Of a DNA stretch of 64,000 nucleotides, positions 1-64,000 are shown piece after piece. How positions within the stretch are numbered: position 1 is the first letter of the stretch; each line of letters opens with the position of its first letter. The notes under the pieces are model-generated. The model was not told where the DNA came from. It did no database searches and saw only the letters and a list, made by a program, of their open reading frames with translations. Source of the stretch: a virus. The stretch lies in IMG/VR virus record IMGVR_UViG_3300023174_000064, positions 1-64,000 of that record. The stretch is one strand, 5' to 3'. The translations under genes were made by a program, and so were the position numbers.

Positions 1-186
1 GATGAACTGTTGCATCACTCGCCACCACCGGGGAGGAAGCCCCTTCCCGGTGAGTCGGAGGGTGATGACGATGCCACCTACGACGACGACGAGTGGCACG
101 ATATGGAGGATGACCGTGACCCGAACAACATGAACCGGGCACACGATTACCTCGCTTCACTTGAGCGTCGTGGTTACTTTACTTGA
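1..186 (+). CDS. C-terminal fragment of an unrecognised acidic protein
   Basis: The frame is open from the first base to TGA at 184-186, so only the last 61 residues are visible and the start lies outside the window. The fragment is very acidic in its middle (a run of Asp/Glu with DDDEWHDMEDD) and ends in a short basic helix-like tail (LASLERRGYFT). Codons end mostly in G or C, like the next four genes and unlike most of the window. I do not recognise the family. It lies upstream of a VWA/zincin gene, and such proteins often sit beside a MoxR/CobS-type AAA+ ATPase, but nothing visible in this fragment shows an ATPase, so that is only a guess. Confidence 0.6.
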   Translation, partial: DELLHHSPPPGRKPLPGESEGDDDATYDDDEWHDMEDDRDPNNMNRAHDYLASLERRGYFT

Positions 187-210
187 ACTTTTTTTGAAAG
201 GAGATTGCAC

Positions 211-465
211 ATGAATGCAACTACTACAACTCACTCGTTCACTTCACTCAAGCCCCGCCAGCAGGCGTTCGTTCGATTCCTTGTGGAGCAGGGTGTGAAT
301 CACCCCCTCATCAAGCGAGAGGACTTGCAGATTCACAGCGTGGCTTACGGCCTGGGTTCGCCCCCGGCGTGGATCGTCCGTGACGATTCCCGTCGCACCA
401 AGCGTGCCTATTACGAGATTCCTGAAATTGCGGACTGCATGAACTCCGCTTCAGGCACGGCCTGA
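211..465 (+). CDS. Small hypothetical protein, 84 aa
   Basis: The ATG at 211 is preceded by a strong ribosome binding site (AAAGGAG, about 7 nt upstream). That favours it over the in-frame TTG at 205. The product is a basic, soluble 84-residue protein with no signal peptide or membrane segment. It contains a segment resembling a compact alpha/beta domain (IHSVAYGLGSPPAWIVRDD, then SRRTKRAYYEIPEIAD). No family recognised. It is followed by a strong hairpin terminator at 535-564, so it ends the transcription unit that also carries the truncated gene upstream. GC-rich codon use matches its neighbours. Confidence 0.65.
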   Translation: MNATTTTHSFTSLKPRQQAFVRFLVEQGVNHPLIKREDLQIHSVAYGLGSPPAWIVRDDSRRTKRAYYEIPEIADCMNSASGTA

Positions 466-534
466 CCCCCGTGGACACACTTCACATTTTCATCATGTTT
501 CTTCCTTGATTCGCAAGTGTGTCTCTCGTTTGTC

Positions 535-572
535 ACAGACTCCCGGTTCAGGCCGGGAGTCTGTTTCACTTT
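535..572 (+). terminator. Rho-independent terminator after the 84-aa gene
   Basis: Perfect 12-bp stem (535-546 with 553-564) around a 6-nt loop TTCAGG, followed by a T-containing tract (TTCACTTTA). It lies between the stop at 465 and the promoter at 659, separating two transcription units. Confidence 0.65.
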
Positions 573-658
573 ATATTGAAATGTATAATATGAAATGTAC
601 ACTTCACATTTCAACCGTTTCAATAACGAAAAAAATCCAAATATCTTGGTCAAGTGGG

Positions 659-687
659 TTGACAGCCCCTGAAATGTGTGGTACAAT
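659..687 (+). promoter_or_regulatory. Consensus sigma70-type promoter, leaderless arrangement
   Basis: TTGACA (659-664), 17-bp spacer, TACAAT (682-687). The first ATG of the downstream VWA gene begins 6 nt after the -10 box, so transcription is predicted to start at or next to the A of that ATG (694). Confidence 0.75.
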
Positions 688-693
688 ACCCTC

Positions 694-3000
694 ATGCTCA
701 ACAACAACAACAAGAACGAAGTGAAGGGCGCAATGCGCCACCAGTCGAACGAGTCTCGTTCGGTGTTCGCTCGCATCATGTCCACCGAAAACATTCAGGT
801 GAACTTTGATCCCAAGAGCAAGGACGCATGGTTCGACACCAAGACCCGCGTGCTGAATATGCCGAACTGGACTGGCATGACGCAGGAGGTGTACGACCTG
901 CTGCTTTCCCACGAGGTGAGCCACGCCCTGCACACCCCTGTCACCGGATGGATCGGCCTGACCGACGAACTGGCTGGCCCCAACGCCAGCGATGCTGACA
1001 AGCAGGTGGCCCAGCAGTACATCAACATTGTTGAGGACGCACGCATTGAGCGAATCATCAAGAGCAAGTACCCCGGCCTCGCTCGTGACTACCGCAAGGG
1101 TTACGACTGGCTGGTGAAGTCCGGTATGTTCGGCAAACTGGACAACGCGGCCATCAGCGAGATGGCGTTCATCGACCGCCTGAACCTGCACTTCAAGGTT
1201 GGTCAGCACACCGAACTCTCCGTGCCGTTCTCTGCCAGCGAGCAGCAGGTGGTGGATATGATTGCGGAAGCCGAATCGTTCGAGGATGTGATGAAGGCAA
1301 CCCGGCTCGTGTGGGATCACGAGAGCAGCACCGATGGCAAGCCGCAGCCCAAGACCGCGAAGGGCAACGGTAGTGGTGCAGGCAACGGTGACGGCAACGG
1401 CAAGCCGCAGGACGGTGACGGTGAACCGCAGGACGGTGAGGCTGATGGCGAAGGCAAGCCAACCAACCAGCCCAGCAAGCAGTTGAACCGGATCGCTCCC
1501 AAGACCACACAGGCCCAGCAGAAGTGGATGGAGAAGCACCGCGAGAAGACTCACTCTTGGCAACGCAACGATGATGCCCCGGTGCGGATGCCGGAGTTCG
1601 ATCTCGCACAGATCATCGTGCCTCACACGCAGATCAACGATCAGATCACCGAAGCCCTGAACTCTTGCACCAAGTGCAAGGACTGGCGGAACCTGATGAC
1701 TGCCGACTACAACACATTCGCGTCGGAAGCGAACGCCACGGTGGATGCAATGGTCAAGACCTTCCTCACCAAGAAGGCAGCCAACGCCCATCACCGTCAG
1801 CAGCAGGCCAAGTCGGGCACGCTGGATATGAACCTGCTGTCCACCTACAAGTGGAACGAGGACTTGTTCAAGCACTTCACCATCAAGCCGAACGGCAAGA
1901 ACCACGGGTTCGTGGTGTTCCTTGACTGGTCGGGTTCGATGGCTGGCGTGATTATGAATGTCGTGAAGCAGATGTACATTCTGACTTCGTTCTTCCGCCG
2001 CATCGGTGTGCCATACGAGGTGTACGCTTTCAGCAGCCACCAGCCAACCGACAAGTACGAAGGTGAGTACAACCACTACTACGGCACAGCGGCTGGCAAC
2101 GAGATGGCTGCCAAGTACGACACCATGCACAAGACCTTCATCACCAACGCGGCTGATGATGTGTGCGAGACTCGTCCGTTTTGGTTGTACCAGTTTGCCA
2201 GCAACACCATGAACACCACGCAGTACAAGACTGCGATGCACAACCTGTTCGCGTTGGGGTTCTACGCAGGCAACGAGGCGAGCCGCAAGAACAATTTGAG
2301 CGTGTACCATCCGGCCATGCCGCATTGGTTGGGCCTTGGTGACACTCCGCTGGATCAGGCTCTGATGGCTGCCAATCAGATCGTGAGCGAGTTCCAGCGT
2401 AAGTACCGTATTCAAATTATGAACACGGTGGTGATCACAGACGGCAGCACTTCCGGTTCACCGCTGCACGATGGCAAGAAGACTTCGGGTGGTAAGTACA
2501 TCACCCCGACCCGCTTGGTGAACAAGCGAACCGGATCGTCCTTCTCGCTGAACAACATCGTGACCACCAATGTGCTGGCCGCCTACCTGCAAGACAACAC
2601 GGGCAGCAACACCATCATGCTGTTTCTTGACCAAGCACAGACTGCCAGCAGCGTTCGTATCCCCGGCTATGCGACTGTTCACCCGAACGGCAAGCAGGAC
2701 GAGAGCCTGAACTCGCATTGGACGAACGAGAACTTCCTGCTGGGCCTGCCCACCCGTGGTTGCGAGTACGACCACAACGGCAACGCCATCCCCAGCAACC
2801 CGAAGGATGCCATCGGGTTCAAGCAGGTGTACGCGATTCGTATTCCTCGCAAGGAAGTGGATGACACCTTTGAGGATATGGACATCGGCAATACTGCGTA
2901 CAGCCGCCTGAAGAACCAGTTCGTGAAGTCTCTCCAGCGGAAGATCGTGAGCCGCAGCCTTGTGAACCGCATGGTGGAGGGCATGGCAAAGCATACATAA
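694..3000 (+). CDS. Large zincin-motif plus von Willebrand A domain protein (CobT-like)
   Basis: A 768-residue protein. Near the N-terminus is a zinc-metallopeptidase motif H73-E74-V-S-H77 (LLLSHEVSHALHTP). Residues about 224-255 form a Gly/Asp/Lys/Pro-rich linker. The C-terminal half is a VWA domain with a MIDAS-type DWSGSM (D411, S413, S415) and a downstream VVITDGS (D583). VWA proteins of this kind work with MoxR/CobS AAA+ ATPases as metal-dependent chaperone or remodelling complexes; that role here is inferred. Start choice: ATG 694 lies 6 nt after the -10 box and would be leaderless. ATG 733, in frame, has an SD-like AAGGG about 5 nt upstream and may be used instead. A further in-frame GTG at 676 lies upstream of the -10 box and is unlikely. 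A 15-nt gap separates it from the next HExxH gene. Confidence 0.8.
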   Translation: MLNNNNKNEVKGAMRHQSNESRSVFARIMSTENIQVNFDPKSKDAWFDTKTRVLNMPNWTGMTQEVYDLLLSHEVSHALHTPVTGWIGLTDELAGPNASDADKQVAQQYINIVEDARIERIIKSKYPGLARDYRKGYDWLVKSGMFGKLDNAAISEMAFIDRLNLHFKVGQHTELSVPFSASEQQVVDMIAEAESFEDVMKATRLVWDHESSTDGKPQPKTAKGNGSGAGNGDGNGKPQDGDGEPQDGEADGEGKPTNQPSKQLNRIAPKTTQAQQKWMEKHREKTHSWQRNDDAPVRMPEFDLAQIIVPHTQINDQITEALNSCTKCKDWRNLMTADYNTFASEANATVDAMVKTFLTKKAANAHHRQQQAKSGTLDMNLLSTYKWNEDLFKHFTIKPNGKNHGFVVFLDWSGSMAGVIMNVVKQMYILTSFFRRIGVPYEVYAFSSHQPTDKYEGEYNHYYGTAAGNEMAAKYDTMHKTFITNAADDVCETRPFWLYQFASNTMNTTQYKTAMHNLFALGFYAGNEASRKNNLSVYHPAMPHWLGLGDTPLDQALMAANQIVSEFQRKYRIQIMNTVVITDGSTSGSPLHDGKKTSGGKYITPTRLVNKRTGSSFSLNNIVTTNVLAAYLQDNTGSNTIMLFLDQAQTASSVRIPGYATVHPNGKQDESLNSHWTNENFLLGLPTRGCEYDHNGNAIPSNPKDAIGFKQVYAIRIPRKEVDDTFEDMDIGNTAYSRLKNQFVKSLQRKIVSRSLVNRMVEGMAKHT

Positions 3001-3015
3001 TATGGAGGGATTCAG

Positions 3016-3627
3016 ATGGGCAGACTGAAACCTGAAATAAAACAGTTCGTTGAGCAAGTGAGGACGGAACTCCATTCCTATGGGTTCCGTCTTTGCTTTG
3101 GTAGAGGCAGAACCGTGAACGGTGGTGGCTGGCGTTCAATGGGATTCTTCTGCGACCGGGAGCGAGTGGTCAAGGTGGCCCGTGGCCGTCCTGACTGGCT
3201 GGACATCCTGATCCACGAGTACGCTCACTTCCGCCAATGGGTGGAGCAGCCTGCTGGCGTGTACAACGCGGACGCGAGAGCCAGCATCGTGGTGGCCGAC
3301 TACCTGCACCGTGGCAAGACCCCGGAGCCTGCCGTGCTTCGCAGAGCGTTCACCCGTGTCATGGCGTTTGAACGGGACGCAGAGATGCGAGCCGTAGCCG
3401 TTGCGAAAGCCTGGAGCCTGCCTGTGGACTACGCCGCCTATGCCCGGTTTGCGAATCTTTACATTTATTCTCACCACCTGATGCGAGACACCGGACGCTG
3501 GCAAGCCACCGGTAACCCGTACCGGTCGTGGCGACTGGTGGACATGATGCCTGCCGACTTCAAGACTCGCAGCCACGAGTCCATCCCGGCTCCGGTGTAC
3601 GCTGCGCTTGCCCGGTTCTACCGCTGA
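3016..3627 (+). CDS. Small HExxH (zincin-like) putative metalloprotease
   Basis: A 203-residue protein with a strong SD (GGAGGG, 6 nt before the ATG), 15 nt after the VWA gene and so probably cotranscribed with it. The key feature is I-H67-E68-Y-A-H71-F, a HExxH zinc-binding motif in a predicted helix (LIHEYAHFRQWVEQ), as in SprT- and peptidase-like proteins. A third ligand, possibly the E or D in the FERDAEMRAV segment, cannot be assigned by eye. No signal peptide or membrane segment, so probably cytoplasmic. Two adjacent genes with HExxH motifs suggest a shared process, for example host-protein processing or particle assembly; that is inference. Codon use is GC-rich like the neighbours. Confidence 0.65.
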   Translation: MGRLKPEIKQFVEQVRTELHSYGFRLCFGRGRTVNGGGWRSMGFFCDRERVVKVARGRPDWLDILIHEYAHFRQWVEQPAGVYNADARASIVVADYLHRGKTPEPAVLRRAFTRVMAFERDAEMRAVAVAKAWSLPVDYAAYARFANLYIYSHHLMRDTGRWQATGNPYRSWRLVDMMPADFKTRSHESIPAPVYAALARFYR

Positions 3628-3641
3628 CCGTCCGATAAGCG

Positions 3642-3655
3642 GAAAGTTGATAGTA
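3642..3655 (+). repeat. 14-bp direct repeat, left copy (flanks the HNH gene)
   Basis: GAAAGTTGATAGTA is identical to 4148-4161, 506 bp to the right. Each copy is followed a few bases later by a GGACATTC-containing box (about 3666 and 4174). The right copy includes the stop codon of the HNH gene. Confidence 0.6.
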
Positions 3656-3660
3656 CAGGA

Positions 3661-3691
3661 TTATCGGACATTCCATTTGCTTGTCCGATAA
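3661..3691. promoter_or_regulatory. Inverted repeat, operator-like, in front of the HNH gene
   Basis: TTATCGGACA (3661-3670) and TGTCCGATAA (3682-3691) are exact inverted copies separated by 11 nt. A third near copy, CGTCCGATAA, lies at 3629-3638 just after the previous stop, and TGTCCTATAA lies at 3704-3713. The array overlaps the likely promoter region of the HNH gene. It could be a repressor site or a weak terminator; no T-run follows. Confidence 0.45.
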
Positions 3692-3704
3692 TACCGGGTA
3701 TACT
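3677..3704 (+). promoter_or_regulatory. Weak candidate promoter for the HNH gene
   Basis: TTGCTT (3677-3682), 16-bp spacer, TATACT (3699-3704). The ATG at 3713 is 8 nt downstream and has no Shine-Dalgarno sequence, so the message may be leaderless. Confidence 0.35.
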
Positions 3705-3712
3705 GTCCTATA

Positions 3713-4156
3713 ATGCCTGTCAAGTACCACACACCACACAAGCGACACCGGATGACCTACTTCATCCGAAATGCCGTGGACTGTTGCCGAAAGGGAAACA
3801 ACAGGCAGGTGGCAATGCTGCTGGATGAAATATACTTGGAAAACTTATGGGCCTCCCAGAGAGGGCGGTGTGCGTACTCTCGCCGACCTATGTACTTGCC
3901 CACGGTTCCCACTTCTGGTGGTAGAAATGTACAGTTTGCCAAAGGCATCAACATGGCGTATGCCGCCAGCATTGACCGGATCGACTCTAATGAAGGGTAT
4001 ATTCCGGGGAATGTGCATTTTGTTTGCCGTTTCATCAATATGGGAAAGCAAGGATTGTCTGACGCACAGGTGCGCGAGTTTCTTGCGGATGTGGTTGCCA
4101 AGTGGAGTGTTCCGATGGACGACCTGATCGGACTGGAACCGAACCTTGAAAGTTGA
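3713..4156 (+). CDS. HNH-family endonuclease, probably a homing or free-standing element
   Basis: A 147-residue protein with the features of small phage HNH nucleases: W46-A-S-Q-R-G-R-C53-A-Y (the residue pattern before the first strand), then S86-I-D88-R-I-D91-S-N-E-G-Y-I-P-G-N100-V, and a terminal F-I-N109-M-G-K. The classical first His is replaced by the S-x-D-R-I-D type centre typical of this subgroup. The gene has no Shine-Dalgarno sequence. It is enclosed by identical 14-bp repeats (3642 and 4148), and its stop codon lies within the right copy, which suggests insertion as a unit. Probable role: cutting related phage DNA to spread itself or exclude relatives, a known role of such enzymes but inferred here. 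Confidence 0.75.
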   Translation: MPVKYHTPHKRHRMTYFIRNAVDCCRKGNNRQVAMLLDEIYLENLWASQRGRCAYSRRPMYLPTVPTSGGRNVQFAKGINMAYAASIDRIDSNEGYIPGNVHFVCRFINMGKQGLSDAQVREFLADVVAKWSVPMDDLIGLEPNLES

Positions 4157-4161
4157 TAGTA
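4148..4161 (+). repeat. 14-bp direct repeat, right copy
   Basis: Identical to 3642-3655; it contains the TGA stop of the HNH gene. Just downstream, the box AGTTATAGGAC occurs twice with 36-bp spacing (4167 and 4203), and AATAGGAAATTCGTAA (4188-4203) is the reverse complement of the tandem repeat at 4583-4620. Confidence 0.6.
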
Positions 4162-4227
4162 TGAAAAGTTATAGGACATTCGTAATCAATAGGAAATTCG
4201 TAAGTTATAGGACTGTCGTATAACTCG

Positions 4228-4235
4228 TATAAATA
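4228..4235 (+). promoter_or_regulatory. T4-late-type promoter octamer TATAAATA
   Basis: An exact TATAAATA with 5 nt (ATTGT) before the ATG at 4241. In T4, initiation occurs about 6 nt after this octamer, so the predicted message starts on the ATG. The gene has no Shine-Dalgarno sequence. A weak sigma70-type alternative is TTATAG (4205-4210), 17 bp, TATAAA. Confidence 0.5.
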
Positions 4236-4240
4236 ATTGT

Positions 4241-4540
4241 ATGCCAAGTTATAATTATGAATGCGAAAAATGTCAAAAAGTTTGGGAAGAAGTTCACATG
4301 ATGAAAGACCGTGACCTTCCAACCACTCTGCCTTGCCCAAAGTGCAAAGCCAAAGAGTGTGTCAAGAAGTCGTGGTTGGGATGCACACCCGGTCTTGGTG
4401 CAGATCACACTCTAACCCCAGACAAAGCAACTGGTGGTCAATGGAGTGAACTGATGTCAAAGATCAAGCGCGGACAACCAAAGAGAATGCAGGGACGATA
4501 CGATCAGGGTAACAACGCTTCCGGACATCGGTGGCGGTAA
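4241..4540 (+). CDS. FmdB-family zinc-ribbon protein
   Basis: A 99-residue protein beginning MPSYNYECEKCQ, the typical start of FmdB/CxxC zinc-ribbon proteins. C8-x2-C11 and C32-x2-C35 form a complete four-cysteine zinc site within the first 36 residues. The rest is a basic tail (KIKRGQPKRMQGRYD) likely to be disordered or to bind nucleic acid. Proteins of this family are common as small unknown regulators in bacteria and phages; no specific target can be named. It has no Shine-Dalgarno sequence and lies 5 nt after a TATAAATA octamer. It converges on the minus-strand gene at 4710, with an AT-rich repeat region between them. Confidence 0.75.
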   Translation: MPSYNYECEKCQKVWEEVHMMKDRDLPTTLPCPKCKAKECVKKSWLGCTPGLGADHTLTPDKATGGQWSELMSKIKRGQPKRMQGRYDQGNNASGHRWR

Positions 4541-4570
4541 CCCGAACCTCGGAACCCGGAACCTTACAAA

Positions 4571-4700
4571 TTTCGTAATTGATTACGAATTTCCTATTTG
4601 GTTACGAATTTCCTATTTGGTTACGAATTTTGTAAAAGAATAAGAACTTCCTATTTGTTAGGAAGTTCCTATCCAATTACGATTTTTATATTTGATTACG
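4571..4700. repeat. AT-rich repeat region between convergent genes
   Basis: A 19-bp unit (TTACGAATTTCCTATTTGG) is repeated perfectly in tandem at 4583-4601 and 4602-4620, with a partial third copy at 4621. Variant copies follow to about 4705 (ATTACGATTTTTATATTTG and TTACGAATTTTGTATT). A 10-bp-stem hairpin (4644-4653 with 4659-4668, loop TTTGT) lies inside and may help terminate either convergent gene. The unit also occurs inverted at 4188-4203. Confidence 0.7.
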
Positions 4701-4709
4701 AATTTTGTA

Positions 4710-5621
4710 TTAACTTATATCACCCATAATTCTCAGGTGATGTCTCTCTATATTTTCCAGGTATTTCTTTACCATTTCAAATTCATCTGGTTTTTTAGAA
4801 CCTTTACCGTGCTGCATCAATGCTGCTGACAATGCATTTTCGTGTGCGTGTGTTAATCGGTCAGCAACACTTGGAGGAGGCTCTTCGTTTGATGTACCTG
4901 CTGCTCTTTGTGCTTCTAGTTCCCTGTAATAGTCTGGAGTTTCTTCAGGAGTTTCTCTGGCGTGTCTTGGAATCTCAGTATTCTCTTTTAGTTTGTTGTA
5001 AAAGTACGAAGTTGTATTATAAGATTCGTTAATTGCATCATAATACGGATTGCCAGCTAGCATTTTGTGTCTATTCTCTAGTGAACGTCCAGTTGCGTAC
5101 CCACGTATACCTTGTTCCATATGTTTTCTGTACTCTTTCGGATCAACACCTTTAGGTGCAGGATACACATCAATTAAATCACTGGCTGCATCTGCTATAT
5201 CGTCGTATGAATTTTCTATTCTACCTTTTAATGTTTTACGCATTTGCTTTGTGGAATGACCGTGTTGTTTGTGAAGACCTGTTTCTTCCACCCAATCGTG
5301 TACTGCATTAGAAATTCTCTTTCCCATTTCTTCGCGCTCTGCTTCTAGATCTCGTGGACCACCTGGTTGTCCTGGTCTTGGATCGTCTGGTTGTGGATTG
5401 TATTGATAACCTGGATCTCTATTATAATATTCATTCATTTGACCAGCTTCTCGTTTGCCTTCTTCACGCATCTTGCGCTTGCCTGATCCAGACTTGGTGC
5501 CTTTGCTCCAACTCTTTGGGCGTTGCTTTTGTTTAGGACCACGACGAGCAAACTTGGCGGCTTCCATAAAGTTTTGGACAACGTTTTCTTTTACAACCTT
5601 TTTAATATTTTCCATATCCAT
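4710..5621 (-). CDS. Basic, low-complexity phage protein, possibly virion-internal
   Basis: A 303-residue protein of unknown family. The first 25 residues look helical (ENIKKVVKENVVQNFMEAAK), followed by a strongly basic stretch (residues about 26-60, rich in K/R with KQKQRPKSW). A Pro/Gln/Asp-rich segment follows, then a mainly helical charged C-terminal half. The basic stretch would suit DNA binding inside the head. The N-terminus carries F-M-E-A, close to the (L/I)-x-E cleavage motif seen in other proteins of this window, but with Phe in the key position. SD AAGGA is about 8 nt before the ATG, and an exact TATAAATA lies further upstream (5653-5660), so late expression is likely. Function not known. 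Confidence 0.65.
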   Translation of the reverse strand: MDMENIKKVVKENVVQNFMEAAKFARRGPKQKQRPKSWSKGTKSGSGKRKMREEGKREAGQMNEYYNRDPGYQYNPQPDDPRPGQPGGPRDLEAEREEMGKRISNAVHDWVEETGLHKQHGHSTKQMRKTLKGRIENSYDDIADAASDLIDVYPAPKGVDPKEYRKHMEQGIRGYATGRSLENRHKMLAGNPYYDAINESYNTTSYFYNKLKENTEIPRHARETPEETPDYYRELEAQRAAGTSNEEPPPSVADRLTHAHENALSAALMQHGKGSKKPDEFEMVKKYLENIERHHLRIMGDIS

Positions 5622-5652
5622 TGTAGGGTTCCTTGCTATATAATCTTACCTG

Positions 5653-5660
5653 TATTTATA
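5653..5660 (-). promoter_or_regulatory. T4-late-type promoter octamer upstream of the 303-aa gene
   Basis: TATAAATA on the minus strand, 31 nt before the ATG at 5621. It overlaps the T-run of the terminator just upstream, so one unit ends where the next begins. Confidence 0.5.
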
Positions 5661-5690
5661 AAAAAAGCAAGGGAGAGCGTGAACTCTCCC
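5661..5690 (-). terminator. Minus-strand intrinsic terminator
   Basis: Read on the minus strand: GGGAGAG, 6-nt loop TTCACG, CTCTCCC (7-bp stem, 5671-5677 with 5684-5690), then TTGCTTTTTTT. It needs a minus-strand transcript starting between 5690 and 5850, where no gene of normal size exists. Confidence 0.6.
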
Positions 5691-5795
5691 CTGCCTCTAT
5701 GACGATCGAAAGGTAGCGAAGTTCCTTTTAAAGCATGAATGGCGTAGTTCGCGTGAAGGACTGTCTACGACCAACTCAGCCCGATCACCTTTATT
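5671..5795 (-). ncRNA. Possible small non-coding RNA upstream of the terminator
   Basis: A 100-nt stretch with clearly higher GC than its AT-rich surroundings lies between a CATAAATA octamer (5793-5800, minus strand) and a strong minus-strand terminator. It holds no convincing open frame: the GTG frame closes after 7 codons. It contains short complementary segments such as GCGAA/TTCGC that could pair. I could not fold it into a tRNA. The call rests on promoter-like box, terminator and composition only. Confidence 0.3.
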
Positions 5796-5817
5796 TATGG
5801 AAAATATGATTTCTAAT

Positions 5818-5845
5818 TTGCATTTTTTTCTTTTGGGTGTATATT
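5818..5845 (+). promoter_or_regulatory. sigma70-type promoter for the GNAT-like gene, leaderless arrangement
   Basis: TTGCAT (5818-5823), 16-bp spacer, TATATT (5840-5845). The ATG at 5852 begins 6 nt after the -10 box, the same geometry as at 682-694 and 32246-32239. Confidence 0.55.
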
Positions 5846-5851
5846 AAACAT

Positions 5852-6424
5852 ATGATTCTTACTCCTACAATTACCATCGATAATAACAATCTCGCCTCTT
5901 TTAACAAGGAAATCAAGCAATTTGATCGCACTCCTGGTACTGTTACCAAGCACTGGGGTGATCGTGATCTGGACGGTCTGAGTATTGAAATGAAGCAGGT
6001 TCGTACACCACAAGGAAACGGTGTGCTGATTATGGCTACCGATAATAACGGTGATGTGGTGCTGACTGCACGTCTGATTACCGCACCTGTTCCACAAGGT
6101 GGATTCCAGTGGGGCCGCAAGGTGTACGTGGTTGATCGGATTCGTGTACACAACGATTACGTGGGTCAGGGTGTTGCTCCCGGTATGTACCGTTGGCTGT
6201 CGGATCGCGGGTATACCCTGATTTCAGACTCGCATCAAACGCCAGTTTCGCTGGCAGTGTGGCGTAAGTTGGGCACGGCTGGTGGTGTGTTCACTGTGAA
6301 CCTGACTGACGGTGTTTGGCGAGCGTATAATCCGTTAAATGTGGAAGATTGGGTGTTGTTTGGAAATAATGATGGAAGCCGTTACTGGCCGATCCGATTC
6401 TTGTTGCCTGCAACCACCAAGTAA
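5852..6424 (+). CDS. GNAT-like N-acetyltransferase fold protein
   Basis: A 190-residue protein. Residues about 90-140 follow the GNAT core: a strand (VYVVDRIRVHNDY), the acetyl-CoA pyrophosphate-binding-type turn Q106-G-V-A, a helix (PGMYRWLSDRG), a strand, and the terminal SLAVWRKL helix. Substrate unknown; phage GNATs can modify host or phage proteins. The start is ATG 5852. An upstream GTG at 5837 lies in the promoter spacer and is excluded. There is no Shine-Dalgarno sequence, but a -10 box lies 6 nt before the ATG, so the message is probably leaderless. Codons are richer in G/C endings than those of the next gene. A UUCG-loop terminator follows directly. The acetyltransferase assignment is by fold pattern only. 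Confidence 0.6.
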   Translation: MILTPTITIDNNNLASFNKEIKQFDRTPGTVTKHWGDRDLDGLSIEMKQVRTPQGNGVLIMATDNNGDVVLTARLITAPVPQGGFQWGRKVYVVDRIRVHNDYVGQGVAPGMYRWLSDRGYTLISDSHQTPVSLAVWRKLGTAGGVFTVNLTDGVWRAYNPLNVEDWVLFGNNDGSRYWPIRFLLPATTK

Positions 6425-6430
6425 AAAATA

Positions 6431-6457
6431 AAACCCTCCTTCGGGAGGGTTTTTTAT
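6431..6457 (+). terminator. Strong intrinsic terminator with UUCG loop
   Basis: CCCTCC-TTCG-GGAGGG (6434-6449), extended by A/T pairs to AAACCCTCC/GGAGGGTTT, followed by seven T residues. It ends the GNAT-like transcription unit. Confidence 0.9.
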
Positions 6458-6470
6458 AATATTTTTGTAT

Positions 6471-6478
6471 GATAAATA
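6471..6478 (+). promoter_or_regulatory. Late-promoter-like octamer GATAAATA
   Basis: One mismatch to TATAAATA. It lies 18 nt before the ATG at 6497, and an AAGGA Shine-Dalgarno sequence lies between them, so this unit would have a normal leader. Confidence 0.4.
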
Positions 6479-6496
6479 CCTTATAAGGATTATCAT

Positions 6497-8287
6497 ATGA
6501 GAATTAAACTATTAAACGAAGGTGTAGTAGACTCTGCAAGCCGAAGTGTAGAAGGCAAACCGTCTTACGGTTGGGGTGCTGCTGGTTTAGGTATGATACC
6601 AGATGCTATTGATCCGGTTCAAAGACTAATACAAGGCGGAAAAACATACGAAGATGGTATGTTTCGTTCTTATGATGCAATAGCCGGAAAACAATTTAAA
6701 GACGAACAAGGTAAAACGAGACAAGTTTCTCCCACTCAATCCGATCCTTATTTAAAACAAAAAGATCTGGCCACAGTTGCATTAACTGCAGGTGGTGCTG
6801 TTGAAGGTGTTGCCGATCTACTTGGAAAAAGCGAAAATTCAATAAGCAAATGGATTGCTCATCCTGCTTTAATAGGAGGTATTGGTGTTAAAGATGCATT
6901 TGAAACCGCTAATCAGTTAAGACAAGCAAAAGAATTATGGAATGCAGGAAAAACAACAGAAGCAAAACGTAAAGCGTTAGAAACAATAGAACCTGCCACT
7001 ATAAGTGCTGCTTCTTTGGCGGCACTTGGATCACATTATCTTCCTAGTATTATTCCAGCAACTCCTGCCACCACAGGTACATTTGCCAGAAGTTTGGGTG
7101 GTGCTGTTACAGGACTCACAAATAAATTGGATAAACTTGCCACAGAATACGAGAATGAAGGAATGGAAGGTGTTGAGAAGGCATTAGATACAATGGATTG
7201 GCATGATGCAACAGCCGCTGCATGGGGGGCTGCTGGTCCTGCCATGGATTGGGCTCTTCGAAAACAATTAACTGGAAAAATGGCATCCAAAGCACTACCT
7301 TTTGGAGTAGGAATGATTCCTTCTGCGTTATTTGCAGGAAAACAGTTAGGACATGGGATTATGGATGCATCAAGTGGTAACTTGGAACTTGCATTAAAAA
7401 GAGGAGCATTGGGTGTTGGTGAATTAGTATCAGGATTGGGTTATGCTACTGGAGGTGGAGCTGCTGCAGGAGCTGCTGCCGATGTAGGTATTGCTTTAAA
7501 ACAACAACAACTAGAAAAAGAAGAAGAAGAAATGGATGCTGAAGAATACAGAAAACAAGCGGAAAAAGATACAGAAGCAAGATTAAAACGAGCTGCTGAA
7601 CAACGTAAAGAAAGACTACAACCAGTTTTTGAACAATTCAGAGCAAGAGAACGAGAGAGAGAACGAGAAAAAGATAAAGGTGGAGAACGATTAAGTGATG
7701 CAGAACGTGCCGCTCGTGACGCTCCAGAAGTAAAACCAGAAAAACCAAAAGAACAAGAAACAGAAAAACCAAAAGAACAAGAAACAGAAAAACCAAAAGA
7801 AAAAGAAACAGAAAAAAAACCAGGATTTTGGAGTAGAATATTAAAAGGGCTTGGTATTGCAACTACTGGTGCTGTAGCCGGTGTTGTTGCTGGTGCTAAT
7901 GATGATGCTGATAAAACCGATAAAATTACACCATCAAAGTATTTTGATCCAACCAGAGAAGAAATTGCAGGTAATGAGACTTTAGTTGCTTCTGCAAAAA
8001 CACCACAATTTGATTGGTATAGAAATCAATGGTACACAATGCCAACCAGAATTATGAGTTCTACTATTATCAATGAAGGAAAACTAACTCCTAAAGAGTC
8101 TTTACAACGTAAGTTAAAGAAACAGCGGTATAAGGTTTCTTACGTTCAAGACGGTAAAAAAGTGGAAGTGTTTGCTTCTTCTATTCGTGGTGTTCGCCGA
8201 GTTGTGTATGGAAAGAAACAGTATAAAGTTCACAATTCAACTGGATCTGACGTGACCGGTTACTTTAAGAAACTGCTTGGTAGATAA
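6497..8287 (+). CDS. Large low-complexity protein with CTS-like N-terminus, candidate internal head protein
   Basis: A 596-residue protein. It begins MRIKLLNEG, where L6-N7-E8 before G9 fits the T4 prohead-protease rule (L/I)-x-E followed by Ala/Gly. Residues about 90-340 are Gly/Ala-rich with several hydrophobic segments. Residues 345-400 form a charged coiled-coil (KQQQLEKEEEEMDAEEYRK). Residues about 415-438 are a tandem 8-residue repeat (EKPKEQET). A hydrophobic segment (LGIATTGAVAGVVAGA) follows, and a basic C-terminal domain (about 533-596) contains another I-I-N-E-G. It shares the module GGE-x-LS-x-AERAARDAPEV with the protein at 18963. SD AAGGA precedes the ATG. Internal virion or ejected protein is an inference; the family is not recognised. 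Confidence 0.6.
   Translation: MRIKLLNEGVVDSASRSVEGKPSYGWGAAGLGMIPDAIDPVQRLIQGGKTYEDGMFRSYDAIAGKQFKDEQGKTRQVSPTQSDPYLKQKDLATVALTAGGAVEGVADLLGKSENSISKWIAHPALIGGIGVKDAFETANQLRQAKELWNAGKTTEAKRKALETIEPATISAASLAALGSHYLPSIIPATPATTGTFARSLGGAVTGLTNKLDKLATEYENEGMEGVEKALDTMDWHDATAAAWGAAGPAMDWALRKQLTGKMASKALPFGVGMIPSALFAGKQLGHGIMDASSGNLELALKRGALGVGELVSGLGYATGGGAAAGAAADVGIALKQQQLEKEEEEMDAEEYRKQAEKDTEARLKRAAEQRKERLQPVFEQFRAREREREREKDKGGERLSDAERAARDAPEVKPEKPKEQETEKPKEQETEKPKEKETEKKPGFWSRILKGLGIATTGAVAGVVAGANDDADKTDKITPSKYFDPTREEIAGNETLVASAKTPQFDWYRNQWYTMPTRIMSSTIINEGKLTPKESLQRKLKKQRYKVSYVQDGKKVEVFASSIRGVRRVVYGKKQYKVHNSTGSDVTGYFKKLLGR
7739..7810 (+). repeat. 24-bp in-frame tandem repeat (three copies)
   Basis: Three near-perfect copies of a 24-bp unit (7739-7762, 7763-7786, 7787-7810) encode EKPKEQET repeats; the third copy has Q changed to K. 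Confidence 0.8.
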
Positions 8288-8290
8288 AAT

Positions 8291-8539
8291 TTAAACTACG
8301 CCGTAGGCGGTAAGACCACTGACAGAAATTACTTGATTTGCAATAATTGGTAAAATAGTAGAAGTACCAGTTAAACCGGTATTAGTTAAAGTTACTCCAC
8401 TACCATCAGAAAATTTAAGACCAATTGAATTGGTAGATGAAATGTATGATAAAAAAAGTCCTCTATGAGGAGCCACTATACTAGTTCCGGCGGTTATTCC
8501 AAATACTTTTTGATAAGATGCAGGTGTAATTGCTTTCAT
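8291..8539 (-). CDS. Small beta-rich protein, probably structural
   Basis: An 82-residue protein, uncharged overall and rich in Thr, Ser, Gly and Ile, with alternating polar/hydrophobic strands (GLKFSDGSGVTLTNTG, ILPIIANQVISVSG). It resembles small decoration or tail proteins of marine and freshwater phages, but no named family can be assigned. It has no Shine-Dalgarno sequence. An exact minus-strand TATAAATA lies 5 nt before its ATG, predicting a late, leaderless message. It converges on the 596-aa gene with only 3 nt between the two stop codons. Confidence 0.6.
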   Translation of the reverse strand: MKAITPASYQKVFGITAGTSIVAPHRGLFLSYISSTNSIGLKFSDGSGVTLTNTGLTGTSTILPIIANQVISVSGLTAYGVV

Positions 8540-8544
8540 GTAAG

Positions 8545-8552
8545 TATTTATA
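8545..8552 (-). promoter_or_regulatory. T4-late-type promoter octamer, leaderless arrangement
   Basis: TATAAATA on the minus strand, then CTTAC (5 nt), then ATG at 8539. Same spacing as at 4228-4241. Confidence 0.6.
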
Positions 8553-8603
8553 ACAGTTATTTTTTTACCATCATATATAATATAGTGATTATTTTATACA
8601 ATT

Positions 8604-9260
8604 ATGAACAATAAAACTTTTACCCATAAATTAGTAAATTTGCAGCAAGGTGAACGAGTAGACGGGTTTTATCAAACTCCAGACGGCAGATTTCCCAGTG
8701 TAACAACTGTGGTAGGCTGGAAAAAGAATCAGTTTTTTGCCGAATGGCGCAAAAAGAATCCTAAAGAAGCTGCCCGTACCAGAACCCGTGGCACCAAGCT
8801 GCACTCTTTAATTGAAACTTATCTGTTAAATGAACCTAAATTTAAAGATCAAGACCCATACACTTTAGATCTTTTTAATCAAATTCAAACAGAAATTGAC
8901 AAAATTGACAACATTTACGCAATTGAAGGCTTTCTTTGGAGCAAGCCGTTACGCATGGCAGGCCGATCTGACTGTATTGCAGACTATAATGGGATTCCCA
9001 GTGTGATCGACTTTAAAGGAAGCACCAGACCCAAACAAAAAGACGACATTCACAGTTACTTTCTACAAGCCACTGCATACGCTGAAATGTGGAAAGAACG
9101 CACTGGGCAACCAATAACACAGATTGTTATCTTAATTTCATGTGATGATGGTACCACTCAGGTGTTTGTGGAGAACACCAAAAATTACAAAAAAGCACTT
9201 GCTGTAGCAATTAAAGAATGGAGAGACGAATATGAACCTAGACAATGTAAACAAGCGTAA
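8604..9260 (+). CDS. PD-(D/E)XK exonuclease, MGME1/RecB-like
   Basis: A 218-residue protein with the motif order of MGME1-type PD-(D/E)XK nucleases: PSVTTVVGW (31-39), the helix R62-G-T-K-L-H67, E108, G120-R-S-D123 (metal ligand), the core I-D136-F-K138-G, and Q155-A-T-A-Y-A. All catalytic positions (H67, D123, D136, K138, Q155) are present. Such proteins are single-strand DNA exonucleases common in T4-like marine phages, used in recombination, replication-end processing or host DNA breakdown. The start lacks a Shine-Dalgarno sequence; the upstream region is AT-rich with a TATAAT at 8576-8581. It overlaps the next gene by 29 nt, showing translational coupling. Confidence 0.8.
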   Translation: MNNKTFTHKLVNLQQGERVDGFYQTPDGRFPSVTTVVGWKKNQFFAEWRKKNPKEAARTRTRGTKLHSLIETYLLNEPKFKDQDPYTLDLFNQIQTEIDKIDNIYAIEGFLWSKPLRMAGRSDCIADYNGIPSVIDFKGSTRPKQKDDIHSYFLQATAYAEMWKERTGQPITQIVILISCDDGTTQVFVENTKNYKKALAVAIKEWRDEYEPRQCKQA

Positions 9261-9597
9261 TAGTAGAGAATGGTCACTTTTTAATGAAAATTCTCGCGGA
9301 GAAAACAATCGTGCCAGATTTGTTGAAAAATATGGTGGAGAATTTGTTAAAATTAACAAATCTTGGGTTTGGAACTCACGAGTAAAAAAGAAAATGGACT
9401 TTGCTCACACTAAAAAGAAACGAACCATTTATATTTTTACCGATAAAGATGGAATTAAGTATATTACAGACAATTTTACCAGTTTTTGTAAAGACAGAAA
9501 TATTAATGATGCTGCTATGTACGATGTTATTAATGGAAAACGAAAAAGCTTTAAAGGATTTACAGTTGAACGCATTCAACCAAAAGATCAAGCTTAA
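9232..9597 (+). CDS. Homing-endonuclease-type DNA-binding protein (NUMOD-like)
   Basis: A 121-residue basic protein whose start lies inside the exonuclease gene (29-nt overlap), with GGAG about 8 nt upstream of the ATG. The C-terminal 40 residues (FTSFCKDRNINDAAMYDVI, then NGKRKSFKGFTVERI) match the helix-turn-helix repeat found beside HNH and GIY-YIG nucleases in T4-like phages (NUMOD1-type: a short helix, S-x-x, NGK, GF/GW). The N-terminal half contains a segment resembling small phage DNA-binding modules (NRARFVEKYGGEFVKINKSWVW). No nuclease motif is visible, so it is either a free DNA-binding remnant of a homing endonuclease or a regulator. Confidence 0.55.
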   Translation: MNLDNVNKRNSREWSLFNENSRGENNRARFVEKYGGEFVKINKSWVWNSRVKKKMDFAHTKKKRTIYIFTDKDGIKYITDNFTSFCKDRNINDAAMYDVINGKRKSFKGFTVERIQPKDQA

Positions 9598-9620
9598 AAA
9601 TCCATAAATAACTGTACACT

Positions 9621-11987
9621 ATGCTTAATCAACCCAACTGGTTCAACGAATCTGAATACGCCGATTTTCTTGCCGAGTCTTCCATTCTTTGGGAGATGAA
9701 TGTTCCATATCAAAAACAAAAGTTTGAAAATCGAAAGAAAATGAGAAATTTTGAACGTGAGACTGCCATCCGTAAAGGCCGTTTAAAGTCTGAACTCACC
9801 AGAGAGTTGTATCAAGCAAAGGCTAAAGGTATTCGTATGGGATTAGGTGAACAATTTAAACAAACATTAATGGATAATTTTTTTAATAAATTAATGGAAG
9901 CTAAAACTGCAATCAAAGCAGAAAAGTCCAGAATGCGTCCAGAAGTGGATCCAGCAGATAAAGAAAGAGACAGAAAACGAGAAGACAGACGACAAGAAGC
10001 ACAAAAAAATCCACTGTCTAATGTGATAATTGTTAAAAATAAAAAATTAAATAAAGTAGAAATTATCACCAAAGAAGATTTTAATTCAAAAACTCACGAA
10101 TTACTTAAAGGAAAAGTAAAAAATATGGATAAAGGAAGTGTCTCTAAAGCAGATCTGAGACATTATTCTGAAATGGATAATTTTATGACTACCAAGACTT
10201 CTATTAAACTACTTGGTAAAAAAGAAAAACAACAAACCAAAAAGAAAACACCAAAACAATCTGGTGAAAATTCACAAGAAACAAAAAGTGAAACTCCCCC
10301 ACCACCAACACCACGAGTTCCTAAAGACGGCAAAGAAATAACTGATCCAGATTCCACATATCCGGATTGGGATCATACTATTGCACAATTTACAAATTAT
10401 ATTCCTGATGCATTAAATACCATTACAGGAAAACCAGTTTCTCCAGAATATCAACAAATAATATCTGTTAGTAGAACTTTAGGTGATTCTTTAAACAGAT
10501 TTACCAGAGAACTACTACAAACTTTTCCACAAGTCAGTGAGATGAAATTTGAAAAAACAGAACTAGTAATGCCTACTGGAAAAATGTGGTCTAAATCTGG
10601 TATTCCTGAGACTTCTCCTAATGCTAATATTATTGGAGTTGGGCCAGATCAAACTTTGGGATTTTCTATTAAAATAGGTGAACAATTATCTCCAACAAAT
10701 AGAGGAGAAGCTGGTCAGGTTCTGAACAGTATTCTTGCTTCTGATTCTGAAGGAAAATATGCTCAAATATTTTCTTTGATGTTTGCTGATTTTATTTTGG
10801 AATTACGAAAGAAATTTTCTTTTGTTAACATGTATGCTCCTTCTACTCAAGTAGAAACACAAGGATCCATAACGATTGCAAGACAAAGATGGGATCGAGA
10901 AAACACAGAAAACAATCAAAAAACCTTTACAAATTCTTGTGGAGATTTTATTGAGAAGTTTTTAAATGATAATATAGATTTAAAAACTGCATTTTTATAT
11001 GAATCTCTGTCAGGCAATTTAAAATTTGATAAAAATCCAGGTTCTGCTCAAGTATTACTGAGTTCCAAAAAAGACGGTTCTGATCTTGCTGCTATTCCTT
11101 TGAACCAGGAATTTGCTTACGATCTTGCAAAATCTGATAGAACAGATTTGAATTTAAACTTTATTCAAACACCAAATTCTAGCAACGGATTTTATCAAAA
11201 TATAATGCAAAAATTTCGTACAGTTAATGAATCATCCATAGATGTCGTTATGGAGATGGAAAGACTTAAAAATAGTATTCCCGATCTTTTAACATTCATG
11301 AATTTGTTTGAGCTTAAATTAAATTCTGTTTCATACCGAACTCCAATTGTTTACTCTGATTTTTATTCTCCCGAATCAGACGTAAGTAATATAGTAACAA
11401 TAAATCAGGGCACAAACAGAGAAAAACAAATCAATATTCCTGTTAGAGCAACTTTTACTTCTGATGGTGAAGAAGAAAATATTATAGAAAAGGGTATTGA
11501 TCAAGTTCTTAATGAATATTTACTTTTAAATGATTATCTGGTTGAAAGTGTAAACGCAGATGAAATATCTTTAGAAGAAGCATGTGATTTTATCTGTGAA
11601 GAATTTAGTTTGATGGAAAAAAGAAATTATCGCAAAGAATACGACAATTACCACGCAAAACCAGAACAAAGAAAAAATCGTAGCAAACGAGTTCTTGCCA
11701 ACAGAATAATGAAAAAAAAGGGTAAAATTCGTAAAGGCGATGGTAATGATACTCATCATAAAGATGGCAACCCTCAAAATAATAGTGTTGACAATTTAAA
11801 AGTAATATCTAAATCAAAAAATCGCAGCATGAACGAAGATCATGGTGCAGGATTTGAAGGTACTCCTGAATTGGTAAATAAATTGCTTCAAGACACTCCC
11901 GGCTCTAATGACCCATTTGTTGGCATGAAAAGTATTCCCTACTTGGAAAGTCGTTTAAACAAGAAACTTAAAGCCAAAAAGAAGTAA
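9621..11987 (+). CDS. Large protein with C-terminal HNH-type domain
   Basis: A 788-residue protein. The N-terminal 110 residues are helical and charged (MLNQPNWFNESEYADFLAES, then a basic coiled coil). Residues about 100-240 are Lys/Pro-rich and likely disordered. Residues 240-640 form a globular region of unknown fold. The C-terminal 150 residues hold a basic helix and an HNH-type motif: H712-H713-K-D-G-N717-P-Q-N-N-S-V-D-N725-L, then ISKSKNRS, as in a family of HNH proteins widespread in marine and alphaproteobacterial phages. N-terminal L-A-E and L-W-E sites fit the (L/I)-x-E rule. It could be a virion-packaged nuclease. There is no Shine-Dalgarno sequence; a CATAAATA lies 10 nt before the ATG. 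Confidence 0.65.
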   Translation: MLNQPNWFNESEYADFLAESSILWEMNVPYQKQKFENRKKMRNFERETAIRKGRLKSELTRELYQAKAKGIRMGLGEQFKQTLMDNFFNKLMEAKTAIKAEKSRMRPEVDPADKERDRKREDRRQEAQKNPLSNVIIVKNKKLNKVEIITKEDFNSKTHELLKGKVKNMDKGSVSKADLRHYSEMDNFMTTKTSIKLLGKKEKQQTKKKTPKQSGENSQETKSETPPPPTPRVPKDGKEITDPDSTYPDWDHTIAQFTNYIPDALNTITGKPVSPEYQQIISVSRTLGDSLNRFTRELLQTFPQVSEMKFEKTELVMPTGKMWSKSGIPETSPNANIIGVGPDQTLGFSIKIGEQLSPTNRGEAGQVLNSILASDSEGKYAQIFSLMFADFILELRKKFSFVNMYAPSTQVETQGSITIARQRWDRENTENNQKTFTNSCGDFIEKFLNDNIDLKTAFLYESLSGNLKFDKNPGSAQVLLSSKKDGSDLAAIPLNQEFAYDLAKSDRTDLNLNFIQTPNSSNGFYQNIMQKFRTVNESSIDVVMEMERLKNSIPDLLTFMNLFELKLNSVSYRTPIVYSDFYSPESDVSNIVTINQGTNREKQINIPVRATFTSDGEEENIIEKGIDQVLNEYLLLNDYLVESVNADEISLEEACDFICEEFSLMEKRNYRKEYDNYHAKPEQRKNRSKRVLANRIMKKKGKIRKGDGNDTHHKDGNPQNNSVDNLKVISKSKNRSMNEDHGAGFEGTPELVNKLLQDTPGSNDPFVGMKSIPYLESRLNKKLKAKKK

Positions 11988-11996
11988 AGGTGTTCA

Positions 11997-12629
11997 ATGA
12001 TTGACGGTCATTTTAGCTTTTCCCAAGATTTTGTTAAAGTATTTGAAGCTTATTCGGCATATGTTGCAGTGGCATGTGCAATGATGTTTGGTGTTTGGAA
12101 AGCATGGACCAAATACAGTAAAGACCGAGAAAATAATGATAACTCTTTCATCACGGTACACGGCGAAATACATGAAGTTCTAACAGAACTCAGAGTATTA
12201 ACAGACTCGGCCAGAGCTCAAGTAATCCAATTTCACAACGGCGAATACTTCATGGATGGTGTATCCATGAGAAAATTTAGTATTACACACGAGTCGTTAG
12301 AAAAAGGAATCGAATCAGACGCCAATCGAATCAAAGGTGTTCTTTGCTCTATGTTTATTCCTTTGCTTAATTTGGTATTAGAAGACAGCCCCCGAATCCA
12401 TTACACAGTAGATCTTAAAAACTCCTACTTGAAACAATACTTGGAATCTCGTAGCGTGGAAGCTTTCAGTGTACTTCCTATTAAGATTCAAAACCAAACA
12501 ACCGGATTTGTAATGGTTCAGTGGTGTAGTGGTCTGAAAGCTGAAAGAATTGATGAAACATTTACTGTAAATGAATTAACCAAGATTCGTAATCAAATTA
12601 CGGCTCAACTAGGACAGCAAAAGCGATGA
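11997..12629 (+). CDS. Membrane-anchored protein with a GAF-like domain
   Basis: A 210-residue protein with one N-terminal transmembrane helix (YVAVACAMMFGVWKAW, residues about 22-37) followed by a soluble domain. The segment A-Q-V-I-Q-F-H-N-G-E-Y-F (about 75-86) and the later VLPIKIQNQTTGFVMVQW (about 160-177) suggest a GAF/PAS-like sensor fold of the kind found in cyanobacterial and phage proteins. That assignment is by pattern only. It lies 9 nt after the HNH-domain gene and overlaps the next gene by 4 nt (ATGA), so it is cotranscribed. A membrane location is well supported; ligand and role are unknown. Confidence 0.55.
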   Translation: MIDGHFSFSQDFVKVFEAYSAYVAVACAMMFGVWKAWTKYSKDRENNDNSFITVHGEIHEVLTELRVLTDSARAQVIQFHNGEYFMDGVSMRKFSITHESLEKGIESDANRIKGVLCSMFIPLLNLVLEDSPRIHYTVDLKNSYLKQYLESRSVEAFSVLPIKIQNQTTGFVMVQWCSGLKAERIDETFTVNELTKIRNQITAQLGQQKR

Positions 12630-13828
12630 GATTAAACGAAGTATATAAAGATTCCGGATTAGGAAAATGGTTCCATAAACAGTCTGCAACCAAAGAACCT
12701 GGTTGGGATAGATACAATAGTACTGGAAAGCGTGTAGGCAAATGTGGTGATGCCAAAGAAGGCGAATCGTATTCTGCCTGCCTTTCAAAACAAAAGGCCC
12801 AAAAATTAGGTAAAGACGGAATTGGTAGTTTTGTGAAAAGAAAACGAGAAGCACAAAGCGATGCTGGTAGAGGTAAAAAAGGAACAGGTTCTAAAGGAAA
12901 AAAACCAATATTTGTTGAAACCGGTGCAGCAAAGAAAAAGGTAAACGAATCTATGCAAAATACAAATGAAGATTGTGGTTGCGAACACAACGATAAAAAA
13001 TTTAATCTAATGAATAAGATTAAACAAAACATGAAGAAAAAGCTTTTAAAAGAACAAGCTAGTTTTGAAATGTGGAAAAAAAACAATTCAAATATTCAAG
13101 TAACAAAAGAATGTATGGATTTTACTGAATTAGATCTTATGTCGTTTCGTGGTAAAAAAACTTTGGTAGAAACACATAACGGAAATCATTACGGTACTCT
13201 TGGTATTTTTAAAAAGAATTTTGCTTTGTTTGAAGACGGCGAAATCAGCAAAGTGATTGATCCAGCAGAAGTAACAAAGGTTGTATGTGAAGATACACGA
13301 GTTGTAATTTTGGAAAAGAATGTTCCAAACGATTCTAAAAAATGGTCGAATTGTAAGAGTCAAGCAAAAAGTAAATTTGATGTTTATCCAAGTGCGTATG
13401 CAAACGCATGGGCATCAAAATGTTACAAGAAAAAAGGCGGAACTTGGAAGAAAGTAAACGAAGAATTGGACAATAAAATGAAGAACTTAAAAGAAGAAAT
13501 ATCAAAAGAAACGGCAAAATCTGATATAGATTTAATCTTAAGAGAACGATTAAAACATCGTTTTTTTGGTCAAATTTCTGAAGATATTGTAAATAAAGAC
13601 AATAAAGGCAAATTGACTCCACAAAAAACAAATCCTAGAGCCAAAAGTCGAGATAAAATTCGTGAAAAGGTGAAAGATCGAGCCAAAGTGGTAACTGGCC
13701 CTAAAGACAAAAATGGCAATAAAATAAGAGACGACACCCCAGAAGAAGCCGGTTATCGTTTAGCAACCTTTATTGAATTAAAGAAAAAAGGCAAATTGAA
13801 GTCTGATAAAAAGAAAAACAAGAAATAA
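12626..13828 (+). CDS. Conserved phage protein with Cys-containing DUF5872-like segment
   Basis: A 400-residue, very basic protein. The N-terminal 95 residues carry the pattern GLGKWFH, KEPGWDRYNSTGK, KCGDAKEGESYSACLSKQKA, VKRKREAQSD, typical of a small conserved module in T4-like cyanophages (DUF5872-type). A second module around residues 235-275 (KWSNCKSQAKSKFDVYPSAY, then WASKCYKKKGGTW) is also widely conserved in such phages. The C-terminus is a Lys-rich tail with TPEEAGYRLATFIELKKKGK. The N-terminus MRLNEV contains an L-N-E site like the other candidate head-internal proteins here. Role unknown; abundant basic residues suit DNA binding in the head. ATGA overlap with the previous gene. 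Confidence 0.65.
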   Translation: MRLNEVYKDSGLGKWFHKQSATKEPGWDRYNSTGKRVGKCGDAKEGESYSACLSKQKAQKLGKDGIGSFVKRKREAQSDAGRGKKGTGSKGKKPIFVETGAAKKKVNESMQNTNEDCGCEHNDKKFNLMNKIKQNMKKKLLKEQASFEMWKKNNSNIQVTKECMDFTELDLMSFRGKKTLVETHNGNHYGTLGIFKKNFALFEDGEISKVIDPAEVTKVVCEDTRVVILEKNVPNDSKKWSNCKSQAKSKFDVYPSAYANAWASKCYKKKGGTWKKVNEELDNKMKNLKEEISKETAKSDIDLILRERLKHRFFGQISEDIVNKDNKGKLTPQKTNPRAKSRDKIREKVKDRAKVVTGPKDKNGNKIRDDTPEEAGYRLATFIELKKKGKLKSDKKKNKK

Positions 13829-13833
13829 AAACT

Positions 13834-13841
13834 AATAAATA
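13834..13841 (+). promoter_or_regulatory. Late-promoter-like octamer AATAAATA
   Basis: One mismatch to TATAAATA. It is followed by a Shine-Dalgarno sequence (AGGTGGAG) and the ATG at 13856. Confidence 0.35.
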
Positions 13842-13855
13842 AGGTGGAGACTTAA

Positions 13856-14383
13856 ATGAAAAAGTTTAAACAACTAAAACAACAATTAACAGAAGACGCT
13901 TATATGGATGGTGGAGCTCTAGGTGGCTTTCCTGCTCAAAAATCAACCAGAAGTGCGTTCAGCGATTTTGGTGTTCATCGTATAGAACACGACGATCAAT
14001 TAAAAAGACTACAAGCATTTGTAAACGCTTTTACTAGCCGTGAGTATCTTGAACCACGTGCTGCTTTATCTTTATTACGAGTAAAGTTAAATCTTGCTGG
14101 TTTTGATTTTGATTTCAACAAAAATACAGTAGTTCAAACCAACACACCAACCATCTTTAAATTAAAAAGATTTGGTGGAACTTTTGGTAAAACTTTAACT
14201 ACTCCACACAATGAATTTCAGACTACTGATGGATTTGAAGACATCTTAGACGGAAAGCATCTTGCATTACATACAGTTTTACATGAAGCACCATCCGGTT
14301 TATATAAATTAGAAATCCAAATTATCAAATATTCAAACACACCAGAAGAAGAAATAGAAGATAATTCCTTTAAATTAGATTGA
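13856..14383 (+). CDS. Hypothetical phage protein, 175 aa
   Basis: Good SD (GGTGGAG) before the ATG. The protein begins MKKFKQLKQQLTED, where L11-T12-E13 again matches the (L/I)-x-E propeptide pattern, followed by a glycine-rich stretch (DGGALGGFPAQ). Residues 40-170 look globular and mixed alpha/beta (YLEPRAALSLLRVKLNLAGF, GTFGKTLTTPHNEF, GLYKLEIQIIKYS). The last 15 residues are acidic. It is separated by a single base from the next gene, with which it forms a compact operon. No family is recognised with confidence. Confidence 0.6.
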   Translation: MKKFKQLKQQLTEDAYMDGGALGGFPAQKSTRSAFSDFGVHRIEHDDQLKRLQAFVNAFTSREYLEPRAALSLLRVKLNLAGFDFDFNKNTVVQTNTPTIFKLKRFGGTFGKTLTTPHNEFQTTDGFEDILDGKHLALHTVLHEAPSGLYKLEIQIIKYSNTPEEEIEDNSFKLD

Positions 14384-14384
14384 A

Positions 14385-14765
14385 ATGTTGCGTAATCCTT
14401 TGAGTGAAGATAATTTTTTACTTTATGCTATTAAAATGTACGACAATCCCAATTCAAATGGGATTGGAGAATTTTATGAAGATTTAAATCGCATAAAATA
14501 CATTAAAAGATTATTCAACAAATACAGCTGTAAAAAGCCTTTAAAGGATCGATTGGTGTTAAATCATATTTTAATTTTAAACAATGTTTTTGGAGCAGAA
14601 GCTTGTTCTAGAATATTGTTTTATAAAATAGAACCAAAATATTATTCCTATTTAAAAACATTCTTATCATTTCTTCAAATTTTACCTAAATCAATACCAG
14701 AAACTAAAATAGACGAGATTCCATTAGATCACAGAATAATGCAAGCTCTGAAAGAAATCAAATGA
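14385..14765 (+). CDS. Conserved T4-like phage protein (DUF7207-like)
   Basis: A 126-residue, mostly helical protein beginning MLRNPLSEDNFLLYAIKMYD. The pattern NPLxEDNF, then EFYEDLNRIKYIKRLF, then RLVLNHILILNNVFG, then ILFYKIE, LKTFLSFLQILP is that of a small protein conserved across T4-type cyanophages and their relatives (DUF7207-type in my memory). Its function is unknown. Its place among conserved phage genes, one base after the previous gene and with an ATGA overlap to the next, supports a single transcript. Predicted soluble. Confidence 0.7.
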   Translation: MLRNPLSEDNFLLYAIKMYDNPNSNGIGEFYEDLNRIKYIKRLFNKYSCKKPLKDRLVLNHILILNNVFGAEACSRILFYKIEPKYYSYLKTFLSFLQILPKSIPETKIDEIPLDHRIMQALKEIK

Positions 14766-15136
14766 CAAGCTTAAGTAACATAATAACATGTTTTACCGCC
14801 TCTAAATTTATTGAGGAAGTTACTAAACCAAACTATCGCAATTCTTTAATTGAAACCACTTTATTTGAATTTTCACAAGAGTGTGAACAATTAGGCGGAA
14901 ATAGTGACCTGTTTATACAGATTGCTACCAGAGAATTGGATGCGTGTAGACTATTAGAACAAGAAGGTGGAGCAGCTCCAATCACCAATTCTGTTGGTGG
15001 TGGCGGTATTGCTGGCATGAAACCAGACGATCTGGCAGTTCCAGTGGAAGCTCAAAAACGCCATACATCCAGAAACTCTATATTTAAGCGTAAGAAGCCT
15101 AATACATACTTTAAGGATAAAGATAACAGTTATTGA
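14762..15136 (+). CDS. Hypothetical phage protein, 124 aa
   Basis: The start overlaps the previous stop (ATGA), so translation is coupled. Residues 1-75 appear helical (IEEVTKPNYRNSLIETTLFE). A glycine-rich linker (SVGGGGIAGM, about 79-88) joins a short basic tail ending in HTSRNSIFKRKKPNTYF. This layout, a helical domain followed by a flexible basic tail, is seen in small virion or DNA-binding proteins, but no family can be named. It lies directly before the candidate holin gene. Confidence 0.55.
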   Translation: MTSLSNIITCFTASKFIEEVTKPNYRNSLIETTLFEFSQECEQLGGNSDLFIQIATRELDACRLLEQEGGAAPITNSVGGGGIAGMKPDDLAVPVEAQKRHTSRNSIFKRKKPNTYFKDKDNSY

Positions 15137-15148
15137 GAAAGGATTGTT

Positions 15149-15586
15149 ATGATTGCACCAGAATTATTATCGTTGATTGGTGGCGGGGCTGCTGGATTCC
15201 TTTTCCGTTACATGGCCCAAAAGGCTCAAGACCAAAAGGAAATGTTCCAGCAAATGATGGCTGCCAACAAGCAGACCACTGAAAACCAAACGGCAGCAGC
15301 TGAACGAGTACCACTAGACGTAGGTAAGTTTGTCCGACAACTCATCGTGCTGTCTGTACTGTTTGGTTCAATTCTTGCACCGTTTGTTCTTCCCTTCTTT
15401 GGTATTCCAACCTTTGTGGAAGTAGACGCCAAGACCCCAGAAGGACTGTTTGGTTTAGTACCAGAGTCCACCAAGAAGTTCTTTGTGGAAGTAAACGGAT
15501 ACCTGTTTACCTCTGAAAGTCGTCAAGTACTATTGAGCATCGTAGGCTTCTACTTTGGTTCTGCTGCGGCATCCAACAAATCTTAA
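15149..15586 (+). CDS. Small membrane protein, candidate holin
   Basis: A 145-residue protein with SD AAAGGA. Three hydrophobic segments are visible: LLSLIGGGAAGFLFRYMA (about 6-23), LIVLSVLFGSILAPFVLPFF (about 65-84) and VLLSIVGFYFGSAAA (about 127-141). A charged, Gln-rich stretch lies between the first two. The topology and size fit three-helix phage holins (holin-of-3TMs type), which form lesions in the inner membrane at lysis. The next gene is a small lipoprotein with a transmembrane helix, which strengthens the idea of a lysis unit, but no endolysin is visible nearby. The holin role is inferred from topology and context. Confidence 0.5.
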   Translation: MIAPELLSLIGGGAAGFLFRYMAQKAQDQKEMFQQMMAANKQTTENQTAAAERVPLDVGKFVRQLIVLSVLFGSILAPFVLPFFGIPTFVEVDAKTPEGLFGLVPESTKKFFVEVNGYLFTSESRQVLLSIVGFYFGSAAASNKS

Positions 15587-15596
15587 GGAGTATCCA

Positions 15597-15863
15597 ATGA
15601 AAATAATTACCACACTACTAACTACTTTATTCCTGGCAGCTTGCAACACAGCACCAGCTATTATTCCTGATACTACTTCGGATAATGTTATCATGAAAAA
15701 ACTTGATTACGATATCCAACATGGAGACAAGGTTTCCACCGGCTGGGGGTGGATTCTATGGTATCTACCAATAGTTGCTTTACTCATGGCATGGGCTTGG
15801 AGAAAGTACATTAAAGAGTGTCCAGAATGCGGAAAATCTGAGTCAAATACTCCAAATCCATAA
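15597..15863 (+). CDS. Small lipoprotein with C-terminal transmembrane helix, possible u-spanin
   Basis: The 88-residue form starts at ATG 15597, which has a strong SD (AAGGAG, 6 nt upstream); a longer frame from 15555 overlaps the previous gene and is rejected. The N-terminus MKIITTLLTTLFLAAC is a lipoprotein signal peptide with lipobox L-A-A-C16. After about 35 residues comes a transmembrane helix (GWILWYLPIVALLMAWAW), then a short tail with C-P-E-C. Lipid anchor plus C-terminal helix is the design of unimolecular spanins, which fuse inner and outer membranes at lysis. The periplasmic span is short for that job, so the spanin role is tentative. Confidence 0.55.
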   Translation: MKIITTLLTTLFLAACNTAPAIIPDTTSDNVIMKKLDYDIQHGDKVSTGWGWILWYLPIVALLMAWAWRKYIKECPECGKSESNTPNP

Positions 15864-15885
15864 ATAAAGAAAAAGGAATACCACC

Positions 15886-16611
15886 ATGGACCCAAGAATG
15901 ATGAACGCATGGCTGCAAAGCCAAACCCAAAAACAACAACAATCTACCCGCTCTTTTGAACTACAAAGACAAGGTATGGCTATTACTGAGCAACTTAATG
16001 CTCAGGAAGAAAAGTATGCTAAATCCCATAAGAGCATGCTTAAAAGCATGATTAAGCAATACGGTGAACAAAAAGGTACCAGAGTATTTTACGCCAAGGT
16101 TCGTGAAGACGTAAAGAAGCTGAATGAAGGTAGGGTTATGCAGATACAGGATCGTTCAACTGGTCAATCAGCTCCTCTTCCATCTACAGATGAAATGATT
16201 AAACAAGGTGAAAAAACGGACGCTGAACTTCAAAATTTAATTAATAAGATGGATGAATATGGAATAGGAAGTAAACCAACTAAAACTAATAATCCTCCTC
16301 CAGCCCAACCATTACCTACCTCTCAAGATGGTTCTAATGTTGTACCAACTTCTCAAAAAGAAAGAAATACACCAGGTGGAGTAGGAGTCCCAAGCGATAT
16401 TCCAATGCCATATACTTCTGGTAATAAAAGACCACAACCTGCTCCACAACCTGCTCCACAACCTGCTCCACAACCTGCTCCACAACCTGCTCCACAACCT
16501 GCTCCAAGACCTCAAAGACCACAACCTCTTCCACAACCTGTTGCAACACCAAACTCCAAGCCAGGACTAAAGAACGATATTGATCGGATGACCGGTCGTG
16601 GTTTATATTAA
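15886..16611 (+). CDS. Proline-rich repeat protein with N-terminal coiled coil
   Basis: A 241-residue protein with SD AAGGA. Residues 1-80 are helical and charged (MAITEQLNAQEEKYAKSHKS), probably a coiled coil. A central part has no clear pattern (STDEMIKQGEKTDAELQNLI). Residues about 185-215 are a tandem Q-P-A-P repeat encoded by a 12-bp repeat. The last 20 residues (PGLKNDIDRMTGRGLY) look like a conserved tail peptide. Such rod-like proline repeats act as spacers in virion or surface proteins. Function unknown. It ends in a strong bidirectional terminator shared with the resolvase gene opposite. Confidence 0.6.
   Translation: MDPRMMNAWLQSQTQKQQQSTRSFELQRQGMAITEQLNAQEEKYAKSHKSMLKSMIKQYGEQKGTRVFYAKVREDVKKLNEGRVMQIQDRSTGQSAPLPSTDEMIKQGEKTDAELQNLINKMDEYGIGSKPTKTNNPPPAQPLPTSQDGSNVVPTSQKERNTPGGVGVPSDIPMPYTSGNKRPQPAPQPAPQPAPQPAPQPAPQPAPRPQRPQPLPQPVATPNSKPGLKNDIDRMTGRGLY
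16438..16506 (+). repeat. 12-bp tandem repeat (five perfect copies plus part)
   Basis: The unit CCTGCTCCACAA runs from 16438 to 16497 without mismatch, then a partial copy. It encodes Pro-Ala-Pro-Gln and is a likely site of length variation by slippage. Confidence 0.85.
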
Positions 16612-16630
16612 TTTATAATAATAAAATATA

Positions 16631-16663
16631 AAAACCTCCGACCTAAAAATCGGAGGTTTTTAT
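16631..16663. terminator. Bidirectional terminator between convergent genes
   Basis: An 11-bp stem (16631-16641 with 16650-16660: AAAACCTCCGA/TCGGAGGTTTT) with an 8-nt loop. T-runs occur on both strands. It separates the proline-repeat gene (+) from the resolvase gene (-), whose stop codon lies at its edge. Confidence 0.85.
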
Positions 16664-17217
16664 TTTAGCCCTTTTAATTTTAAGTAAAGAGCCTTACAGA
16701 TAAAGTATGAGTCCACAATATCAGATACTGGATTTCCAATATCCTTTTTGCCAGGACTAATAACATTTTGTAAATTCACAAACGTTTCTTTGAGAAATGC
16801 ATTGTACATCTCTTCTTTGTTGGCATTACCTTTACCAGACGCTTGTTTCTTGATGGCACTGGGTGGAATTACTTCTACCGGTATGCCGGTTTGATGTAAA
16901 CGGTATTTTAGTACACCAGTATTTTCTGCAATATGGAACACTTTACCTTTGGCACCAAACGCGTATCCTTCAATTGCTACCTGTTCACAGCCTGTCAGGT
17001 AATCCATAGCCCAATCTGAAATGTTTTCGTATCTGGAGAAATCGCTATTCCAGTCATGGAACGCTTCTCCTTTGATATTGTTCATGAATAATCGTTGATT
17101 TTTCTTTACATCAGAAAGAAAGTAAAACGCACATCGTTTAAAGCAGAACGCTTCTTCCGAATTAAAAACACAGATGCTGGGACTTGTTAGGGAATAATCT
17201 ATACCTGCAATTAACAT
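16660..17217 (-). CDS. RuvC-like Holliday junction resolvase
   Basis: A 185-residue protein with the RNase H-like layout of RuvC: G5-I-D7-Y-S-L-T-S-P-S at the first strand, V80-A-I-E83-G-Y in the middle, and a C-terminal S-D166-I-V-D169-S-Y motif. The four acidic catalytic positions (D7, E83, D166, D169) are all present. It would cut branched DNA during packaging or recombination, a role played by gene 49 in T4 with a different fold. It is read from the minus strand with no Shine-Dalgarno sequence; a CCTAAATA octamer lies 6 nt before the ATG, which may mark a late, leaderless message. Length is in the usual range for RuvC (about 170 residues). Confidence 0.8.
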   Translation of the reverse strand: MLIAGIDYSLTSPSICVFNSEEAFCFKRCAFYFLSDVKKNQRLFMNNIKGEAFHDWNSDFSRYENISDWAMDYLTGCEQVAIEGYAFGAKGKVFHIAENTGVLKYRLHQTGIPVEVIPPSAIKKQASGKGNANKEEMYNAFLKETFVNLQNVISPGKKDIGNPVSDIVDSYFICKALYLKLKGLK

Positions 17218-17232
17218 GTACTATATTTAGGG

Positions 17233-17328
17233 TTAGAAACCCATAGCCCGAGCGATCAGCATTCCTAGTAGAACACTGATTGCACAAACCATAACTCGAT
17301 GAAAGTTATTCAGTTGAACATTGTTCAC
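17233..17328 (-). CDS. Possible 31-aa single-helix membrane protein
   Basis: In the gap between the protease and resolvase genes, a GTG-started frame reads NNVQLNNFHRVMVCAISVLL and continues GMLIARAMGF. It holds one transmembrane helix and a basic N-terminal part. GGAG lies about 10 nt before the GTG, within the end of the protease gene, so coupling is possible. Small membrane proteins of this size are common in phages, but this could also be chance. Function unknown. Confidence 0.35.
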   Translation of the reverse strand: MNNVQLNNFHRVMVCAISVLLGMLIARAMGF

Positions 17329-18076
17329 GATTCATCATCTCCTTAATCCAATCCGCATAACGATCCACGCGGATCGCTGATTGGTCAACCATAGTGTTGT
17401 CGATGATGCACATAGATGAAATAATACCTGCCAGACGACCACCATTTTCAAAAACAGCTCCACCTGAATCTCCAAACCAGATGTGTCCGTTTATTGGAAG
17501 AAACTTCATGTACTGAGGTTCTTCTTCCACAGTTCCGTAATACCAGAAGGTTCCTGGTTTGCTTACCTTTTTAATCTCATGAGAGAATCCCACAGTGGTA
17601 AGTGCTTCTCGTTGTGTTAGCTCAGACTTATCGTGTATTAACTGTGCTGGCTGCTCATCACATCCTTCCGTTAAAATTAATATTCCAATATCGTCTACCA
17701 CTTCTCCGTCTTTTCCGGTATATCCGGGGTGAATAATAGTCTTTTCTATCAGATAAGCTTTATCCTTGGTTATAAAATACTGCAAGGTATCGCCGTCAAT
17801 TACATGCCCTGCAGTGAGAACCACTGCAGGGGCAATCAGAACGCCACTTCCTATGAACTGGCCTTTCTGGTTGTGTACGTGCCCCACGCAACCAAACGTA
17901 TCTTTGGTATTGTGATTTACGACCTCGAATCCGGGGAATGGATCTGGCTTACTAATACCCTGTGGTATTTGAATGATTGCGGTGGGGGAGGGTGATTTGG
18001 AGACACTGGCATCTTTCTGGCATCCCATTTGGGCGGCTAGAATCACTGCTGAAAGGATTGCAGTGAGCTTCATCAT
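17306..18076 (-). CDS. Secreted trypsin-like (S1) serine protease, lipoprotein
   Basis: A 256-residue protein with an N-terminal signal ending in A-Q-M-G-C19, consistent with a lipobox and lipid attachment. The mature part is a chymotrypsin-fold protease with the full triad: T88-A-G-H91-V, D-D129-I-G-I-L, and the serine motif G202-D-S204-G-G-A-V. Such a protease would act in the periplasm or at the host envelope. Phages rarely carry exported trypsin-like enzymes; possible roles are clearing envelope proteins, processing its own surface proteins or superinfection defence (inference). Its ATG lies after an AT-rich stretch without a Shine-Dalgarno sequence. It runs opposite to both neighbouring blocks, apart from the resolvase. 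Confidence 0.8.
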   Translation of the reverse strand: MMKLTAILSAVILAAQMGCQKDASVSKSPSPTAIIQIPQGISKPDPFPGFEVVNHNTKDTFGCVGHVHNQKGQFIGSGVLIAPAVVLTAGHVIDGDTLQYFITKDKAYLIEKTIIHPGYTGKDGEVVDDIGILILTEGCDEQPAQLIHDKSELTQREALTTVGFSHEIKKVSKPGTFWYYGTVEEEPQYMKFLPINGHIWFGDSGGAVFENGGRLAGIISSMCIIDNTMVDQSAIRVDRYADWIKEMMNREQCSTE

Positions 18077-18132
18077 TACATAAATATGTATATCAGATAA
18101 CGGAAAAAAACCAAAGATTTTAAGGACTAACC

Positions 18133-18930
18133 ATGAACACCAATAACGAAATGAATATTATTCGCGGTATACTAAACGAACAAGTCGATATAGTTACTCC
18201 TGAATCTGCTTCTATATTCACACCATCATCGTCTGTGCCCGGTTCTGTTAATCCTCAAACTAAACGACCACTATCGCACGAAGAACTAATGGATTTGGTT
18301 AAAAAGTCTTTAGAACAAACACAAGACGCTTTACAATCAGCTGGCAGAAGAGATGCTGCTGTTACACAATATCGAAACAGTGCTCCGGCTGCTCCTAATG
18401 AAGCAGCAATTCGCCAAGACGCTCGTGCAAGCTTTACAACCGATGGACACTGGGATGCAGAAAAGTATAAAGCTTGGAGAGCAGGCAGGGCTGCAGAAGG
18501 TGCAGAATGGGCACAACGCGGTGAAGCTAGAGATAAAGTTAATGCTGTTAGAAAAGAAAATGAAAGATATCTTGGCGATCTTAAAGCCAATCTACAACAG
18601 TCTAGAACAGCCAAGACTCCTGAAGAAAGAACTGGAGCCTTCAATATGGCCATGACTAATGTTGATACCTTTATTTCTAATGCTGAAAGCCGACAACAAA
18701 AAATAGATGCAGACAGAACTGCAAGAACGACTGCTCAAACATCCAATACTGAAACAAAAACAATTCCTGGTATGGACGCTCCTCCACCAACAGAATACTA
18801 TAAGAAACACCCAGAATTATGGGAAAAACGAAAACAAGCAGTAGTTGATTTTAATGCATCTAAAACTGCGGAAGAACGCCAACGACACTTGGATATTGTT
18901 AAACAATTAGATGCTCCATCAGGCTACTAA
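18133..18930 (+). CDS. Charged helical protein with CTS-like N-terminus
   Basis: A 265-residue protein with SD AAGGA. The start MNTNNEMNIIRGILNEQ is homologous to that of the next protein (NNE-x-N-x-I-R-D/G-I) and ends in L14-N15-E16 before Q17, the (L/I)-x-E pattern of T4 prohead-protease sites. The rest is rich in Ala, Glu, Lys and Arg and is mostly helical and coiled-coil-like, with no membrane segment. It resembles internal head proteins in composition. No family is recognised. It is the first of three co-oriented low-complexity genes. Confidence 0.6.
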   Translation: MNTNNEMNIIRGILNEQVDIVTPESASIFTPSSSVPGSVNPQTKRPLSHEELMDLVKKSLEQTQDALQSAGRRDAAVTQYRNSAPAAPNEAAIRQDARASFTTDGHWDAEKYKAWRAGRAAEGAEWAQRGEARDKVNAVRKENERYLGDLKANLQQSRTAKTPEERTGAFNMAMTNVDTFISNAESRQQKIDADRTARTTAQTSNTETKTIPGMDAPPPTEYYKKHPELWEKRKQAVVDFNASKTAEERQRHLDIVKQLDAPSGY

Positions 18931-18934
18931 ATAA

Positions 18935-18942
18935 TATAAATA
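18935..18942 (+). promoter_or_regulatory. T4-late-type promoter octamer TATAAATA
   Basis: Exact octamer between the 265-aa and 475-aa genes. A Shine-Dalgarno sequence (AAAGGA) follows before the ATG at 18963, so this transcript would have a normal short leader. Confidence 0.5.
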
Positions 18943-18962
18943 ATATATTACAAAGGATTAAA

Positions 18963-20390
18963 ATGCATAATCTTCCAACCAACAACGAAACTAATCTTAT
19001 TCGTGATATTTTTTCTCAAAGTTCTAAACTAATTAATGAACAAGCTCGGCCTGGACGCAGAGGTAAAGGAAAAGAACGAGAAAAAGATGAAGGTAAAGGT
19101 GGAGAACCATTAAGTGCTGCAGAACGTGCCGCTCGTGACGCTCCAGAAGTAATGCCAACAGACGCTACTGGTCAAGGTGTTCTGTTCCCGGAATTAGTCG
19201 GAGAACTTCCTGCATCAAAAAATCCTATGGATATGGCTGCAGATAGTGTGGTGGATCCTCATTACCCAGAAACCGTACAATCAGAATTTTGGTCATTAGA
19301 AACACCACCAAGCGAACCTACACCATTAACAGGAAAAGGTTCTAAAGGTATCCGAATGCGGGATCTCACTGGCAAAGAAATAAGAGCAGTATATGGAGAA
19401 CCATTTGTTACTATAGGTGATGCGTCACTTCCTATGGGTATGTACCAATGGAGAACAAATAATCCTTATACACCACCTGCACCCAGAAAAGCGAAAGATG
19501 GAATTGTACCACCAACTCCTACACCAACTCCGACTCCCACACCAACTCCTACACCAACTCCGACTCCCACACCAACTCCTACACCTCCTCCTATTGATTC
19601 GGGAGATAAAGGCGACAAAGGCGATGCAGGCATTCCTGGCCTTAAAGGTGATAAAGGCGATAAAGGCGATGCAGGCATTCCAGGCGAAAAGGGTGATCGT
19701 GGTATTCCCGGAGAAAAAGGCGATAAAGGTGATGCAGGCAAAAGATCGTGGTTCGGAGCTCTTGGATTGCTTGGTGGTATTGGTATAATTCCATACATCT
19801 TACCTTATGGTGAAAAATCATCAGACAATACTAAATCACCACCACAAACACCACCAACTCCACCAACTCCAACCCCAGGTCCAGTTTCACCAACCCCAAC
19901 CCCAGGTCCAACACCACCAAAAAAATTAGGTCCTCCAGCTCCTCCAAAACGACCTGATTGGATGCCTAATGTACCGTACGTTCCAACATCTCCTAAACCA
20001 GAACAAACTAAACAACCAGGTAGTCTTCCACTAGTAACTTCAGGTAGAGGAGAACGTGCAGATCAACCACAAAAATCTGGAATGCCTAGAGATATAGAAA
20101 CCAGACCAGCCATGGACGAGGCAGAGTTAGTTCGAGTAGTTCCTGGTTCGCAGTCTTGGAATCAAATGAGTGCAGACCAACAAGAAAAAGTGAGACAACA
20201 CTACCGTTCCGGTAAATCAAATTTGAGTATTCGTTTTAAGAACGGTCAATTTGATGAACCAGGTTATGGTGATCAAGGTCAACACGGAGATATAGTTAAA
20301 GCATTAAATCGTGGATCACGATCACCAACAGAACGTCAGATTCAAGAATCTCTAATGAGTATTGCAAATAAAATTATGAACCAAGGTTAA
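18963..20390 (+). CDS. Collagen-like and Pro/Thr-repeat protein with CTS-like N-terminus
   Basis: A 475-residue protein. The N-terminus resembles that of the previous gene and ends in L23-I24-N25-E26 before Q27. Residues about 49-65 hold the module GGEPLSAAERAARDAPEV shared with the protein at 6497. Residues about 183-208 are a Pro-Thr repeat. Residues about 212-260 are a collagen-like Gly-x-y run (GDKGDKGDAGIPG). A hydrophobic segment follows (LGLLGGIGIIPYILP), then another Pro/Thr-rich stretch and a C-terminal helical domain ending in IQESLMSIANKIMNQG. Collagen-like triple helices occur in phage fibres, but the N-terminus points to the head. Not matched to a named family. Confidence 0.6.
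   Translation: MHNLPTNNETNLIRDIFSQSSKLINEQARPGRRGKGKEREKDEGKGGEPLSAAERAARDAPEVMPTDATGQGVLFPELVGELPASKNPMDMAADSVVDPHYPETVQSEFWSLETPPSEPTPLTGKGSKGIRMRDLTGKEIRAVYGEPFVTIGDASLPMGMYQWRTNNPYTPPAPRKAKDGIVPPTPTPTPTPTPTPTPTPTPTPTPTPPPIDSGDKGDKGDAGIPGLKGDKGDKGDAGIPGEKGDRGIPGEKGDKGDAGKRSWFGALGLLGGIGIIPYILPYGEKSSDNTKSPPQTPPTPPTPTPGPVSPTPTPGPTPPKKLGPPAPPKRPDWMPNVPYVPTSPKPEQTKQPGSLPLVTSGRGERADQPQKSGMPRDIETRPAMDEAELVRVVPGSQSWNQMSADQQEKVRQHYRSGKSNLSIRFKNGQFDEPGYGDQGQHGDIVKALNRGSRSPTERQIQESLMSIANKIMNQG
19511..19587 (+). repeat. 30-bp tandem repeat encoding Pro-Thr
   Basis: Two perfect copies of a 30-bp unit (19511-19540 and 19541-19570) and a 17-bp partial copy. They encode (PT)n and form a slippage-prone stretch. 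Confidence 0.85.
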
Positions 20391-20403
20391 TAGGAAATTA
20401 CAA

Positions 20404-22062
20404 ATGGATAAGAAACAAATATTAGAAGCTTTAAAAGACACTATAAACAAAATAACAAATCCTTATGAAACATCCAAAGAAAATTCTGAGGATGATGGTG
20501 GTACCACAATACAAGTAGATAATGAGGATGATATTGTTGATTTGGGTAGTCAAGAAGTAGAATTTCCAAAGCATTTAATACAAGCTCCATATCCACCGGA
20601 AGGAACACATGCTGAATGGAATGAGTTTATTCCTGGTTATTTGCCGTTAATCAAGAAAAAGGATGAAGAAGAAACTAAAGCTCCTTCTTCTATTGCCGAC
20701 GTGTATGCAAGAGATCCCAGATTTGCTCCTCAAGAACCAAATGCTGGTCTTAAATTAGGTCGTACTATTACTATTCCGCCTCCTCCTCTTCCAGAACAAC
20801 CAAAGAATACATCAGTAAAAGCCAAGAAAATGGCGGATGATATCATATCTGGTATTAAAGCTACTGATGCAGAAATGGGCGGTAATAGAATAGCTAATAA
20901 TATCATATCTGGTATTAAAGCTACTGATGCAGAAATGGGCGGTAATAGAATAGCTAATAATATCATATCTGGTATTAAAACTTCTTCTTCTACTGTTGAT
21001 GTGGATGCAAGAGATCCCAGATTTGCTCCTCAAGAACCAAATGCTGGTCTTAAATTGGGTCGTAATATTACTATTCCGCCTCCTCCTCTTCCAAAACAAC
21101 CCATGGATCGTGCTGTTAAGCAATTTAGAAACCGCGAAGAAGAACAGAATGTTGTAAAGGATTTTAATCAACAAACAAAAAGCACATTATCTGCGGAAGA
21201 TCAAAAAAGAAAAGCAGAATTTGATCAATATCAAAAAGATTACGAGCAATATCAAAAAGATTACGATCAATGGGCAAAGGATAATCCAGAAGCATTAAAG
21301 CAAAGATTGCGTCAACAAAGAAGAGAATTCCACGGAAAAGACCCAGCATATGTAACCACTACTGGAGATGAAATTTACAATCCAGAAATAGCTGCTAAAG
21401 TGAAAGCACAAGAACAACAAATTGCACAAATGAATGCAAATACTGCAGCAATGAATGCAGAATCAGAAAAAATTCAAAAAGAAATTGACAGACTTGCTAG
21501 CGGTCAACCAAGCGAGGCTTACGAAAGAAAAAGACTTGGCATTCCTGATGATGGTTCCAGAAGACCAGATACTAGACAAACATCACAAAAATTACCAATG
21601 GGAGGTGGACGTATGGCAGAAGAAAATTCATCGTATTATTACCGTCGTTTAGCAAATCTGTTTGAAGAAACTAGAGAACCATCAGGTCCTCAAGTTAATC
21701 AAGCAGCATACGGATTTAATGCTAGAGGTGGCAGAAATGCACGAAAAGCTTTAGCAAGTCTTCAAAGTGGTATGTGGAGAGGTGATTCCACTGCTAAAGG
21801 ATCTACTCGTAATCCTAATAAAGAAAGAAACGTAGGTAAAAGAGAATTGTCTGGAGAAGACATTAAACAAGCAGTTGCAACACTATATACTGCTGCAATG
21901 GAACATCCAGAATTTAAAAGAATGTTTGAAACTGGAGAATTTGGAAAGGCTCATATAATGAGTCCAAGTTCGGCTGCTCATAGAGCATTATTGGCAAAAT
22001 ATCCTCAAGGACATGAGGTGCATCAAGCGTCTGCAAAGATTTCTGAATACGGAAATAAATAA
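20404..22062 (+). CDS. Repeat-rich helical protein with internal duplications
   Basis: A 552-residue protein. The N-terminus MDKKQILEALKD contains I6-L7-E8 before A9, a good (L/I)-x-E followed by Ala site. Residues about 100-235 contain two copies of an ARDPRFAPQEPNAGLKLG block flanking a tandem 20-residue repeat (MADDIISGIKATDAEMGG). Residues 240-360 are a coiled coil rich in Gln and Tyr (YQKDYEQYQKDYDQWAKD). The C-terminal 90 residues form a more conserved-looking helical domain (LSGEDIKQAVATLYTAAM, then HPEFKRMFETGEFGKAHI). No family recognised. It ends the plus-strand block with a bidirectional terminator. Confidence 0.6.
   Translation: MDKKQILEALKDTINKITNPYETSKENSEDDGGTTIQVDNEDDIVDLGSQEVEFPKHLIQAPYPPEGTHAEWNEFIPGYLPLIKKKDEEETKAPSSIADVYARDPRFAPQEPNAGLKLGRTITIPPPPLPEQPKNTSVKAKKMADDIISGIKATDAEMGGNRIANNIISGIKATDAEMGGNRIANNIISGIKTSSSTVDVDARDPRFAPQEPNAGLKLGRNITIPPPPLPKQPMDRAVKQFRNREEEQNVVKDFNQQTKSTLSAEDQKRKAEFDQYQKDYEQYQKDYDQWAKDNPEALKQRLRQQRREFHGKDPAYVTTTGDEIYNPEIAAKVKAQEQQIAQMNANTAAMNAESEKIQKEIDRLASGQPSEAYERKRLGIPDDGSRRPDTRQTSQKLPMGGGRMAEENSSYYYRRLANLFEETREPSGPQVNQAAYGFNARGGRNARKALASLQSGMWRGDSTAKGSTRNPNKERNVGKRELSGEDIKQAVATLYTAAMEHPEFKRMFETGEFGKAHIMSPSSAAHRALLAKYPQGHEVHQASAKISEYGNK
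20701..21100 (+). repeat. Nested repeats: 60-bp tandem unit inside a 100-bp direct duplication
   Basis: A perfect 60-bp unit occurs at 20841-20900 and 20901-20960, with a further 19 bp. Outside it, the 100-bp segment at 20701-20800 recurs at 21001-21100 with only a few mismatches, exactly 300 bp apart. The frame is preserved. Confidence 0.9.
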
Positions 22063-22064
22063 TA

Positions 22065-22095
22065 AAAAACCCCGGCCTGAAAGCCGGGGTTTTTG
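22065..22095. terminator. Bidirectional terminator between convergent blocks
   Basis: A 12-bp stem (22065-22076 with 22083-22094, core CCCCGGC/GCCGGGG), 6-nt loop CTGAAA, and T-runs on both strands. It separates the plus-strand block from the end of the replication operon. Confidence 0.9.
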
Positions 22096-22112
22096 TTTAC
22101 ACTCAGTTTATC

Positions 22113-22394
22113 TCACAGCGGAATGCGTGAGTTTAGTCCGGTGGTTTTCTTCTTGGGAAGAGCCTCCATCGTATTATCCAGATCTCGGTAAATTTCTAGC
22201 AGATCACGGTCGTGACGATCTTCCATTTCATTTACCTTGCCGTTAATATAGTCCATGTTATTACGGATCTCTTGATGCATCTGTTCACTCTCTCGCTCGC
22301 GTTCAAACTTACCAACAATGTTTTGACGGTAAGCAACAAAAGCCAAAACGATAGTGAAAATAAAATTTAATAAAACTAGATTATCAGTGTTCAT
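22113..22394 (-). CDS. Small membrane protein with coiled coil
   Basis: A 93-residue protein. The ATG at 22394 is preceded by AAAGGA at good spacing; an upstream in-frame TTG at 22409 lacks support. One N-terminal transmembrane helix (LVLLNFIFTIVLAFVAYRQN, about 5-24) is followed by a charged helical coiled coil (ERESEQMHQEIRNNMDYI). This layout occurs in small phage proteins, including spanin and holin accessory proteins, but no motif allows a specific call. It is the last gene of the minus-strand metabolism and replication operon. Confidence 0.6.
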   Translation of the reverse strand: MNTDNLVLLNFIFTIVLAFVAYRQNIVGKFERERESEQMHQEIRNNMDYINGKVNEMEDRHDRDLLEIYRDLDNTMEALPKKKTTGLNSRIPL

Positions 22395-22405
22395 AATGTA
22401 TCCTT

Positions 22406-24325
22406 TCAATTATTAGTCAAATCAACCAGTTCACACTTGTCTCCGCTACAAGCGAAGGTTTGTGTTCCAATAGTGGAATCCATCTTTTCCCACTTCTTCA
22501 ATTCACTCCAATCAACATCCTTTGGAGTTGCAGTCAGTAGTTCTTCGTATTGCTCCTTGGTGCAGTCTTGGTATGGAGCCTGACGATAAGAGTGGTCTGA
22601 GTGTGGTAGGAACGAAATACCACTAATCTCATCAAAGTGTTTGTACACCCAAGCACCAACTTCCATCCACTCGTGTTCCTTCACAGTCACGGTGATTGAC
22701 GGCTTGTGTTCGCACCAGTAACGTTGATAAGTCAACCATAACTCTAAATGCTCGATGGCTGTCATATCGTTACGAGTAACTGAACCTACCGCCTTCATTG
22801 GGAACGAGAAAACCATAACGTTCTCAGGCTTCATCACACACGGCTCGTGAGTAAAGCCCTTCTCAATCATCATCTGACACAGAGGATCCTTACGATCTGC
22901 ACGAACAGTGCGGATGTAGTACTCGTTGTGGCGAGCGTGGATACCGGATGCCGCATCAGTAAGTTGAGAAACAGTACCACTTGGCTTGATGCAAGTAATA
23001 GCAGCAGCCGCATTAATGCCTAACTTCTTGGCCCATTCTGCATTAGTCTTAACGGCTGTCTCTTTCAGATTGGCAAGATTAGCCTTTAGACCGTGTGTAT
23101 CACGCATCATCTTGTTGTCCAGAATGCCAGTGAGTGATACACCAAGCAGAGCCTCTTCTTCGCAGTTCTTCTTCCACTCGCTGGATAGGTACGGGAAGTT
23201 GGTTAGTGAGGCTTGCCATGTGCCTAGAATAGACGCCAGACGAACCTTGCGTTGCAGTGACTCCATGGTGTCGGTATCACGAACAATCACTTCTGTCAGA
23301 TTGCAGAACTGACGATCTCGCAGAATAATTTCTGAGCAAGGATTGGTACCGAACTCGTAAGTTGCGTCACGACGATCACCCAGTTTGGCTACCGTCTTTT
23401 GGCAAGCGTCACGATTAAAGATACCACGCTCACCACTCTTGCTCTTGTACAAGGATACCCATTCTTCCATAAAGGTACCAATCTCTGGCTTCTCCTTATA
23501 CACTACACTATTATTCGCAAGTGCTCTTTGAGGATTAGCTTCCCACCATGCTCCAGTCTTAGCATCACGCATCCGTTCATCGGTAAGATTTGAAAGGCTG
23601 ATAAGAGCCGATCTACGGACTCCTCCGACCACCACAATTTCCGCAACCTTGCAGACGAGATCGTGGCATTCGATGGAGGTGAGCTTCCGTCCAGCACTTC
23701 TTCTAAATGTATCCACTGTGAACCTAAACAGATCATCCAGTGGCTTTGGGCCAGACGCACGACCTCCAAAAGTTTTGAGTCGGGCACCAGCAGGGCGTAC
23801 TTTAGATAAGTCCCATCTTGGAATTTGACCACCAATAAGTAGGGAGATAAGCTCTTTGTAAGCCTTAGCCCAACCAGCCTTGCTGTCTTGTACAATGATC
23901 GTCGTGTCTGAGTCAGTAAACTGTTCAGCGACTGTAGGAAGTTTGTCCACATATTGTCTCTCCACGGAGAATCCTACTCCGGTTCCACACATCAGAATAT
24001 AAAGAATTTCATCGAAAGCACGAACACGATTAACAGCAACATACGAGCAGTTATAACCAGCAGTGTTGTCACGATCCAAAGCCTCGCCTGCAGTCATTAG
24101 TGAACGCATTGAAGGCATGATTTCTTGGTTCAGAACTGCTTGACGAAGTTCTTCACGAGTTTCCTTGTCAAGCTTACACTTAGTGCTGTTCTTAAGATGC
24201 TTATCAAAGTAATCAAAGTAACGGTTCACCGTTTCTTCCCAAGTCTCACGACGACCTTCGGTTTCTAGCCAACGACTGTAACGGGAAAGATGAATGAACT
24301 CTTGATAAGCTGTAGGTAAATGCAT
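22406..24325 (-). CDS. nrdJ: Adenosylcobalamin-dependent ribonucleoside-triphosphate reductase (class II)
   Basis: A 639-residue protein of the monomeric RTPR type (Lactobacillus leichmannii-like). It reduces ribonucleotides to deoxyribonucleotides using adenosylcobalamin. Key residues: N328-P-C330-S-E332 (thiyl cysteine with its Asn and Glu partners), the reducible pair C93 (GYNCSY) and C341 (QFCNLTEV), spaced from C330 as in the known enzyme, and the C-terminal shuttle pair C626-x4-C631 (FACSGDKCEL). It is about 100 residues shorter than the bacterial enzyme, mostly at the N-terminus. SD AGGAG. It supplies dNTPs with ThyX and dUTPase in the same operon. It needs host cobalamin, so the host should make or import B12. 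Confidence 0.93.
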   Translation of the reverse strand: MHLPTAYQEFIHLSRYSRWLETEGRRETWEETVNRYFDYFDKHLKNSTKCKLDKETREELRQAVLNQEIMPSMRSLMTAGEALDRDNTAGYNCSYVAVNRVRAFDEILYILMCGTGVGFSVERQYVDKLPTVAEQFTDSDTTIIVQDSKAGWAKAYKELISLLIGGQIPRWDLSKVRPAGARLKTFGGRASGPKPLDDLFRFTVDTFRRSAGRKLTSIECHDLVCKVAEIVVVGGVRRSALISLSNLTDERMRDAKTGAWWEANPQRALANNSVVYKEKPEIGTFMEEWVSLYKSKSGERGIFNRDACQKTVAKLGDRRDATYEFGTNPCSEIILRDRQFCNLTEVIVRDTDTMESLQRKVRLASILGTWQASLTNFPYLSSEWKKNCEEEALLGVSLTGILDNKMMRDTHGLKANLANLKETAVKTNAEWAKKLGINAAAAITCIKPSGTVSQLTDAASGIHARHNEYYIRTVRADRKDPLCQMMIEKGFTHEPCVMKPENVMVFSFPMKAVGSVTRNDMTAIEHLELWLTYQRYWCEHKPSITVTVKEHEWMEVGAWVYKHFDEISGISFLPHSDHSYRQAPYQDCTKEQYEELLTATPKDVDWSELKKWEKMDSTIGTQTFACSGDKCELVDLTNN

Positions 24326-24355
24326 ATTTAATTTTCTCCTGTTTGTTAAGTAAGT

Positions 24356-25048
24356 TTATTTAGCGGTCAGAACTGCCCAAGAATGCGGAAATAACGGTTC
24401 CAGAATTTTTCCAATTGCTGCTGCGTACTGTTGGACCTCCCATTGGGCATGGGTGTCTATTCGTTGTTTAAAGACACGAGCGTACGCTGAGAGCGATCCG
24501 GTCCACCACCACTCGGTGTAGGTACCTTGTGGCAATAAAGCTCGGGCTTGCTCAGGGGCAACCCCTTCTTTTAATAATGTTTTGTATATTTCCACCGAGT
24601 CCAAAGCAATCCTATTATACACCCGATCCAGGTCCTCGACAACTGGATCGTACATAAAATCTGAACTTCCTTGTTTGGCTCCGTCTGTGGGAGCAGAACG
24701 CCAGTCAGGAGTGTAAAATTCTGGTTCTGCCGTTACATACCGACGAGAAACTTCGTTTTCCGTAAATCCCACTTTATGTTTAAAAAGTTGGGTTCTTACA
24801 AAAATTGGAGCTTTGATTCGCAAGGTAATCTGCGGGTGCGCAAATGGCGTCCAGTGGTTGTGCTCGGCCAAATACTTGATGAGTTTTTGGTCTCTCTGTG
24901 ATAACTGACGTGAACCATCCTCTGCTGTTTCCCACTCACTGGTTTTAGCGAATGAGACCCTAGCAGCATTTGCCACCATAAGATCTGAGCCCATATGTTC
25001 GATATATTCAACATGTCCTTTGTCCAGTACATTAATTGTTTGCTTCAT
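24356..25048 (-). CDS. thyX: FAD-dependent thymidylate synthase
   Basis: A 230-residue ThyX (EC 2.1.1.148), which makes dTMP from dUMP with methylene-tetrahydrofolate, NADPH and FAD. The signature appears as K90-H-K92-x7-S101 (QLFKHKVGFTENEVSRRYV). Bacterial enzymes usually have RHR at this place, so both Arg are replaced by Lys, a conservative change that is also seen in some phage proteins. NE-x-S-x-R-Y and the C-terminal nucleotide-binding region (ALLPQGTYTEWWWTGSL) are intact. The start is taken at ATG 25048; upstream in-frame ATGs would overlap the previous gene further and have no Shine-Dalgarno sequence. It overlaps the acidic-protein gene by 17 nt. Confidence 0.9.
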   Translation of the reverse strand: MKQTINVLDKGHVEYIEHMGSDLMVANAARVSFAKTSEWETAEDGSRQLSQRDQKLIKYLAEHNHWTPFAHPQITLRIKAPIFVRTQLFKHKVGFTENEVSRRYVTAEPEFYTPDWRSAPTDGAKQGSSDFMYDPVVEDLDRVYNRIALDSVEIYKTLLKEGVAPEQARALLPQGTYTEWWWTGSLSAYARVFKQRIDTHAQWEVQQYAAAIGKILEPLFPHSWAVLTAK

Positions 25049-25322
25049 AATTATCATCATCAAAATCTAAATCTTCTTCAATGTCGTCTTCATCAACATT
25101 CTTGTCTTCAACCAGTTCGTCAAAATCAATTTCAAAATCTGTTATATCCAAGTCTGTATGATCTTGCGCGTACTTATGTGCCTTCTTATACATGTCTGGA
25201 TCAATTTCTTTCACGTATTCCATAAACATAAAACAGAAAACTATAATTGGATTGTTTGTATCCATTTCAATTTCTTCAAACTCTTCCCCTTCGTCTTCTG
25301 GCTTGTTTACATCTTCTTCCAT
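25032..25322 (-). CDS. Small very acidic protein
   Basis: A 96-residue protein with Asp and Glu dominating the N-terminal 20 residues (MEEDVNKPEDEGEEFEEIEM) and the C-terminal 35. The middle is a helical, more hydrophobic part (PIIVFCFMFMEYVKEI). Acidic proteins of this shape can act as DNA mimics or as binding partners of replication proteins. It lies between the primase and thyX genes and overlaps both, so it is clearly part of the operon. AAGGA lies upstream of the ATG. DNA mimicry is a speculation; there is no recognised family. Confidence 0.6.
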   Translation of the reverse strand: MEEDVNKPEDEGEEFEEIEMDTNNPIIVFCFMFMEYVKEIDPDMYKKAHKYAQDHTDLDITDFEIDFDELVEDKNVDEDDIEEDLDFDDDNYEANN

Positions 25323-26344
25323 TTATTGATCCTTATTTGTGCTTCTAGACCTGACGCAGAGTTACTGTTAATGATATTTAGGATTTCCTTGGCGTCCATA
25401 CCACCCATGATCATATCATTAATATCCTTAAACTTCATACTTTCTGGCCACACACAAACCTTTTTATTTTCTTTCACTAAGCGTTCCATGGTGTGAATAA
25501 CTTGCACGTTTCGTGGTTCATTATCCATCACAAAAATCATGGGACGATCTTTAATATATTTTGGAATATTAAACGCATCACTCATTCCTACAGTTGCAAC
25601 ACAGTTAGGAATGAAAAGAGAATCCAGTGGACCTTCTACAACATATATGGTGCCTAGTGCGTTCACACGATCCAGGCCGTACCAAGACTTGTGTTCTTCT
25701 TCTTTCGGCTTGATGGTGATGTAACGAACCGACTTGCGAGCGTTACGGTCTGTGGACACCTTGATGATGCGACCTTGTGCTCCAACCAGATGACCCTTGT
25801 GGTCTAAAATTGGAATTACTAGACGACTTTCAGCATCTAGTGCTTCTGCCGTTTCTGGATTGATTCGCTTGGCCCAGTCAGCAAAATTTTCCGCATAATA
25901 TAGATGCTTCCACATTGCCTTGGGAATTTGACGTAACTCTACAAATTGACGACACGCATGATTAGGAGGAAGTTCTGCAACCATTGGAAGCTCAATATTG
26001 TACTTCTTCTTGGGTTTATTGGAGAATAACATGTCCTTCTTTTCCTTTTTTGGTGGGTTAGAGAGATTCTTTTCCTTGAACTTTTCTAGACTGTACTCTT
26101 TACATAGGCTTGGAGAAACTTGACTCATAAAGTTGTATAAGTTCAATCCAACACTACAGTTATGGCATTTAAAAAAGAATTCACCTTTCTTCTCAAAGAA
26201 AAAACCACGAGCCTTAACTTTATTCTTTGTAGAATCACCACAGATCGGACAACGACAGTTGGCAAGATTGTCTTTTTTCCAACTGAATCGCTCTAGTTGA
26301 CCAGACATCAGATTAATAAATTTTTTATCAATAAAAATTGTCAT
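25307..26344 (-). CDS. DNA primase with zinc finger and toprim domain
   Basis: A 345-residue primase, which makes RNA primers for lagging-strand synthesis with the helicase encoded next to it. The N-terminal zinc-binding domain has C32-x2-C35 (RCPICGDS) and C60-x2-C63 (FKCHNCS). The toprim core shows the conserved Glu in V235-V-E237-G-P-L-D and the acidic motif V-M-D274-N-E276. It is similar in size and order to T4 gp61 and to truncated DnaG-type phage primases. It overlaps the helicase gene by 4 nt (ATGA). Confidence 0.88.
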   Translation of the reverse strand: MTIFIDKKFINLMSGQLERFSWKKDNLANCRCPICGDSTKNKVKARGFFFEKKGEFFFKCHNCSVGLNLYNFMSQVSPSLCKEYSLEKFKEKNLSNPPKKEKKDMLFSNKPKKKYNIELPMVAELPPNHACRQFVELRQIPKAMWKHLYYAENFADWAKRINPETAEALDAESRLVIPILDHKGHLVGAQGRIIKVSTDRNARKSVRYITIKPKEEEHKSWYGLDRVNALGTIYVVEGPLDSLFIPNCVATVGMSDAFNIPKYIKDRPMIFVMDNEPRNVQVIHTMERLVKENKKVCVWPESMKFKDINDMIMGGMDAKEILNIINSNSASGLEAQIRINKWKKM

Positions 26345-27735
26345 GAGCGATACCTTGAGAAATCCTTCTTACCAAACTTGTTGGTAAACTTTACTTCTTC
26401 TTGTTTTTCCGTTTCTTGTTCTTGGTTTGCGTCTGCAAGTTGTGGTTGTTCCACATCAAACAGCTTCATCTTGGCACGATTGATACCCACAATAAACTTA
26501 CGATTGATTGCGGTATCGTTGTATCGGTTCTTCAACTGCTTCACCATGATCTGATTCATCTCGTCTAGTTTCTCTGTGGAGATCAGGGCAAACATGAAAT
26601 CAGCGGTTGCAGGCAGACCAAATGATTCTGATGTGTCTTCCAAACCAATATCCGTGCTGGCAAATCCGATACGATTAACTTGTGTGGCAGACCAAATTGG
26701 AACACCACGCTCGGTTGCAAGACCACGAAGTTCTTCCGCAATCGCCTTGATGAAGGTGTAAGAGTTTACATTTGCTCCCGGCTTCATTCTGGAAGACGCA
26801 CAAATATTCAGATAATCAATCACAATCATGTCAGGCTTAAACTTCTTCTTCAGATTAAGTTCATCCAGTAGTACACGGAAATGATTTACATTTGCCGTGG
26901 CTGTTGGATACTCCTTGATGATCAATTTACCCTTGGCGTTTTGCTTCAGATTGGCAATCTTCTTGTCGTATGTTTCTTTGGGAAGTTCACGCAGAGAATC
27001 CAAAGTAATATCCAGCAGATTTGCGTCGATACGCTCTGCGATTCGTTCTTCCGCCATTTCACAGGTGATATACAGAACATTCATGCCTTGATTCAGGCAG
27101 TTAGCTGCATGATGACAAAGGAATAGAGACTTACCGACTCCAGTACCTGCCATTACTATATTTAGGGTTTTGGTGGGCGTACCACCGTTTGTAATGGTAT
27201 TAAAGAAGTCTAGATCAAACGGAATACGCTTCTCCGTCTTGTGGTAAAACTCGTATCGTGCTTCTGAATCTTCTAGGTAATCGTGACCGATATTAGTATC
27301 AAAACTAACTGCAAGAGCGTCAGACAAAATACTAGGAATAGCAGTTCGGATTTTGTCTTTGGACTTTCCATCCATGATTTGGATAGATTCCATGATGCCA
27401 TTGTAGAGAGCCTTCTCTTTGCAGAAGTTTTCAGTTTCTGTAACCAGCCAATCAAGATTGTGTTCCTCTGCTGACTTCTTGTTGAAGTCGTTCAACATTT
27501 CAATGCACTGATCATACTCGGTCTGACTAACACCCTTGTGCTTCTCAAGACAGATACTCATGGCATCCTTGGACGGACACGCATTATACCGCATCACAAA
27601 ATCGTGGATGCAAGTATACACCATTTGGACAGGCTTCCGGTGGAAGTACTCCGTCTTAATAAATGGAATAACTTTCTTGTAGAAGTCTTCTCGAAAGAGA
27701 AGAGCTTCCAGAAGCACTAATTCAAATTCTTTCAT
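26341..27735 (-). CDS. Replicative DNA helicase, DnaB/T4 gp41 type
   Basis: A 464-residue hexameric helicase that unwinds the fork and recruits primase. The N-terminal domain (1-150) is helical. The RecA-like core has Walker A G197-T-G-V-G-K202-S, Walker [10 protein letters not shown] and a downstream QVNR segment typical of DnaB motif H4. The C-terminal 40 residues are charged ([14 protein letters not shown]), a likely partner-binding tail. It overlaps the recombinase gene by 4 nt. Length matches T4 gp41 (475). Confidence 0.9.
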
Positions 27736-28745
27736 TGTCCGTACTTAAATTCCTTGGCTACTGCTTCTTCTAAACGCTTCATGACATCTTCAGTGAAGAA
27801 CTTTTCTGGTTCCTCGTTGATGTTCTTCTCGAACGCCTTCTCACCACCAGGAAGTTCGATACGAGTAGACACCTTCTTGAATATATCATACTTTAGAGCC
27901 AAGTCAAGAAGTCCGTAGTAACGATTTAGACCACTATCGTAGTTTAGTCGAACGTCTACCATTTGGTTTTCCTTGGTGAGACGACTCTTGTACAACTTAC
28001 AGTGAATAATATTACCAACCACCTGACCGTCTGCATCCTTGTCCTTCTTCTTGGACAGGTAAACAATGGTAGAGGCTGCATACTTGAGGCCAGAGCCACC
28101 ACCCATTTCCTTGGTTGGAACATAAGAACCAATAACATCATAGGTGTGATTAGTCATTACTAGTGGAATACCAGCCTTGCCAAGCTTTAGGGTAAGCACA
28201 CGGAAAGTACTCTTGATGACTTGAGAACGAGTCATGTCACGCACTTCCTTGCCTTCAGCCGTATCGTTGATTTCCTTGCTGGTGCTCAACATACCCAGCG
28301 AGTCCAGTACAACCATCAGCGGCTTACGCTTGTCTGATTCTTGTTCCAGATACTTGTCCACAATCTTGATTAACTGATTACGGAACTCTTCAATGGTGGC
28401 AACCGGAAATACTGCCACACGCTTAGGATCAACACCGCGATCAATAAACATGTCGGAGGTTACCGCTTGTTCTGAATCAAAGTACAGCACCATGCCGTCT
28501 TTACGGTCATCCAGAAACTTGCGAACCATACCAAGCGAGAAGTACGTCTTACCAGTAGCAGACTCGCCAGCCAGCGCAATAATCTTGTTGTCCGCAATTC
28601 CACCGTACATGGAACCAGACACAAGCGCATTGAAAGCGTACGAGCCGGTGTCAATAAAGCCACGGACATCGCTGCCTTCAATACCGTCTTCAATCATACC
28701 TGCATACTGATTACCAGATTCTTTAATTAGTTCATTTAGATTCAT
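27732..28745 (-). CDS. uvsX: UvsX/RecA-type recombinase
   Basis: A 337-residue strand-exchange protein for recombination-dependent replication and repair. Walker A is G60-E-S-A-T-G-K66-T. Walker B is [12 protein letters not shown], and the later segment [20 protein letters not shown] corresponds to the DNA-binding loop region of the RecA/UvsX core. The acidic C-terminus ([19 protein letters not shown]) resembles that of UvsX. Length is near T4 UvsX (391), slightly shorter. It overlaps the helicase by 4 nt and the 30-aa gene upstream by 14 nt. Confidence 0.9.
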
Positions 28746-28824
28746 CGTCTTTGCTCCATTTCTTTTCTAGTCTATCACAAATCACTACTATCGCTGCCAA
28801 AAATATAATTATTACAAGATCCAT
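28732..28824 (-). CDS. 30-aa single-helix membrane protein
   Basis: In the 90-bp gap between the polymerase and uvsX genes, an ATG preceded by a good SD (AAGGA, 7 nt) opens a 30-codon frame: [20 protein letters not shown], then [10 protein letters not shown]. It has one transmembrane helix followed by a charged tail. The frame closes inside the uvsX start region (14-nt overlap), giving the same coupled layout as its neighbours. Function unknown; small membrane peptides are common in T4-like phages. Confidence 0.6.
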
Positions 28825-28834
28825 ATGTGCGTCC

Positions 28835-31408
28835 TTACACAAAGAAATCCTCTAACGATGGGGTCTTTCTTATGCTCCATTGTAGCACATCTAAAATGGT
28901 TTTCAAGGGATCTTCAAAAGATTTTTCAAATTGTAGGTCACGATCCACGTACTTATCTAGGTGCAGTTCTTTAGGAATTTGCGTTCCAAAAGAAATAACG
29001 TGCTCGTTTCCACTTACGAACGAAAGTGGATTTGGTTCCTTCAAGTAAACAAATTTAATTTTTTCTGCTTCTCCAATTGGACGGTACTTCTTTTCCAATC
29101 CGTTCTCGTACAAGAAGTGATTGAACAATAGCGATCCCTTTACAGCAATCGGAGTAGACTTCTTGTACACGCCAGTCTTGCACGAGTACTTGTCCATTCC
29201 GGAAACAGACCGTGGGAATGCGATATCATCAATTCCGGCTTGATCAAACTGATCACGGAATTGTTCCACAAAATCTTGAACCGCTTTCTCGCCTTGATTC
29301 ATAATCAAACTAATAGCGGTCTTTAGTGCCTTACGCACAATCTGTGGTGTGCTGGATCGGGCTGTTTCAATACCCATGATCTTGAGTTCTGGTTCTTTCA
29401 GTAGAACGCCTTCTTCGCCCATCATCACGTTAAGCATGTATCGTTTCTTTGCAGTCCAGATGCCTTTACTGCAAATACTCTCACGCTTCATTCGCATCTT
29501 TTGTGTGTACGCGTTCATGGTTTTTGCCAATTCCTCGTAGCGTTGTTGGATAAACGGCTCAATCTTATCTTTGCAAAGTTTTTCGAGCGTTTCTGTGATT
29601 TTTGCATCCGGGATATTCTTACCTGCAAAGATTCGTTGAACCACTTTATCCATGCATAGATATACGGAATCTGTATCAGACGCCACAACAAAATCCACGT
29701 CTGTGGTTCCCGCCATCCGATTCAAAAACTTGTTTAACTCTTGTTCAATCCAACGGATAGACAGCTTTCCGGAAACTGTGATGGCTTCTGCACAATCAAT
29801 ATCGTAATACCGGAAGTACTGATTTCCTACCGCACCGAATGCGGAATTCAACTGAATCTTTCGCACAAGTTGAAAGTTGTGGTACTTGGAAATCTGATAC
29901 TCCAACTCTTCTCTCTTGGCAGCAGATGCGGTAGGGTCTAGAGCCTTGAGGGCTCGCTTGGCTTCCAACATCTTTTCCTTGTACATCTTGCGTTCTTCAT
30001 ACATGGTTTCCATAAGTTCAGGCAGGAACCCTTGCTTGTCTCGCTTGAAGTATACACCGTTTGCTGCAATCGCAAGATTTCTTTCTGCGGCAGTTTGTTG
30101 GTGGTCTTGAACACGAAGAAATTGTGTTTGTGCTGTTTCAGAGTGTGGATTCAGTACATGGTCTGGATCCAGTGTATTCCGTTTACCAAGTGGATCTTTC
30201 ATTTCTGGAGAAATGTTGTACTGCATGATAAGATGCGGGTACAGTGAGTCCAAGTCGAACGACACAATCCAGTTGTGCATACCCACTTGCGGGTCTTTCA
30301 CGTATGCACCTTGAAACTGTTCACTCTTCTCTTCCACTTCCGGCTTTAACGGAACTGCAATAAACTTGCTGGCCAGATGATGGTAAATGATACAATCCCA
30401 AGTCTTTACTTGAGAGAACGTGTCTGTGAAATTAACTTTAGCATTATACGCCAGTGCTACCACCAGTTCCAGCAGTTTCAACTTCTTGTCTAGTTTTTGA
30501 ACCAGCGTAACGTCGTGTGAGTTATACTCCATAAACTTTTGAAAGTCTTTGGTGTAGAAATCCTTGATGCTGTCGTGTTCAGAATAATCTAGCTTTTCCT
30601 CGCCCAACTCTACATTGGCAATATGGTTCAGGCTGTACGACTCACGATTAGTGTACGTAAATTTGATGTACAGTTCGTAGTAGTCTAGCGTGGCAACACC
30701 CAGCAGATCAAATACTGTGTGATCCTTGCCTTTACGGTTCACAATCTTTTCTTGAATCTTTCGGATGGGAGACAATCGCTTGGCAGTTTTCTCGTCAAAC
30801 AGTTTCACCACTCGCTTATAGATGTACGGAATATCGAAGAACCTGATGTTCCATCCGGTAATGATGTCTGGATAATGTGTTTCCCAGTACTCAAGGAAAG
30901 CACGCAACATGCTGCGTTCATCACCAAACACGTGGCATTCCACACCGGGCAGATCAAACTGGTGTAGAGCAAACGAAACTCGCTTGCCGTCGTTCTCCAC
31001 CGTGATGGCATTGATGCGCTCGTTGGGATCTTCCAGAGACGGAAACCCGTTTTCTGATTCAGTCTCAATGTCTATGAATCCTACACGAAGATCCTTGTAA
31101 ACATACGGAACTTCTCCTGGATACTGATCTCCAATATACTGAGCAGTCCAGTCTGTGTTACCGTAGATCTTGAAGTTGGCAACCGATGAGTACCGATCAA
31201 TTGCTTCACGGCAATCACTAATATCTCCCGGCTGAAACGCTTCCAGTGGAACACCTTCCAGACTGTGCCATCTGGCTCCCTTCTTCAGAGAAGGAACAAA
31301 CAGTGTTGGTTGAAACTGGGTCTTGTTAACAATCCGCTTACCGTTCTCGTATCCAATCTCAACAACCGTGTTTCCAACCGTGTGAACCGCAGTATAAAAT
31401 TTAGACAT
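28835..31408 (-). CDS. Replicative DNA polymerase, family B (T4 gp43 type)
   Basis: An 857-residue polymerase with proofreading. Exonuclease motifs are intact: Exo I F111-I-D113-I-E115, Exo II GWNIRFFDIPYI, Exo III YNSHDVTLV. Polymerase motifs are A (SFDLDSLYPHLI, about residue 383), B (KIQLNSAFGAVGNQYFRYYD region) and C (ASDTDSVYLC, about residue 576). Length is close to T4 gp43 (898). It is followed by the 30-aa gene and overlaps the MazG-like gene by 8 nt. Confidence 0.95.
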   Translation of the reverse strand: MSKFYTAVHTVGNTVVEIGYENGKRIVNKTQFQPTLFVPSLKKGARWHSLEGVPLEAFQPGDISDCREAIDRYSSVANFKIYGNTDWTAQYIGDQYPGEVPYVYKDLRVGFIDIETESENGFPSLEDPNERINAITVENDGKRVSFALHQFDLPGVECHVFGDERSMLRAFLEYWETHYPDIITGWNIRFFDIPYIYKRVVKLFDEKTAKRLSPIRKIQEKIVNRKGKDHTVFDLLGVATLDYYELYIKFTYTNRESYSLNHIANVELGEEKLDYSEHDSIKDFYTKDFQKFMEYNSHDVTLVQKLDKKLKLLELVVALAYNAKVNFTDTFSQVKTWDCIIYHHLASKFIAVPLKPEVEEKSEQFQGAYVKDPQVGMHNWIVSFDLDSLYPHLIMQYNISPEMKDPLGKRNTLDPDHVLNPHSETAQTQFLRVQDHQQTAAERNLAIAANGVYFKRDKQGFLPELMETMYEERKMYKEKMLEAKRALKALDPTASAAKREELEYQISKYHNFQLVRKIQLNSAFGAVGNQYFRYYDIDCAEAITVSGKLSIRWIEQELNKFLNRMAGTTDVDFVVASDTDSVYLCMDKVVQRIFAGKNIPDAKITETLEKLCKDKIEPFIQQRYEELAKTMNAYTQKMRMKRESICSKGIWTAKKRYMLNVMMGEEGVLLKEPELKIMGIETARSSTPQIVRKALKTAISLIMNQGEKAVQDFVEQFRDQFDQAGIDDIAFPRSVSGMDKYSCKTGVYKKSTPIAVKGSLLFNHFLYENGLEKKYRPIGEAEKIKFVYLKEPNPLSFVSGNEHVISFGTQIPKELHLDKYVDRDLQFEKSFEDPLKTILDVLQWSIRKTPSLEDFFV

Positions 31409-31721
31409 TCTTCTTATCTTTTAAGTAGGAGTGCAGTAGTACCATGTAGTTGATTACATCTACTATTGTATCCTCAAAAGACTCGTTGGCAACCTCTAAC
31501 TTACCCGATTCCATGAATGAAGACAGGCGGCTCATCTTGTCGGTTATACGAACCAGAAACCCTACTTCGGTTGGGCAAATACCCATAGACTGAACCCGAG
31601 TAAAGTTGGCAAACGGCTCTACACCGTTTCGGCCTGCGTAGTCTGCGTTCTTCTTTTTCATCAGTTCACGTGCCATATTGCATAACATTTCGTGATTACG
31701 AATAAGGTCATCTCGTGTCAT
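31401..31721 (-). CDS. MazG-like / nucleotide-modification-associated (DUF1599-like) protein
   Basis: A 106-residue all-helical protein. The pattern RELMKKKNADYAGRNGVEPF, then RITDKMSRLSSFME, then E-S-F-E-D-T-I-V-D-V-I-N-Y is that of small all-alpha NTP-pyrophosphohydrolase-like proteins: Glu/Asp residues on successive helices bind metal and a KN-x-DY start is typical. DUF1599 (nucleotide-modification-associated domain 1) is the nearest named relative I can recall. It probably acts on dNTPs or related nucleotides and sits between dUTPase and polymerase, which fits a pool-control role. It overlaps both neighbours. Confidence 0.65.
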   Translation of the reverse strand: MTRDDLIRNHEMLCNMARELMKKKNADYAGRNGVEPFANFTRVQSMGICPTEVGFLVRITDKMSRLSSFMESGKLEVANESFEDTIVDVINYMVLLHSYLKDKKNV

Positions 31722-32239
31722 TGTGTAACTCCTGTGGAACCAAAACCGCCATTACGATCCGTCTTTTGTGTTGGCCGTTCGGTTGTTTCCATAATATTGT
31801 ATTGTTCGCATCGTACAAGTTCCGCTTGTGCAACACGATCACCGTGATATATGTAGACTGGATCGGTAGAAATATTCAATAACATTATCTTGGATTCTTC
31901 AACATAGTCTGAATCAATAATGCCTTGAGAGTTTGCCATCACCATGCCTTGCTTGAGAGCAAGACCGGAACGAGCGTGGATACGCACTGAATACCCTTCT
32001 GGAATATCAAAAATAATTCCGGTAGGAATCAGTAGTCTCTGGCCGGGATCAATTTTAATGTACCGAGACCCTTCGGTGGTTTCTAGAATGGGCGGCTTGC
32101 ATTCTTTATTGTTTGCACAGAATCCCTTAACTTCGTATAGCGGTTGACCCAGATAAGCACGAACATCAAAACATGCAGCTTGAACTGTTGCGTGTTTTGG
32201 AATATGTACGTCTGGGTATAATTTATAGACTTTCAACAT
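31718..32239 (-). CDS. dut: dUTP diphosphatase (trimeric dUTPase)
   Basis: A 173-residue dUTPase, which hydrolyses dUTP to dUMP, keeping uracil out of DNA and feeding ThyX. All five motifs are visible: motif 1 A21-A-C-F-D-V-R-A, motif 2 R-I-H-A-R-S-G-L-A (87-95), motif 3 G-I-I-D-S-D-Y (106-112), motif 4 G-D-R-V-A-Q (133-138) and motif 5 R162-N-G-G-F-G-S-T-G. An insertion of about 20 residues follows motif 1. Three ATG codons stand in a row here; the third (32239) is placed exactly 6 nt after a -10 box, so the message is probably leaderless. It is the promoter-proximal gene of the replication operon. Confidence 0.9.
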   Translation of the reverse strand: MLKVYKLYPDVHIPKHATVQAACFDVRAYLGQPLYEVKGFCANNKECKPPILETTEGSRYIKIDPGQRLLIPTGIIFDIPEGYSVRIHARSGLALKQGMVMANSQGIIDSDYVEESKIMLLNISTDPVYIYHGDRVAQAELVRCEQYNIMETTERPTQKTDRNGGFGSTGVTQ

Positions 32240-32245
32240 CATCAT

Positions 32246-32273
32246 AATATACATCAAAAAAACAAAAAGTCAA
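32246..32273 (-). promoter_or_regulatory. sigma70-type promoter of the replication operon
   Basis: Minus strand: TTGACT (32273-32268), 16-bp spacer, TATATT (32251-32246), then 6 nt to the ATG at 32239. The TGA stop codon of the upstream tail gene lies inside the -35 hexamer. No Shine-Dalgarno sequence precedes the dUTPase start. Confidence 0.7.
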
Positions 32274-32470
32274 GGAGTTTCTAGAACATCTGGTGCAGTA
32301 AATCGTGGATTTGTATTAGGATCATAAACCCATCCGTTTGAAGTATCAAGTTCATTTTCGTTTAATTGAATCGGAATCCAACCTCTGTGTTGATATTGAT
32401 CACCAATACCGTCCCAAATTATAATATATTCTACAATATTTGTTTCTATATTTACTAGTGCCCAACGCAT
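32270..32470 (-). CDS. Small tail-fibre-associated protein, 66 aa
   Basis: A 66-residue protein with a strong SD (AAGGAG). The pattern MRWALVN-x-E-x-N-x-V-E-Y-I-I-I-W-D-G followed by a Gly/Trp-containing tail (SNGWVYDPNTNPRF) is found in short phage proteins coded beside tail fibres, often annotated as fibre-assembly or fibre-tip proteins. It is the last gene of the tail module; its stop codon is embedded in the promoter of the next operon. Role inferred from context. Confidence 0.55.
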   Translation of the reverse strand: MRWALVNIETNIVEYIIIWDGIGDQYQHRGWIPIQLNENELDTSNGWVYDPNTNPRFTAPDVLETP

Positions 32471-32480
32471 ATGATGCTCC

Positions 32481-33407
32481 TTACGACAATACTGCTATCA
32501 CACAATAACCGTTTCCGCCTGCTCCACCGTTTCCACCGTTGTTTGAAACTTGACCACCACCACCGCCACCGCCACCACTACCTCGGTATCCTTTTCCACC
32601 GTTACCAGCATTAGAGATTGCTCCTCCACCACCACCTTGAGCACCAATCCCAACAGAAAATTTACCAAATATTTGTTGTGTGGAGTCTGATCCGTTAGTA
32701 CTAGCACCAGCAGCAGTGTAAATATTGGTAACTCTTGCAAATGCAGGAGAAACTATAGAAGGAGAACCAGAAAGTGTAGTAACAAATTGCGCATTTCCAC
32801 CACCTGTTGCAATACCGCCGGTACTTACTCCACCACCACCACAACCACCTCCACTGTATTGGTGTTGAAGTGATTGTGTTGTTACTGTGGCATTACTACC
32901 TGCAGTACCAGCAATTGCTGCTACTGCAATGGTGGCAGATTGGATATATCCTGTACCAGCAGATCCTGCTGTTCCTGATGCAGCACCACCACCACCACCA
33001 CCGCCTGCGGTAGACGAAATCATTAAAAATCCTGGAAGACCGTTAATTGTAATAAAAGATTGTTGTCCGGTACCGCCGTTATTGCCGATTGCGTTAGTAG
33101 TTGAACCAGTACCACTAGTTCCTCCTGCGCCTATAGTTACTTGCAAGATAGTTCCAGGTCCACCAAGATCTTCCACCCTAAAATCTTGTAAAGAAACGCT
33201 ACCGCCACCACCGCCACCACCTCCAGAAATAGCTGTAGACGCTCCTGTTTTTCCTCCTCCTCCACCACCACCGCCACCACCAACTAAAAATATACGAAGA
33301 ATTTTTGCTCCGGGTGGAATTACATAGGAACCAGAAGAATCAAACTCTTTGAGAGTTTCTGCAGTAGACGTTAAATTAGGAGAAAATCCAAAAACACCTT
33401 GATTCAT
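32481..33407 (-). CDS. Glycine-rich tail adhesin-like protein
   Basis: A 308-residue protein with at least six polyglycine runs of 5-10 residues alternating with Ser/Thr/Ala-rich strands. Such glycine-rich motifs pack as polyglycine II helices in the tip adhesin gp38 of T-even phages such as S16, where they carry receptor specificity. The N-terminus (FDSSGSYVIPPGAKILRIFL) is a well-known entry segment of Gly-rich phage fibre tips. The C-terminus is short (GNGYCVIAVLS). A receptor-binding tip role is likely but inferred. It overlaps the next gene upstream by 4 nt (ATGA). Confidence 0.65.
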   Translation of the reverse strand: MNQGVFGFSPNLTSTAETLKEFDSSGSYVIPPGAKILRIFLVGGGGGGGGGGKTGASTAISGGGGGGGGSVSLQDFRVEDLGGPGTILQVTIGAGGTSGTGSTTNAIGNNGGTGQQSFITINGLPGFLMISSTAGGGGGGGAASGTAGSAGTGYIQSATIAVAAIAGTAGSNATVTTQSLQHQYSGGGCGGGGVSTGGIATGGGNAQFVTTLSGSPSIVSPAFARVTNIYTAAGASTNGSDSTQQIFGKFSVGIGAQGGGGGAISNAGNGGKGYRGSGGGGGGGGQVSNNGGNGGAGGNGYCVIAVLS

Positions 33408-33829
33408 AATAGACCTGATTCAACAATAAAGTTTGTGGTTGCACTAACTGAAGTGGAAGCAAAAAGTGAACACGTGCTGGCTCCGGTTCCTCCAGGAAGA
33501 ATTAAACCTATTAGTTCTGGCACTTCTTGACGAGGACATGCGGTAGTACCTGCAGTCACTGTGACAGCAGGAATAATTTTTTCTACTATTAATCGCTTAT
33601 TGGTTCCGTTGTCTGTACTAACAAAGAAACGAATAGTTGTGGCAGTGGTTGTTGCTGTTGCTACAATAGCGACACGATTGATACGTTTACCTACACCTGA
33701 ACCAGCAGCCACTGCGGGTCCTGAACAAACGGTTACAAAGCTTGAGGGAGCGATTGTAGACGTATCTGCAGTTAATCCTTGAGCGTACTCTAATATTGGT
33801 TGTGATGTGAATTGTGCTGACGTTGCCAT
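33404..33829 (-). CDS. Beta-rich tail-associated protein, 141 aa
   Basis: A 141-residue Thr/Ala/Val-rich protein with SD GGAG. It seems to be all-beta (RINRVAIVATATTTATTIRF, then RLIVEKIIPAVTVTAG) and ends in a short strand (NFIVESGLL). It resembles a decoration or baseplate-associated jelly-roll-type protein, but no family name can be supported. It is cotranscribed with the glycine-rich adhesin through an ATGA overlap, so it may be its attachment or partner protein. Confidence 0.55.
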   Translation of the reverse strand: MATSAQFTSQPILEYAQGLTADTSTIAPSSFVTVCSGPAVAAGSGVGKRINRVAIVATATTTATTIRFFVSTDNGTNKRLIVEKIIPAVTVTAGTTACPRQEVPELIGLILPGGTGASTCSLFASTSVSATTNFIVESGLL

Positions 33830-33838
33830 ATATTCTCC

Positions 33839-33846
33839 TATTTATT
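33839..33846 (-). promoter_or_regulatory. Late-promoter-like octamer AATAAATA
   Basis: Minus strand, one mismatch to TATAAATA, followed by GGAGAATAT and the ATG at 33829. The octamer overlaps the spacing after the previous stop codon. Confidence 0.35.
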
Positions 33847-34291
33847 ATATAATTCCGATACTGTAAAGATATAAATTTAATCCTGGAAGTAATACTGAAC
33901 CGGTTGTTCCTTGTACTGAACTTACACCAATAACATCACCAGTAGATCCGTTAAACGATGCTACTCCTGTTACTGCTCCGGTAGATCCGTTGAAACTAGC
34001 CACGTAACTGTTAAAAGTAACAGCACCAGTAGATCCGTTAAAACTTTGAACACCTGTGTTTGTAAATGTAATACCTTTACTACCTGCAGACACACTTATT
34101 CCAGTGCTAGCGTATGCAGTTAATGTGCCTGTTAATCCGTTAAACGATGCCACACCAGTAACATCACCTGTTAATCCGTTAAACGAACTTACTGCTATAG
34201 GTATACTTGCAGAATCACTAATAACAGTGGTTGCTGTAATACCTACTGCAAGACCGGAAACTGCTACGAATGGTTGTATGGTATCTGGCAT
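33845..34291 (-). CDS. Short fibre protein with SFNG repeats
   Basis: A 148-residue protein built around five copies of the motif S/A-F-N-G-x-T-G-x-V-T/I-G (for example SFNGLTGDVTGV). The same motif recurs in the giant fibre encoded next to it, so the two probably form a common fibre or compete for the same tail site. SD AGGAG is about 5 nt before the ATG. The C-terminus is a hydrophobic strand (GLNLYLYSIGII). Function is structural by inference from repeat type and context. Confidence 0.6.
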   Translation of the reverse strand: MPDTIQPFVAVSGLAVGITATTVISDSASIPIAVSSFNGLTGDVTGVASFNGLTGTLTAYASTGISVSAGSKGITFTNTGVQSFNGSTGAVTFNSYVASFNGSTGAVTGVASFNGSTGDVIGVSSVQGTTGSVLLPGLNLYLYSIGII

Positions 34292-34315
34292 TTTATCTCC
34301 TAGTCATTACCCGTT

Positions 34316-37300
34316 TTATTGAACACGCACAGTGGTTGTGAATACGGTGCTGTTGGCGGAAAGTGGTGTGGCACGAATCAACAAGTTTTTTGGAAAACCA
34401 CTCAAAATTGTACTATAAGACGAAACAGGGCCGGTTGCTCCTGTGCGAATCAAGCCGTATTGCGTGTTTACGGTATTGGTTCCGTCCTGCACCACCAACA
34501 TCTTCAACATTTCAGTTTTGTTCAACACGGTATCACGAGCAGAAATTGTGACCTCAAACGCAGGATAGCCCATTACTGGTGGTATTTGACTATTGTCGTA
34601 AACCGAATCAATCGTGGCAATAGTTTGATTGGCTGTGGTAGCCGTTGTGGTGGTTCGGTAAGTTTGAACAAACGAATAGGTGTCTGCAAACGATGGAGCC
34701 GATACTTGATTAAGGAAACTTCCGGTGGTGATTATTCCGTTAGGTGCCCTTAGTCTAACTGTTTGTGTGGTGTCATTAACACTAATGTATGTGCCGTTAT
34801 TGAGGAAATCGCTATCACCCTCAAAACCGTAATCTCCAATAGTTGTTAAATTTCCATTATTATTTATTGCTACTACTGTTCCGGTATACGGATACAAACC
34901 GTCTGTGTATTGAGTTACCGCACTTAAATTGGTGCTGTATATGTCTGTGGCAGTCAAGTTTCCAAATGTTGCACCACGTGTCACATACAGAGTGGATGCG
35001 GTGATTCCTGCGGTGAAACGGGTCAGAGACGAGAATATTCCGCCTGCTGAAGAGATACCGGCATTTGCTGACAGTAAACGGGTAAAGGTAGCCGTTACTC
35101 CTGTTAGCGATCCGTTGAGTGTTATGCCACCCGCAGCACTAAGACCAGCAGTAAAGTTTTGTTGAGCAGTAAATGTATTTGCTACACTGGTTGTTACTCC
35201 TGTAACTGCTCCTGTTAAACCATTAAAACTGGACACGTATGAGTTAAAGGTAACAGCACCAGTTGAACCGTTCCAACTTTGTACACCAGTATTTGTAAAA
35301 GTAATTCCATTACCACCTGCCGCAATACTTACTCCGGTAGACGCCAACAGACTGAGAGCTCCTGTGAGGCCATTAACAGAGTTTACACCAGAAATAGCAC
35401 CAGTGGCACCGTTGAATGTGGAAACACCTGTAACCGCACCGGTAAGGCCGTTTACAGAATTCACACCAGAAACAGCACCAGTAGCACCGTTGAATGTGGC
35501 AACACCTGTAACTGCACCAGTAGAACCGTTCCAACTTTGTACACCAGTATTTGTTATAGTAGGATTAGTTGTTCCGGTTATGGATATACCTGTACCAGCA
35601 TTAATAGCAGTCACTCCAGTAACTGCTCCTGTTAAACCATTAAAACTGGACACGTATGAGTTAAAGGTAACAGCACCAGTTGAACCGTTCCAACTTTGTA
35701 CACCAGTATTAGTGAATGTAATTCCTTTACCACCTGCCGCAATACTTACTCCGGTAGATGCCAACAGGCTGAGAGCTCCTGTAAGGCCGTTTACAGAATT
35801 CACACCAGAAACAGCTCCAGTAAGGCCGTTGAATGAATTAACTATATTAGAAGCGTAAATGTTTGCAAAAGTTACTCCACCTGTTACTGATAGGTTATTA
35901 ATAAAAATGCCATTTGTAATACCTCGAATACGACCACCATTTAATGATGATATTGTACCAGTATCATCAAATGTCCAAACAGCACCAGATACTCCGATTC
36001 CAACTACATCATTATCAACAGAAACAAACGAATTCAAATTATTACTAACTAGTTCAGCATAACTAAAAGCACCGGTTGGGGCTTTTAGATCTATACCATA
36101 ACCTGTTTCAAAAACATCACTTATTATTGCACCATTTGGTAGCAATACGCTTCCTGTGGCTCCAAGACTAAGTACAGAAGCTCCATTGATTAGCCTATCT
36201 ACATTTACATTTCCTGTTGCGCCATTAACTGAAGACACGCCAGTATTGATTAAAGTTATTTCTTTACCACCAGCAACCACACTGATTCCAGTACCACCAA
36301 AGAATGTTAATGCTCCGGTTAATCCGTTTGCAGAGTTTAAACCAGAGATTGTTCCGGTAGCACCATTGAAGGAATTAACCAAAGGAAGCGTGGTAACAGC
36401 AGAGTTGACCCACAATCCCTGTGTGCTGTCGTAACGCAGAATTTGATTGTTTGCAGGAGTTGTAACAGCAACATCACCCAAGTCATCCAAATTCAATACG
36501 GTTGATGCTCCACCACCGCCTGTGGTGTTTCGGAAGAAACCACCGGGAACAATACGGCAGTCACCAGTAGAAGACGCATTGGAACCGCCGCCACGCACAA
36601 TAAGCCATCCCAAGAACACACCGTTGTATCGTGTAATGTCTGCTTCCGCAAATGTTTCCAGTAGAATGTTGTTTGCGGCAACAGTATCTGTTGAGTAGGA
36701 CGCTGTGCCGTAGTAGATGTATAGCGCATTGTTTAGTCCCGGAATCTTGTAGACTCGCTGTATAGACCAGTTGTTGTTGCTGATGTTTCCAAGAGTTCCG
36801 CTGCCGTTATCGTAATTTCCAAAATTAACGGTAGTGCGGACAACCGGATCTGTTCTGTAAGTACCATCAGCATTTCTGTACAGGTAGAATAGTTGTTGCA
36901 CAGGCACAGAAGAACTGTCTGTGACAAGACTTGGATTGTTGACATCGACATCCATGTTTGCGCCCAAAGCAAACGCAGTACCCGTGGTGTGCTGTATTTG
37001 ACCTGTGGTTCCGTATCCACTCAGCACATAACCGTCTATTTTGAGTGCACCGAAGTAACGAATAAATGTTTCGTATTGTGCGCTTGAAGCGTAGGCTACG
37101 ATTGGGTGGTAGTGAACTCGGTTCACATAAGCCCGTGATTGGTGAACCGCATTACCAATCACCACGCTGTTCAGGTATTGGGTTTGGGTAAAATTGCTAG
37201 ACGACTGTTGTAGATTTCCTGATGAATCAATACGGAAGAAAGTAAAGTCGGATGATGTCATTCCTGCAAGGGTAACACCTGTCTTGGCAGTCCATGTTAC

Positions 37301-38602
37301 GGTTTGCAGAGAGGGTGCAGGATACCCTCCTGTGGCAGCGTTTACCGTGGCAATGATTCCTGCTCCTGCGGAAACATCCACTGCTGCTGTATTTCCTGCA
37401 TTGATTGTAAGGACACCACCGTACAGAAGTCCTGATTGAATTTCTTCAAGAATACGATCACCATTCACTCCCTTAATAAGATCAGCATCCAATCCTGAAC
37501 CTGCACCGTCATTTCCTGCGTGCCATGCGGTGTAACCCGCAATGGTTACTCGACCATTACCAAATGTGGCTCCTGACGCACTAATACCTGCGTTGAATGT
37601 ATTGAGTGCGGTGAATATATTGGCAACAGAAGTGGTTACGCCAGTGACAGCTCCTGTAAAACCGTTGAATGATGTTACGTAATCACCAACATTACCACCA
37701 GACACAGCAACATCAACCTGTTTGCCTTTTCTGGTAACAGTAATGTTGTCACCAACAAAGTTAATATCGTTAACCGACTTGATTACTCTGGCACGATCTT
37801 TATAGATGCCGACTGCACCACCACCAATCGAGCCTGTATTCAGCCACTGAAAATTCTGTGCTACTGTTTGTGCGTCCAGTTTGGTTTTTACCAGACTGGT
37901 AAGTTCTTGTTTAAATTTAGATCCATCAAAAGAAAGCTCACCTTCTTCCAGTACTAACGGATAGTTGGCAGAAATAATATTAGACTCACCGGGATCGCCT
38001 TTTGGTCCTTGAGGACCTTCAGGACCTTGTGGACCTATAGGACCCAGTAATCCTTGAGGACCAGGTTCTCCCTTGGCACCCGGAATACCTTTTGGACCTT
38101 GCGGACCAACAGGACCGATTTCACCTTCTGGGCCTTCTGGACCTTGAACGCCTTGTGGACCTTCAGGACCTACCTCTCCTTTAGGACCTCTGACACCAAT
38201 AGGACCGGGAACACCTTGTGGACCTATTTCACCTGGAACACCTTGAGGACCGATAGGGCCTTGAATGCCTTGTGGACCCATAGGACCTTCTGGGCCTTGT
38301 GGTCCAATAGGACCTTCTGGGCCTATGTCTCCTTGAACACCCTGTTCGCCTTTATCACCCGGCCAGCCAGTCTCTCCAGTATCACCCTTTTCACCTTTTA
38401 ATCCTTGTGGGCCTTGAGGACCGGGTTCGCCTTGAGGACCAGCCCATCCGTCTTCACCTGCGGGTCCTTGGGGGCCTGCTGGACCTTGAGGACCTCGTGG
38501 CCCAACAGGACCTCTCAGATCCTGTGTTGATTGTATTTCACTTTGCGGAGAAACCACAGGGGTTGGTTTATCCAAATTAAAGTATTGCTTAAACTTGTCC
38601 AT
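34316..38602 (-). CDS. Giant tail fibre with collagen-like stalk and SFNG repeats
   Basis: A 1428-residue fibre. Residues about 30-205 are an uninterrupted collagen-like Gly-x-y stretch (GPQGPAGPQGPAGEDGW), expected to form a triple helix. A globular segment follows (about 205-300), then a long central part with no recognised domain. The rest contains many SFNG-x-TGAVTGV repeats, some nearly identical at the DNA level. The C-terminal 120 residues (YSTILSGFPKNLLIRATPLS) may form the tip. Such repeat fibres are typical of large marine and freshwater phages. A TCTAAATA octamer lies 6 nt before the ATG and there is no Shine-Dalgarno sequence. Confidence 0.8.
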   Translation of the reverse strand: MDKFKQYFNLDKPTPVVSPQSEIQSTQDLRGPVGPRGPQGPAGPQGPAGEDGWAGPQGEPGPQGPQGLKGEKGDTGETGWPGDKGEQGVQGDIGPEGPIGPQGPEGPMGPQGIQGPIGPQGVPGEIGPQGVPGPIGVRGPKGEVGPEGPQGVQGPEGPEGEIGPVGPQGPKGIPGAKGEPGPQGLLGPIGPQGPEGPQGPKGDPGESNIISANYPLVLEEGELSFDGSKFKQELTSLVKTKLDAQTVAQNFQWLNTGSIGGGAVGIYKDRARVIKSVNDINFVGDNITVTRKGKQVDVAVSGGNVGDYVTSFNGFTGAVTGVTTSVANIFTALNTFNAGISASGATFGNGRVTIAGYTAWHAGNDGAGSGLDADLIKGVNGDRILEEIQSGLLYGGVLTINAGNTAAVDVSAGAGIIATVNAATGGYPAPSLQTVTWTAKTGVTLAGMTSSDFTFFRIDSSGNLQQSSSNFTQTQYLNSVVIGNAVHQSRAYVNRVHYHPIVAYASSAQYETFIRYFGALKIDGYVLSGYGTTGQIQHTTGTAFALGANMDVDVNNPSLVTDSSSVPVQQLFYLYRNADGTYRTDPVVRTTVNFGNYDNGSGTLGNISNNNWSIQRVYKIPGLNNALYIYYGTASYSTDTVAANNILLETFAEADITRYNGVFLGWLIVRGGGSNASSTGDCRIVPGGFFRNTTGGGGASTVLNLDDLGDVAVTTPANNQILRYDSTQGLWVNSAVTTLPLVNSFNGATGTISGLNSANGLTGALTFFGGTGISVVAGGKEITLINTGVSSVNGATGNVNVDRLINGASVLSLGATGSVLLPNGAIISDVFETGYGIDLKAPTGAFSYAELVSNNLNSFVSVDNDVVGIGVSGAVWTFDDTGTISSLNGGRIRGITNGIFINNLSVTGGVTFANIYASNIVNSFNGLTGAVSGVNSVNGLTGALSLLASTGVSIAAGGKGITFTNTGVQSWNGSTGAVTFNSYVSSFNGLTGAVTGVTAINAGTGISITGTTNPTITNTGVQSWNGSTGAVTGVATFNGATGAVSGVNSVNGLTGAVTGVSTFNGATGAISGVNSVNGLTGALSLLASTGVSIAAGGNGITFTNTGVQSWNGSTGAVTFNSYVSSFNGLTGAVTGVTTSVANTFTAQQNFTAGLSAAGGITLNGSLTGVTATFTRLLSANAGISSAGGIFSSLTRFTAGITASTLYVTRGATFGNLTATDIYSTNLSAVTQYTDGLYPYTGTVVAINNNGNLTTIGDYGFEGDSDFLNNGTYISVNDTTQTVRLRAPNGIITTGSFLNQVSAPSFADTYSFVQTYRTTTTATTANQTIATIDSVYDNSQIPPVMGYPAFEVTISARDTVLNKTEMLKMLVVQDGTNTVNTQYGLIRTGATGPVSSYSTILSGFPKNLLIRATPLSANSTVFTTTVRVQ
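35202..35365 (-). repeat. 164-bp direct repeat in the giant fibre, copy 1
   Basis: Nearly identical to 35619-35782, 417 bp away, differing at about ten positions. Both encode SFNG repeat units in the same frame, so the spacer of 139 codons may be lost or gained by recombination. Confidence 0.85.
35619..35782 (-). repeat. 164-bp direct repeat in the giant fibre, copy 2
   Basis: Partner of 35202-35365. The distance of 417 bp is a multiple of three, so a recombination between the copies keeps the reading frame. Confidence 0.85.
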
Positions 38603-38655
38603 TGTAAATATTTAGAGTATAATTTAAATGGTTCCGGTAATTACAATGTAATTGT

Positions 38656-40365
38656 TCATAAACTTAAAGTATCAACAAAAACTAAACCACCCAAACCAGC
38701 ACCAACTATTGGTCCCGTAGGAATATAAACTTTAACATCTTCTGTTGTAATAAACGGACTGGATATTAAATTATACACAAAAGGAGCAGTATTAGTAGGG
38801 TTGGTTTGTGATATTAAAGTATTTCCTGCGTATACAGACATAGTTTGGTTCCATGAAGGATAATCAAGGGTATCACCAATCAAAACACGAACAGATTCTA
38901 CTAAAACTCTTTGACCATACGAAGAGAATGTGTGTGTTGCTCCAGATAAACCTGGAGCATTTATAAATCCATTTGCATTTTTTGTATTTTTATTTCTATC
39001 TAAACCGCCCATTCCTCCAACATAACGACCACCAGTCTGATATTCTCCACGTAAATAAATATTTTCTATGCCTTTACAATTTTGAAATATTACAGGAGGC
39101 CATTGATAATAACTTTGAGATCCAGTGACCCATTGAATATTTGCACTGGGAGCCGAAGCCAAATTCTTACAAATCATTCCGCAATTATTATAATTTCCTA
39201 ATGCGTTTTGAGCTTTAATTTTAATTTTAGCTTGTTGATTTGGTGTTTCTCCCCATTGACCTCCATCCAATTCTACAATATAATTATCTCCTCGTAAATC
39301 AAAAGGATATACATCAGATTTTGATTCCCCACCTGCTATTCCACAGTTAACAAACTTTACGTAAGCTCCACCAGTTAATTCTATAACTTTACTGGTTCCA
39401 GCAAGGTTTCCTTTAGGTTCGTATTCCCATTTAGTATTAGTAACTAAATATTGGGCAACTGCACCAACAGAATCATTAGATATTTTAAGGAAAGTTCCTG
39501 GCATAATTACTGTACCGGAATCTACGTGTAAATACTCATAACCTTTAATATCAAAAGCAGCATAAGTAACTCCGTACCAAGAACAATCCACGAATCGATT
39601 GACTAAAGCTTGCGTATTTCTAGACCAAACAACAGTGTTAGCACCATTAAAATAAGATCCGGAAACAACATTAGTGTCTTCATTTATATCACAAGTATAC
39701 TTAAGAATAGTATTAAAACCATAAGTACTTATTCTATTAATGTATAATCGTCTTCCACCACCACCACCATTTAAAGTTATACAATTTCTTTGTGTGTTGG
39801 TATTACCACTTAAATCTTGAAATGCCAAGTCATGAAATTCTAAAGTGTCGTAAGGACCTGCAAAAAATACTGTGCTATAATTAGATTTTGTGGTGGTTAT
39901 AACAGAAACATCAGAACCATCACCAGCAAATTTCACTCCAAGAGCAGACGCTAAATTTACTGAGCAAGTAATTCCAGTAATTCCTGTGGTATTACATGTA
40001 TTTAATGCTGTTGGTAAATTTAATTCTCGATTTAATAAATATTTACCACGCGGAATATAAATAGTTCCCGTTCTTGCTGGAACAGATGGAGACGCAGAAC
40101 ATATACCAGTAGGAACTGTAAATCTTAAAAAATCATATGCGTTTTGAAATGCTAAACTGTCATCAGTAACACCATCACCAACAGCACCAAAATCTCTAAC
40201 ATTGCAAAAATCACGTAATTTATTTTCTACTGTTCTATTTACTCCATTTGTGGAAAAAGTATTACCAAATCCGTAAGTATAACCAATACTACTAATTATT
40301 TGATTGGTTTTATCAAACCAAGTTTCAAACGTATCTGTTCCGGTTAATCCTGTTATTCTTGGCAT
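38656..40365 (-). CDS. Tailspike with pectate-lyase-like beta-helix
   Basis: A 569-residue protein. After about 50 residues comes the classical signature of a right-handed beta-helix tailspike, V-R-D-F-G-A-V-G-D-G-V-T-D-D, followed by parallel-strand repeats over about 400 residues with a typical I-Y-I-P-R-G-K-Y-L-L at the first turn. The C-terminal part (RVLVESVRVLIGDTLDY) may trimerise or bind. Pectate-lyase-fold spikes cut or bind surface polysaccharides; no catalytic residues can be assigned by eye. A GATAAATA octamer lies 5 nt before the ATG with no Shine-Dalgarno sequence. Confidence 0.75.
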   Translation of the reverse strand: MPRITGLTGTDTFETWFDKTNQIISSIGYTYGFGNTFSTNGVNRTVENKLRDFCNVRDFGAVGDGVTDDSLAFQNAYDFLRFTVPTGICSASPSVPARTGTIYIPRGKYLLNRELNLPTALNTCNTTGITGITCSVNLASALGVKFAGDGSDVSVITTTKSNYSTVFFAGPYDTLEFHDLAFQDLSGNTNTQRNCITLNGGGGGRRLYINRISTYGFNTILKYTCDINEDTNVVSGSYFNGANTVVWSRNTQALVNRFVDCSWYGVTYAAFDIKGYEYLHVDSGTVIMPGTFLKISNDSVGAVAQYLVTNTKWEYEPKGNLAGTSKVIELTGGAYVKFVNCGIAGGESKSDVYPFDLRGDNYIVELDGGQWGETPNQQAKIKIKAQNALGNYNNCGMICKNLASAPSANIQWVTGSQSYYQWPPVIFQNCKGIENIYLRGEYQTGGRYVGGMGGLDRNKNTKNANGFINAPGLSGATHTFSSYGQRVLVESVRVLIGDTLDYPSWNQTMSVYAGNTLISQTNPTNTAPFVYNLISSPFITTEDVKVYIPTGPIVGAGLGGLVFVDTLSL

Positions 40366-40370
40366 AATAG

Positions 40371-40378
40371 TATTTATC
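40371..40378 (-). promoter_or_regulatory. Late-type octamer GATAAATA, leaderless arrangement
   Basis: Minus strand, then CTATT (5 nt) and the ATG at 40365. One mismatch to TATAAATA. Confidence 0.5.
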
Positions 40379-40385
40379 GATCCTT

Positions 40386-41912
40386 TTAATCAATTCTATA
40401 ATTGTTTATTTTATTTGCGGAAGCAGCAAGTGAGTATCCAGAAATAGGACTTGCTCCATAAAAAATACTAGAACTGTAGAGAATTCCTGCTGTTGTTCCT
40501 CCAGTATTCACATTATCAATCAATGAAAAATTATTCATTGTGGCAGAAAAATTATCAGCAGACCACAACCAACCAAATGTTTTACCAGGAGCGTCTGTAA
40601 GTTGTTCTACCATATTACCTGTAAATTGGTAGAAAGTAGGAGCAGTATCAAGAGCAGGCGATCTGTGATCGTGTGTAGTCAAATTTCCAAAAAACATACA
40701 CGGACCTATTATTTTATTATTTGTGGCTGTAAAAAATAAAGGATTAGCAGCGCCAGTATAACCACGAGACGCACCAACAAAAACTTGAAGAACTCCAGCA
40801 GATTTTGGAACAGAATTTATAACTTGATTTCCGGATACAGTATAAGAACGAGTTCTTTGAATTTTCGCTCCATTATAAAAATTAATACAAGCAAAACCAC
40901 CTACGTCTGCCGATAATCCGCTTTGAGCAAATGGAGTTAAACCAGTACTGGTTGGCTCATAGTAAAAATTATTATTGTATATCTGACCTACTACAAATTG
41001 AGCGTTTACTTCTGCTGGTTGAGCTATTGGTAGAATATTTCTATAAAATGTATTATTTGAAATTATACTTCGATCATTTTGAATTTTAATGGATCGACCT
41101 TTACAGTTTCTGAAATGATTATTAGTTATTGTTGCAGCACTTTCATTAAATGTAATGCCGTTAATATCATTCGGAAGATAACCAAATACAGATAAACAAT
41201 CACAATCTGAATTACTATTTGATTGTGTCCAACCAGAAGAAACGTTTTCAAAATAACAACCAGAAACGTTTACATTTTTAGGATATGCGTTTCCTGAGCG
41301 TTGTATAGCAACTCCCACTGTTCCAGCAGAGTTTTGAGTTCCTGTTCCGTTTGCACGTGTATGATTTATTACCTGAGAATTTGTTAGATTTACGTATTTA
41401 CTACCACTAATAAATAGACCACCACCCCCAAGTCCTACCCCAAGATCGCCTCCTTGATATGAATTTAGGAACGCACAACGATCAATTTCTATTGTTCCCG
41501 TCATTCCTAGTGAATCTTCTATAGCAAGGCATGCAAGAGCTTTATTATTGCCGTCAAATTTAATTCCTTGCATTTTAACATCATACCCTTGATTTGAAAT
41601 AAACCACATATGTTGTGCTGTGGTTCCGCAAACTATTCGAGCGTCTTCGCCAATAATATGCAAAGTACGATTCATAGTTCTTTCTATTTGGCGATTAAAG
41701 CGCGGACCAGTTCCTGTTAACAGATAATCCCCTTTAGGAAAATACAAAACTGAATTAGTAATACCATTTGCGGCATTAAGAGCAGCACTGATACCTAATG
41801 TATCGTCTATTGTTCCGTTTCCTACTGCGCCGTAATCACGGACAGAAACTAATCTTGGATTTGTAAAGGTTATTCTTGTGTCTGTTCCGGTTAATTTTAT
41901 TGATGGTTCCAT
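40386..41912 (-). CDS. Second beta-helix tailspike protein
   Basis: A 508-residue protein with the same entry motif as its neighbour (V-R-D-Y-G-A-V-G-N-G-T-I-D-D near residue 24) and L-Y-F-P-K-G-D-Y-L-L, then repeated beta-strand segments to the C-terminus, typical of a pectate-lyase-like helix. It lacks the longer N-terminal part of the 569-residue protein, so it may attach differently. The two share little sequence beyond the entry motif and may target different glycans. An AATAAATA octamer lies 5 nt before the ATG. No Shine-Dalgarno sequence. Confidence 0.7.
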   Translation of the reverse strand: MEPSIKLTGTDTRITFTNPRLVSVRDYGAVGNGTIDDTLGISAALNAANGITNSVLYFPKGDYLLTGTGPRFNRQIERTMNRTLHIIGEDARIVCGTTAQHMWFISNQGYDVKMQGIKFDGNNKALACLAIEDSLGMTGTIEIDRCAFLNSYQGGDLGVGLGGGGLFISGSKYVNLTNSQVINHTRANGTGTQNSAGTVGVAIQRSGNAYPKNVNVSGCYFENVSSGWTQSNSNSDCDCLSVFGYLPNDINGITFNESAATITNNHFRNCKGRSIKIQNDRSIISNNTFYRNILPIAQPAEVNAQFVVGQIYNNNFYYEPTSTGLTPFAQSGLSADVGGFACINFYNGAKIQRTRSYTVSGNQVINSVPKSAGVLQVFVGASRGYTGAANPLFFTATNNKIIGPCMFFGNLTTHDHRSPALDTAPTFYQFTGNMVEQLTDAPGKTFGWLWSADNFSATMNNFSLIDNVNTGGTTAGILYSSSIFYGASPISGYSLAASANKINNYRID

Positions 41913-41917
41913 GATTA

Positions 41918-41925
41918 TATTTATT
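41918..41925 (-). promoter_or_regulatory. Late-type octamer AATAAATA, leaderless arrangement
   Basis: Minus strand, then TAATC (5 nt) and the ATG at 41912. One mismatch to TATAAATA. Confidence 0.5.
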
Positions 41926-41943
41926 GTTATTTAAAATTAAACA

Positions 41944-44900
41944 TTATGGTGGGCATGAAGATATTGTGATGTTGGGATTAGTTATTCCTCGTAAATATTT
42001 AAAATCATTTATTGTAATTTTACCAAAAGAAATTCCAGGAATTAATTTTATATCGTAATCCCAAGACGGGAACACGTAGGTCGGAACATTAAATCTGGTA
42101 GTACACCCAGTAGTTGATGCAAGAGTTGTGGTATTTCTTAAATTATAACTTGCGTAATTTTGTATTACCGGTATTTCTGTTATAACAGTATATGATGGAG
42201 GAGTATCTGTGGTAGAAGTATCCCAAATGCCACAAGTCAATCCTCCTAGCGCATAAGTTATTCCTGTTGTATTATTTATAGCTTGAATAATTTGATTATT
42301 AAATGTGGTTCTCCAAATATATTTGAAGTTGCGTAGTTTAGCTCCTGTAGTAACGTAAAGATCTCTGTATGAGATTGCTGTTGTTGATGAGCTACTACTT
42401 TGAGAAACTTTTCCGCCTAATAGAGTATTCAAGCTTGCAACATGAGAATTTAAAGTAATTCCGTGTGCTGTGCGTTCAGCTGCAGTAAGTCCACCATCAC
42501 CACCATTCCACAGATAAAATATTTCAGCTCCCAATAAGAATGTGTGTGTTATATTCTCATAATAATATCTGCGATCTAAATTATATTTTGAATCTGTATA
42601 ACCCAAACCGTTTATCCAAGGTTGTAGTGGTGTGGATGGAGAACTGCGTTTGCAACTTCTAGTTTCTTGTTGGTCAACAACAAATGCAGTCCAAGCAGAT
42701 GACGGTAATTGTTGTCCACTATCATCTAATACCAATCGGGTTGGATCTGAATCTGATATTGACCAAGACGTTAATATTCCACCCAATTCTCCGTACAGAT
42801 AAGGAGAAGCTGCTGTTCCAAATATGGCACTAAACGGTTGTTGATGTCCATTTAAATCTGGTGGTGGATTATTTGTAGTAATTACACAATCGTAATTACT
42901 GCCTCGTAGACCTGGTATTTTTGTCTTTGTATAATTCCATAATGCTTGATTTAAACCAGCAACTCCAAGAGAACGTAAAGCATTATTCCAAGCTAAATAT
43001 GCAGTATTTCCACTACCGGCTCCCTGTAATACTGCATCTAAATTCACACCTTGTAATTGAGTACTTAATGCTGTAATTCCGTGTTTAGATTGAGTAAATC
43101 TGGCATCTGATGTGATTGCTCTTAGTACTTCTGCATCTGTTGTTTTAATACTATTTTTTAGACCAGGTATACTCCAATTAGAGAATGAACCAACAGCATC
43201 TTCATTATCAAATGCCCAATAATCAAATGTTACTCCATTACTTACTAGTCCGTCTATCCACGGATTCCACTCTGCTTGTACTTTAGTTATTGCGTCATCA
43301 AACCAAGGACTGTAAGTTAATCCCAGACCAGCTGTATCAAAAGTAGAACCCAAGAAAGCTTTTTGGAAGTGGTAACGATAAGTTCCAAGTACACGTTTAC
43401 CTGGTGCAATAGTCTTAAACTTGTCTGCAATAGCCGTAAACCCGGTAATTGTTTGTTTTGCAAGCAGAGATTCATTCACAGAGAATGGTGCACCCGGATC
43501 GATTTGAGTAATACCATTTACCCACACTATAGGTATTATATGAGACAATGATGTACTTCCAATCCAAGGTTCCCAATACGCAACATATACTGCAGGTGTT
43601 GTAGCTACTGCAATTGCGCTTAGTGTTGTGTTTAATTTTAAATTGTTTTCATCATAGTAAGAACCACCTGATGTTCCTAACATCACATTAATTGCGTAAT
43701 GGCGACTTGGTGGTATTGCTCCTACCCCAGGAACAGCCGTATAAGCGTATTTAAACGAATTATTTACTGTTAATTCTCGTTCTAGCCGAATTGGTTGATT
43801 GCCGGTCAACGTCATTAATACATCAACACCACTATAAGTTACACCAACACTGTTTGTATTATATGGAATTGGTTGTGACCAAGCAACATTCCAAGTTTTA
43901 TTGTTTGATCCAGATATTGGATATAAAGTAAGGCCAGTGTCTGTTCCTTCTTTTGGTAATGGGAACGTGTTTGCAGCACTGGCTCCGGTGTAACCAACGT
44001 GGAATCGATAATATACTCTGCTGGCCGGTCCTGTTGCGTACGGACCTGTTGCAGACCATGAAGCACCAGGATAAATTGGATTGTACGCACTGATACCAAC
44101 AACGTCTTCAATTTGAATGGTTGCAGATCCTTCAGAATACGACCAAGTAATACCTCGTGTGCATTTTCCTATTTGATATTGATACGGCTCAAACTGATAA
44201 GTGAGTCCTTCTGGTGCAATATATGTTGGTACTAAACTACTGCCGTAAGACAGATAATTTGCAGTATCACCACCTCTTGCTGTAGAATTTGGTGGACCTC
44301 CCCATCCGTACAAGTAACCATCACTTGGACCAACCCAACCTGGTACGGCTTCTGCCCATCCATATTGTCGAGCAGTTAATCCTCTAGTATTATAAGTTGG
44401 GAGCAGATCAATAAATGCGTAACCACCAGTACTATTAAAAGTGACACCAGACCATGGGCAGGTTTGAGGCACCGCATAATCTTTCCTCTCACCTAGCTGC
44501 ATTTTATTGTGACCTTTTGCTCTCACTGTTTCGGTTACAAAATATTCCGCAGTGGTTGTGTTTGAACCAGAACCTTCGCTTATTGCTCTAGGTTCTCCTG
44601 CTTCTAATAGTAGTACGGCATCGCCCAGATAAGCAGAAATGTGACCACTATCCGAATTTGTTTTTTCATCTCGACCATTAACACCTTTACCCCAAATACC
44701 AAATATTAACGGTTTATTAAAATTATCGTTCGTTTGTGGAGTTCCGTCTGAATTCCAACTTGTATTAGTTAAAAAATTAGAGTGAAAACGTGGTATAACA
44801 TGTTCGGACTTCCACACAAAACAATTTTCTCCAGCAAAATAACCCCAAGGCGGAAGTACTTTACTGTTTATTTGGCCTCGGTCCACATATTTTTTCATTT

Positions 44901-47900
44901 CGTAATAATAAAGAGTGTCTATATCCGAATCTTGTGCTGCATTAACAAACCAGTTATACAATTCGGAAATTGCTGATCCAGTAGTTCCGGGAGCAGGGCT
45001 TTCGCTTGCCAGAGCAGCTTGTAGTAATACTCCGTAAGGGTAAAATTGATATCCATTTCGTGTGGTTTCCCATCCTGCAGTATTACAAGAACCAAAATTA
45101 ACTACTAAATTGTTTGGCATTATGCGGCTAATAACCCACTTCCACGCGTTATTAGCCCATGCACCATACGAAATACCAGGTACACTTGTGTTAAAATAAT
45201 CTGGTGTGTTTGCAGTATCCCATAAACGTCGGTCTCCGGCACGTTTAGTAGCAGTTAATACCTTAATAAAGTCCGGCATGGATTGAGCTGCGTAGCCCCA
45301 TCCTTCCATCCAATGCCCGGTTTGATCTGCACTTGTGCAACCGTACAACATACGTTCCAAACATGAAGCCCACGTTTCTGCCCACATATTATAAGCTGCA
45401 AGCAATCCTTGTCGCTGTGTGTTGTTTATTGCGTACGGATAAACGTACATTGCTGCCAACATTCTGTTTGCAGCAGGTGTTATATTTTGATTGCTAGTAA
45501 TGTAACCTTTATTGTCTGGATCTGGATAAAAATATCCACCACCAACTTTATATGTGTTATACCAGTATTTCTCACCAGTTCTGCCGGTACCAGGTTCTTC
45601 CCATATACTTCCTGGAGCTCCATCAGGATAAACGTAAGCGTCTTTAGGGGTACCGTCTGGCCAATACTTTCTGGTGCAATACCAAGGTCTTCCTTCTTCT
45701 GTGTGTTTCACACCATCAAAAATTTCTTTAACAAACAAGTTTCTAACATCATTCAATATTGGTCCCCAACTAGCGTCTGTTAATAGTGTTATTGGTGAAA
45801 TCACAGGATCAACACTAGAGGTTGCTCCTATGATATTATGCATAATATTAAGAAGACCTTCAAGTGCCCATCCGTCAAACAAATACATTCCAGTATCTGC
45901 AGACCATCCCTGTGGTGACCAAGTATTTAAAGTGACTCCTTGTGCTTTAATGTAATCTAAAGTAGCACCTAGTGGAAACGGTGTTTGACGAACACCAGGA
46001 CCACACAAGCCCATTGGATAATTCTGGTTTGCTTCTAATCTCCAAAGTTGAGTTGTATTAGCTCCACCGTTTGAAATTGACAATCCATTACCACTTCTTG
46101 CTAACGGATAATGTGATCGGTATTCTGCTAAAAGTATTTTTAAATTATTTAAAATTTCTGTGTTTAATGCATCTAAATTAGCTTGAGATTTAATACCAGA
46201 AACAATACCACCATTGTTTTGTAAAATTTGTCGTTGATATTTCCAAGCAGTTCCTAAAACTTTTAAATACGTTGAAACAGTATATACTTGTGTGGCATCA
46301 ATCTCATGTAAAACTTGAAGTAGTTTATTTCTTACAAGATTATAAGAAGTACTACTATTATATGTGGTGGATGGAACATAATTACCGTATAATGGATTTA
46401 TGGTGCTTATGCCGTATAATAAAACATCATTAAATGAATACGGTCGTTTTATTAAATTCTTACCACCAGTTATACCGGAAGTAAACCCAAACAGTCTTGA
46501 TTCAACAATAGTGTTATTACTACTCAATAATCCATACGAATAATTTATATTATTAAAATTATTATACAAATTATATGTTGTGGTTGCGCAAGCTCCGGCT
46601 ATTGCGGTTAATCCGGCAACCACCGAACCAATATCAGCACCAGAATAAAATATATTTTCTGTGCGTGGAGTTAATCTTCCGGTTGATTTGGGACGAAATA
46701 CCCCGGTTGCTGTATTATCAGCGTATGTACTGTAATTTACTCCCGTTGTTTTCTTTTTTGGTGCAGTTATTGTATACAAATCACTAACGTGTGTGTCTGC
46801 AAACGATTTCATGCTTTGGTAAAGGGAATCTGGTAGAACCTCACCGTAAGAATACGTGAAAGAATTTATGGGAGCTGTAGTAGTGCCCGATATAGTTGTT
46901 ACTGTGATTGCATTAGGACCAACAGTTATTCCAACAGGAGTGACTAATGTTAATCCGCTTATTGTGTTTGCAATCACATTTACAGCAATACCACCAATAG
47001 TAACACTTTGTGTGTTTGATAAATAATTTCCAGATATTGTTAAAGTAGTTCCACCACTAATTAATCCAAAACTTGGTGTTACGCTTGTTATAATTGGATT
47101 AAAACCAATAGAACCGGTATCTGTTGTACTTGGACTGCTTTCTCCTCGAATTAAATCATAACTTGTAACATAATAAGTGTAAACAGTACCGGGTGTTGCA
47201 GTATAATCATTAAATTGTTCACTAGTAGTAATTCCTATGTTTTCTAATGTTGGTAAATTCCTATAAATTTTATATCCACTTATACCAGAAATACTATTCC
47301 ATGTTATATTTACACGATCTGTATACACACCATCAGAAGCTGAAACTCCGGAAGGAGGAAATATAAATCCTCTAGTCAATGAAGCATATCCAGTTACACC
47401 AAAATTACTGTCTCCTAATGCACACGAAGATTTAAGAGCGTAAATATATTCTCGACCAATCAAAACATTAGAATCAGTGTAAGCAGTATTAGTAGTGGTT
47501 GCTAACAACGAAAGAGTTTGAGGAGGAACAGACGTATCGTATCGATACACTTTGTAAGCGGTTGCTCCAGTTACTCCGTTCCAACTCAAAATAACACGAT
47601 TAAAATAACTGCCATTAGATGTTGTAAAATTAGCAGGAGCGGTTAATCCTCTCCAACCATAAGCAGGAGAACTTAAATTACTTTCTAAAGTAAATCCATT
47701 TTGTATAACAAAAGATTTAATATTATATTTAAATAAAGTACCAGGCAAAGAAACAGTATCAAAAAAAGTATTAGTGGAAACAGTTCCTGCTAGTATGGTA
47801 TCGTTTTTGAATACTTTATATCCGTTTACTCCTGCTATATTATTCCATTGAACTAAAATTTTATCTTCATATGTACCGTAACTTGCTGTTACTCCTCTAG

Positions 47901-48069
47901 GAATAAAACCAGGCCCCAACGAGCCCGCACTACTTATTAAATTACCAGAAAATAATAATATTTTATACTTTATTTTTTTTTTAATTTTAAATGAAATTAA
48001 ATTACCGGAATCAAAAGTTTTGTTTCCTGTTAATATAGAAGTATCTTGTTGTAATATTTTTAATTTCAT
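41944..48069 (-). CDS. Giant 2041-aa multi-domain virion protein with FN3, IPT and enzyme-like domains
   Basis: A 2041-residue protein. Residues about 50-320 hold three fibronectin-III-like modules (KILVQWNNIAGVNGYKVFKN pattern, repeated with V-T-G-A-T-A-Y-K-V-Y and I-S-G-I-S-G-Y-K-I-Y). Residues about 325-403 are an IPT/TIG domain (ITSVTPSFGLISGGTTLTIS). Residues about 420-1100 look like an alpha/alpha toroid of a polysaccharide lyase (TGHWMEGWGYAAQSMPDF; GYFAGENCFVWKSEHVIPRF), followed by beta domains. Residues about 1490-1850 resemble a TIM-barrel glycoside hydrolase (YWEPWIG; DYWAFDNEDAVG). Two depolymerase-like units in one protein is unusual. Enzyme classes are inferred from patterns only. 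No Shine-Dalgarno sequence at the ATG. Confidence 0.65.
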   Translation of the reverse strand: MKLKILQQDTSILTGNKTFDSGNLISFKIKKKIKYKILLFSGNLISSAGSLGPGFIPRGVTASYGTYEDKILVQWNNIAGVNGYKVFKNDTILAGTVSTNTFFDTVSLPGTLFKYNIKSFVIQNGFTLESNLSSPAYGWRGLTAPANFTTSNGSYFNRVILSWNGVTGATAYKVYRYDTSVPPQTLSLLATTTNTAYTDSNVLIGREYIYALKSSCALGDSNFGVTGYASLTRGFIFPPSGVSASDGVYTDRVNITWNSISGISGYKIYRNLPTLENIGITTSEQFNDYTATPGTVYTYYVTSYDLIRGESSPSTTDTGSIGFNPIITSVTPSFGLISGGTTLTISGNYLSNTQSVTIGGIAVNVIANTISGLTLVTPVGITVGPNAITVTTISGTTTAPINSFTYSYGEVLPDSLYQSMKSFADTHVSDLYTITAPKKKTTGVNYSTYADNTATGVFRPKSTGRLTPRTENIFYSGADIGSVVAGLTAIAGACATTTYNLYNNFNNINYSYGLLSSNNTIVESRLFGFTSGITGGKNLIKRPYSFNDVLLYGISTINPLYGNYVPSTTYNSSTSYNLVRNKLLQVLHEIDATQVYTVSTYLKVLGTAWKYQRQILQNNGGIVSGIKSQANLDALNTEILNNLKILLAEYRSHYPLARSGNGLSISNGGANTTQLWRLEANQNYPMGLCGPGVRQTPFPLGATLDYIKAQGVTLNTWSPQGWSADTGMYLFDGWALEGLLNIMHNIIGATSSVDPVISPITLLTDASWGPILNDVRNLFVKEIFDGVKHTEEGRPWYCTRKYWPDGTPKDAYVYPDGAPGSIWEEPGTGRTGEKYWYNTYKVGGGYFYPDPDNKGYITSNQNITPAANRMLAAMYVYPYAINNTQRQGLLAAYNMWAETWASCLERMLYGCTSADQTGHWMEGWGYAAQSMPDFIKVLTATKRAGDRRLWDTANTPDYFNTSVPGISYGAWANNAWKWVISRIMPNNLVVNFGSCNTAGWETTRNGYQFYPYGVLLQAALASESPAPGTTGSAISELYNWFVNAAQDSDIDTLYYYEMKKYVDRGQINSKVLPPWGYFAGENCFVWKSEHVIPRFHSNFLTNTSWNSDGTPQTNDNFNKPLIFGIWGKGVNGRDEKTNSDSGHISAYLGDAVLLLEAGEPRAISEGSGSNTTTAEYFVTETVRAKGHNKMQLGERKDYAVPQTCPWSGVTFNSTGGYAFIDLLPTYNTRGLTARQYGWAEAVPGWVGPSDGYLYGWGGPPNSTARGGDTANYLSYGSSLVPTYIAPEGLTYQFEPYQYQIGKCTRGITWSYSEGSATIQIEDVVGISAYNPIYPGASWSATGPYATGPASRVYYRFHVGYTGASAANTFPLPKEGTDTGLTLYPISGSNNKTWNVAWSQPIPYNTNSVGVTYSGVDVLMTLTGNQPIRLERELTVNNSFKYAYTAVPGVGAIPPSRHYAINVMLGTSGGSYYDENNLKLNTTLSAIAVATTPAVYVAYWEPWIGSTSLSHIIPIVWVNGITQIDPGAPFSVNESLLAKQTITGFTAIADKFKTIAPGKRVLGTYRYHFQKAFLGSTFDTAGLGLTYSPWFDDAITKVQAEWNPWIDGLVSNGVTFDYWAFDNEDAVGSFSNWSIPGLKNSIKTTDAEVLRAITSDARFTQSKHGITALSTQLQGVNLDAVLQGAGSGNTAYLAWNNALRSLGVAGLNQALWNYTKTKIPGLRGSNYDCVITTNNPPPDLNGHQQPFSAIFGTAASPYLYGELGGILTSWSISDSDPTRLVLDDSGQQLPSSAWTAFVVDQQETRSCKRSSPSTPLQPWINGLGYTDSKYNLDRRYYYENITHTFLLGAEIFYLWNGGDGGLTAAERTAHGITLNSHVASLNTLLGGKVSQSSSSSTTAISYRDLYVTTGAKLRNFKYIWRTTFNNQIIQAINNTTGITYALGGLTCGIWDTSTTDTPPSYTVITEIPVIQNYASYNLRNTTTLASTTGCTTRFNVPTYVFPSWDYDIKLIPGISFGKITINDFKYLRGITNPNITISSCPP

Positions 48070-48075
48070 TTTTAA

Positions 48076-48327
48076 TTAAATAGGATTTGGTGAAATATCA
48101 CTTTCAATCTCTTCATCTTTTGGTTTGGTTGGTTGAACTGGTGGTACTAATGGTGGACCGAAATAATATTCTGGCTGTTGTGTTTGTAATAATGGAAAAT
48201 TTATTTGAGCAGATATAATTAAAGTTTTGTTTATATTTTTAATGTACATAAAGTACACATCATTTGCTAAAAATTGTTTCAGCAAAACTTTAATATTTTT
48301 TTCAGATTGTTTGACCTTCAGCTTCAT
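48076..48327 (-). CDS. Small hypothetical protein, 83 aa
   Basis: An 83-residue protein with SD AGGA. The N-terminal half is basic with a helix and a strand (KNIKVLLKQFLANDVYFMYI), and the C-terminal third is Pro-rich and acidic (QPTKPKDEEIESDISPNPI). It is adjacent to the giant virion protein (6 nt between the genes), so a role as its partner or attachment adaptor is possible. No family recognised. Confidence 0.55.
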   Translation of the reverse strand: MKLKVKQSEKNIKVLLKQFLANDVYFMYIKNINKTLIISAQINFPLLQTQQPEYYFGPPLVPPVQPTKPKDEEIESDISPNPI

Positions 48328-48339
48328 AGTTGTTCCTAA

Positions 48340-48747
48340 TTATTCAGGATTTACTTGAAGTCTGCCTTCTAATAATTTTTCAGAATACGTTACACCAATT
48401 AAAAGTTTTAAATCATAAAATAATTTTCCAACAGGTAATGAATTAGTAGTTTTTTTATCCAGTTCTATCAGAATACCACCATCTAAAGATGTAGTATTGT
48501 AATTAACATTAAGCCGAATACCACCGTATTCAGCTCCAGTACCAGGAGAACTGGCCCCAGTATACCCATATGTCACGCCATTTGTGGTGGCAAAAACTAA
48601 TGGGAAATCGGCGGTTTTATATCTTTCTATTTTAAGTTCAGCCGTATAGGAAGAAAGGTCTACACCAACATCAGAATCGGAAAGATACTGTATCCAAGCA
48701 TTTAAATTACAATTTTTATTTACATCAAGATCGTATTGTGCTGCCAT
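48340..48747 (-). CDS. Conserved phage structural protein, immunoglobulin-like
   Basis: A 135-residue beta-rich protein with the pattern V-D-L-S-S-Y-T-A-E-L-K-I, then G-G-I-L-I-E-L-D-K-K-T-T-N-S-L-P-V-G, then F-Y-D-L-K-L, ending in LEGRLQVNPE. This arrangement is common among small structural proteins of tailed phages (baseplate or neck-attached Ig-like proteins). It lies at the border between the tail module and the sugar cluster. A GATAAATG octamer lies upstream; no clear Shine-Dalgarno sequence. Confidence 0.6.
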   Translation of the reverse strand: MAAQYDLDVNKNCNLNAWIQYLSDSDVGVDLSSYTAELKIERYKTADFPLVFATTNGVTYGYTGASSPGTGAEYGGIRLNVNYNTTSLDGGILIELDKKTTNSLPVGKLFYDLKLLIGVTYSEKLLEGRLQVNPE

Positions 48748-48761
48748 ACAATATATATCAT

Positions 48762-50006
48762 TTATCTGCTGACAGTTTTTCTTTCTTTAAACTTGGATTT
48801 AACAGCGTGTGCTGGAAAAAGAGCAGGTTTATGATCTTTTCTTTCGCTTTGCTTTTTGGCTTGTTCGTCCATCTGCCTAATAATTTCCATTTGATTAGTG
48901 TCTTCAAAGAACTTTAAGTACTGATTTAAATTGTTTTGTACCCGATCGATATCATTCTCTGGAAGACGATTTTCCATCAAAAGTTTCTTACAAGCAGCAT
49001 AACCCATATGGGCCTTTCCTGCGTAAAAAGCAGTCGAACCAATTTCGTCTAAAATTCCATATTTATAAACGTCCTCAGACACGAATAGGATATCTTCGGC
49101 TGGATATGGGATATCCATAGCCATCTTGGCGTATAAGAAACCTAGACGGGGATGACCCATCAGTCTGTAAATTTTAGCGATTTGGTGTAAAGGTTCAGCA
49201 CGAATTGGTCTGAGTTCCCAGGCTTCTAAAAATGCTTGTTGAATTTCTATCCATGGTTTATTTAAGAGACCACGGCACATACCAATACGATATGCTGCGT
49301 AATATTGTTCCTCTTCCCAACCACCCATCATTATTCGTTTTACGTAAGCTTGTTCTGCTTTTTCCCATTGTTGAGAATCAAAATAACTTTGAGCAAGATA
49401 GAACTGATAACGAATGTTATCTGGCTCGTCTACCAGAGCCTTTTCTAGCATTTCTGCGTCTCTTTTGTATTTTTCTACAGGTTCGATACCTACGTTACGG
49501 GCTCCCATTGTTCTAGCAACAATTCCGTATTGACCTTCAATTTTTGCAATTTTTGGTTGTTGGTTTTCAGTTGTTGGATATTCGTGAAGAATACCAACAT
49601 ACTTCCATCCGCGACCTGTTCGGAAGATTTGAGTTCTCCACCACGAGAAATCTTGACGACGGAACTGTAAAGCAAATGCGTCAAGTTCTTCTGAAATATT
49701 TGTTGGAAATTTAAATGTACCTTGAATAAAATCGTCAGCGTCAATCATCCACGCCCAATCAGCTTTACCATCACATAACTTTAAAGCTTCTGATCGATTA
49801 TGACCGAACGAAACCCACGGTTGTTCGTGTAGCTCTCCTGGAATACCCTTCTCTGCAAAATAAGACCGAATAAGATCTTGAGTGCCATCTGTTGATCCAG
49901 TATCAACAATTACCCAATAATCAATATACTTATGGACAGAATCCAGACACTCTTTAATAATGTGAGTTTCATTCTTTACGATCATTGACAGACATAATTT
50001 AGGCAT
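48762..50006 (-). CDS. Family 2 glycosyltransferase with C-terminal TPR-like helices
   Basis: A 414-residue protein. Residues 1-110 are a GT-A (family 2) domain: L-S-M-I-V-K-N-E, then V-D-T-G-S-T-D-G-T (near residue 36) and the D-A-D-D motif (M-I-D-A-D-D-F) for metal and nucleotide-sugar binding. Residues about 180-360 look like TPR or related helix repeats (DNIRYQFYLAQSYFDSQQWE). Such GT2-TPR proteins are known in phages and bacteria. Its likely role is to add a sugar in the glycan pathway that follows. A good SD (GGAG) precedes the ATG. Its composition is less AT-rich than the genes to the right. Confidence 0.8.
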   Translation of the reverse strand: MPKLCLSMIVKNETHIIKECLDSVHKYIDYWVIVDTGSTDGTQDLIRSYFAEKGIPGELHEQPWVSFGHNRSEALKLCDGKADWAWMIDADDFIQGTFKFPTNISEELDAFALQFRRQDFSWWRTQIFRTGRGWKYVGILHEYPTTENQQPKIAKIEGQYGIVARTMGARNVGIEPVEKYKRDAEMLEKALVDEPDNIRYQFYLAQSYFDSQQWEKAEQAYVKRIMMGGWEEEQYYAAYRIGMCRGLLNKPWIEIQQAFLEAWELRPIRAEPLHQIAKIYRLMGHPRLGFLYAKMAMDIPYPAEDILFVSEDVYKYGILDEIGSTAFYAGKAHMGYAACKKLLMENRLPENDIDRVQNNLNQYLKFFEDTNQMEIIRQMDEQAKKQSERKDHKPALFPAHAVKSKFKERKTVSR

Positions 50007-50023
50007 AGTATAAATCTCCGTAC

Positions 50024-50959
50024 TTATTTATGTGCGCTTTGTAACCAATCTTTAAGTTGTACCTTACAATTCCATCCAAAATGTTGTTTTATCTTGCTGA
50101 TATCTGCCAAAGTTATTCTGGATTCTCCAATTCTTGGAGGAATGTTGATTCTGCTTCCACCAATCATATCAGCTATTTCATTCACTGAATGGTTAACTCC
50201 AGAACCTACATTATAAATTTGACCCCATTTCCAAATATTATATTCTATTTCATTGGTTATTAAATATTTTGGAGCTTGAAATTCTGCAGCAAGAATATTT
50301 GCTTGAACCACATCACTAACGTGAGTGAAATCTCTTCTTTGATTGCCATCACCAACAATAGTCATGGGTTCTCCTGCACTATTTTGTCTTAAAAAGATAC
50401 CAATAACAGGAGCGTATTGACCCTTCAATGGTTGTCGTTCACCGTAAACATTGAAATATCTAAAAATTACTGTTTCTAAACCAAATAAAGAAGAATACAT
50501 TTTACAAAATTCTTCTCCTCCGACTTTAGATACAGAGTATGGATTTAAACAATCATTAGACATGGTTTCTTTTAAAGGAGGAATATTCTTTAAACCATAC
50601 GCAGAAGAAGTAGAAGAGTACATGACCCTTTTTACACCAGCTTCTCTGGCGCACTGCAGCATTGTGCAAGTACCAACAACATTTGTTTTAGCTGCTTTAA
50701 TAGGATTTAAAATTGCTGGTTGAATTCTTGCTTCTGCAGCAAGGTGAAATACGTAATCTATCCCATCATATAATGGTCTAGTGGATTCGTAATCACATAC
50801 GTCTAATATATGATTATTTGTATCAGATCTCCAGTAAAAATGATCATGTACATCTGAAGATTCGTTATCAATTACGGTTACTTCGTAACCTTTTTTTACT
50901 AGCCCATCAACTAAATTTGATCCTATAAATCCAGCTCCACCAGTTACTAATGCTTTCAT
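50024..50959 (-). CDS. NAD-dependent sugar-nucleotide epimerase/dehydratase (GalE-like)
   Basis: A 311-residue short-chain dehydrogenase of the extended type. The Rossmann motif is G7-G-A-G-F-I-G13, and the catalytic pair is Y141-S-V-S-K145 with an upstream S-S-T-S-S. Residues 1-311 cover the whole family length. It interconverts UDP-sugars (4-epimerase type) or removes water from them; the precise substrate cannot be read. Together with the next gene (a UDP-galactopyranose mutase) it suggests UDP-galactose, then UDP-galactofuranose. Its start overlaps the stop of glf by 1 nt (TAATG). Confidence 0.85.
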   Translation of the reverse strand: MKALVTGGAGFIGSNLVDGLVKKGYEVTVIDNESSDVHDHFYWRSDTNNHILDVCDYESTRPLYDGIDYVFHLAAEARIQPAILNPIKAAKTNVVGTCTMLQCAREAGVKRVMYSSTSSAYGLKNIPPLKETMSNDCLNPYSVSKVGGEEFCKMYSSLFGLETVIFRYFNVYGERQPLKGQYAPVIGIFLRQNSAGEPMTIVGDGNQRRDFTHVSDVVQANILAAEFQAPKYLITNEIEYNIWKWGQIYNVGSGVNHSVNEIADMIGGSRINIPPRIGESRITLADISKIKQHFGWNCKVQLKDWLQSAHK

Positions 50960-52053
50960 TATATTAATTCCTTTTCAACTCTTGCTAAAGCAGATCCAAC
51001 CACTTGATGCATGTCGTAATATTTATAATCTGCTAATCGACCTCCCATAATATATTTGGCAGAATTTACTCTATCCTTATATGATTTATATAATTTATTA
51101 TTTTTTTCATCATTAATTGGATAAAATTTTTCTTTTCCTGGTGTCCATTGTTCTGGATATTCTTTTGTTATTATTGTTTTATTTTGTTTACCAAATATAA
51201 AATGCTTGTGCTCTATAATTCTTGTGTATGGTACTGTTTCTTGTGTGTGATTAATTGCAGCGTTTCCTTGATAATCTGGAATATCGTGTTGTTCGTGTTC
51301 AAACTTTAAACTTCTCCATTCTAAATGTCCTAAATCACAATTAAAAAATTCATCTATAGGACCAGTATAAACAATCTTTCTTGCTGTATTATCAAAGTGT
51401 TGCTTATTAGCAAGATAATCTGTATTTAAACGAACCTCTATTCCATCTAATAATTTTTCAAAAATTGCAGTATAACCGTCTTTTGGTATACCTTGATAAC
51501 AGTCTTCAAAATAATTATCATCCATTGTCAGGCGGATAGGCAATCGTTTTATTATTGATGCTGGTAAATCTTTTGGTTCTTTACCCCATTGTTTTTTGGT
51601 GTAACCGTATATAAATTTTTTGTATATCTCTTCACCTACTTGAGATAATATCCATTCTTCTAAATTTTTTGGATTATCATTTTTAATTTTTACTTGTTCC
51701 AGCTTTTGTTTTGCTTCTTCTGGAGTTTTTACTTCCCATAATTGGTATAAAGTAAAAAGATTTATTGGAAAAGAATATAAATTATCGTTGTCTACTTTTG
51801 GTCTATAAACAAAATGGTTAAATTCTGTCCAACGATTCATGTAATCCCACACACGCTTATTGCTGGTGTGAAAGATATGAGGACCGTATTCGTGTATGTC
51901 TATACCTTCTATCTTTTTAGTATAACAATTTCCACCTATATGATTTCTTTTGTCTATAACCAGACATTTAAAACCAACATCAGTCAGTTCTCTGGCAAAT
52001 ATTGCTCCAAATAATCCAGAACCAACTATGATATAATCATGATATTCTTTCAT
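50959..52053 (-). CDS. glf: UDP-galactopyranose mutase
   Basis: A 364-residue flavoenzyme that makes UDP-galactofuranose from UDP-galactopyranose. The N-terminal FAD motif is G11-S-G-L-F-G-A, and family features include I-G-G-N-C, H-E-Y-G-P-H-I-F-H-T and G-Y-T-K-K-Q-W. Length is that of bacterial Glf (about 370). Galactofuranose is absent from animals but common in bacterial surface glycans; phage copies are rare. It supports the idea that this cluster builds a galactofuranose-containing glycan. Confidence 0.92.
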   Translation of the reverse strand: MKEYHDYIIVGSGLFGAIFARELTDVGFKCLVIDKRNHIGGNCYTKKIEGIDIHEYGPHIFHTSNKRVWDYMNRWTEFNHFVYRPKVDNDNLYSFPINLFTLYQLWEVKTPEEAKQKLEQVKIKNDNPKNLEEWILSQVGEEIYKKFIYGYTKKQWGKEPKDLPASIIKRLPIRLTMDDNYFEDCYQGIPKDGYTAIFEKLLDGIEVRLNTDYLANKQHFDNTARKIVYTGPIDEFFNCDLGHLEWRSLKFEHEQHDIPDYQGNAAINHTQETVPYTRIIEHKHFIFGKQNKTIITKEYPEQWTPGKEKFYPINDEKNNKLYKSYKDRVNSAKYIMGGRLADYKYYDMHQVVGSALARVEKELI

Positions 52054-52104
52054 TAAATTTCTTTTATTAAACTAGTAATTTTTTAAATTTACTCATAACT
52101 ATAA

Positions 52105-53013
52105 TCATATTAAAAATCCACGTTCTATTAATTTTTTATTATTTAATTGAATTAATTTATCAAATTTACTGTTTGGCATTACTTTTTTATTTTTATTTGC
52201 ACTATTATGCCAATGCCAAGCAAAACAATCTAAAAACATATATTTGTCTGGGCAATCAATTTCAAACCACAATGCATCCCGTTGTTGACTCAATGGTTCA
52301 TCGATTATACTAATTAACCATTCTATATTAAAAAAAGAACCAGGTAAAATTGTATACTTGTATTTTTGATATACCCTAGCAAACATATCCTTTCCCCATA
52401 TAGTTGAACCACCACGAATAGGCATATTTGGTATTTCTTTAATTAGATACTGTGAAAATTCACTATTTTTCTTCAAAGAAAGAACTGTAGCACAAGCACC
52501 TTCAATTTCATAATCTACTGCCGAACCCCATTGATACATGTATTCTTGATCTAATAATGGTTTAAAATCTTTCAATAAAATAACATCCATATCAATCCAA
52601 ATCCCTCCATACTTATGGAGAGCAAGAATACGCAATAAATCACTTTGAAGATAGTGTAAATTGTCTTTGGCTAAAAGACGATCTAATTGACCTTCTAACA
52701 CTGTCCCTTTTGCTTCTTCTATTGGATCGTATATTTTAAATATAATTTGATCTTTGAATGGGGCCAGACATTCTAAATTTTCAATAGAATAATCCGACCA
52801 AAGTATTAAGTTTGTTTTTTGTAAATTTTGTGTAGCAAAATATGATTTGATGCACTCTAATTCTTTTTCTGTCTTTAATTCGCTATAAACATGAAAGTTT
52901 ACCTTTTCTTCGGGATAATCATAATCACTTTGATTTATATTTTTTAAATATTCATAACAATCTAGATAATTACGATATAAATTATAATGAGTTTCTTTTG
53001 AAATATTAATCAT
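52105..53013 (-). CDS. DXD-motif glycosyltransferase (GT32-like)
   Basis: A 302-residue protein with the sugar-transferase core S-D-L-L-R-I-L-A-L-H-K-Y-G-G-I-W-I-D-M-D-V, in which D-x-D binds metal and nucleotide sugar, as in the Gly_transf_sug (GT32/GT44-type) family. It probably transfers a hexose to a growing glycan. The gap of 50 nt to glf is non-coding. It overlaps the next gene by 4 nt (ATGA). Very AT-rich, like the rest of the cluster. Confidence 0.8.
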   Translation of the reverse strand: MINISKETHYNLYRNYLDCYEYLKNINQSDYDYPEEKVNFHVYSELKTEKELECIKSYFATQNLQKTNLILWSDYSIENLECLAPFKDQIIFKIYDPIEEAKGTVLEGQLDRLLAKDNLHYLQSDLLRILALHKYGGIWIDMDVILLKDFKPLLDQEYMYQWGSAVDYEIEGACATVLSLKKNSEFSQYLIKEIPNMPIRGGSTIWGKDMFARVYQKYKYTILPGSFFNIEWLISIIDEPLSQQRDALWFEIDCPDKYMFLDCFAWHWHNSANKNKKVMPNSKFDKLIQLNNKKLIERGFLI

Positions 53014-53852
53014 ATATTTTCCATTATTTGTATAATACTATTATCTTCTTCATCGTATATTAAATTAATAGATTCTGCTTGAGGAAAATCTCTAAAATGA
53101 AATATTCTAATTTTATTCTTATCAGCTGCCATCAAAGTATCGTCTGGTCTATTAATTTTATCAGATAGAAGTTTTACGTTTTCTTTGTGGTAATCTTCTG
53201 TTGTTCTAATATCACCAGAATGAACGCTCGTTCCTATACTGTCACATCTATTGGCTAATACACAGATTTTTGTTCTTCCCTTAAATTCTCCAGTTTTATT
53301 AAATCTAGTATTTTCCGACCATCTTTGATTGCTTTGCAGATAAACTGGAACATTTTTTATAAACTTTTTTGATGGTGGTGGTTTCATATCAAACGAGGGA
53401 ATTAAAAATCTATCATATTTTTTAAAATTAATATCTGATAATACTTGTTTTATATAGTCGTCATCACAAGGAACTAAATATTCATCAACATCTAAAAAAA
53501 ATACTATATGAATATCGTCTTCGGATTCAATTGTTTGTTTTGTATTCCATTCGTTTTTAATAAAATGTAAACCATTATTATAACTTCTGCATATTCTTTG
53601 ATATAGATCTTCATTGCATGCGTAATCATTTCCGCTATTATAATAAATGTTAGTTACCTGAGTTTTATCAGAACATATTAATGATACACTAGTATCAGTG
53701 GATATAATATCATTTACTATTTTTTTAGTATTGTCTATAGACAAATCATCATAAATTAAAATTCTGTCTATGCCTATTTTTTTATGATATTTAATCCAAT
53801 CCAGAATACGATGTTCTTCGTTATAAATTTGTGCTATCAAACAGGTTTTCAT
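53010..53852 (-). CDS. Glycosyltransferase (GT92/Glyco_tranf_2_4-like)
   Basis: A 280-residue GT-A protein: N-E-E-H-R-I-L-D-W-I near the start, then I-D-R-I-L-I-Y-D-D-L-S-I-D-N-T and F-F-L-D-V-D-E-Y-L-V, the D-x-D motif, and a later H-x-G-x-x-S region, typical of families that handle cell-surface polysaccharides. It has ATGA overlaps on both sides, so it is translated within a coupled unit. The sugar is not predictable. Confidence 0.75.
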   Translation of the reverse strand: MKTCLIAQIYNEEHRILDWIKYHKKIGIDRILIYDDLSIDNTKKIVNDIISTDTSVSLICSDKTQVTNIYYNSGNDYACNEDLYQRICRSYNNGLHFIKNEWNTKQTIESEDDIHIVFFLDVDEYLVPCDDDYIKQVLSDINFKKYDRFLIPSFDMKPPPSKKFIKNVPVYLQSNQRWSENTRFNKTGEFKGRTKICVLANRCDSIGTSVHSGDIRTTEDYHKENVKLLSDKINRPDDTLMAADKNKIRIFHFRDFPQAESINLIYDEEDNSIIQIMENI

Positions 53853-54394
53853 TTTTTATAAATCCAACATCCTTCTTGTGAAGTGATATTATCAAGTAAT
53901 TCATGAACAGCTTTATTAACTCCAGTCCAACCATAATCATGACCTGCTAAATAACCATTTTTCTTTATTTTTGGTAACCAACATTTTATATCTTCAAGCA
54001 CACATTCATACGAATGACAAGCATCAATAAAAACTACGTCTAAAGATTCGTCTTCAAATTGTTTACTTGCTTCTGTTGAATCCATTCTTAATGGAGTGAC
54101 TGCTGTTATAACCGGTTTTATATTTTCCATGAAAACATCATATAAAGTATTGGTTTTGATATAATGATCGTTTTTATGTTCTTCTGAACCTAACCAAGTA
54201 TCAACTGCATAAAATTTAATATTTTTTGCAGAATTTATAATTTCTACAGCAAGATATGCTGTACTTTTTCCTTTCCAACAACCAACTTCAACAATAGTTG
54301 AATCATTAGGTAAAGAAGAAACAAAAAAAGAATATAATTGTGGGTATTCAAACCAATTTTCACCAAAATTTAAATTTTTATAAATGTGTTCCAT
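53849..54394 (-). CDS. SAM-dependent methyltransferase (Methyltransf_24-like)
   Basis: A 181-residue class I methyltransferase. Motif I is I-V-E-V-G-C-W-K-G-K-S (about 34-44), followed by F-Y-A-V-D-T-W-L-G and V-V-F-I-D-A-C-H-S-Y, then Y-L-A-G-H-D-Y. It fits the family often found in polysaccharide and natural-product clusters and probably methylates a sugar or an amino sugar. Good SD AAGGA. Confidence 0.8.
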   Translation of the reverse strand: MEHIYKNLNFGENWFEYPQLYSFFVSSLPNDSTIVEVGCWKGKSTAYLAVEIINSAKNIKFYAVDTWLGSEEHKNDHYIKTNTLYDVFMENIKPVITAVTPLRMDSTEASKQFEDESLDVVFIDACHSYECVLEDIKCWLPKIKKNGYLAGHDYGWTGVNKAVHELLDNITSQEGCWIYKK

Positions 54395-54406
54395 ATTTTT
54401 CCTTAA

Positions 54407-55063
54407 TTAAATTTTCTTATTAATAAAAAGAGCATCACCGGCCAAATATGGGGTATATGGTTTATCTGTAGGATCTTCGTAATATTCTGCCATTTCAAAA
54501 CCAAATTCTCGTAAAACGGAAGATATATCTTGAAGTGTCGGACTACCAGGACGCCAATTTTTATCTATAACAACTTCAGTTATTATGTATTTTGTATTAT
54601 TTAATATTTTTTGATTCTTGAATGCTTCGTATTCTGCTCCTTCAATATCAGAGCAAATTAAATCTATTGTTTTAATATTTCTAATATCACATTCATAATC
54701 TAGTGTAGTGGTTTCTATTTGTTGCTTTATAGTTGGTAAATATTTGTGTTTGTAGATTGAAGAACTTCCTAATATTTCTGGACTATTTGAATCTATAGAC
54801 CAATAATCAACATGACCTCTGCTCGAATATAATGCTTTAGGAACAAATTCAATTTTTGTATTGTTTTTAAGTTTATTAATTTTTTCCTGACAAATAGATA
54901 TTAGCTGTGGATTACATTCAAAAGATATAAATGTATTTGGTTCATAATAAGAAATAATAGGTTCTATAAAAGAAGCATCATTAGTACCCAATTCAAAAAT
55001 AGTATTTATTTTTTCTTTTGAAATGTGTTTTGTAAATTGTTCAAATAAATATGGTATGTTCAC
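54407..55063 (-). CDS. FkbM-family methyltransferase
   Basis: A 218-residue methyltransferase. F-E-L-G-T-N-D-A is the SAM motif, F-I-S-F-E-C-N-P the next strand and the signature L-I-C-S-D-I-E-G-A-E-Y-E-A is diagnostic for the FkbM family. These enzymes methylate sugar hydroxyls in surface glycans. The start is GTG 55063 with AAAGGA some 10 nt upstream. Confidence 0.85.
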   Translation of the reverse strand: MNIPYLFEQFTKHISKEKINTIFELGTNDASFIEPIISYYEPNTFISFECNPQLISICQEKINKLKNNTKIEFVPKALYSSRGHVDYWSIDSNSPEILGSSSIYKHKYLPTIKQQIETTTLDYECDIRNIKTIDLICSDIEGAEYEAFKNQKILNNTKYIITEVVIDKNWRPGSPTLQDISSVLREFGFEMAEYYEDPTDKPYTPYLAGDALFINKKI

Positions 55064-55076
55064 TTAAATTGATCCT

Positions 55077-55544
55077 TTATTGATTTTTAATTTTTGATAT
55101 AATATCACTGGTAGAAAAATTTTTTATTTTAGGAAAAAAAATTAACTCTTTTGTGAATTCTTTTCCTATTATGTTTTTGTTTTTATATTCTTCGCCTATT
55201 ACCATTTTTGATGGATTTAAATCCGATATAATATTTGCCAATTCTTCATCAGTGTCGTATACAAAAACTCCATCTACATATTTTAGAGAAAGAAGCATAG
55301 AAATTCTAGAAATTTCATCATTGATTGGTCTATCTTTTCCTTTGTTAGTTTTTACTCTAAAATCTGAATCTAAACCAACAAATACTAAACAATTTTGTAA
55401 ACTGTTACTATATTCTCTACACTTAGATAATAATTCTAAATGTCCTAAATGTAGGACATCATAACAACCATTAGTCCATACAACATCGGTATAATGTGGT
55501 AAAGGACTCCAATCGCCAGCTTGTCCATAATAATTAATGCTCAT
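55077..55544 (-). CDS. Cytidylyltransferase-like nucleotidyltransferase (RfaE/TagD-like)
   Basis: A 155-residue protein with T-N-G-C-Y-D-V-L-H32-L-G-H35, the HxGH motif of the nucleotidyltransferase superfamily, plus the later R-I-S-M-L-L-S-L-K-Y and S-T-S-D-I-I-S-K-I tail. It resembles the C-terminal domain of RfaE/HldE, which makes ADP-heptose, and TagD-type enzymes, which make CDP-glycerol. Its expected role is to activate a sugar or polyol for the cluster. The substrate cannot be told. No SD. Confidence 0.8.
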   Translation of the reverse strand: MSINYYGQAGDWSPLPHYTDVVWTNGCYDVLHLGHLELLSKCREYSNSLQNCLVFVGLDSDFRVKTNKGKDRPINDEISRISMLLSLKYVDGVFVYDTDEELANIISDLNPSKMVIGEEYKNKNIIGKEFTKELIFFPKIKNFSTSDIISKIKNQ

Positions 55545-55553
55545 GATATACTT

Positions 55554-56390
55554 TTATATATTATTTATTTGAGTTTTCCACCACGATATTTTTAATTTAT
55601 TAAAATTAAATTTTGTAGTTTGCATTTCTTCATATTTCTTATATAAAAACTCTTCAGTTATTTCTGACCATTGTTCAATAAAAACAATAGGAAGATCTTT
55701 AAAAAATCTATATGCTGGTTCGTATCGTACGATTGGAATCGTTTTAGAATACAAAGCTTCCCACAATCTATGTGTATCAACTCCATTACCACGAGGACAA
55801 AGAATAAATTTATGTTGTACCATATCATGCAAAAAAGATGATATATTAGTTTTATCATTATTATCGGAACAAATATTAAACCAAGTTTCGCCTTTTTTCT
55901 TTTTATCTAAAAATGCATGAAATAATGGTTGCCTTTCTGGTGGATGTGTTTCTTGTCTAAAATTAACATACAATAAATTATTTCTTTTATTATTTGTGTT
56001 TATTTTTTTAATATCATTTATTTTTGTGGTTATATTACAATACGAATTAGCTATTCCTAATGGGATAGGTATTATATCAGGATGTTCGTAAGTACTATTA
56101 ATTGCATACCAATTTGAAACATTTGATGGTTTGTATTTTACAATATCAGCGTTTATTGCAATATCAGAATTATGTGTTATAACATTTATATTTGTATATT
56201 GTTTATTATTATTTAAAATATAAAATAATTCATTTAAAGCGTATTCAGTTTTTGAAAATATTGTTATATTTGATTTTAAATTTAAATTTATACTTTGATC
56301 AAATGCTGTTGGTTTGTAATAATAATCACAAATAGATTTAAACGTCTCTCCCGAAACAAAATCATCTAATATATCATTTTTAAAATTCAT
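55554..56390 (-). CDS. Exostosin-like glycosyltransferase
   Basis: A 278-residue protein. The C-terminal half has K-F-I-L-C-P-R-G-N-G-V-D-T-H-R-L-W-E-A-L and T-I-P-I-V, a pattern of exostosin-type (GT47-like) GT-B enzymes also seen in the paralogous protein at 59339. The N-terminal half lacks a clear motif. It probably adds a sugar in the surface glycan. Very low GC. Confidence 0.7.
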   Translation of the reverse strand: MNFKNDILDDFVSGETFKSICDYYYKPTAFDQSINLNLKSNITIFSKTEYALNELFYILNNNKQYTNINVITHNSDIAINADIVKYKPSNVSNWYAINSTYEHPDIIPIPLGIANSYCNITTKINDIKKINTNNKRNNLLYVNFRQETHPPERQPLFHAFLDKKKKGETWFNICSDNNDKTNISSFLHDMVQHKFILCPRGNGVDTHRLWEALYSKTIPIVRYEPAYRFFKDLPIVFIEQWSEITEEFLYKKYEEMQTTKFNFNKLKISWWKTQINNI

Positions 56391-56400
56391 ATAATTTGTT

Positions 56401-57072
56401 TTAATATAAAATTAATTTCCAGCTATTCTTTAATTTAAAAATTCCATTAGCTTTTCTAATATTATGAAATATACCAGATTTTACATTTAAAGATTGGGCT
56501 AAATGTATAAAAGAGCTGTCTATACAATGTACTTCTTGTGCTTCTTCAATTAGGCCACACCAATCTAATAAACAATCAGTTAATGGTGTAACAAATATTT
56601 TTTTAATATTATTATCAATCTTTAAATTAAATTTACAATCAGATCCTTCATTATGAATAAGAATAAAAGGTTCATTTTTTAAACCTAATTTATTTTTAAT
56701 TGTGTTTTCTCTTTTTACATTTCTATTTATTTTAAAATATTTCCATCTAATATCAAATGGTATTCCATTAGTTTCATAGAAAGAAACATCCCAATCATCT
56801 CTTGTTTTATGAAACCCAATAGAAATTATTTTATTACATTGTTTAATTTCTGGTAAACTATAAACGTCTTGATCATTGTTGACTTCTAGAGGCACTATTT
56901 TTGACTCATCATCATACATTTTTTTTACTGTAAAAATATTATTTTTTTTTGTTGGTAGATATAAAATATCTGGTTTTATTTGTTCGTTTATAAATCGAAC
57001 GAGGCCATTGCAAATTAAATGATCCCCTAAACCTAAATGATGATGGAGTAAAATGATATTTTTATTGTCCAT
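56401..57072 (-). CDS. GT9/heptosyltransferase-like glycosyltransferase
   Basis: A 223-residue protein. The N-terminus (HHHLGLGDHLICNGLVRFI) resembles the Gly-rich start of heptosyltransferase-like GT-B proteins, and the C-terminal L-I-E-E-A-Q-E-V-H-C-I-D-S-S-F-I-H-L-A resembles the nucleotide-binding half. It is shorter than typical family 9 members (about 330). Role in glycan assembly inferred. It overlaps the next gene by 11 nt. Confidence 0.6.
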   Translation of the reverse strand: MDNKNIILLHHHLGLGDHLICNGLVRFINEQIKPDILYLPTKKNNIFTVKKMYDDESKIVPLEVNNDQDVYSLPEIKQCNKIISIGFHKTRDDWDVSFYETNGIPFDIRWKYFKINRNVKRENTIKNKLGLKNEPFILIHNEGSDCKFNLKIDNNIKKIFVTPLTDCLLDWCGLIEEAQEVHCIDSSFIHLAQSLNVKSGIFHNIRKANGIFKLKNSWKLILY

Positions 57073-57793
57073 ACCATTTATTATTAAATAATTTTATAGA
57101 GTTTATTTGATCTTTTGGTATGCTAAGATGTGCCAATAAATCGTTTCTCACAAATATCATGTTACCGGTATGACACACGCAGCTATATCCTTTATTGATT
57201 CCTACTTTTAAAGAATCCATAAAACTATAACCTTTAGATTTATTATCTTGTTCTGCTGGAGCTAAACCACTATTAATCTCTATTATTACAATTTTAGGGG
57301 ACAGTTTATGTTCTTCCCAAATTTCATGATCATAAGAATCTATGTCTATATTTAAAATATCATAATTTGATGAAAATTGTTTAACTTGAGCTAAGGATTC
57401 GTCTAATGTTTTTATTTCTGCATTAAAATAAAATATATCACAATTTTCATGCATCGCTTTACAACCAGCATAACCTGCATCAACTTTAGCTTTATCTGAT
57501 ATTGCAGTAAAATGATTTAAAGCTATTACATTTGGATATACTTGTGGTAGATCTTGTAGTGATAGGTATTTTGGTTCACATGCCCCACCAACTAAGGAAG
57601 GCTCAATCATAACAGCATGACATCCTTGATTAATAAGATGCCGTACGTTACTGTATGCGATACCATCGTATGCACCAACATCTACAACCCACATATCAGG
57701 AATATTTAATCCTAATTCCTTGATTAGTTGTTCTAAGATTCCGTCTTCACCATTTTGACTGTATTTATTTTTTATAAAAGTATAATAATGCAT
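57062..57793 (-). CDS. FkbM-like methyltransferase
   Basis: A 243-residue protein. The start K-Y-S-Q-N-G-E-D-G-I-L is shared by a group of FkbM-like proteins with V-V-D-V-G-A-Y-D-G as the SAM motif. The segment L-N-I-D-I-D-S-Y-D-H-E-I-W and V-I-I-E-I-N follow. It would methylate a sugar. The start is set at ATG 57793, which overlaps the previous stop (TAATG); an upstream GTG at 57805 is less likely. Confidence 0.75.
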   Translation of the reverse strand: MHYYTFIKNKYSQNGEDGILEQLIKELGLNIPDMWVVDVGAYDGIAYSNVRHLINQGCHAVMIEPSLVGGACEPKYLSLQDLPQVYPNVIALNHFTAISDKAKVDAGYAGCKAMHENCDIFYFNAEIKTLDESLAQVKQFSSNYDILNIDIDSYDHEIWEEHKLSPKIVIIEINSGLAPAEQDNKSKGYSFMDSLKVGINKGYSCVCHTGNMIFVRNDLLAHLSIPKDQINSIKLFNNKWYGQ

Positions 57794-58509
57794 TATATTA
57801 TCCACATATTTTCTGATTTAAACCACTCTATTTTTTGTTGAGTTCCTACACAAAAATTAGCATGAATTATTGTTTGTCCTAATCTTTCTTTTGGTCCATT
57901 ATTTGAAAAATATAAATGTCCATTTGTTGCAAATGTAGTTTCAAGTGTATTTAATTTTATATCACCTCTTGCTAAAATATGATTTAAAATTGCTTGATCA
58001 TGCCATTCACCAGAATCTGTTTTTATCTGTGCTAAATTATTTGCTATTTGTATAGCTTCTTGAAATAGTTGTTTTATTGTATTATTGTTTTTTAATAACA
58101 TTACTCCAGCACACCACCTTGATCCAACCGGTCTATCAGTTTGGCATATCATATCATGAGTATCGTTTTCAATTTGTTTTAATTTTTCTGTTGGGTCTTT
58201 TGCAAAAAATACATCAGAATCAATAAAAAATATATTTTCATTTATTTCATTTAAAGTGTCTAATATGCACTTCAATTTAATAAACATTATTAATTTAAAT
58301 TCTTGTGTTCCATAATCCCAATAATTTGATTTAAATTTATAAGACGTTTTTACAGTTACATTTTTTATATTTTTTTCTATAAAAAAATTTTCACTTTCAT
58401 CATCAAGACAAAACATAATCATTTCTTCGTCTGTAAATTTTCGAAGAGATAATATCATGTTGTATGACAATTCTAAAGAACCATTATTTGTAAAGGATAC
58501 ATATTTCAT
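57793..58509 (-). CDS. Nucleotide-diphospho-sugar transferase (GT77-like)
   Basis: A 238-residue protein beginning MKYVSFTNNGSLELSYNMIL. It contains the metal-binding F-F-I-D-S-D-V-F-F and a late W-H-D-Q-A-I-L-N-H-I segment, both typical of the nucleotide-diphospho-sugar transferase family. It transfers a sugar to the glycan. ATG 58509 is chosen over the in-frame GTG at 58521, which would overlap the previous gene. Confidence 0.7.
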   Translation of the reverse strand: MKYVSFTNNGSLELSYNMILSLRKFTDEEMIMFCLDDESENFFIEKNIKNVTVKTSYKFKSNYWDYGTQEFKLIMFIKLKCILDTLNEINENIFFIDSDVFFAKDPTEKLKQIENDTHDMICQTDRPVGSRWCAGVMLLKNNNTIKQLFQEAIQIANNLAQIKTDSGEWHDQAILNHILARGDIKLNTLETTFATNGHLYFSNNGPKERLGQTIIHANFCVGTQQKIEWFKSENMWII

Positions 58510-58511
58510 AA

Positions 58512-59342
58512 TTAAGAACACTCGTTGAATATATTTATATACTTTTGTTTATCTATTTCAGTGATATATCTTTGTTTTCCAATATATTCATTATCATGAA
58601 ATATACCACAAGACGAACAACAATTTAAATGACAATGACCTTTACCATTCTCACCAAACCAGTGTGGATATTTTATTGGATCATTTTCTATACCACTATG
58701 CCATTCTGGAAATTTAATATTCCACCAACCTTGTCCTCTTAATCGTGGAATAGGAAATGGGTGTTTTATTTCATTTCTGTACATGTTGCCAAACCAATCA
58801 TCATGAACATAAGCTTTATCAATTATTCTTGGATAAATTTCTGATCGTAAAAATTTTTGATCTATTCCGTGATTATTATCGATTTCTTTTCTGGGATATT
58901 CTTGTATTAGATCCATCATTTCCGTTATTACGCCATTTCTGCATCCCCATGCGCCACCACAAATAGGCCAACCGTGTTGACAACAATCTCTTAGAATGTG
59001 AAAATCTTTATCACTATTTAACCATTCGTCTACTGCTGCTTTGTCGCGTATTGATAATCTAGAATCTGTATCTCTAGAAATCATAACATCCACGCTTGGA
59101 TCTGATGCTGGATAAAATCTCCAAAACATACCATTCCAGCTAACATCTTCATCCATCATAAACACTTCTGTATTTTTTCTGCCAGTTAATTCTTTTATTG
59201 CTATTTTTGGAACTGTTGGTGCAACATAATAACGACAAGTCCACCCTTCCCATTCTTTTTCTGCTATATCGGCATTTAAAATACCACCCATAATATAAAA
59301 TGGATTTTTACCCCACATAGAAAATGATATTACTTTTTTCAT
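58512..59342 (-). CDS. Phage glycosyltransferase-like protein (paralogue of 60178 gene)
   Basis: A 276-residue protein starting MKKVISFSMWG. It contains I-S-R-D-T-D-S-R-L-S, then D-E-W-L-N-S, F-H-I-L-R-D and G-G-A-W-G-C-R, exactly the pattern in the gene at 60178. The DTDSR segment is a D-x-D motif of GT-A type. Its C-terminus carries extra Cys and His residues (HCHLNCCSSCGIFH), a likely metal site. The ATG overlaps the previous stop (ATGA). Role in the glycan cluster inferred. Confidence 0.65.
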   Translation of the reverse strand: MKKVISFSMWGKNPFYIMGGILNADIAEKEWEGWTCRYYVAPTVPKIAIKELTGRKNTEVFMMDEDVSWNGMFWRFYPASDPSVDVMISRDTDSRLSIRDKAAVDEWLNSDKDFHILRDCCQHGWPICGGAWGCRNGVITEMMDLIQEYPRKEIDNNHGIDQKFLRSEIYPRIIDKAYVHDDWFGNMYRNEIKHPFPIPRLRGQGWWNIKFPEWHSGIENDPIKYPHWFGENGKGHCHLNCCSSCGIFHDNEYIGKQRYITEIDKQKYINIFNECS

Positions 59343-60181
59343 TGATTTACTCTTTTTAAAATTTGATGACATACTGCATCTAATGTAAAATATTCAGGAT
59401 AAACTTGTTTTATCCGGTTTAACATGTTGTTGTGCTTTTCGTCTGAAATAGACTGTAATATGTTTTTTAAATTGCATATTTGGTTTTGTTTTATTATTAC
59501 ACAAAATTCAGACCAATCCAATTCATCAGACCAAGGAAGGTAGTGATCGTCACTTACATATACAGGAACTGCTCCTATTTGCATTGTTTCATATAATCTA
59601 AAACTACTTTTACCGTATCCTCTGGGGCATAATACAAATTTACTTCTGTTTGTTACATCTATAAAATGGTTTAGTTTATCTTCCGATACTGTTATATCCC
59701 AACCACCTTGTGTGAATAAAAAATCACTGTCTTGTTTGAACGTATTATATAATTCGTTTCGTATTCCATGCGTGGCAGAACCAACAAAAGAACAAAATAT
59801 GTCTTTTGTTTTTGGTTCTGGAACACGAATAGCAGAGCATATTAATGGAATAGGAATACAATTTGGTCCAGAATAATTTCCACCAGCAGAAAATACTTTG
59901 GTGTTTGGTGGTAATTTTTGAGCTGGAGCATCATCGTGTTGACTAACAGTATAGTAAGACAATTCAGGATTTAATGAATTTAAAAATGCTTGTAAGATAT
60001 TCCAAGGCATTCCGTTATTATAATAAGAAGTCCATAAAACTGGAATAAAAAATTTCTTAGTGTTTGGTTGATTTTTTATCAAAAACTCCATAAAATAATC
60101 TTCCAAATATAATCCTTGATGGTAAGGAGGATATGTTGGATAATTTGGTTTAGGTGCAAAAAAATCCAAAGTTATGTTCAT
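59339..60181 (-). CDS. Exostosin-like glycosyltransferase, second copy type
   Basis: A 280-residue GT-B-like protein: S-K-F-V-L-C-P-R-G-Y-G-K-S-S-F-R-L-Y-E-T is the same pattern as in 55554, then G-A-V-P-V-Y-V-S-D-D and a C-terminal helix. It begins MNITLDFFAPKPNYPTYPPY. ATG 60181 is chosen because it overlaps the previous stop (ATGA). The sugar is unknown. Confidence 0.75.
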   Translation of the reverse strand: MNITLDFFAPKPNYPTYPPYHQGLYLEDYFMEFLIKNQPNTKKFFIPVLWTSYYNNGMPWNILQAFLNSLNPELSYYTVSQHDDAPAQKLPPNTKVFSAGGNYSGPNCIPIPLICSAIRVPEPKTKDIFCSFVGSATHGIRNELYNTFKQDSDFLFTQGGWDITVSEDKLNHFIDVTNRSKFVLCPRGYGKSSFRLYETMQIGAVPVYVSDDHYLPWSDELDWSEFCVIIKQNQICNLKNILQSISDEKHNNMLNRIKQVYPEYFTLDAVCHQILKRVNQ

Positions 60182-60876
60182 GAACAAGTTCCTTTTTTAA
60201 ATTGTTCTCTATGATATGGATTTAATTGATAATCATTTCCGTTTTCATCAATACCAAAAGGTTCACCTATAAAATAATTATGTGGATCTTGTTCTCTTGA
60301 CATAGAAATAGGATGACCGCCAAGACGAGTACAGGTATCATGTATGTACACGTTTGTTTCTGGATTTAATAATGGACAAACATAAGACCATAAAAATTGT
60401 TGATCTACATTCTTGATATCGTTAAATATTGGTGTGGTTTCATAATGTTTTATCATTTCATTTATTGGTAATTTTACATTTTTAGCTCCCCAAGCTCCAC
60501 CCAACATAGGAACATCGTGACAGGGATGATCTCGTATTATATGAAACGATCTATTACTATTCAACCATTCATTTACGGCATATACTTCTCTTGGTCCGAT
60601 TCTAGAATCTGTATCTCTTGATAAAAATATGTTAATATCTTCTTGTAGTGGTAAGAATCTATAAGTCATTATATGTGAAGATCCTGGTCTATCTAAAACA
60701 ACAACTTCAGAATGTTTTTTTAATAAATTAATTTTTGATTCGTTAAAATCATTAGAAACATAAAATCTACAAATAAATCCTGGATAATAACGAGCAACCA
60801 GATCTATATTTTTCAATGCACCTTTAAAATAAAGATCATTTTCTCCCCAAAGACAATAACTTACAATATTTTTCAT
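60178..60876 (-). CDS. Phage glycosyltransferase-like protein (paralogue of 58512 gene)
   Basis: A 232-residue protein, MKNIVSYCLWGENDLYFKGA at its start, then F-L-S-R-D-T-D-S-R-I, E-W-L-N-S, F-H-I-I-R-D and G-G-A-W-G. It matches the 58512 protein over 150 residues and lacks that protein's extra Cys/His tail. Pair arose by duplication. It likely transfers a sugar using the D-x-D motif. Overlaps neighbours by 4 nt on both sides. Confidence 0.65.
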   Translation of the reverse strand: MKNIVSYCLWGENDLYFKGALKNIDLVARYYPGFICRFYVSNDFNESKINLLKKHSEVVVLDRPGSSHIMTYRFLPLQEDINIFLSRDTDSRIGPREVYAVNEWLNSNRSFHIIRDHPCHDVPMLGGAWGAKNVKLPINEMIKHYETTPIFNDIKNVDQQFLWSYVCPLLNPETNVYIHDTCTRLGGHPISMSREQDPHNYFIGEPFGIDENGNDYQLNPYHREQFKKGTCS

Positions 60877-62372
60877 CGTTGTGTTTCGGTTATTTCTGGA
60901 TCGTAAAGATAATGATATAATATCTGTTCGATATTTGATTCTGTTTTAATTAATCCAGATTTAAACAATTTATCAGAATAATCACTATCTTCTGATAAAT
61001 TTATTTCTGGAAACATTATTTCTCTTGCCATACTAGTTTTTACTGGATTTAAATGATTTATAGGTCTGTATTGAATACCATCTTTTCTAAAATTACCACC
61101 ATTTTTATTGGCATGGCTGAATTGCATAACTAGTTGATTTTGAATATAATAATTACCATAAAATCCAACACAATCCACACCTTTTTCTAATTCTGGTAAA
61201 ATAGCAGTAAAATAATTATGACTAACCATATCATCATCGTCTATAAAGCAAACATATTTTCCTCTTGCTGTCATCAATACTTCATTTCTTTTTTCGCCTA
61301 CTTTTTTTTGTTTTTTATCTTTATTAACAAATATTTCTATTTTATGTGCTTGATCTGCAGGAATTATTTGTTTTAAATGATTTAAAAGTCTTGTTAAAAA
61401 ATGCTCTCTTCCTTCTATAGTAAGAATACCAACAGTCAATAATGTATCAGATACATTTATTTTTTGTTTGATTGTTTGTTCAACTCGTTTAGAAAAACTC
61501 TGTGCGTATTCTTTTGCCTTTTCAAAATTGTCCTCTATTTTAAATTTTAATTTTTTGTAAGTGGTTTCATCAATATTATTAACAATATGGACAAGCTCTT
61601 CTATTGAATTAAAAGTAAATAAACCACCAGTATCAAAATATTCTCCAATATTAGGACAACCAAAATATATTGGGATTGTTTTTGTGATTAAACAATCTAT
61701 TAATTTTTCAGAAAAATAATTTGGTTGAATACAGTTTTCCACAATAATAGAAAATTGTGAATAAAATAAATTATCCTTTTCTCCATTAGGAATATGACCA
61801 TCATGAAGAGTATCAGAGAATCCATTTACGTTAGTTGGAGATCTAGCACTAGACCAAAATACCGTAGGTTTATTTAAATTATTTTTATTGTTCCAGATGT
61901 CTCGACGCATCTCATAGCCAATCATACCACGATGTCCTGTAGCCATGAAGGATATTTGATATTTTTTATCTTTGTATTTTTCTTCTAAACCTTCTTCATA
62001 AACGCCTAAAGAATCTGGATGTTGTAATTCTATTTTATTTAACCAAGTACCACCGTAAAGAAATAAAGTAGAATTATCACAACTATTAAGTATTTCTTCA
62101 TCTGTACACATAATAAGATCATATTCGGATGCATGATCTATGATATCATTGATTCGTTCTTTATTTGGCGAACAAACAGGTTCGCTGGTTACAATTAAAA
62201 CTTTATATGCATTTAAATTTTTAAAAGGAACTTTATATCCTTGAGTGTTTGGAAAACGATATAAAGGAAATTTATTATTACCAAAACGAGCAGTATGTAT
62301 TTCTACTGGTCGATCAAAATCCATTAGATCCGAGCCTAACAGATAATCTGCATTAAAAATTGTTGGTTTCAT
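60873..62372 (-). CDS. GT10-like and GT2 fusion glycosyltransferase
   Basis: A 499-residue two-domain protein. The N-terminal domain has S-I-I-V-E-N-C-I-Q-P-N-Y-F-S-E-K-L (about residue 206) and T-I-P-I-Y-F-G-C-P-N-I, the C-terminal core of GT10 (alpha-1,3-fucosyltransferase-like) enzymes. The second domain, from about residue 311 (TVGILTIEGREHFLTRLL), is a family 2 GT-A with C-F-I-D-D-D-D-M (about residue 376). It could add two sugars in sequence. Overlaps the next gene by 20 nt. Confidence 0.75.
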   Translation of the reverse strand: MKPTIFNADYLLGSDLMDFDRPVEIHTARFGNNKFPLYRFPNTQGYKVPFKNLNAYKVLIVTSEPVCSPNKERINDIIDHASEYDLIMCTDEEILNSCDNSTLFLYGGTWLNKIELQHPDSLGVYEEGLEEKYKDKKYQISFMATGHRGMIGYEMRRDIWNNKNNLNKPTVFWSSARSPTNVNGFSDTLHDGHIPNGEKDNLFYSQFSIIVENCIQPNYFSEKLIDCLITKTIPIYFGCPNIGEYFDTGGLFTFNSIEELVHIVNNIDETTYKKLKFKIEDNFEKAKEYAQSFSKRVEQTIKQKINVSDTLLTVGILTIEGREHFLTRLLNHLKQIIPADQAHKIEIFVNKDKKQKKVGEKRNEVLMTARGKYVCFIDDDDMVSHNYFTAILPELEKGVDCVGFYGNYYIQNQLVMQFSHANKNGGNFRKDGIQYRPINHLNPVKTSMAREIMFPEINLSEDSDYSDKLFKSGLIKTESNIEQILYHYLYDPEITETQR

Positions 62373-63231
62373 TATTAATCATCTCAAAAAGATCATCGTC
62401 TGCTAATTTTAATTTATTAAGAGCTTTGTAATTGTGCTCTATCGCTTTGCTTTTATTTATGTAGGTTTCTTCGTTTAAAGAATCAAATATTTTTTTTTCT
62501 TTATCTAATTCTAACCAAATAATTCCTTCTGGATCAAAAATATCAGGAAGTTTTTTAGTTCCACAATATACAGGAATTGTTCCTGTAGCAAAACAGTCTG
62601 TTAATTTTTCTGTGTAATAAGAATCGTATATACCATTCTCAACAACTACACTAAACATATAATCCTTTAAACCATCAATTTTAGTGTTCCAAGGATTTCT
62701 AGGATCATTTACTGTTCTGCTGGTTCCATGAGCTCCTCCAAATACATCAAAACCACAATCTAATGCTATTCGAGCAATTTGATGCCGATATACGTGGCCT
62801 TCTGTTAGTTTTTTGGGAGAGCAAAACATAGAGCATTGTTTTTTCTTGGGATAAACACTCCATTTATCTTTTGGAATCCACGGATAATTGCTACCATTTT
62901 GGCAATAAACAAAATTTGGATGTAACTGTAGAAGAGCACTGTCACAAGTAAAAATTTTATTATAATAACTATTAAACAATACTTTATAATTGTTTATTAA
63001 AAAATCATAAACATTTGGAACTATAAATCTAGATTCGCATATCCAACCAAATCTTTTTTCTTTGGGTTTAGAAAAATCTGGATTTATTAACAGACCTAAA
63101 TCTAAATGAACATCACAAATACCTTCAGTGTTTGACCAATCGAACTTATTTGGTTTTATGTTTGAACAAGAAGAATATTGTGGTTCGAATGGTAAAGCAA
63201 TACCTTTTACTTTGTACCGGGACTCTGCCAT
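62353..63231 (-). CDS. GT10 fucosyltransferase-like protein
   Basis: A 292-residue protein with Y-M-F-S-V-V-V-E-N-G-I-Y-D-S-Y-Y-T-E-K-L, then T-D-C-F-A-T-G-T-I-P-V-Y-C-G, the GT10 donor-binding core, close to the first domain of the gene at 60873. The N-terminal part likely binds the acceptor. Donor may be GDP-fucose or a related sugar; not determinable. Overlaps neighbours. Confidence 0.75.
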   Translation of the reverse strand: MAESRYKVKGIALPFEPQYSSCSNIKPNKFDWSNTEGICDVHLDLGLLINPDFSKPKEKRFGWICESRFIVPNVYDFLINNYKVLFNSYYNKIFTCDSALLQLHPNFVYCQNGSNYPWIPKDKWSVYPKKKQCSMFCSPKKLTEGHVYRHQIARIALDCGFDVFGGAHGTSRTVNDPRNPWNTKIDGLKDYMFSVVVENGIYDSYYTEKLTDCFATGTIPVYCGTKKLPDIFDPEGIIWLELDKEKKIFDSLNEETYINKSKAIEHNYKALNKLKLADDDLFEMINNETNNF

Positions 63232-63845
63232 GCTATTAAATCCTCACTCATTCCTAATTTTTTAAGTGCTTCTTTTTTAGAATCTACGTCAGCCAATCCC
63301 ATTACTATTACACTAGCATCGTTTTCTTGACCGGGCCAAACACAATATTCTGGTCCTATAAATTTTATTTTAAATCCATCTTTTTGATAAAAAGAATGCA
63401 AAATGCCAATAAGAGCTTCATGATCAAACCATTGACCATTATTTGCCATTTGCCTTGCCATAAATGTCCAATGTTGAAGAAATTCTAATACTTTAGAATT
63501 AAAATCCAAATAAATTGGAGATGCTTTTGCTGCTTGTAATTTATTTGTTGAGCAAGACACAGCTACATCAGTATTACCTACAAACTGGTCAAATACATCT
63601 AATGATTTGCGAACATCAGAATCAATATCTAACCAAACAACTGGTTTTTGTTTTTCTATTAATAATTGGTATATGAACTGAGGCTTACTTAGACAATTTT
63701 TTTGATATGTTCCTAATGATTGTTTTTTTCTAATATCATGAGGAATATTCAATTCTCTTAGTTGTTTTGTAAGACGATGAGAATGGTCACTATAATACGT
63801 TTTATTGTCTATATCACTAAAAAAAGAAATCACTTCGGTTTGCAT
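63207..63845 (-). CDS. DXD glycosyltransferase-like protein
   Basis: A 212-residue protein with V-V-W-L-D-I-D-S-D-V (metal-binding D-x-D) and W-F-D-H-E-A-L-I-G-I-L, like the nucleotide-diphospho-sugar transferase pattern. Its overlap of 25 nt with the next gene shows coupling. Its precise donor is unknown. Confidence 0.65.
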   Translation of the reverse strand: MQTEVISFFSDIDNKTYYSDHSHRLTKQLRELNIPHDIRKKQSLGTYQKNCLSKPQFIYQLLIEKQKPVVWLDIDSDVRKSLDVFDQFVGNTDVAVSCSTNKLQAAKASPIYLDFNSKVLEFLQHWTFMARQMANNGQWFDHEALIGILHSFYQKDGFKIKFIGPEYCVWPGQENDASVIVMGLADVDSKKEALKKLGMSEDLIAWQSPGTK

Positions 63846-63847
63846 AA

Positions 63848-64000
63848 TTAAGAGTTTCCTATATGGTATTTAGGCACCAGTTGCCATTCTTTCTTTTCTT
63901 TATGGGGAATAATTTTTAGTTGAGCCAAAGAAATAATTGGTTCTTTGTACTCGTCTGGATCCACAGCTTCTACTAGTCCCCATTCTACCAGAAGCTTTAC
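63848..64000 (-). CDS. C-terminal fragment of an unrecognised protein
   Basis: The frame is open from the window edge to the stop at 63848-63850. Visible 50 residues include VKLLVEWGLVEAVDPDEY and end in VPKYHIGNS. The rest lies beyond the edge. Probably the next gene of the same minus-strand unit; nothing in the fragment points to a family. Confidence 0.55.
   Translation of the reverse strand, partial: VKLLVEWGLVEAVDPDEYKEPIISLAQLKIIPHKEKKEWQLVPKYHIGNS

Follow-up and report, generated by a model that had tools for sequence, protein, structure and literature searches.

Between positions 6497 and 22062 the window (the whole analysed stretch of 64,000 nucleotides, part of a 146-kb phage genome, G000) carries 15 plus-strand genes, six of which were singled out in an earlier note as encoding otherwise unrelated proteins that start with a short peptide ending in the prohead-protease motif (L/I)-x-E. 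All six N-termini (6497, 12626, 13856, 18133, 18963 and 20404) were found in frame and as written. The set is real, but it does not share one leader: the leaders in the window fall into several classes. The proposed kinship of the 18133 and 18963 leaders holds, as they have a common NNE-x-N-I/L-IR core in front of differing bodies. The features are as follows, with genes named by their first coordinate and a slash at the predicted cleavage point.

6497..6520, plus strand: predicted leader MRIKLLNE/G of ORF 6497-8287 (596 aa)
6497..8287, plus strand: low-complexity leader-bearing protein; (L/I)xE occurs once internally, where 5.8 sites would be expected
8069..8077, plus strand: internal site INE/G preceding the conserved C-terminal domain GKLTPKESLQ; VSE/G in L007
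9621..9677, plus strand: extra candidate, N-terminus ending FLAE/SS, of ORF 9621-11987, with HNH at the C-terminal end
12626..12640, plus strand: predicted 5-residue leader MRLNE/V of ORF 12626-13828
13307..13315, plus strand: domain-junction site ILE/KN within the 12626 ORF
13856..13894, plus strand: predicted leader MKKFKQLKQQLTE/D of ORF 13856-14383
14762..14818, plus strand: extra candidate, N-terminus ending FIEE/V, of ORF 14762-15136
18133..18180, plus strand: predicted leader MNTNNEMNIIRGILNE/Q of ORF 18133-18930
18963..19040, plus strand: predicted leader MHNLPTNNETNLIRDIFSQSSKLINE/Q of ORF 18963-20390, collagen-like and Pro-rich
20404..20427, plus strand: predicted leader MDKKQILE/A of ORF 20404-22062

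Searches of Pfam, PHROGs and NCBIfam with the window proteins yielded the collagen repeat, an HNH domain in 9621 and a few PHROGs of unknown function; all other matches were marginal or driven by repeats. A single match to (L/I)xE is uninformative, because the motif occurs in 19% of internal 25-mers of the phage's own proteome. Nine of the 15 genes carry it no more than 28 residues from the start, where the bodies of these proteins would lead one to expect 3.7 (P about 0.001, on counts that are not independent of phylogeny). Among 91 control genes 18 have an N-terminal (L/I)xE against 23.5 expected, that is, no excess; nor is there one at the N-termini of the genome's tail and replication genes. 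Taken alone, the enrichment in the block is modest; it is the comparison across relatives that decides which sites matter, the motif by itself proving little. Two candidates were rejected as chance sites: LSE/D at 14385, which is LSD in L098 and LTK in HTVC008M, and, outside the window, LNE/G at 112934, which by eye appears to be the start of a UV endonuclease.

This comparison gives strong support to 18133 and 18963, good support to 13856 and 6497, and moderate support to 20404 and 12626. The 18133 type of leader ends in ILNE/Q in L102 and ILHE/A in L103, and a related leader in L147 in IMNE/T, with M instead of L or I. Homologues of the 18963 leader end in QLAE/A (L007, L095, L101), ILSE/A (L098), FLNE/Q (L102) and QLNE/S (L103): the core is common, the five linkers are unlike in length and sequence, the bodies differ, and (L/I)xE is always kept. 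The 13856 leader is identical or nearly identical in L007 and L101, and corresponds to MKSYKQLKKQLIQE/S in L098 and MKSFKDFQNVNE/K in HTVC008M. In all three genes the site is retained across relatives while linkers or bodies vary. A low-confidence model of the 13856 protein (pLDDT 64) has a separate N-terminal helix followed by an unstructured stretch and a domain from residue 41; a fold search with this model gave no informative match.

Sequence similarity ties 6497 and 20404 to a hypervariable gene that related phages carry between gp21 and gp22, represented in this phage by 78079. Of the 16 distinct leaders from this slot, 15 have (L/I)xE at their end, where 0.85 would be expected; the sixteenth (L011) ends in VKE, and the residue that follows is mostly A, G, S or Q; the L020 leader reads MKSFKEFLNE. 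The 6497 leader resembles the slot leaders MKIKLKE/G (L016) and MKIKLVNLIE/G (L008, L009), and its same-locus homologues have KSILTE/A (L007) or KSLLTE/A (L144, L145) near the N-terminus. The last 107 aa of the 6497 protein are conserved in L007, L144 and L145, and the INE/G ahead of this domain is a putative second processing site. The body of 20404 contains modules that match the L013 (E=8e-19) and L017 (E=1e-12) slot proteins, and its C-terminal part is found behind an NNExN leader in L098 and L102. In the 12626 homologues of L098, L007, L101 and L129, MRLNE, MKLNE or MKRISE stands directly ahead of VYKxSGLGKWFH. The internal junction of 12626 corresponds to an embedded leader, MKSFKQFISE/KN, in L129 and to IEE/KN in cyanophage S-BM3, and the protein looks like a processed polyprotein.

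Two genes that the earlier list had missed have sites kept in relatives. The LAE/SS of 9621, in the same block, is conserved in L007, L098 and L101, with FLTE/S in L144 and L145, and the site of 14762 is FINE/A in L101 and FLNE/V in L098.

Further genes with leaders of this kind, as suggested in the earlier note, were indeed found beyond the window, at 118733-131980, where 13 clustered genes with unrelated bodies have L/I8-x-E10 leaders, mostly MKSFLQHLQE-like, with the site exactly at residue 10. Genome-wide, 14 of the 137 genes have such a leader, where 1.4 would be expected (P=1.8e-10), and 13 of the 14 lie in this cluster. They fit the T4 internal-protein (IP) form MK-S/T-F/Y...L/I8-x-E10 and are picked by a DNA pattern, MK[ST][FY]xxx(L/I)xE, that returns ipII, ipIII and gp61.1 from T4; it has eight matches in the phage genome, none in the reversed control, 0/200 in shuffles of L005, and none in T7 or SPO1. 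Most partial relatives gave few strict matches, because their contigs stop near the cluster or fall short of it. Ten L121 relatives or same-order neighbours, with whole-protein identities of 18-96%, all keep E10 and have L, I or V at residue 8.

Conserved leaders on unrelated bodies are seen both with 18963, whose leader recurs in L007, L098, L102 and L103, and with the MKSFLQ leader, which stands in front of kinase-like, HAD, Acb1, DUF6267 and DUF6321 bodies in 29 viral contigs. In L119, next to the gp21-gp22-gp23 genes, a leader of this kind precedes Acb1, an anti-CBASS nuclease (E=9.5e-23). The candidates of the phage itself match VanY peptidase, methyltransferase, nucleotidyltransferase, GP88 and DUF6321. 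Among DUF6321 fusions, 25 of 26 have an [LIVMF]xE site (18 strictly L/I) ending 3-5 residues before the domain W, the L178 fusion having no site, and several free-standing copies start with MATAAW or MARTAAW. Nucleotidyltransferase relatives in annotated phages mostly have a short N-terminus with (L/I)xE near the body (MKKLISE, MKRLLSE, MRKFSQLLE); in DSL-LC02, DSL-LC03, Lak-A1 and Maribacter Molly such a leader is unclear or absent. Behind its leader, MKSFIQFLSE/S, the product of 118733 matches ART-PolyVal weakly, short of the curated cut-off (E=0.002), and a sequence search of phage records and PDB gave no relative. In leader and in this match it is similar to T4 Alt, an injected ADP-ribosyltransferase with a 7-residue propeptide, but it is only a tentative ART.

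A gp21-type protease, whose absence from the full genome would have refuted the proposal of the earlier note, is encoded at 79335-79982 on the minus strand (S77, PF03420, E=2.6e-41). It matches the solved T4 enzyme (PDB 5jbl, E=1.8e-25) and keeps the GELNHP and GVSTRG stretches, which correspond to T4 H85 and S140. As in T4, where gp21 cuts the capsid-targeting sequences of IPI-IPIII, the phage combines an S77 protease with short (L/I)-x-E leaders on unrelated bodies (PMC9026906, PMC12373910). T4 propeptides ending in (L/I)-x-E have 10-19 residues in IPs and 7 in Alt (PMC9026906). The window leaders, of 8 (6497), 13 (13856), 16 (18133) and 8 (20404) residues, agree with this description, those of 18963 (26) and 12626 (5) lying outside the range; the latter is also below the 7-65 quoted for T4 leaders (PMC9026906). 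The T4-type reading in the earlier note is partly supported, but most window leaders lack an IPIII-type sequence (MK-S/T-F/Y..., processing residues 8 and 10): it is absent from 6497, 12626, 18133, 18963 and 20404, and 13856 alone resembles it, approximately.

We consider it likely, with a probability close to 0.8, that the leaders are T4-type capsid-targeting propeptides cleaved in the prohead, the rest of each protein being kept in the head and probably ejected. The leader would take each protein into the prohead core, gp21 would cleave after (L/I)-x-E so that the leader is lost, and the remainder would stay in the head alongside the DNA. By analogy with T4 internal proteins and Alt it would probably be ejected into the host, where it may act in takeover or counter-defence. 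Leaders and bodies would recombine, and this would result in rapid turnover of the cargo set. In its favour are the leaders themselves, the protease gene, the sites kept through changes of body and linker, and the scarcity of internal sites in the disordered cargo. Counting against a T4-type reading are the modest enrichment in the window, the heterogeneity and extreme lengths (5 and 26) of the window leaders, the folded cargo of the E10 cluster, in which internal sites are not depleted (18 against 17.5), the MxE of L147, the VxE of L011, the site-less L178 fusion, and the usual occurrence of collagen-like repeats in tail proteins.

The low-complexity window proteins might instead be accessory components of the prohead core or scaffold that enter by their leaders and are then shredded or retained for head building, never to be ejected. 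The modules that 20404 has in common with slot proteins of the head operon, the slot-like leader of 6497 and the gp22-like 12626, with 8 internal sites against 2.7 expected, agree with such a role; the head operon and gp21 sites are also common ground with the T4 core proteins gp22 and gp67. However, the phage's own scaffold gp22 (77008) is site-rich (15 against 5.4 expected), whereas sites are depleted in the disordered proteins of the window (8, with 14.8 expected, P=0.028) and in the slot proteins (15, with 25.8 expected, P=0.005). An abundance of internal gp21 sites, by which a gp22-like protein would be cut into fragments, is not a property of the disordered window proteins, 12626 excepted. 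Moreover, the bodies are hypervariable, unlike that of a conserved scaffold, and we regard a purely scaffolding role as rather unlikely.

Improbable is the view that these collagen-like, coiled-coil and Pro-rich products are tail or baseplate proteins with a chance motif. It draws on the collagen repeat of 18963 (Pfam E=1.2e-8), through which tail-fibre PHROG matches run, and on how common (L/I)xE is by chance, but the sites are kept despite changing linkers and bodies, tail genes have no N-terminal excess, and the clearly collagen-like tail-region gene 34316-38602 has no such leader. Coincidence throughout, although it accounts for sites such as 14385 and 112934, is highly improbable in view of the window excess, the residue-10 peak, the slot leaders, the recovery of ipII and ipIII from T4 and the conserved sites of 18133, 18963 and 13856.

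The best reading remains that of T4-type leaders and prohead cleavage serving a larger and more varied cargo than in T4, which has three IPs plus Alt against about twenty candidates here. The phage also differs from T4 in its several leader classes, its hypervariable gp21-gp22 slot and its enzyme-like and DUF cargo matches. The ejection proteins of SPN3US and phiKZ likewise form a large head-internal set, some of it processed by the prohead protease, but several head proteins there have N-terminal propeptides of >100 residues (PMC5694885), compared with the 5-26 of the leaders here. More tentatively, at somewhat less than even odds, the prohead protease of this T4-like clade could have a general role in maturation, acting on a modular cargo of ~20 proteins: several leader classes would enter via the core, a dedicated hypervariable slot would separate gp21 from gp22, and some cargo (12626, DUF6321 fusions) would be polyproteins with (L/I)-x-E junctions at which their domains are freed, in some cases behind an embedded leader for targeting.

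Judged from its genes, the phage probably loads a large, fast-changing cargo of roughly twenty otherwise unrelated proteins that is delivered with the DNA. If so, the leader would be a sequence-readable label of injected phage proteins, and many 'hypothetical' genes of T4-like phages would become predicted head cargo, including counter-defence enzymes such as the leader-bearing Acb1 of L119. What T4-like phages inject first would then become directly testable by leader search combined with virion proteomics.

The virus record, 146,037 bases long, is assigned by sequence to the T4 superfamily: its major capsid protein and the one from cyanophage S-8S55 share 57% identity, and its head genes, like those of its relatives, run portal, two core-like genes, gp21, a variable gene, gp22 and gp23. 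GC content is ~56% at window positions 1-4000 vs 27-45% across the rest, and the minus strand at 48762-63845 carries what by eye are glycosyltransferase, sugar-epimerase, UDP-galactopyranose-mutase-like and methyltransferase-like genes. The gp21-like protease that the earlier note wished to see sought in the full genome was found:

79335-79982 of the record, minus strand: gp21-type S77 protease (PF03420, E=2.6e-41)

It aligns to the solved T4 enzyme (PDB 5jbl, E=1.8e-25). H85 and S140, present in T4 gp21 itself, are both alanine in the 5jbl sequence, which is taken to be an inactivated mutant; the matching stretches here are GELNHP and GVSTRG. The latter, the form of this clade, reads GVSSRG in most relatives, the first serine, at the S140 position, being kept. 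T4 gp21 cleaves by the rule L/I-X-E and removes propeptides of 7 to 65 residues; the leaders of T4 internal proteins (IPs) have 10-19, and in IPIII residues 4 and 7 matter for targeting, 8 and 10 for processing (PMC9026906).

The earlier note had proposed such leaders, predicted N-terminal propeptides ending in (L/I)-x-E, for the window genes starting at 6497, 12626, 13856, 18133, 18963 and 20404, and all six N-termini are present as described. The motif alone is weak evidence, since 19% of internal 25-residue windows in this proteome hold it. Within the first 28 residues it occurs in 9 of the 15 plus-strand genes at 6497-22062, against 3.7 expected from the bodies of the same proteins (P~0.001), and 91 control genes (tail, replication, other) show no such N-terminal excess; taken together, then, these genes form a genuine set, though some belong to it by chance. 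The idea is largely right in kind, incomplete as to place and overstated as to uniformity.

Canonical T4-type leaders lie outside the window. Genome-wide, 14 of 137 genes have L/I at residue 8 and E at residue 10 (1.4 expected, P=1.8e-10): thirteen clustered at 118733-131980, which answers the search for further leader genes, and one, 78079, between gp21 and gp22. Ten cluster genes start MKSF, MKTF or MLSF and three MDPIT or MNPF; among the bodies are matches to VanY, GP88, nucleotidyltransferase, methyltransferase, DUF6321 and, weakly in one case, ADP-ribosyltransferase, the others being unknowns. Searching DNA with a degenerate pattern for such leaders gives 8 sites in this genome, none in its reversed control, in shuffles of the related contig L005, or in T7 and SPO1; in T4 it retrieves ipII, ipIII and gp61.1. 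The last (NC_000866 18966-19130; 54 residues, function unknown), a good match starting MKTFKEFIKE, is a possible overlooked T4 internal protein. Among ten relatives or same-order neighbours in contig L121, 18 to 96% identical over whole proteins, E10 never varies, and position 8 holds L, I or V. Many short ORFs fill the record past the cluster (132000-146037); since similar ORFs lie 3' of the L121 cluster, this region looks like genuine phage sequence rather than an assembly artefact.

The gene body between gp21 and gp22 changes completely among relatives. When genes were picked purely on their location, (L/I)xE fell within the first 20 residues in 15 of 16 distinct slot leaders (0.85 expected), and the sixteenth reads VKE/A (slash, predicted cut); in most of them E is followed by A, G, S or Q. 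The L020 slot leader, MKSFKEFLNE/D, is of T4 type. The leader of window gene 6497, MRIKLLNE/G, resembles MKIKLKE/G of the L016 slot, and modules of protein 20404 recur in slot proteins from L013 (E=8e-19) and L017 (E=1e-12); the set in the window is thereby linked to the head operon.

Relatives mostly retain the window sites. The 18963 leader keeps its core MHNLPTNNETNLIR while its linker varies in length and sequence; its five versions, followed by different bodies, all end in (L/I)xE (LINE/Q, QLAE/A, ILSE/A, FLNE/Q, QLNE/S). That of 18133 ends ILNE/Q, ILNE/Q or ILHE/A, and IMNE/T in a more distant version. The 13856 leader occurs as MKKFKQLKQQLTE/D, MKSYKQLKKQLIQE/S and MKSFKDFQNVNE/K; since the second site reads IQE and the third VNE, both spacing and the P3 residue vary. 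Same-locus homologues of 6497 have leaders ending KSILTE/A or KSLLTE/A, and VYKxSGLGKWFH of 12626 follows MRLNE, MKLNE or MKRISE. For 20404 no direct leader relative was found among the relatives compared; part of its body follows the NNExN leader in L098 and L102. The sites of 9621 and 14762 are likewise kept; 14385 was rejected, its motif being lost in relatives. Two further observations concern this region: a trypsin-like serine protease with a lipoprotein-type signal, by eye, lies among the leader-bearing genes (17306-18076) and is conserved in relatives, and the otherwise different 6497-8287 and 18963-20390 proteins have in common a 21-residue module, KGGExLSxAERAARDAPEVxP (86% identical).

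A disordered protein that has to outlast the protease would be expected to carry no internal (L/I)xE, and window and slot proteins tend that way: against shuffled expectation, the low-complexity window proteins hold 8 sites vs 14.8 (P=0.028; 6497 alone, 1 vs 5.8) and slot proteins 15 vs 25.8 (P=0.005). Cluster cargo is not depleted (18 vs 17.5), a count that would fit sites buried in folded proteins but is not evidence for such burial. Gp22 (77008) holds 15 vs 5.4 expected and 12626 holds 8 vs 2.7. In 12626, a possible polyprotein, ILE/KN precedes a second conserved block; this junction is an embedded leader, MKSFKQFISE/KN, in L129 and IEE/KN in cyanophage S-BM3. DUF6321 is free-standing after MKSFLQHLQE in this phage (129762) and internal after KKSFKDFTE/G in S-BM3. 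In 25 of 26 DUF6321 fusions on viral contigs, [LIVMF]xE (strictly L/I in 18) ends 3-5 residues ahead of the domain's W, and several free-standing copies begin MATAAW or MARTAAW. The simplest reading is that initiation or cleavage would make the same mature N-terminus, which is suggestive, not proven, because such motifs arise by chance more often in acidic linkers.

Most likely, each leader would dock its protein to the prohead core, gp21 would then cut behind (L/I)xE, leaving the mature protein with the DNA in the head. In T4, IPI-III inhibit type IV restriction enzymes (PMC12373910) and Alt modifies RNA polymerase (PMC9026906). A T4-type leader, MKSFLQYLLE/A, also precedes an anti-CBASS nuclease directly after the gp21-gp22-gp23 operon of a T4-like contig:

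L119, 3061-3516: Acb1 (Pfam E=9.5e-23)

Packaging, cutting and ejection of the present cargo are predicted from sequence; given the T4 precedent and the relative with a leader on Acb1, ejection and counter-defence would be the favoured role of the leader-bearing cargo.

Follow-up and report, generated by a model that had tools for sequence, protein, structure and literature searches.

On what would a phage use a glycan-synthesis island of some 15 kb: its own virion, the surface of its host, or its DNA? The question is raised by an uncultured T4-like virus whose 146-kb record carries such an island, flanked on one side by regA, a replication gene, and on the other by genes for tail fibres. The island lies in the window, meaning the whole stretch of 64,000 nucleotides that was analysed (positions 1 to 64,000 of IMG/VR record IMGVR_UViG_3300023174_000064).

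The island and its genes

The presence of a glycan-synthesis cluster, which a sequence-only reading had put at about 18 genes over 15 kb adjoining tail genes, was confirmed. An open reading frame (ORF) check of the window recovered 18 ORFs at the same positions (48762-63845), all on the minus strand, with regA (63848-64252, PF01818) forming the exact upstream end and itself extending beyond the end of the window. At the other end, g135, g83 and a 2041-aa fibre-like protein follow directly after the terminal enzyme, GT2tpr. The island is flanked on both sides by T4-type genes (gp43, RNR, gp44, gp45, gp62, RNase H, gp20, scaffold and terminase) and is therefore phage-borne. The photosystem gene PF00124 was absent from the record, which thus bears no such cyanophage sign, and the portal and polymerase show a similar distance (47-52%) to cyanophages and, in the case of the portal, to Methylophilales phages. 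The AT-richness of the cluster was borne out (GC 0.283, versus 0.388 in the adjoining gp44-regA block), and the claim that almost all genes are coupled by overlaps held for 11 of the 17 junctions, the remaining six being gaps of 9-51 nt. A megablast search with the cluster against 50,697 phage records returned no match. The features are as follows.

63848..64000 in the window (gene to 64252), minus: regA, T4-type translational regulator, fixed upstream border (PF01818, 4.9e-41)
63207..63845, minus: u212, conserved frame enzyme 1, putative GT-A glycosyltransferase (DxD motif WLDIDSD; CTAAATA upstream)
62353..63231, minus: conserved frame enzyme 2, GT10-like, fucosyltransferase family (PF00852, weak at 5e-6)
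60873..62372, minus: cassette, GT10-like + GT2 two-domain transferase (PF00535 2e-7, above cut-off; PF00852 E = 0.008, below cut-off)
60178..60876, minus: cassette, putative transferase of no family, apparent paralogue of 58512-59372
59339..60187, minus: cassette, GT47/exostosin-like transferase (PF03016, 1e-20)
58512..59372, minus: cassette, putative transferase (family present in S-SRM01 and huge phages)
57793..58521, minus: cassette, GT77-type nucleotide-diphospho-sugar transferase (PF03407, 2.5e-19)
57062..57805, minus: cassette, possible FkbM-like methyltransferase (PF05050 0.002 and TIGR01444 5e-5, both below cut-off)
56401..57072, minus: cassette, GT-B/GT9-like by eye, a lead only (no family; homologues in other cassettes)
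55554..56390, minus: cassette, GT47/exostosin-like transferase (PF03016, 5e-10)
55077..55544, minus: cassette, cytidylyl-/adenylyltransferase-like (PF01467; TIGR02199 97.5 versus cut-off 181.5)
54407..55063, minus: cassette, FkbM methyltransferase (PF05050, 4e-11)
53849..54394, minus: cassette, Methyltransf_24 (PF13578, 1e-21)
53010..53852, minus: cassette, GT92-type transferase (PF01697, 4e-11)
52105..53013, minus: cassette, GT32-type transferase (PF04488, 2e-10)
50959..52053, minus: cassette, UDP-galactopyranose mutase, Glf (TIGR00031 above cut-off; 1i8t, E 4e-131)
50024..50959, minus: cassette, SDR nucleotide-sugar epimerase, GalE/WbpP-like (PF01370; ATAAATA upstream)
48762..50006, minus: GT2tpr, conserved frame enzyme 3, GT2 domain + TPR helices (SunS/ThuS/GmaR-like; ATAAATA 18 nt upstream)
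48340..48747, minus: g135, Ig-like beta-sandwich baseplate/fibre-adaptor protein, candidate acceptor or acceptor carrier
48076..48327, minus: g83, small protein between adaptor and fibre (no family)
41944..48069, minus: 2041-aa fibre-like protein (TIG domain)
34316..38602, minus: 1428-aa collagen-like tail fibre, candidate acceptor (PHROG tail fibre/collagen-like matches)

By Pfam and NCBIfam, the GT2, GT32-type, GT92, GT47/exostosin-like and GT77-type transferases named in the sequence-only reading were supported and the GT10-like assignment was weak; of its three methyltransferases, two stood, as Methyltransf_24 and FkbM, and the third (57062-57805) fell under the Pfam cut-off. The nucleotidyltransferase was recovered as cytidylyltransferase-like; its nearest NCBIfam and PDB models are RfaE domain II and ethanolamine-phosphate/glycerol-3-P cytidylyltransferases, and an RfaE/heptose identity was set aside because it scored below cut-off with cytidylyltransferases equally near. 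Pfam gave no family for 56401-57072, 58512-59372, 60178-60876 or 63207-63845, the second and third of which match the same loci as queries. The last, u212, is conserved at 61-87% in 15 relatives; its profile also found no match in PDB, so that only its motif suggests a glycosyltransferase. The GT10-like frame enzyme has profile matches to alpha-1,3-fucosyltransferases (2nzw/5zoi, about 1e-9).

The proposed galactofuranose theme was upheld as regards Glf, the UDP-Galf supply enzyme, which passed TIGR00031 (389.9 bits versus a cut-off of 303.75) and aligned end to end with the E. coli enzyme (residues 2-361). The epimerase, called GalE-like, scored below the galE equivalog cut-off (TIGR01179, 143.9 versus 262.3 bits); its top PDB match is a UDP-Glc 4-epimerase (4zrm), and it is presumed to be the UDP-Gal source. 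Among 16 related contigs, glf is confined to the window's cassette version. Since Glf, like nearly all the named transferases, sits in an exchangeable cassette, the constant feature of the locus is the frame and not a galactofuranose glycan. Glf of the Pootjesviridae phages phiM9 and P10VF was rejected as a counterpart because it adjoins an amidase and has no transferase cluster.

A constant frame around exchanged cassettes

The frame was unchanged in the 16 related contigs: gp45-gp44-gp62-regA is followed by two glycosyltransferases, the cassette, a third glycosyltransferase, a small baseplate-like protein and the fibres. The 10 to 22 genes inside it change hands as whole blocks. Where gp44 was 97-100% identical, two phages usually had 0-3 cassette genes in common (18 of the 22 pairs at 97% or above shared at most 15% of the cassette), and some phages with gp44 at 75-78% had most of theirs in common. 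Cassette sharing and gp44 identity were uncorrelated (Spearman -0.09; Mantel p 0.45). For instance, contigs 042450_001745 and 005582_002751 (gp44 78%) had 10 common cassette genes at 80-86% nucleotide identity, which exceeds the 72% of their backbone. The window and contig 009180_002798 were 93% identical up to gp62 and then 83% into GT10, were unrelated for about 12 kb after it, and were again 87% identical over 8.1 kb, a stretch that starts a little before GT2tpr and takes in the whole 2041-aa fibre. That fibre itself was 87% identical despite the wholly different cassette; cassette and fibre reassort independently of each other. dN/dS was about 0.08-0.17 for the frame enzymes, and its medians for shared cassette genes were 0.11-0.17, showing purifying selection on both. 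Judged by gene content, the versions would represent at least eight glycotypes among the related contigs, galactofuranose being one.

The terminal enzyme, its likely acceptor and rival readings

GT2tpr combines a GT2 domain, with an invariant DADD motif of the DxD type, and C-terminal TPR-like helices. Its best PDB profile matches were GmaR (1e-14), whose acceptor is flagellin, SunS (5e-13) and ThuS (9e-11); it matched the SunS model at 1.3e-12, below the cut-off for SunS-family peptide S-glycosyltransferases (TIGR04195, 47.3 versus 350 bits). All six top Foldseek matches of its AlphaFold model (pLDDT 88) were ThuS/SunS (E to 1e-15), with the wall teichoic acid transferases TarS/TarP lower in the list; identity was 16-19%, and full-length superposition was poor (TM 0.55, rmsd 13 A). 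In profile and predicted fold, GT2tpr is thus closest to protein/peptide glycosyltransferases, and we propose that it is an initiating protein glycosyltransferase. In bacterial genomes, it was found only in two MAG contigs (37-38%).

In each of the 21 loci that were examined first, the gene next after GT2tpr was g135 or g135-like, and this held for 45 of another 64 loci; in the other 19, which are more distant, g135 was not recognisable beside it. Minimal loci (L035, L200-L204 and L212) consist of regA-GT2tpr-g135 and lack the cassette. The best fold match of g135 was a DT57C baseplate protein, and five loci (L200, L202, L203, L214 and L215) encode spike/fibre-like proteins of 484-801 aa in which g135 is the N-terminal domain; as tblastn against 50,697 phage records gave no match, these folds and fusions are what suggest a virion role. 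A collagen-type hydroxylysine linkage on the collagen-like fibre was dropped because the 2-oxoglutarate oxygenase PF13640 is absent. Literature searches on tail fiber glycosylation and on flagellin transferases found nothing.

We therefore regard the island as probably a serotype-like locus whose products glycosylate tail or fibre proteins of the phage itself, the best supported of the three options raised at the outset. We infer its acceptor, linkage, sugar sequence, timing and benefit along the following lines. The frame (63207-63845, 62353-63231 and 48762-50006) holds an exchangeable cassette whose genes would supply nucleotide sugars, transfer them and add methyl groups. In the cytoplasm, at a late stage of infection, GT2tpr would put the first sugar on a tail or fibre protein, most likely the g135 adaptor or a fibre borne by it; conserved and cassette transferases would lengthen the glycan and methyltransferases cap it, the window's version probably being extended with galactofuranose supplied by the epimerase and Glf. 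Recombination within the conserved flanks would replace one cassette by another, and near-identical phages would consequently show different virion glycans, as one bacterial species shows different O-antigens. The benefit would most likely be shielding or altered recognition of the virion surface.

Modification of the host surface, in which O-chain or capsule precursors would be remodelled in the cytoplasm and passed to a host flippase/polymerase or ABC exporter, excluding other phages, is a less likely reading that we consider doubtful. It has been published for the GT-rich islands of related T4-like pelagimyophages (PMC7029224), fits serotype-like diversity, and agrees with many cassette families being typical of O-antigen loci (Epimerase, GDP-Man dehydratase, GT2, GT11, GT25 and FkbM). 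However, none of the 234 cassette ORFs had two or more TM windows, by a filter that found 9 in E. coli Wzx and 6 in Wzy. Nor was there among them any flippase, polymerase or exporter, any initiating transferase of the membrane or any membrane protein of the gtr type, which leaves neither the flippase, polymerase and initiating transferase of a Wzx/Wzy O-antigen/capsule locus nor the GtrA flippase, GtrB polyprenyl transferase and membrane GtrC of gtrABC seroconversion. Soluble enzymes are common among O-antigen transferases, a point borne out by the E. coli K-12 control, and soluble transferases could use host lipid-linked precursors, so this absence is compatible with a host-surface role. Yet the enzyme conserved in all versions, and the only one retained in minimal loci, is protein-glycosyltransferase-like and adjoins a baseplate-type gene. 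Moreover, the T4-type late promoter core ATAAATA was enriched upstream of genes genome-wide (27 versus 2.2) and upstream of four cluster genes (p 0.0007), which would be late for exclusion.

That the genes are host-derived metabolic cargo or mark a passive hot spot, having been acquired recently from bacteria at a plastic T4 locus without unified function, is improbable. Hyperplastic regions are normal in T4-like phages, gene families are diverse, and in each of the 16 contigs cassette GC is low (24-33%, the frame being at 38-42%); against this stand borders that are fixed to the gene, the conservation of the frame enzymes, ORFs that are intact and under purifying selection, whole cassettes exchanged between phages, and many close Glf relatives (to 74%) in other viral contigs. 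T4 is known to glycosylate modified bases against restriction, and transferases of aquatic phages have often been given this role (PMC10611076, PMC10202952), but such DNA masking is very improbable here, as the possibly incomplete record lacks PF00303 (the dCMP hydroxymethylase/thymidylate synthase family, required for T4-type glucosylation with an alpha/beta-glucosyltransferase) and PF13640, makes thymidylate by ThyX, and has 10-22 enzymes, including sugar supply and methylation, far beyond what base glycosylation needs.

Returning to virion glycosylation, we give about even chances to the broader claim that virion serotypes exist throughout a widespread T4-like lineage of aquatic phages, in which a locus anchored by a protein glycosyltransferase swaps glycan cassettes and tail-fibre glycans vary independently of the fibre and its receptor specificity. 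If so, these phages would vary their own surface by a bacterial trick, modular glycan-locus exchange, independently of their receptor-binding fibres; many glycosyltransferases of aquatic phages, at present mostly taken to modify the host O-antigen or DNA, would have a reason; and virion glycotype could be typed from sequence. The locus family would also offer a natural set of protein glycosyltransferases with elongation cassettes.

Comparison with known systems

The freshwater T4-like Synechococcus phage S-SRM01 (PMC8557907) also has a large block of transferase and GDP-fucose genes, but with another gene set and location, and no GT2tpr homologue was found there. GmaR, SunS and ThuS share with GT2tpr, as its nearest profile and fold matches, a GT2 domain followed by TPR-like helices (PMC3150276, PMC6405829); unlike those systems, the present locus has neither a bacteriocin precursor nor an exporter, comes with a multi-gene cassette for elongation, and has a candidate acceptor only. 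Mycobacteriophage Che8 and relatives encode transferases and bear glycans covalently on virion proteins (Freeman et al. 2023, as cited in PMC11256854). Phage-encoded transferases are common to both, and covalent virion glycans would be too on the reading proposed here; mycobacteriophages have fewer enzymes, a capsid target and no relationship to the phages here. Bacterial O-antigen/capsule loci, such as E. coli K-12 rfb, also with glf, likewise have conserved flanks and a variable, low-GC centre of nucleotide-sugar and transferase genes, but the present locus has no flippase, polymerase, initiating membrane transferase or exporter and is phage-borne beside fibres. We know of no exchangeable multi-gene cassette in mycobacteriophage virion glycosylation.

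The closest precedent tempers the claim of an undescribed system. The host recognition cluster of pelagimyophages, located between VrlC and gp14 and read as modifying the host O-chain (PMC7029224), is likewise a hypervariable tail-fibre and glycosyltransferase island amid syntenic core modules of T4-like aquatic phages. Here, the island is instead bounded by regA and the fibres; enzymes, one of them protein-glycosyltransferase-like, form its fixed borders, and whole cassettes are exchanged. GT-rich hypervariable islands are thus already known in related phages, and the present island is a variant of them.

The phage genome and its glycosyltransferase cluster

The record, 146,037 bases long with the window as bases 1-64000, is that of a T4-like myophage: it encodes DNA polymerase, RNR, a DnaB-type helicase, gp44, gp45, gp62 and regA, as well as RNase H, SbcC, gp32, scaffold, portal, terminase and baseplate genes. 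With cyanophages and Methylophilales phages it shares 47-52% identity in polymerase and portal. GC content is 52-59% at both record ends (window 1-4000; record 132000-145000) versus roughly 26-46% elsewhere; these end blocks carry small phage-type genes and a 774-aa PHROG_459 peptidase (676-3000); should the genome be circularly permuted, they could join into a single stretch of 18 kb. The clamp-loader genes gp62 and gp44 are separated by an inserted Methyltransf_24 gene (record 64686-65246; locus L002:1686-2246); contig 005662_003801 holds a 91% identical copy, and several phages with near-identical flanks are missing it.

All 18 ORFs that the sequence-only reading had placed in the cluster were found, and family searches upheld most, not all, of its family assignments. 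Its near-complete coupling by overlap held at 11 of 17 junctions, the rest being gaps of 9-51 nt. The cluster begins 2 nt past regA and ends 14 nt ahead of g135 and the fibre genes. The genes referred to below are as follows.

63207-63845, minus strand: u212, putative GT-A transferase
62353-63231, minus strand: GT10, GT10-like transferase
50959-52053, minus strand: Glf
50024-50959, minus strand: SDR
48762-50006, minus strand: GT2tpr, GT2 domain with TPR helices
48340-48747: g135, the gene after GT2tpr
41944-48069: 2041-aa fibre

Two pectate-lyase-fold spike proteins (38656-41912) adjoin the fibre, so this phage may degrade a host polysaccharide as well. A trypsin-like serine protease gene (17306-18076; PF00089, 2e-12) lies beside a tail-fibre-like gene.

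ATAAATA, the T4-type late promoter core, was observed 27 times within 80 nt upstream of genes, against 2.2 expected, including sites near head genes. Four cluster genes have the motif 5-65 nt upstream, namely GT2tpr, SDR and the ORFs at 55077-55544 and 57793-58521 (P = 0.0007 versus shifted gene positions), and CTAAATA lies upstream of u212. These motifs suggest that the cluster may be expressed late, together with the virion genes.

A fixed frame and an exchanged cassette

Relatives were retrieved via Glf, GT2tpr and regA, and overlapping loci from one contig were merged. The window and 15 related contigs, two of which end inside the cassette, share the gene order gp45-gp44-gp62-regA, u212, GT10, cassette, GT2tpr, g135, fibres. 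Identity to the window's copy was 61-87% for u212, 36-73% for GT10 and 76-83% for GT2tpr; dN/dS relative to the window was 0.11, 0.17 and 0.08, respectively, approximate figures since dS of the frame genes is near or beyond saturation, and medians for shared cassette genes were 0.11-0.17, values that point to functional constraint. The cassette (10-22 ORFs, 8-18 kb) differs almost completely between contigs, and all cassettes have a GC content of 24-33% versus 38-42% for adjoining core genes.

Contigs 042450_001745 and 027754_000045 have no cassette gene in common, with gp44 100% and u212 97% identical; the same is true of the window and 009180_002798 (gp44 98%, 2041-aa fibre 87%). Conversely, gp44 is only 78% identical between 042450_001745 and 005582_002751, yet these share 10 cassette genes, at 80-86% nucleotide identity versus 72% for the backbone. 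Cassette sharing did not correlate with gp44 identity (105 pairs; Spearman -0.09, Mantel P = 0.45). Alignment breakpoints fell mostly at two places: inside or just after GT10, and ahead of GT2tpr by a few nt up to about 30 nt.

With the threshold for sharing set at 50%, the 16 contigs comprised eight glycotypes (cassette versions), the window's having no other member. Among these contigs Glf was limited to the window, and Glf-SDR also adjoins GT2tpr in a more distant group (L009, L010, L014, L016) whose cassettes are otherwise different; galactofuranose therefore stands for one glycotype. GDP-mannose dehydratase, dTDP-glucose dehydratase, GDP-fucose synthase-like proteins, aminotransferases, GT11 and GT25 are encoded in other cassettes.

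GT2tpr and its neighbour g135

GT2tpr was present in every locus version, even standing alone after regA (L035, L200-L204, L212). In these minimal loci (L035:10381-12080), regA is followed by GT2tpr and g135 without a cassette, possibly the ancestral state. The match of GT2tpr to the SunS model (1.3e-12) was under the equivalog cut-off. The best PDB matches of its family profile were GmaR, SunS and ThuS, with TPR scaffolds and TarS behind, and the six best fold matches of its AlphaFold model (pLDDT 88) were ThuS and SunS. SunS and its relatives glycosylate peptides (PMC6405829), and in GmaR a transferase domain precedes the TPRs, the same domain order as in GT2tpr (PMC3150276). The nearest isolate with a homologue (37%), Tunturi_5, has it at most six genes from its tail fibres.

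For g135 an Ig-like sandwich is predicted with confidence (pLDDT 91), matched best by a baseplate protein of phage DT57C and lower down by those of 80alpha, Douge and NF5, among many immunoglobulin domains. In L200, L202, L203, L214 and L215, g135 is the N-terminal domain of proteins of 484-801 residues, the remainder appearing GDSL/SGNH-esterase-like by eye in L202 (tail protein at 11230-13161) and L203. Because of these fusions and the baseplate fold match, g135 is likely a virion attachment module.

Function and relation to known systems

The cluster is explained most simply as a glycotype locus with which the phage modifies its own tail proteins: GT2tpr would start a glycan on a tail protein, frame and cassette enzymes would lengthen it, and methyltransferases would cap it. 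Since cassette and fibre vary independently, the glycan is suggested to be a surface coat rather than a receptor-binding determinant. The main rival, put forward for pelagimyophages (PMC7029224), is remodelling of the host O-antigen with the help of the host's membrane machinery. Among 234 cassette ORFs, none had at least two hydrophobic membrane-span-type windows (one of 665 genes upstream of GT2tpr did in a wider set), and the same filter detected nine windows in E. coli K-12 Wzx and six in Wzy; the cassettes thus lack a flippase, polymerase or gtr-like system, and O-antigen remodelling is compatible with soluble transferases alone. DNA glycosylation by the cluster's transferases is unlikely.

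GT-rich hypervariable islands are already known in T4-like aquatic phages (PMC7029224), S-SRM01 has large sugar clusters (PMC8557907), and glycosylated virions are known from mycobacteriophages (cited in PMC11256854). New, as far as searched, are the fixed enzymatic frame around a cassette, the swapping of whole cassettes with gene precision among phages that are otherwise near-identical, and, adjoining a baseplate domain, an anchor of the protein-glycosyltransferase type.
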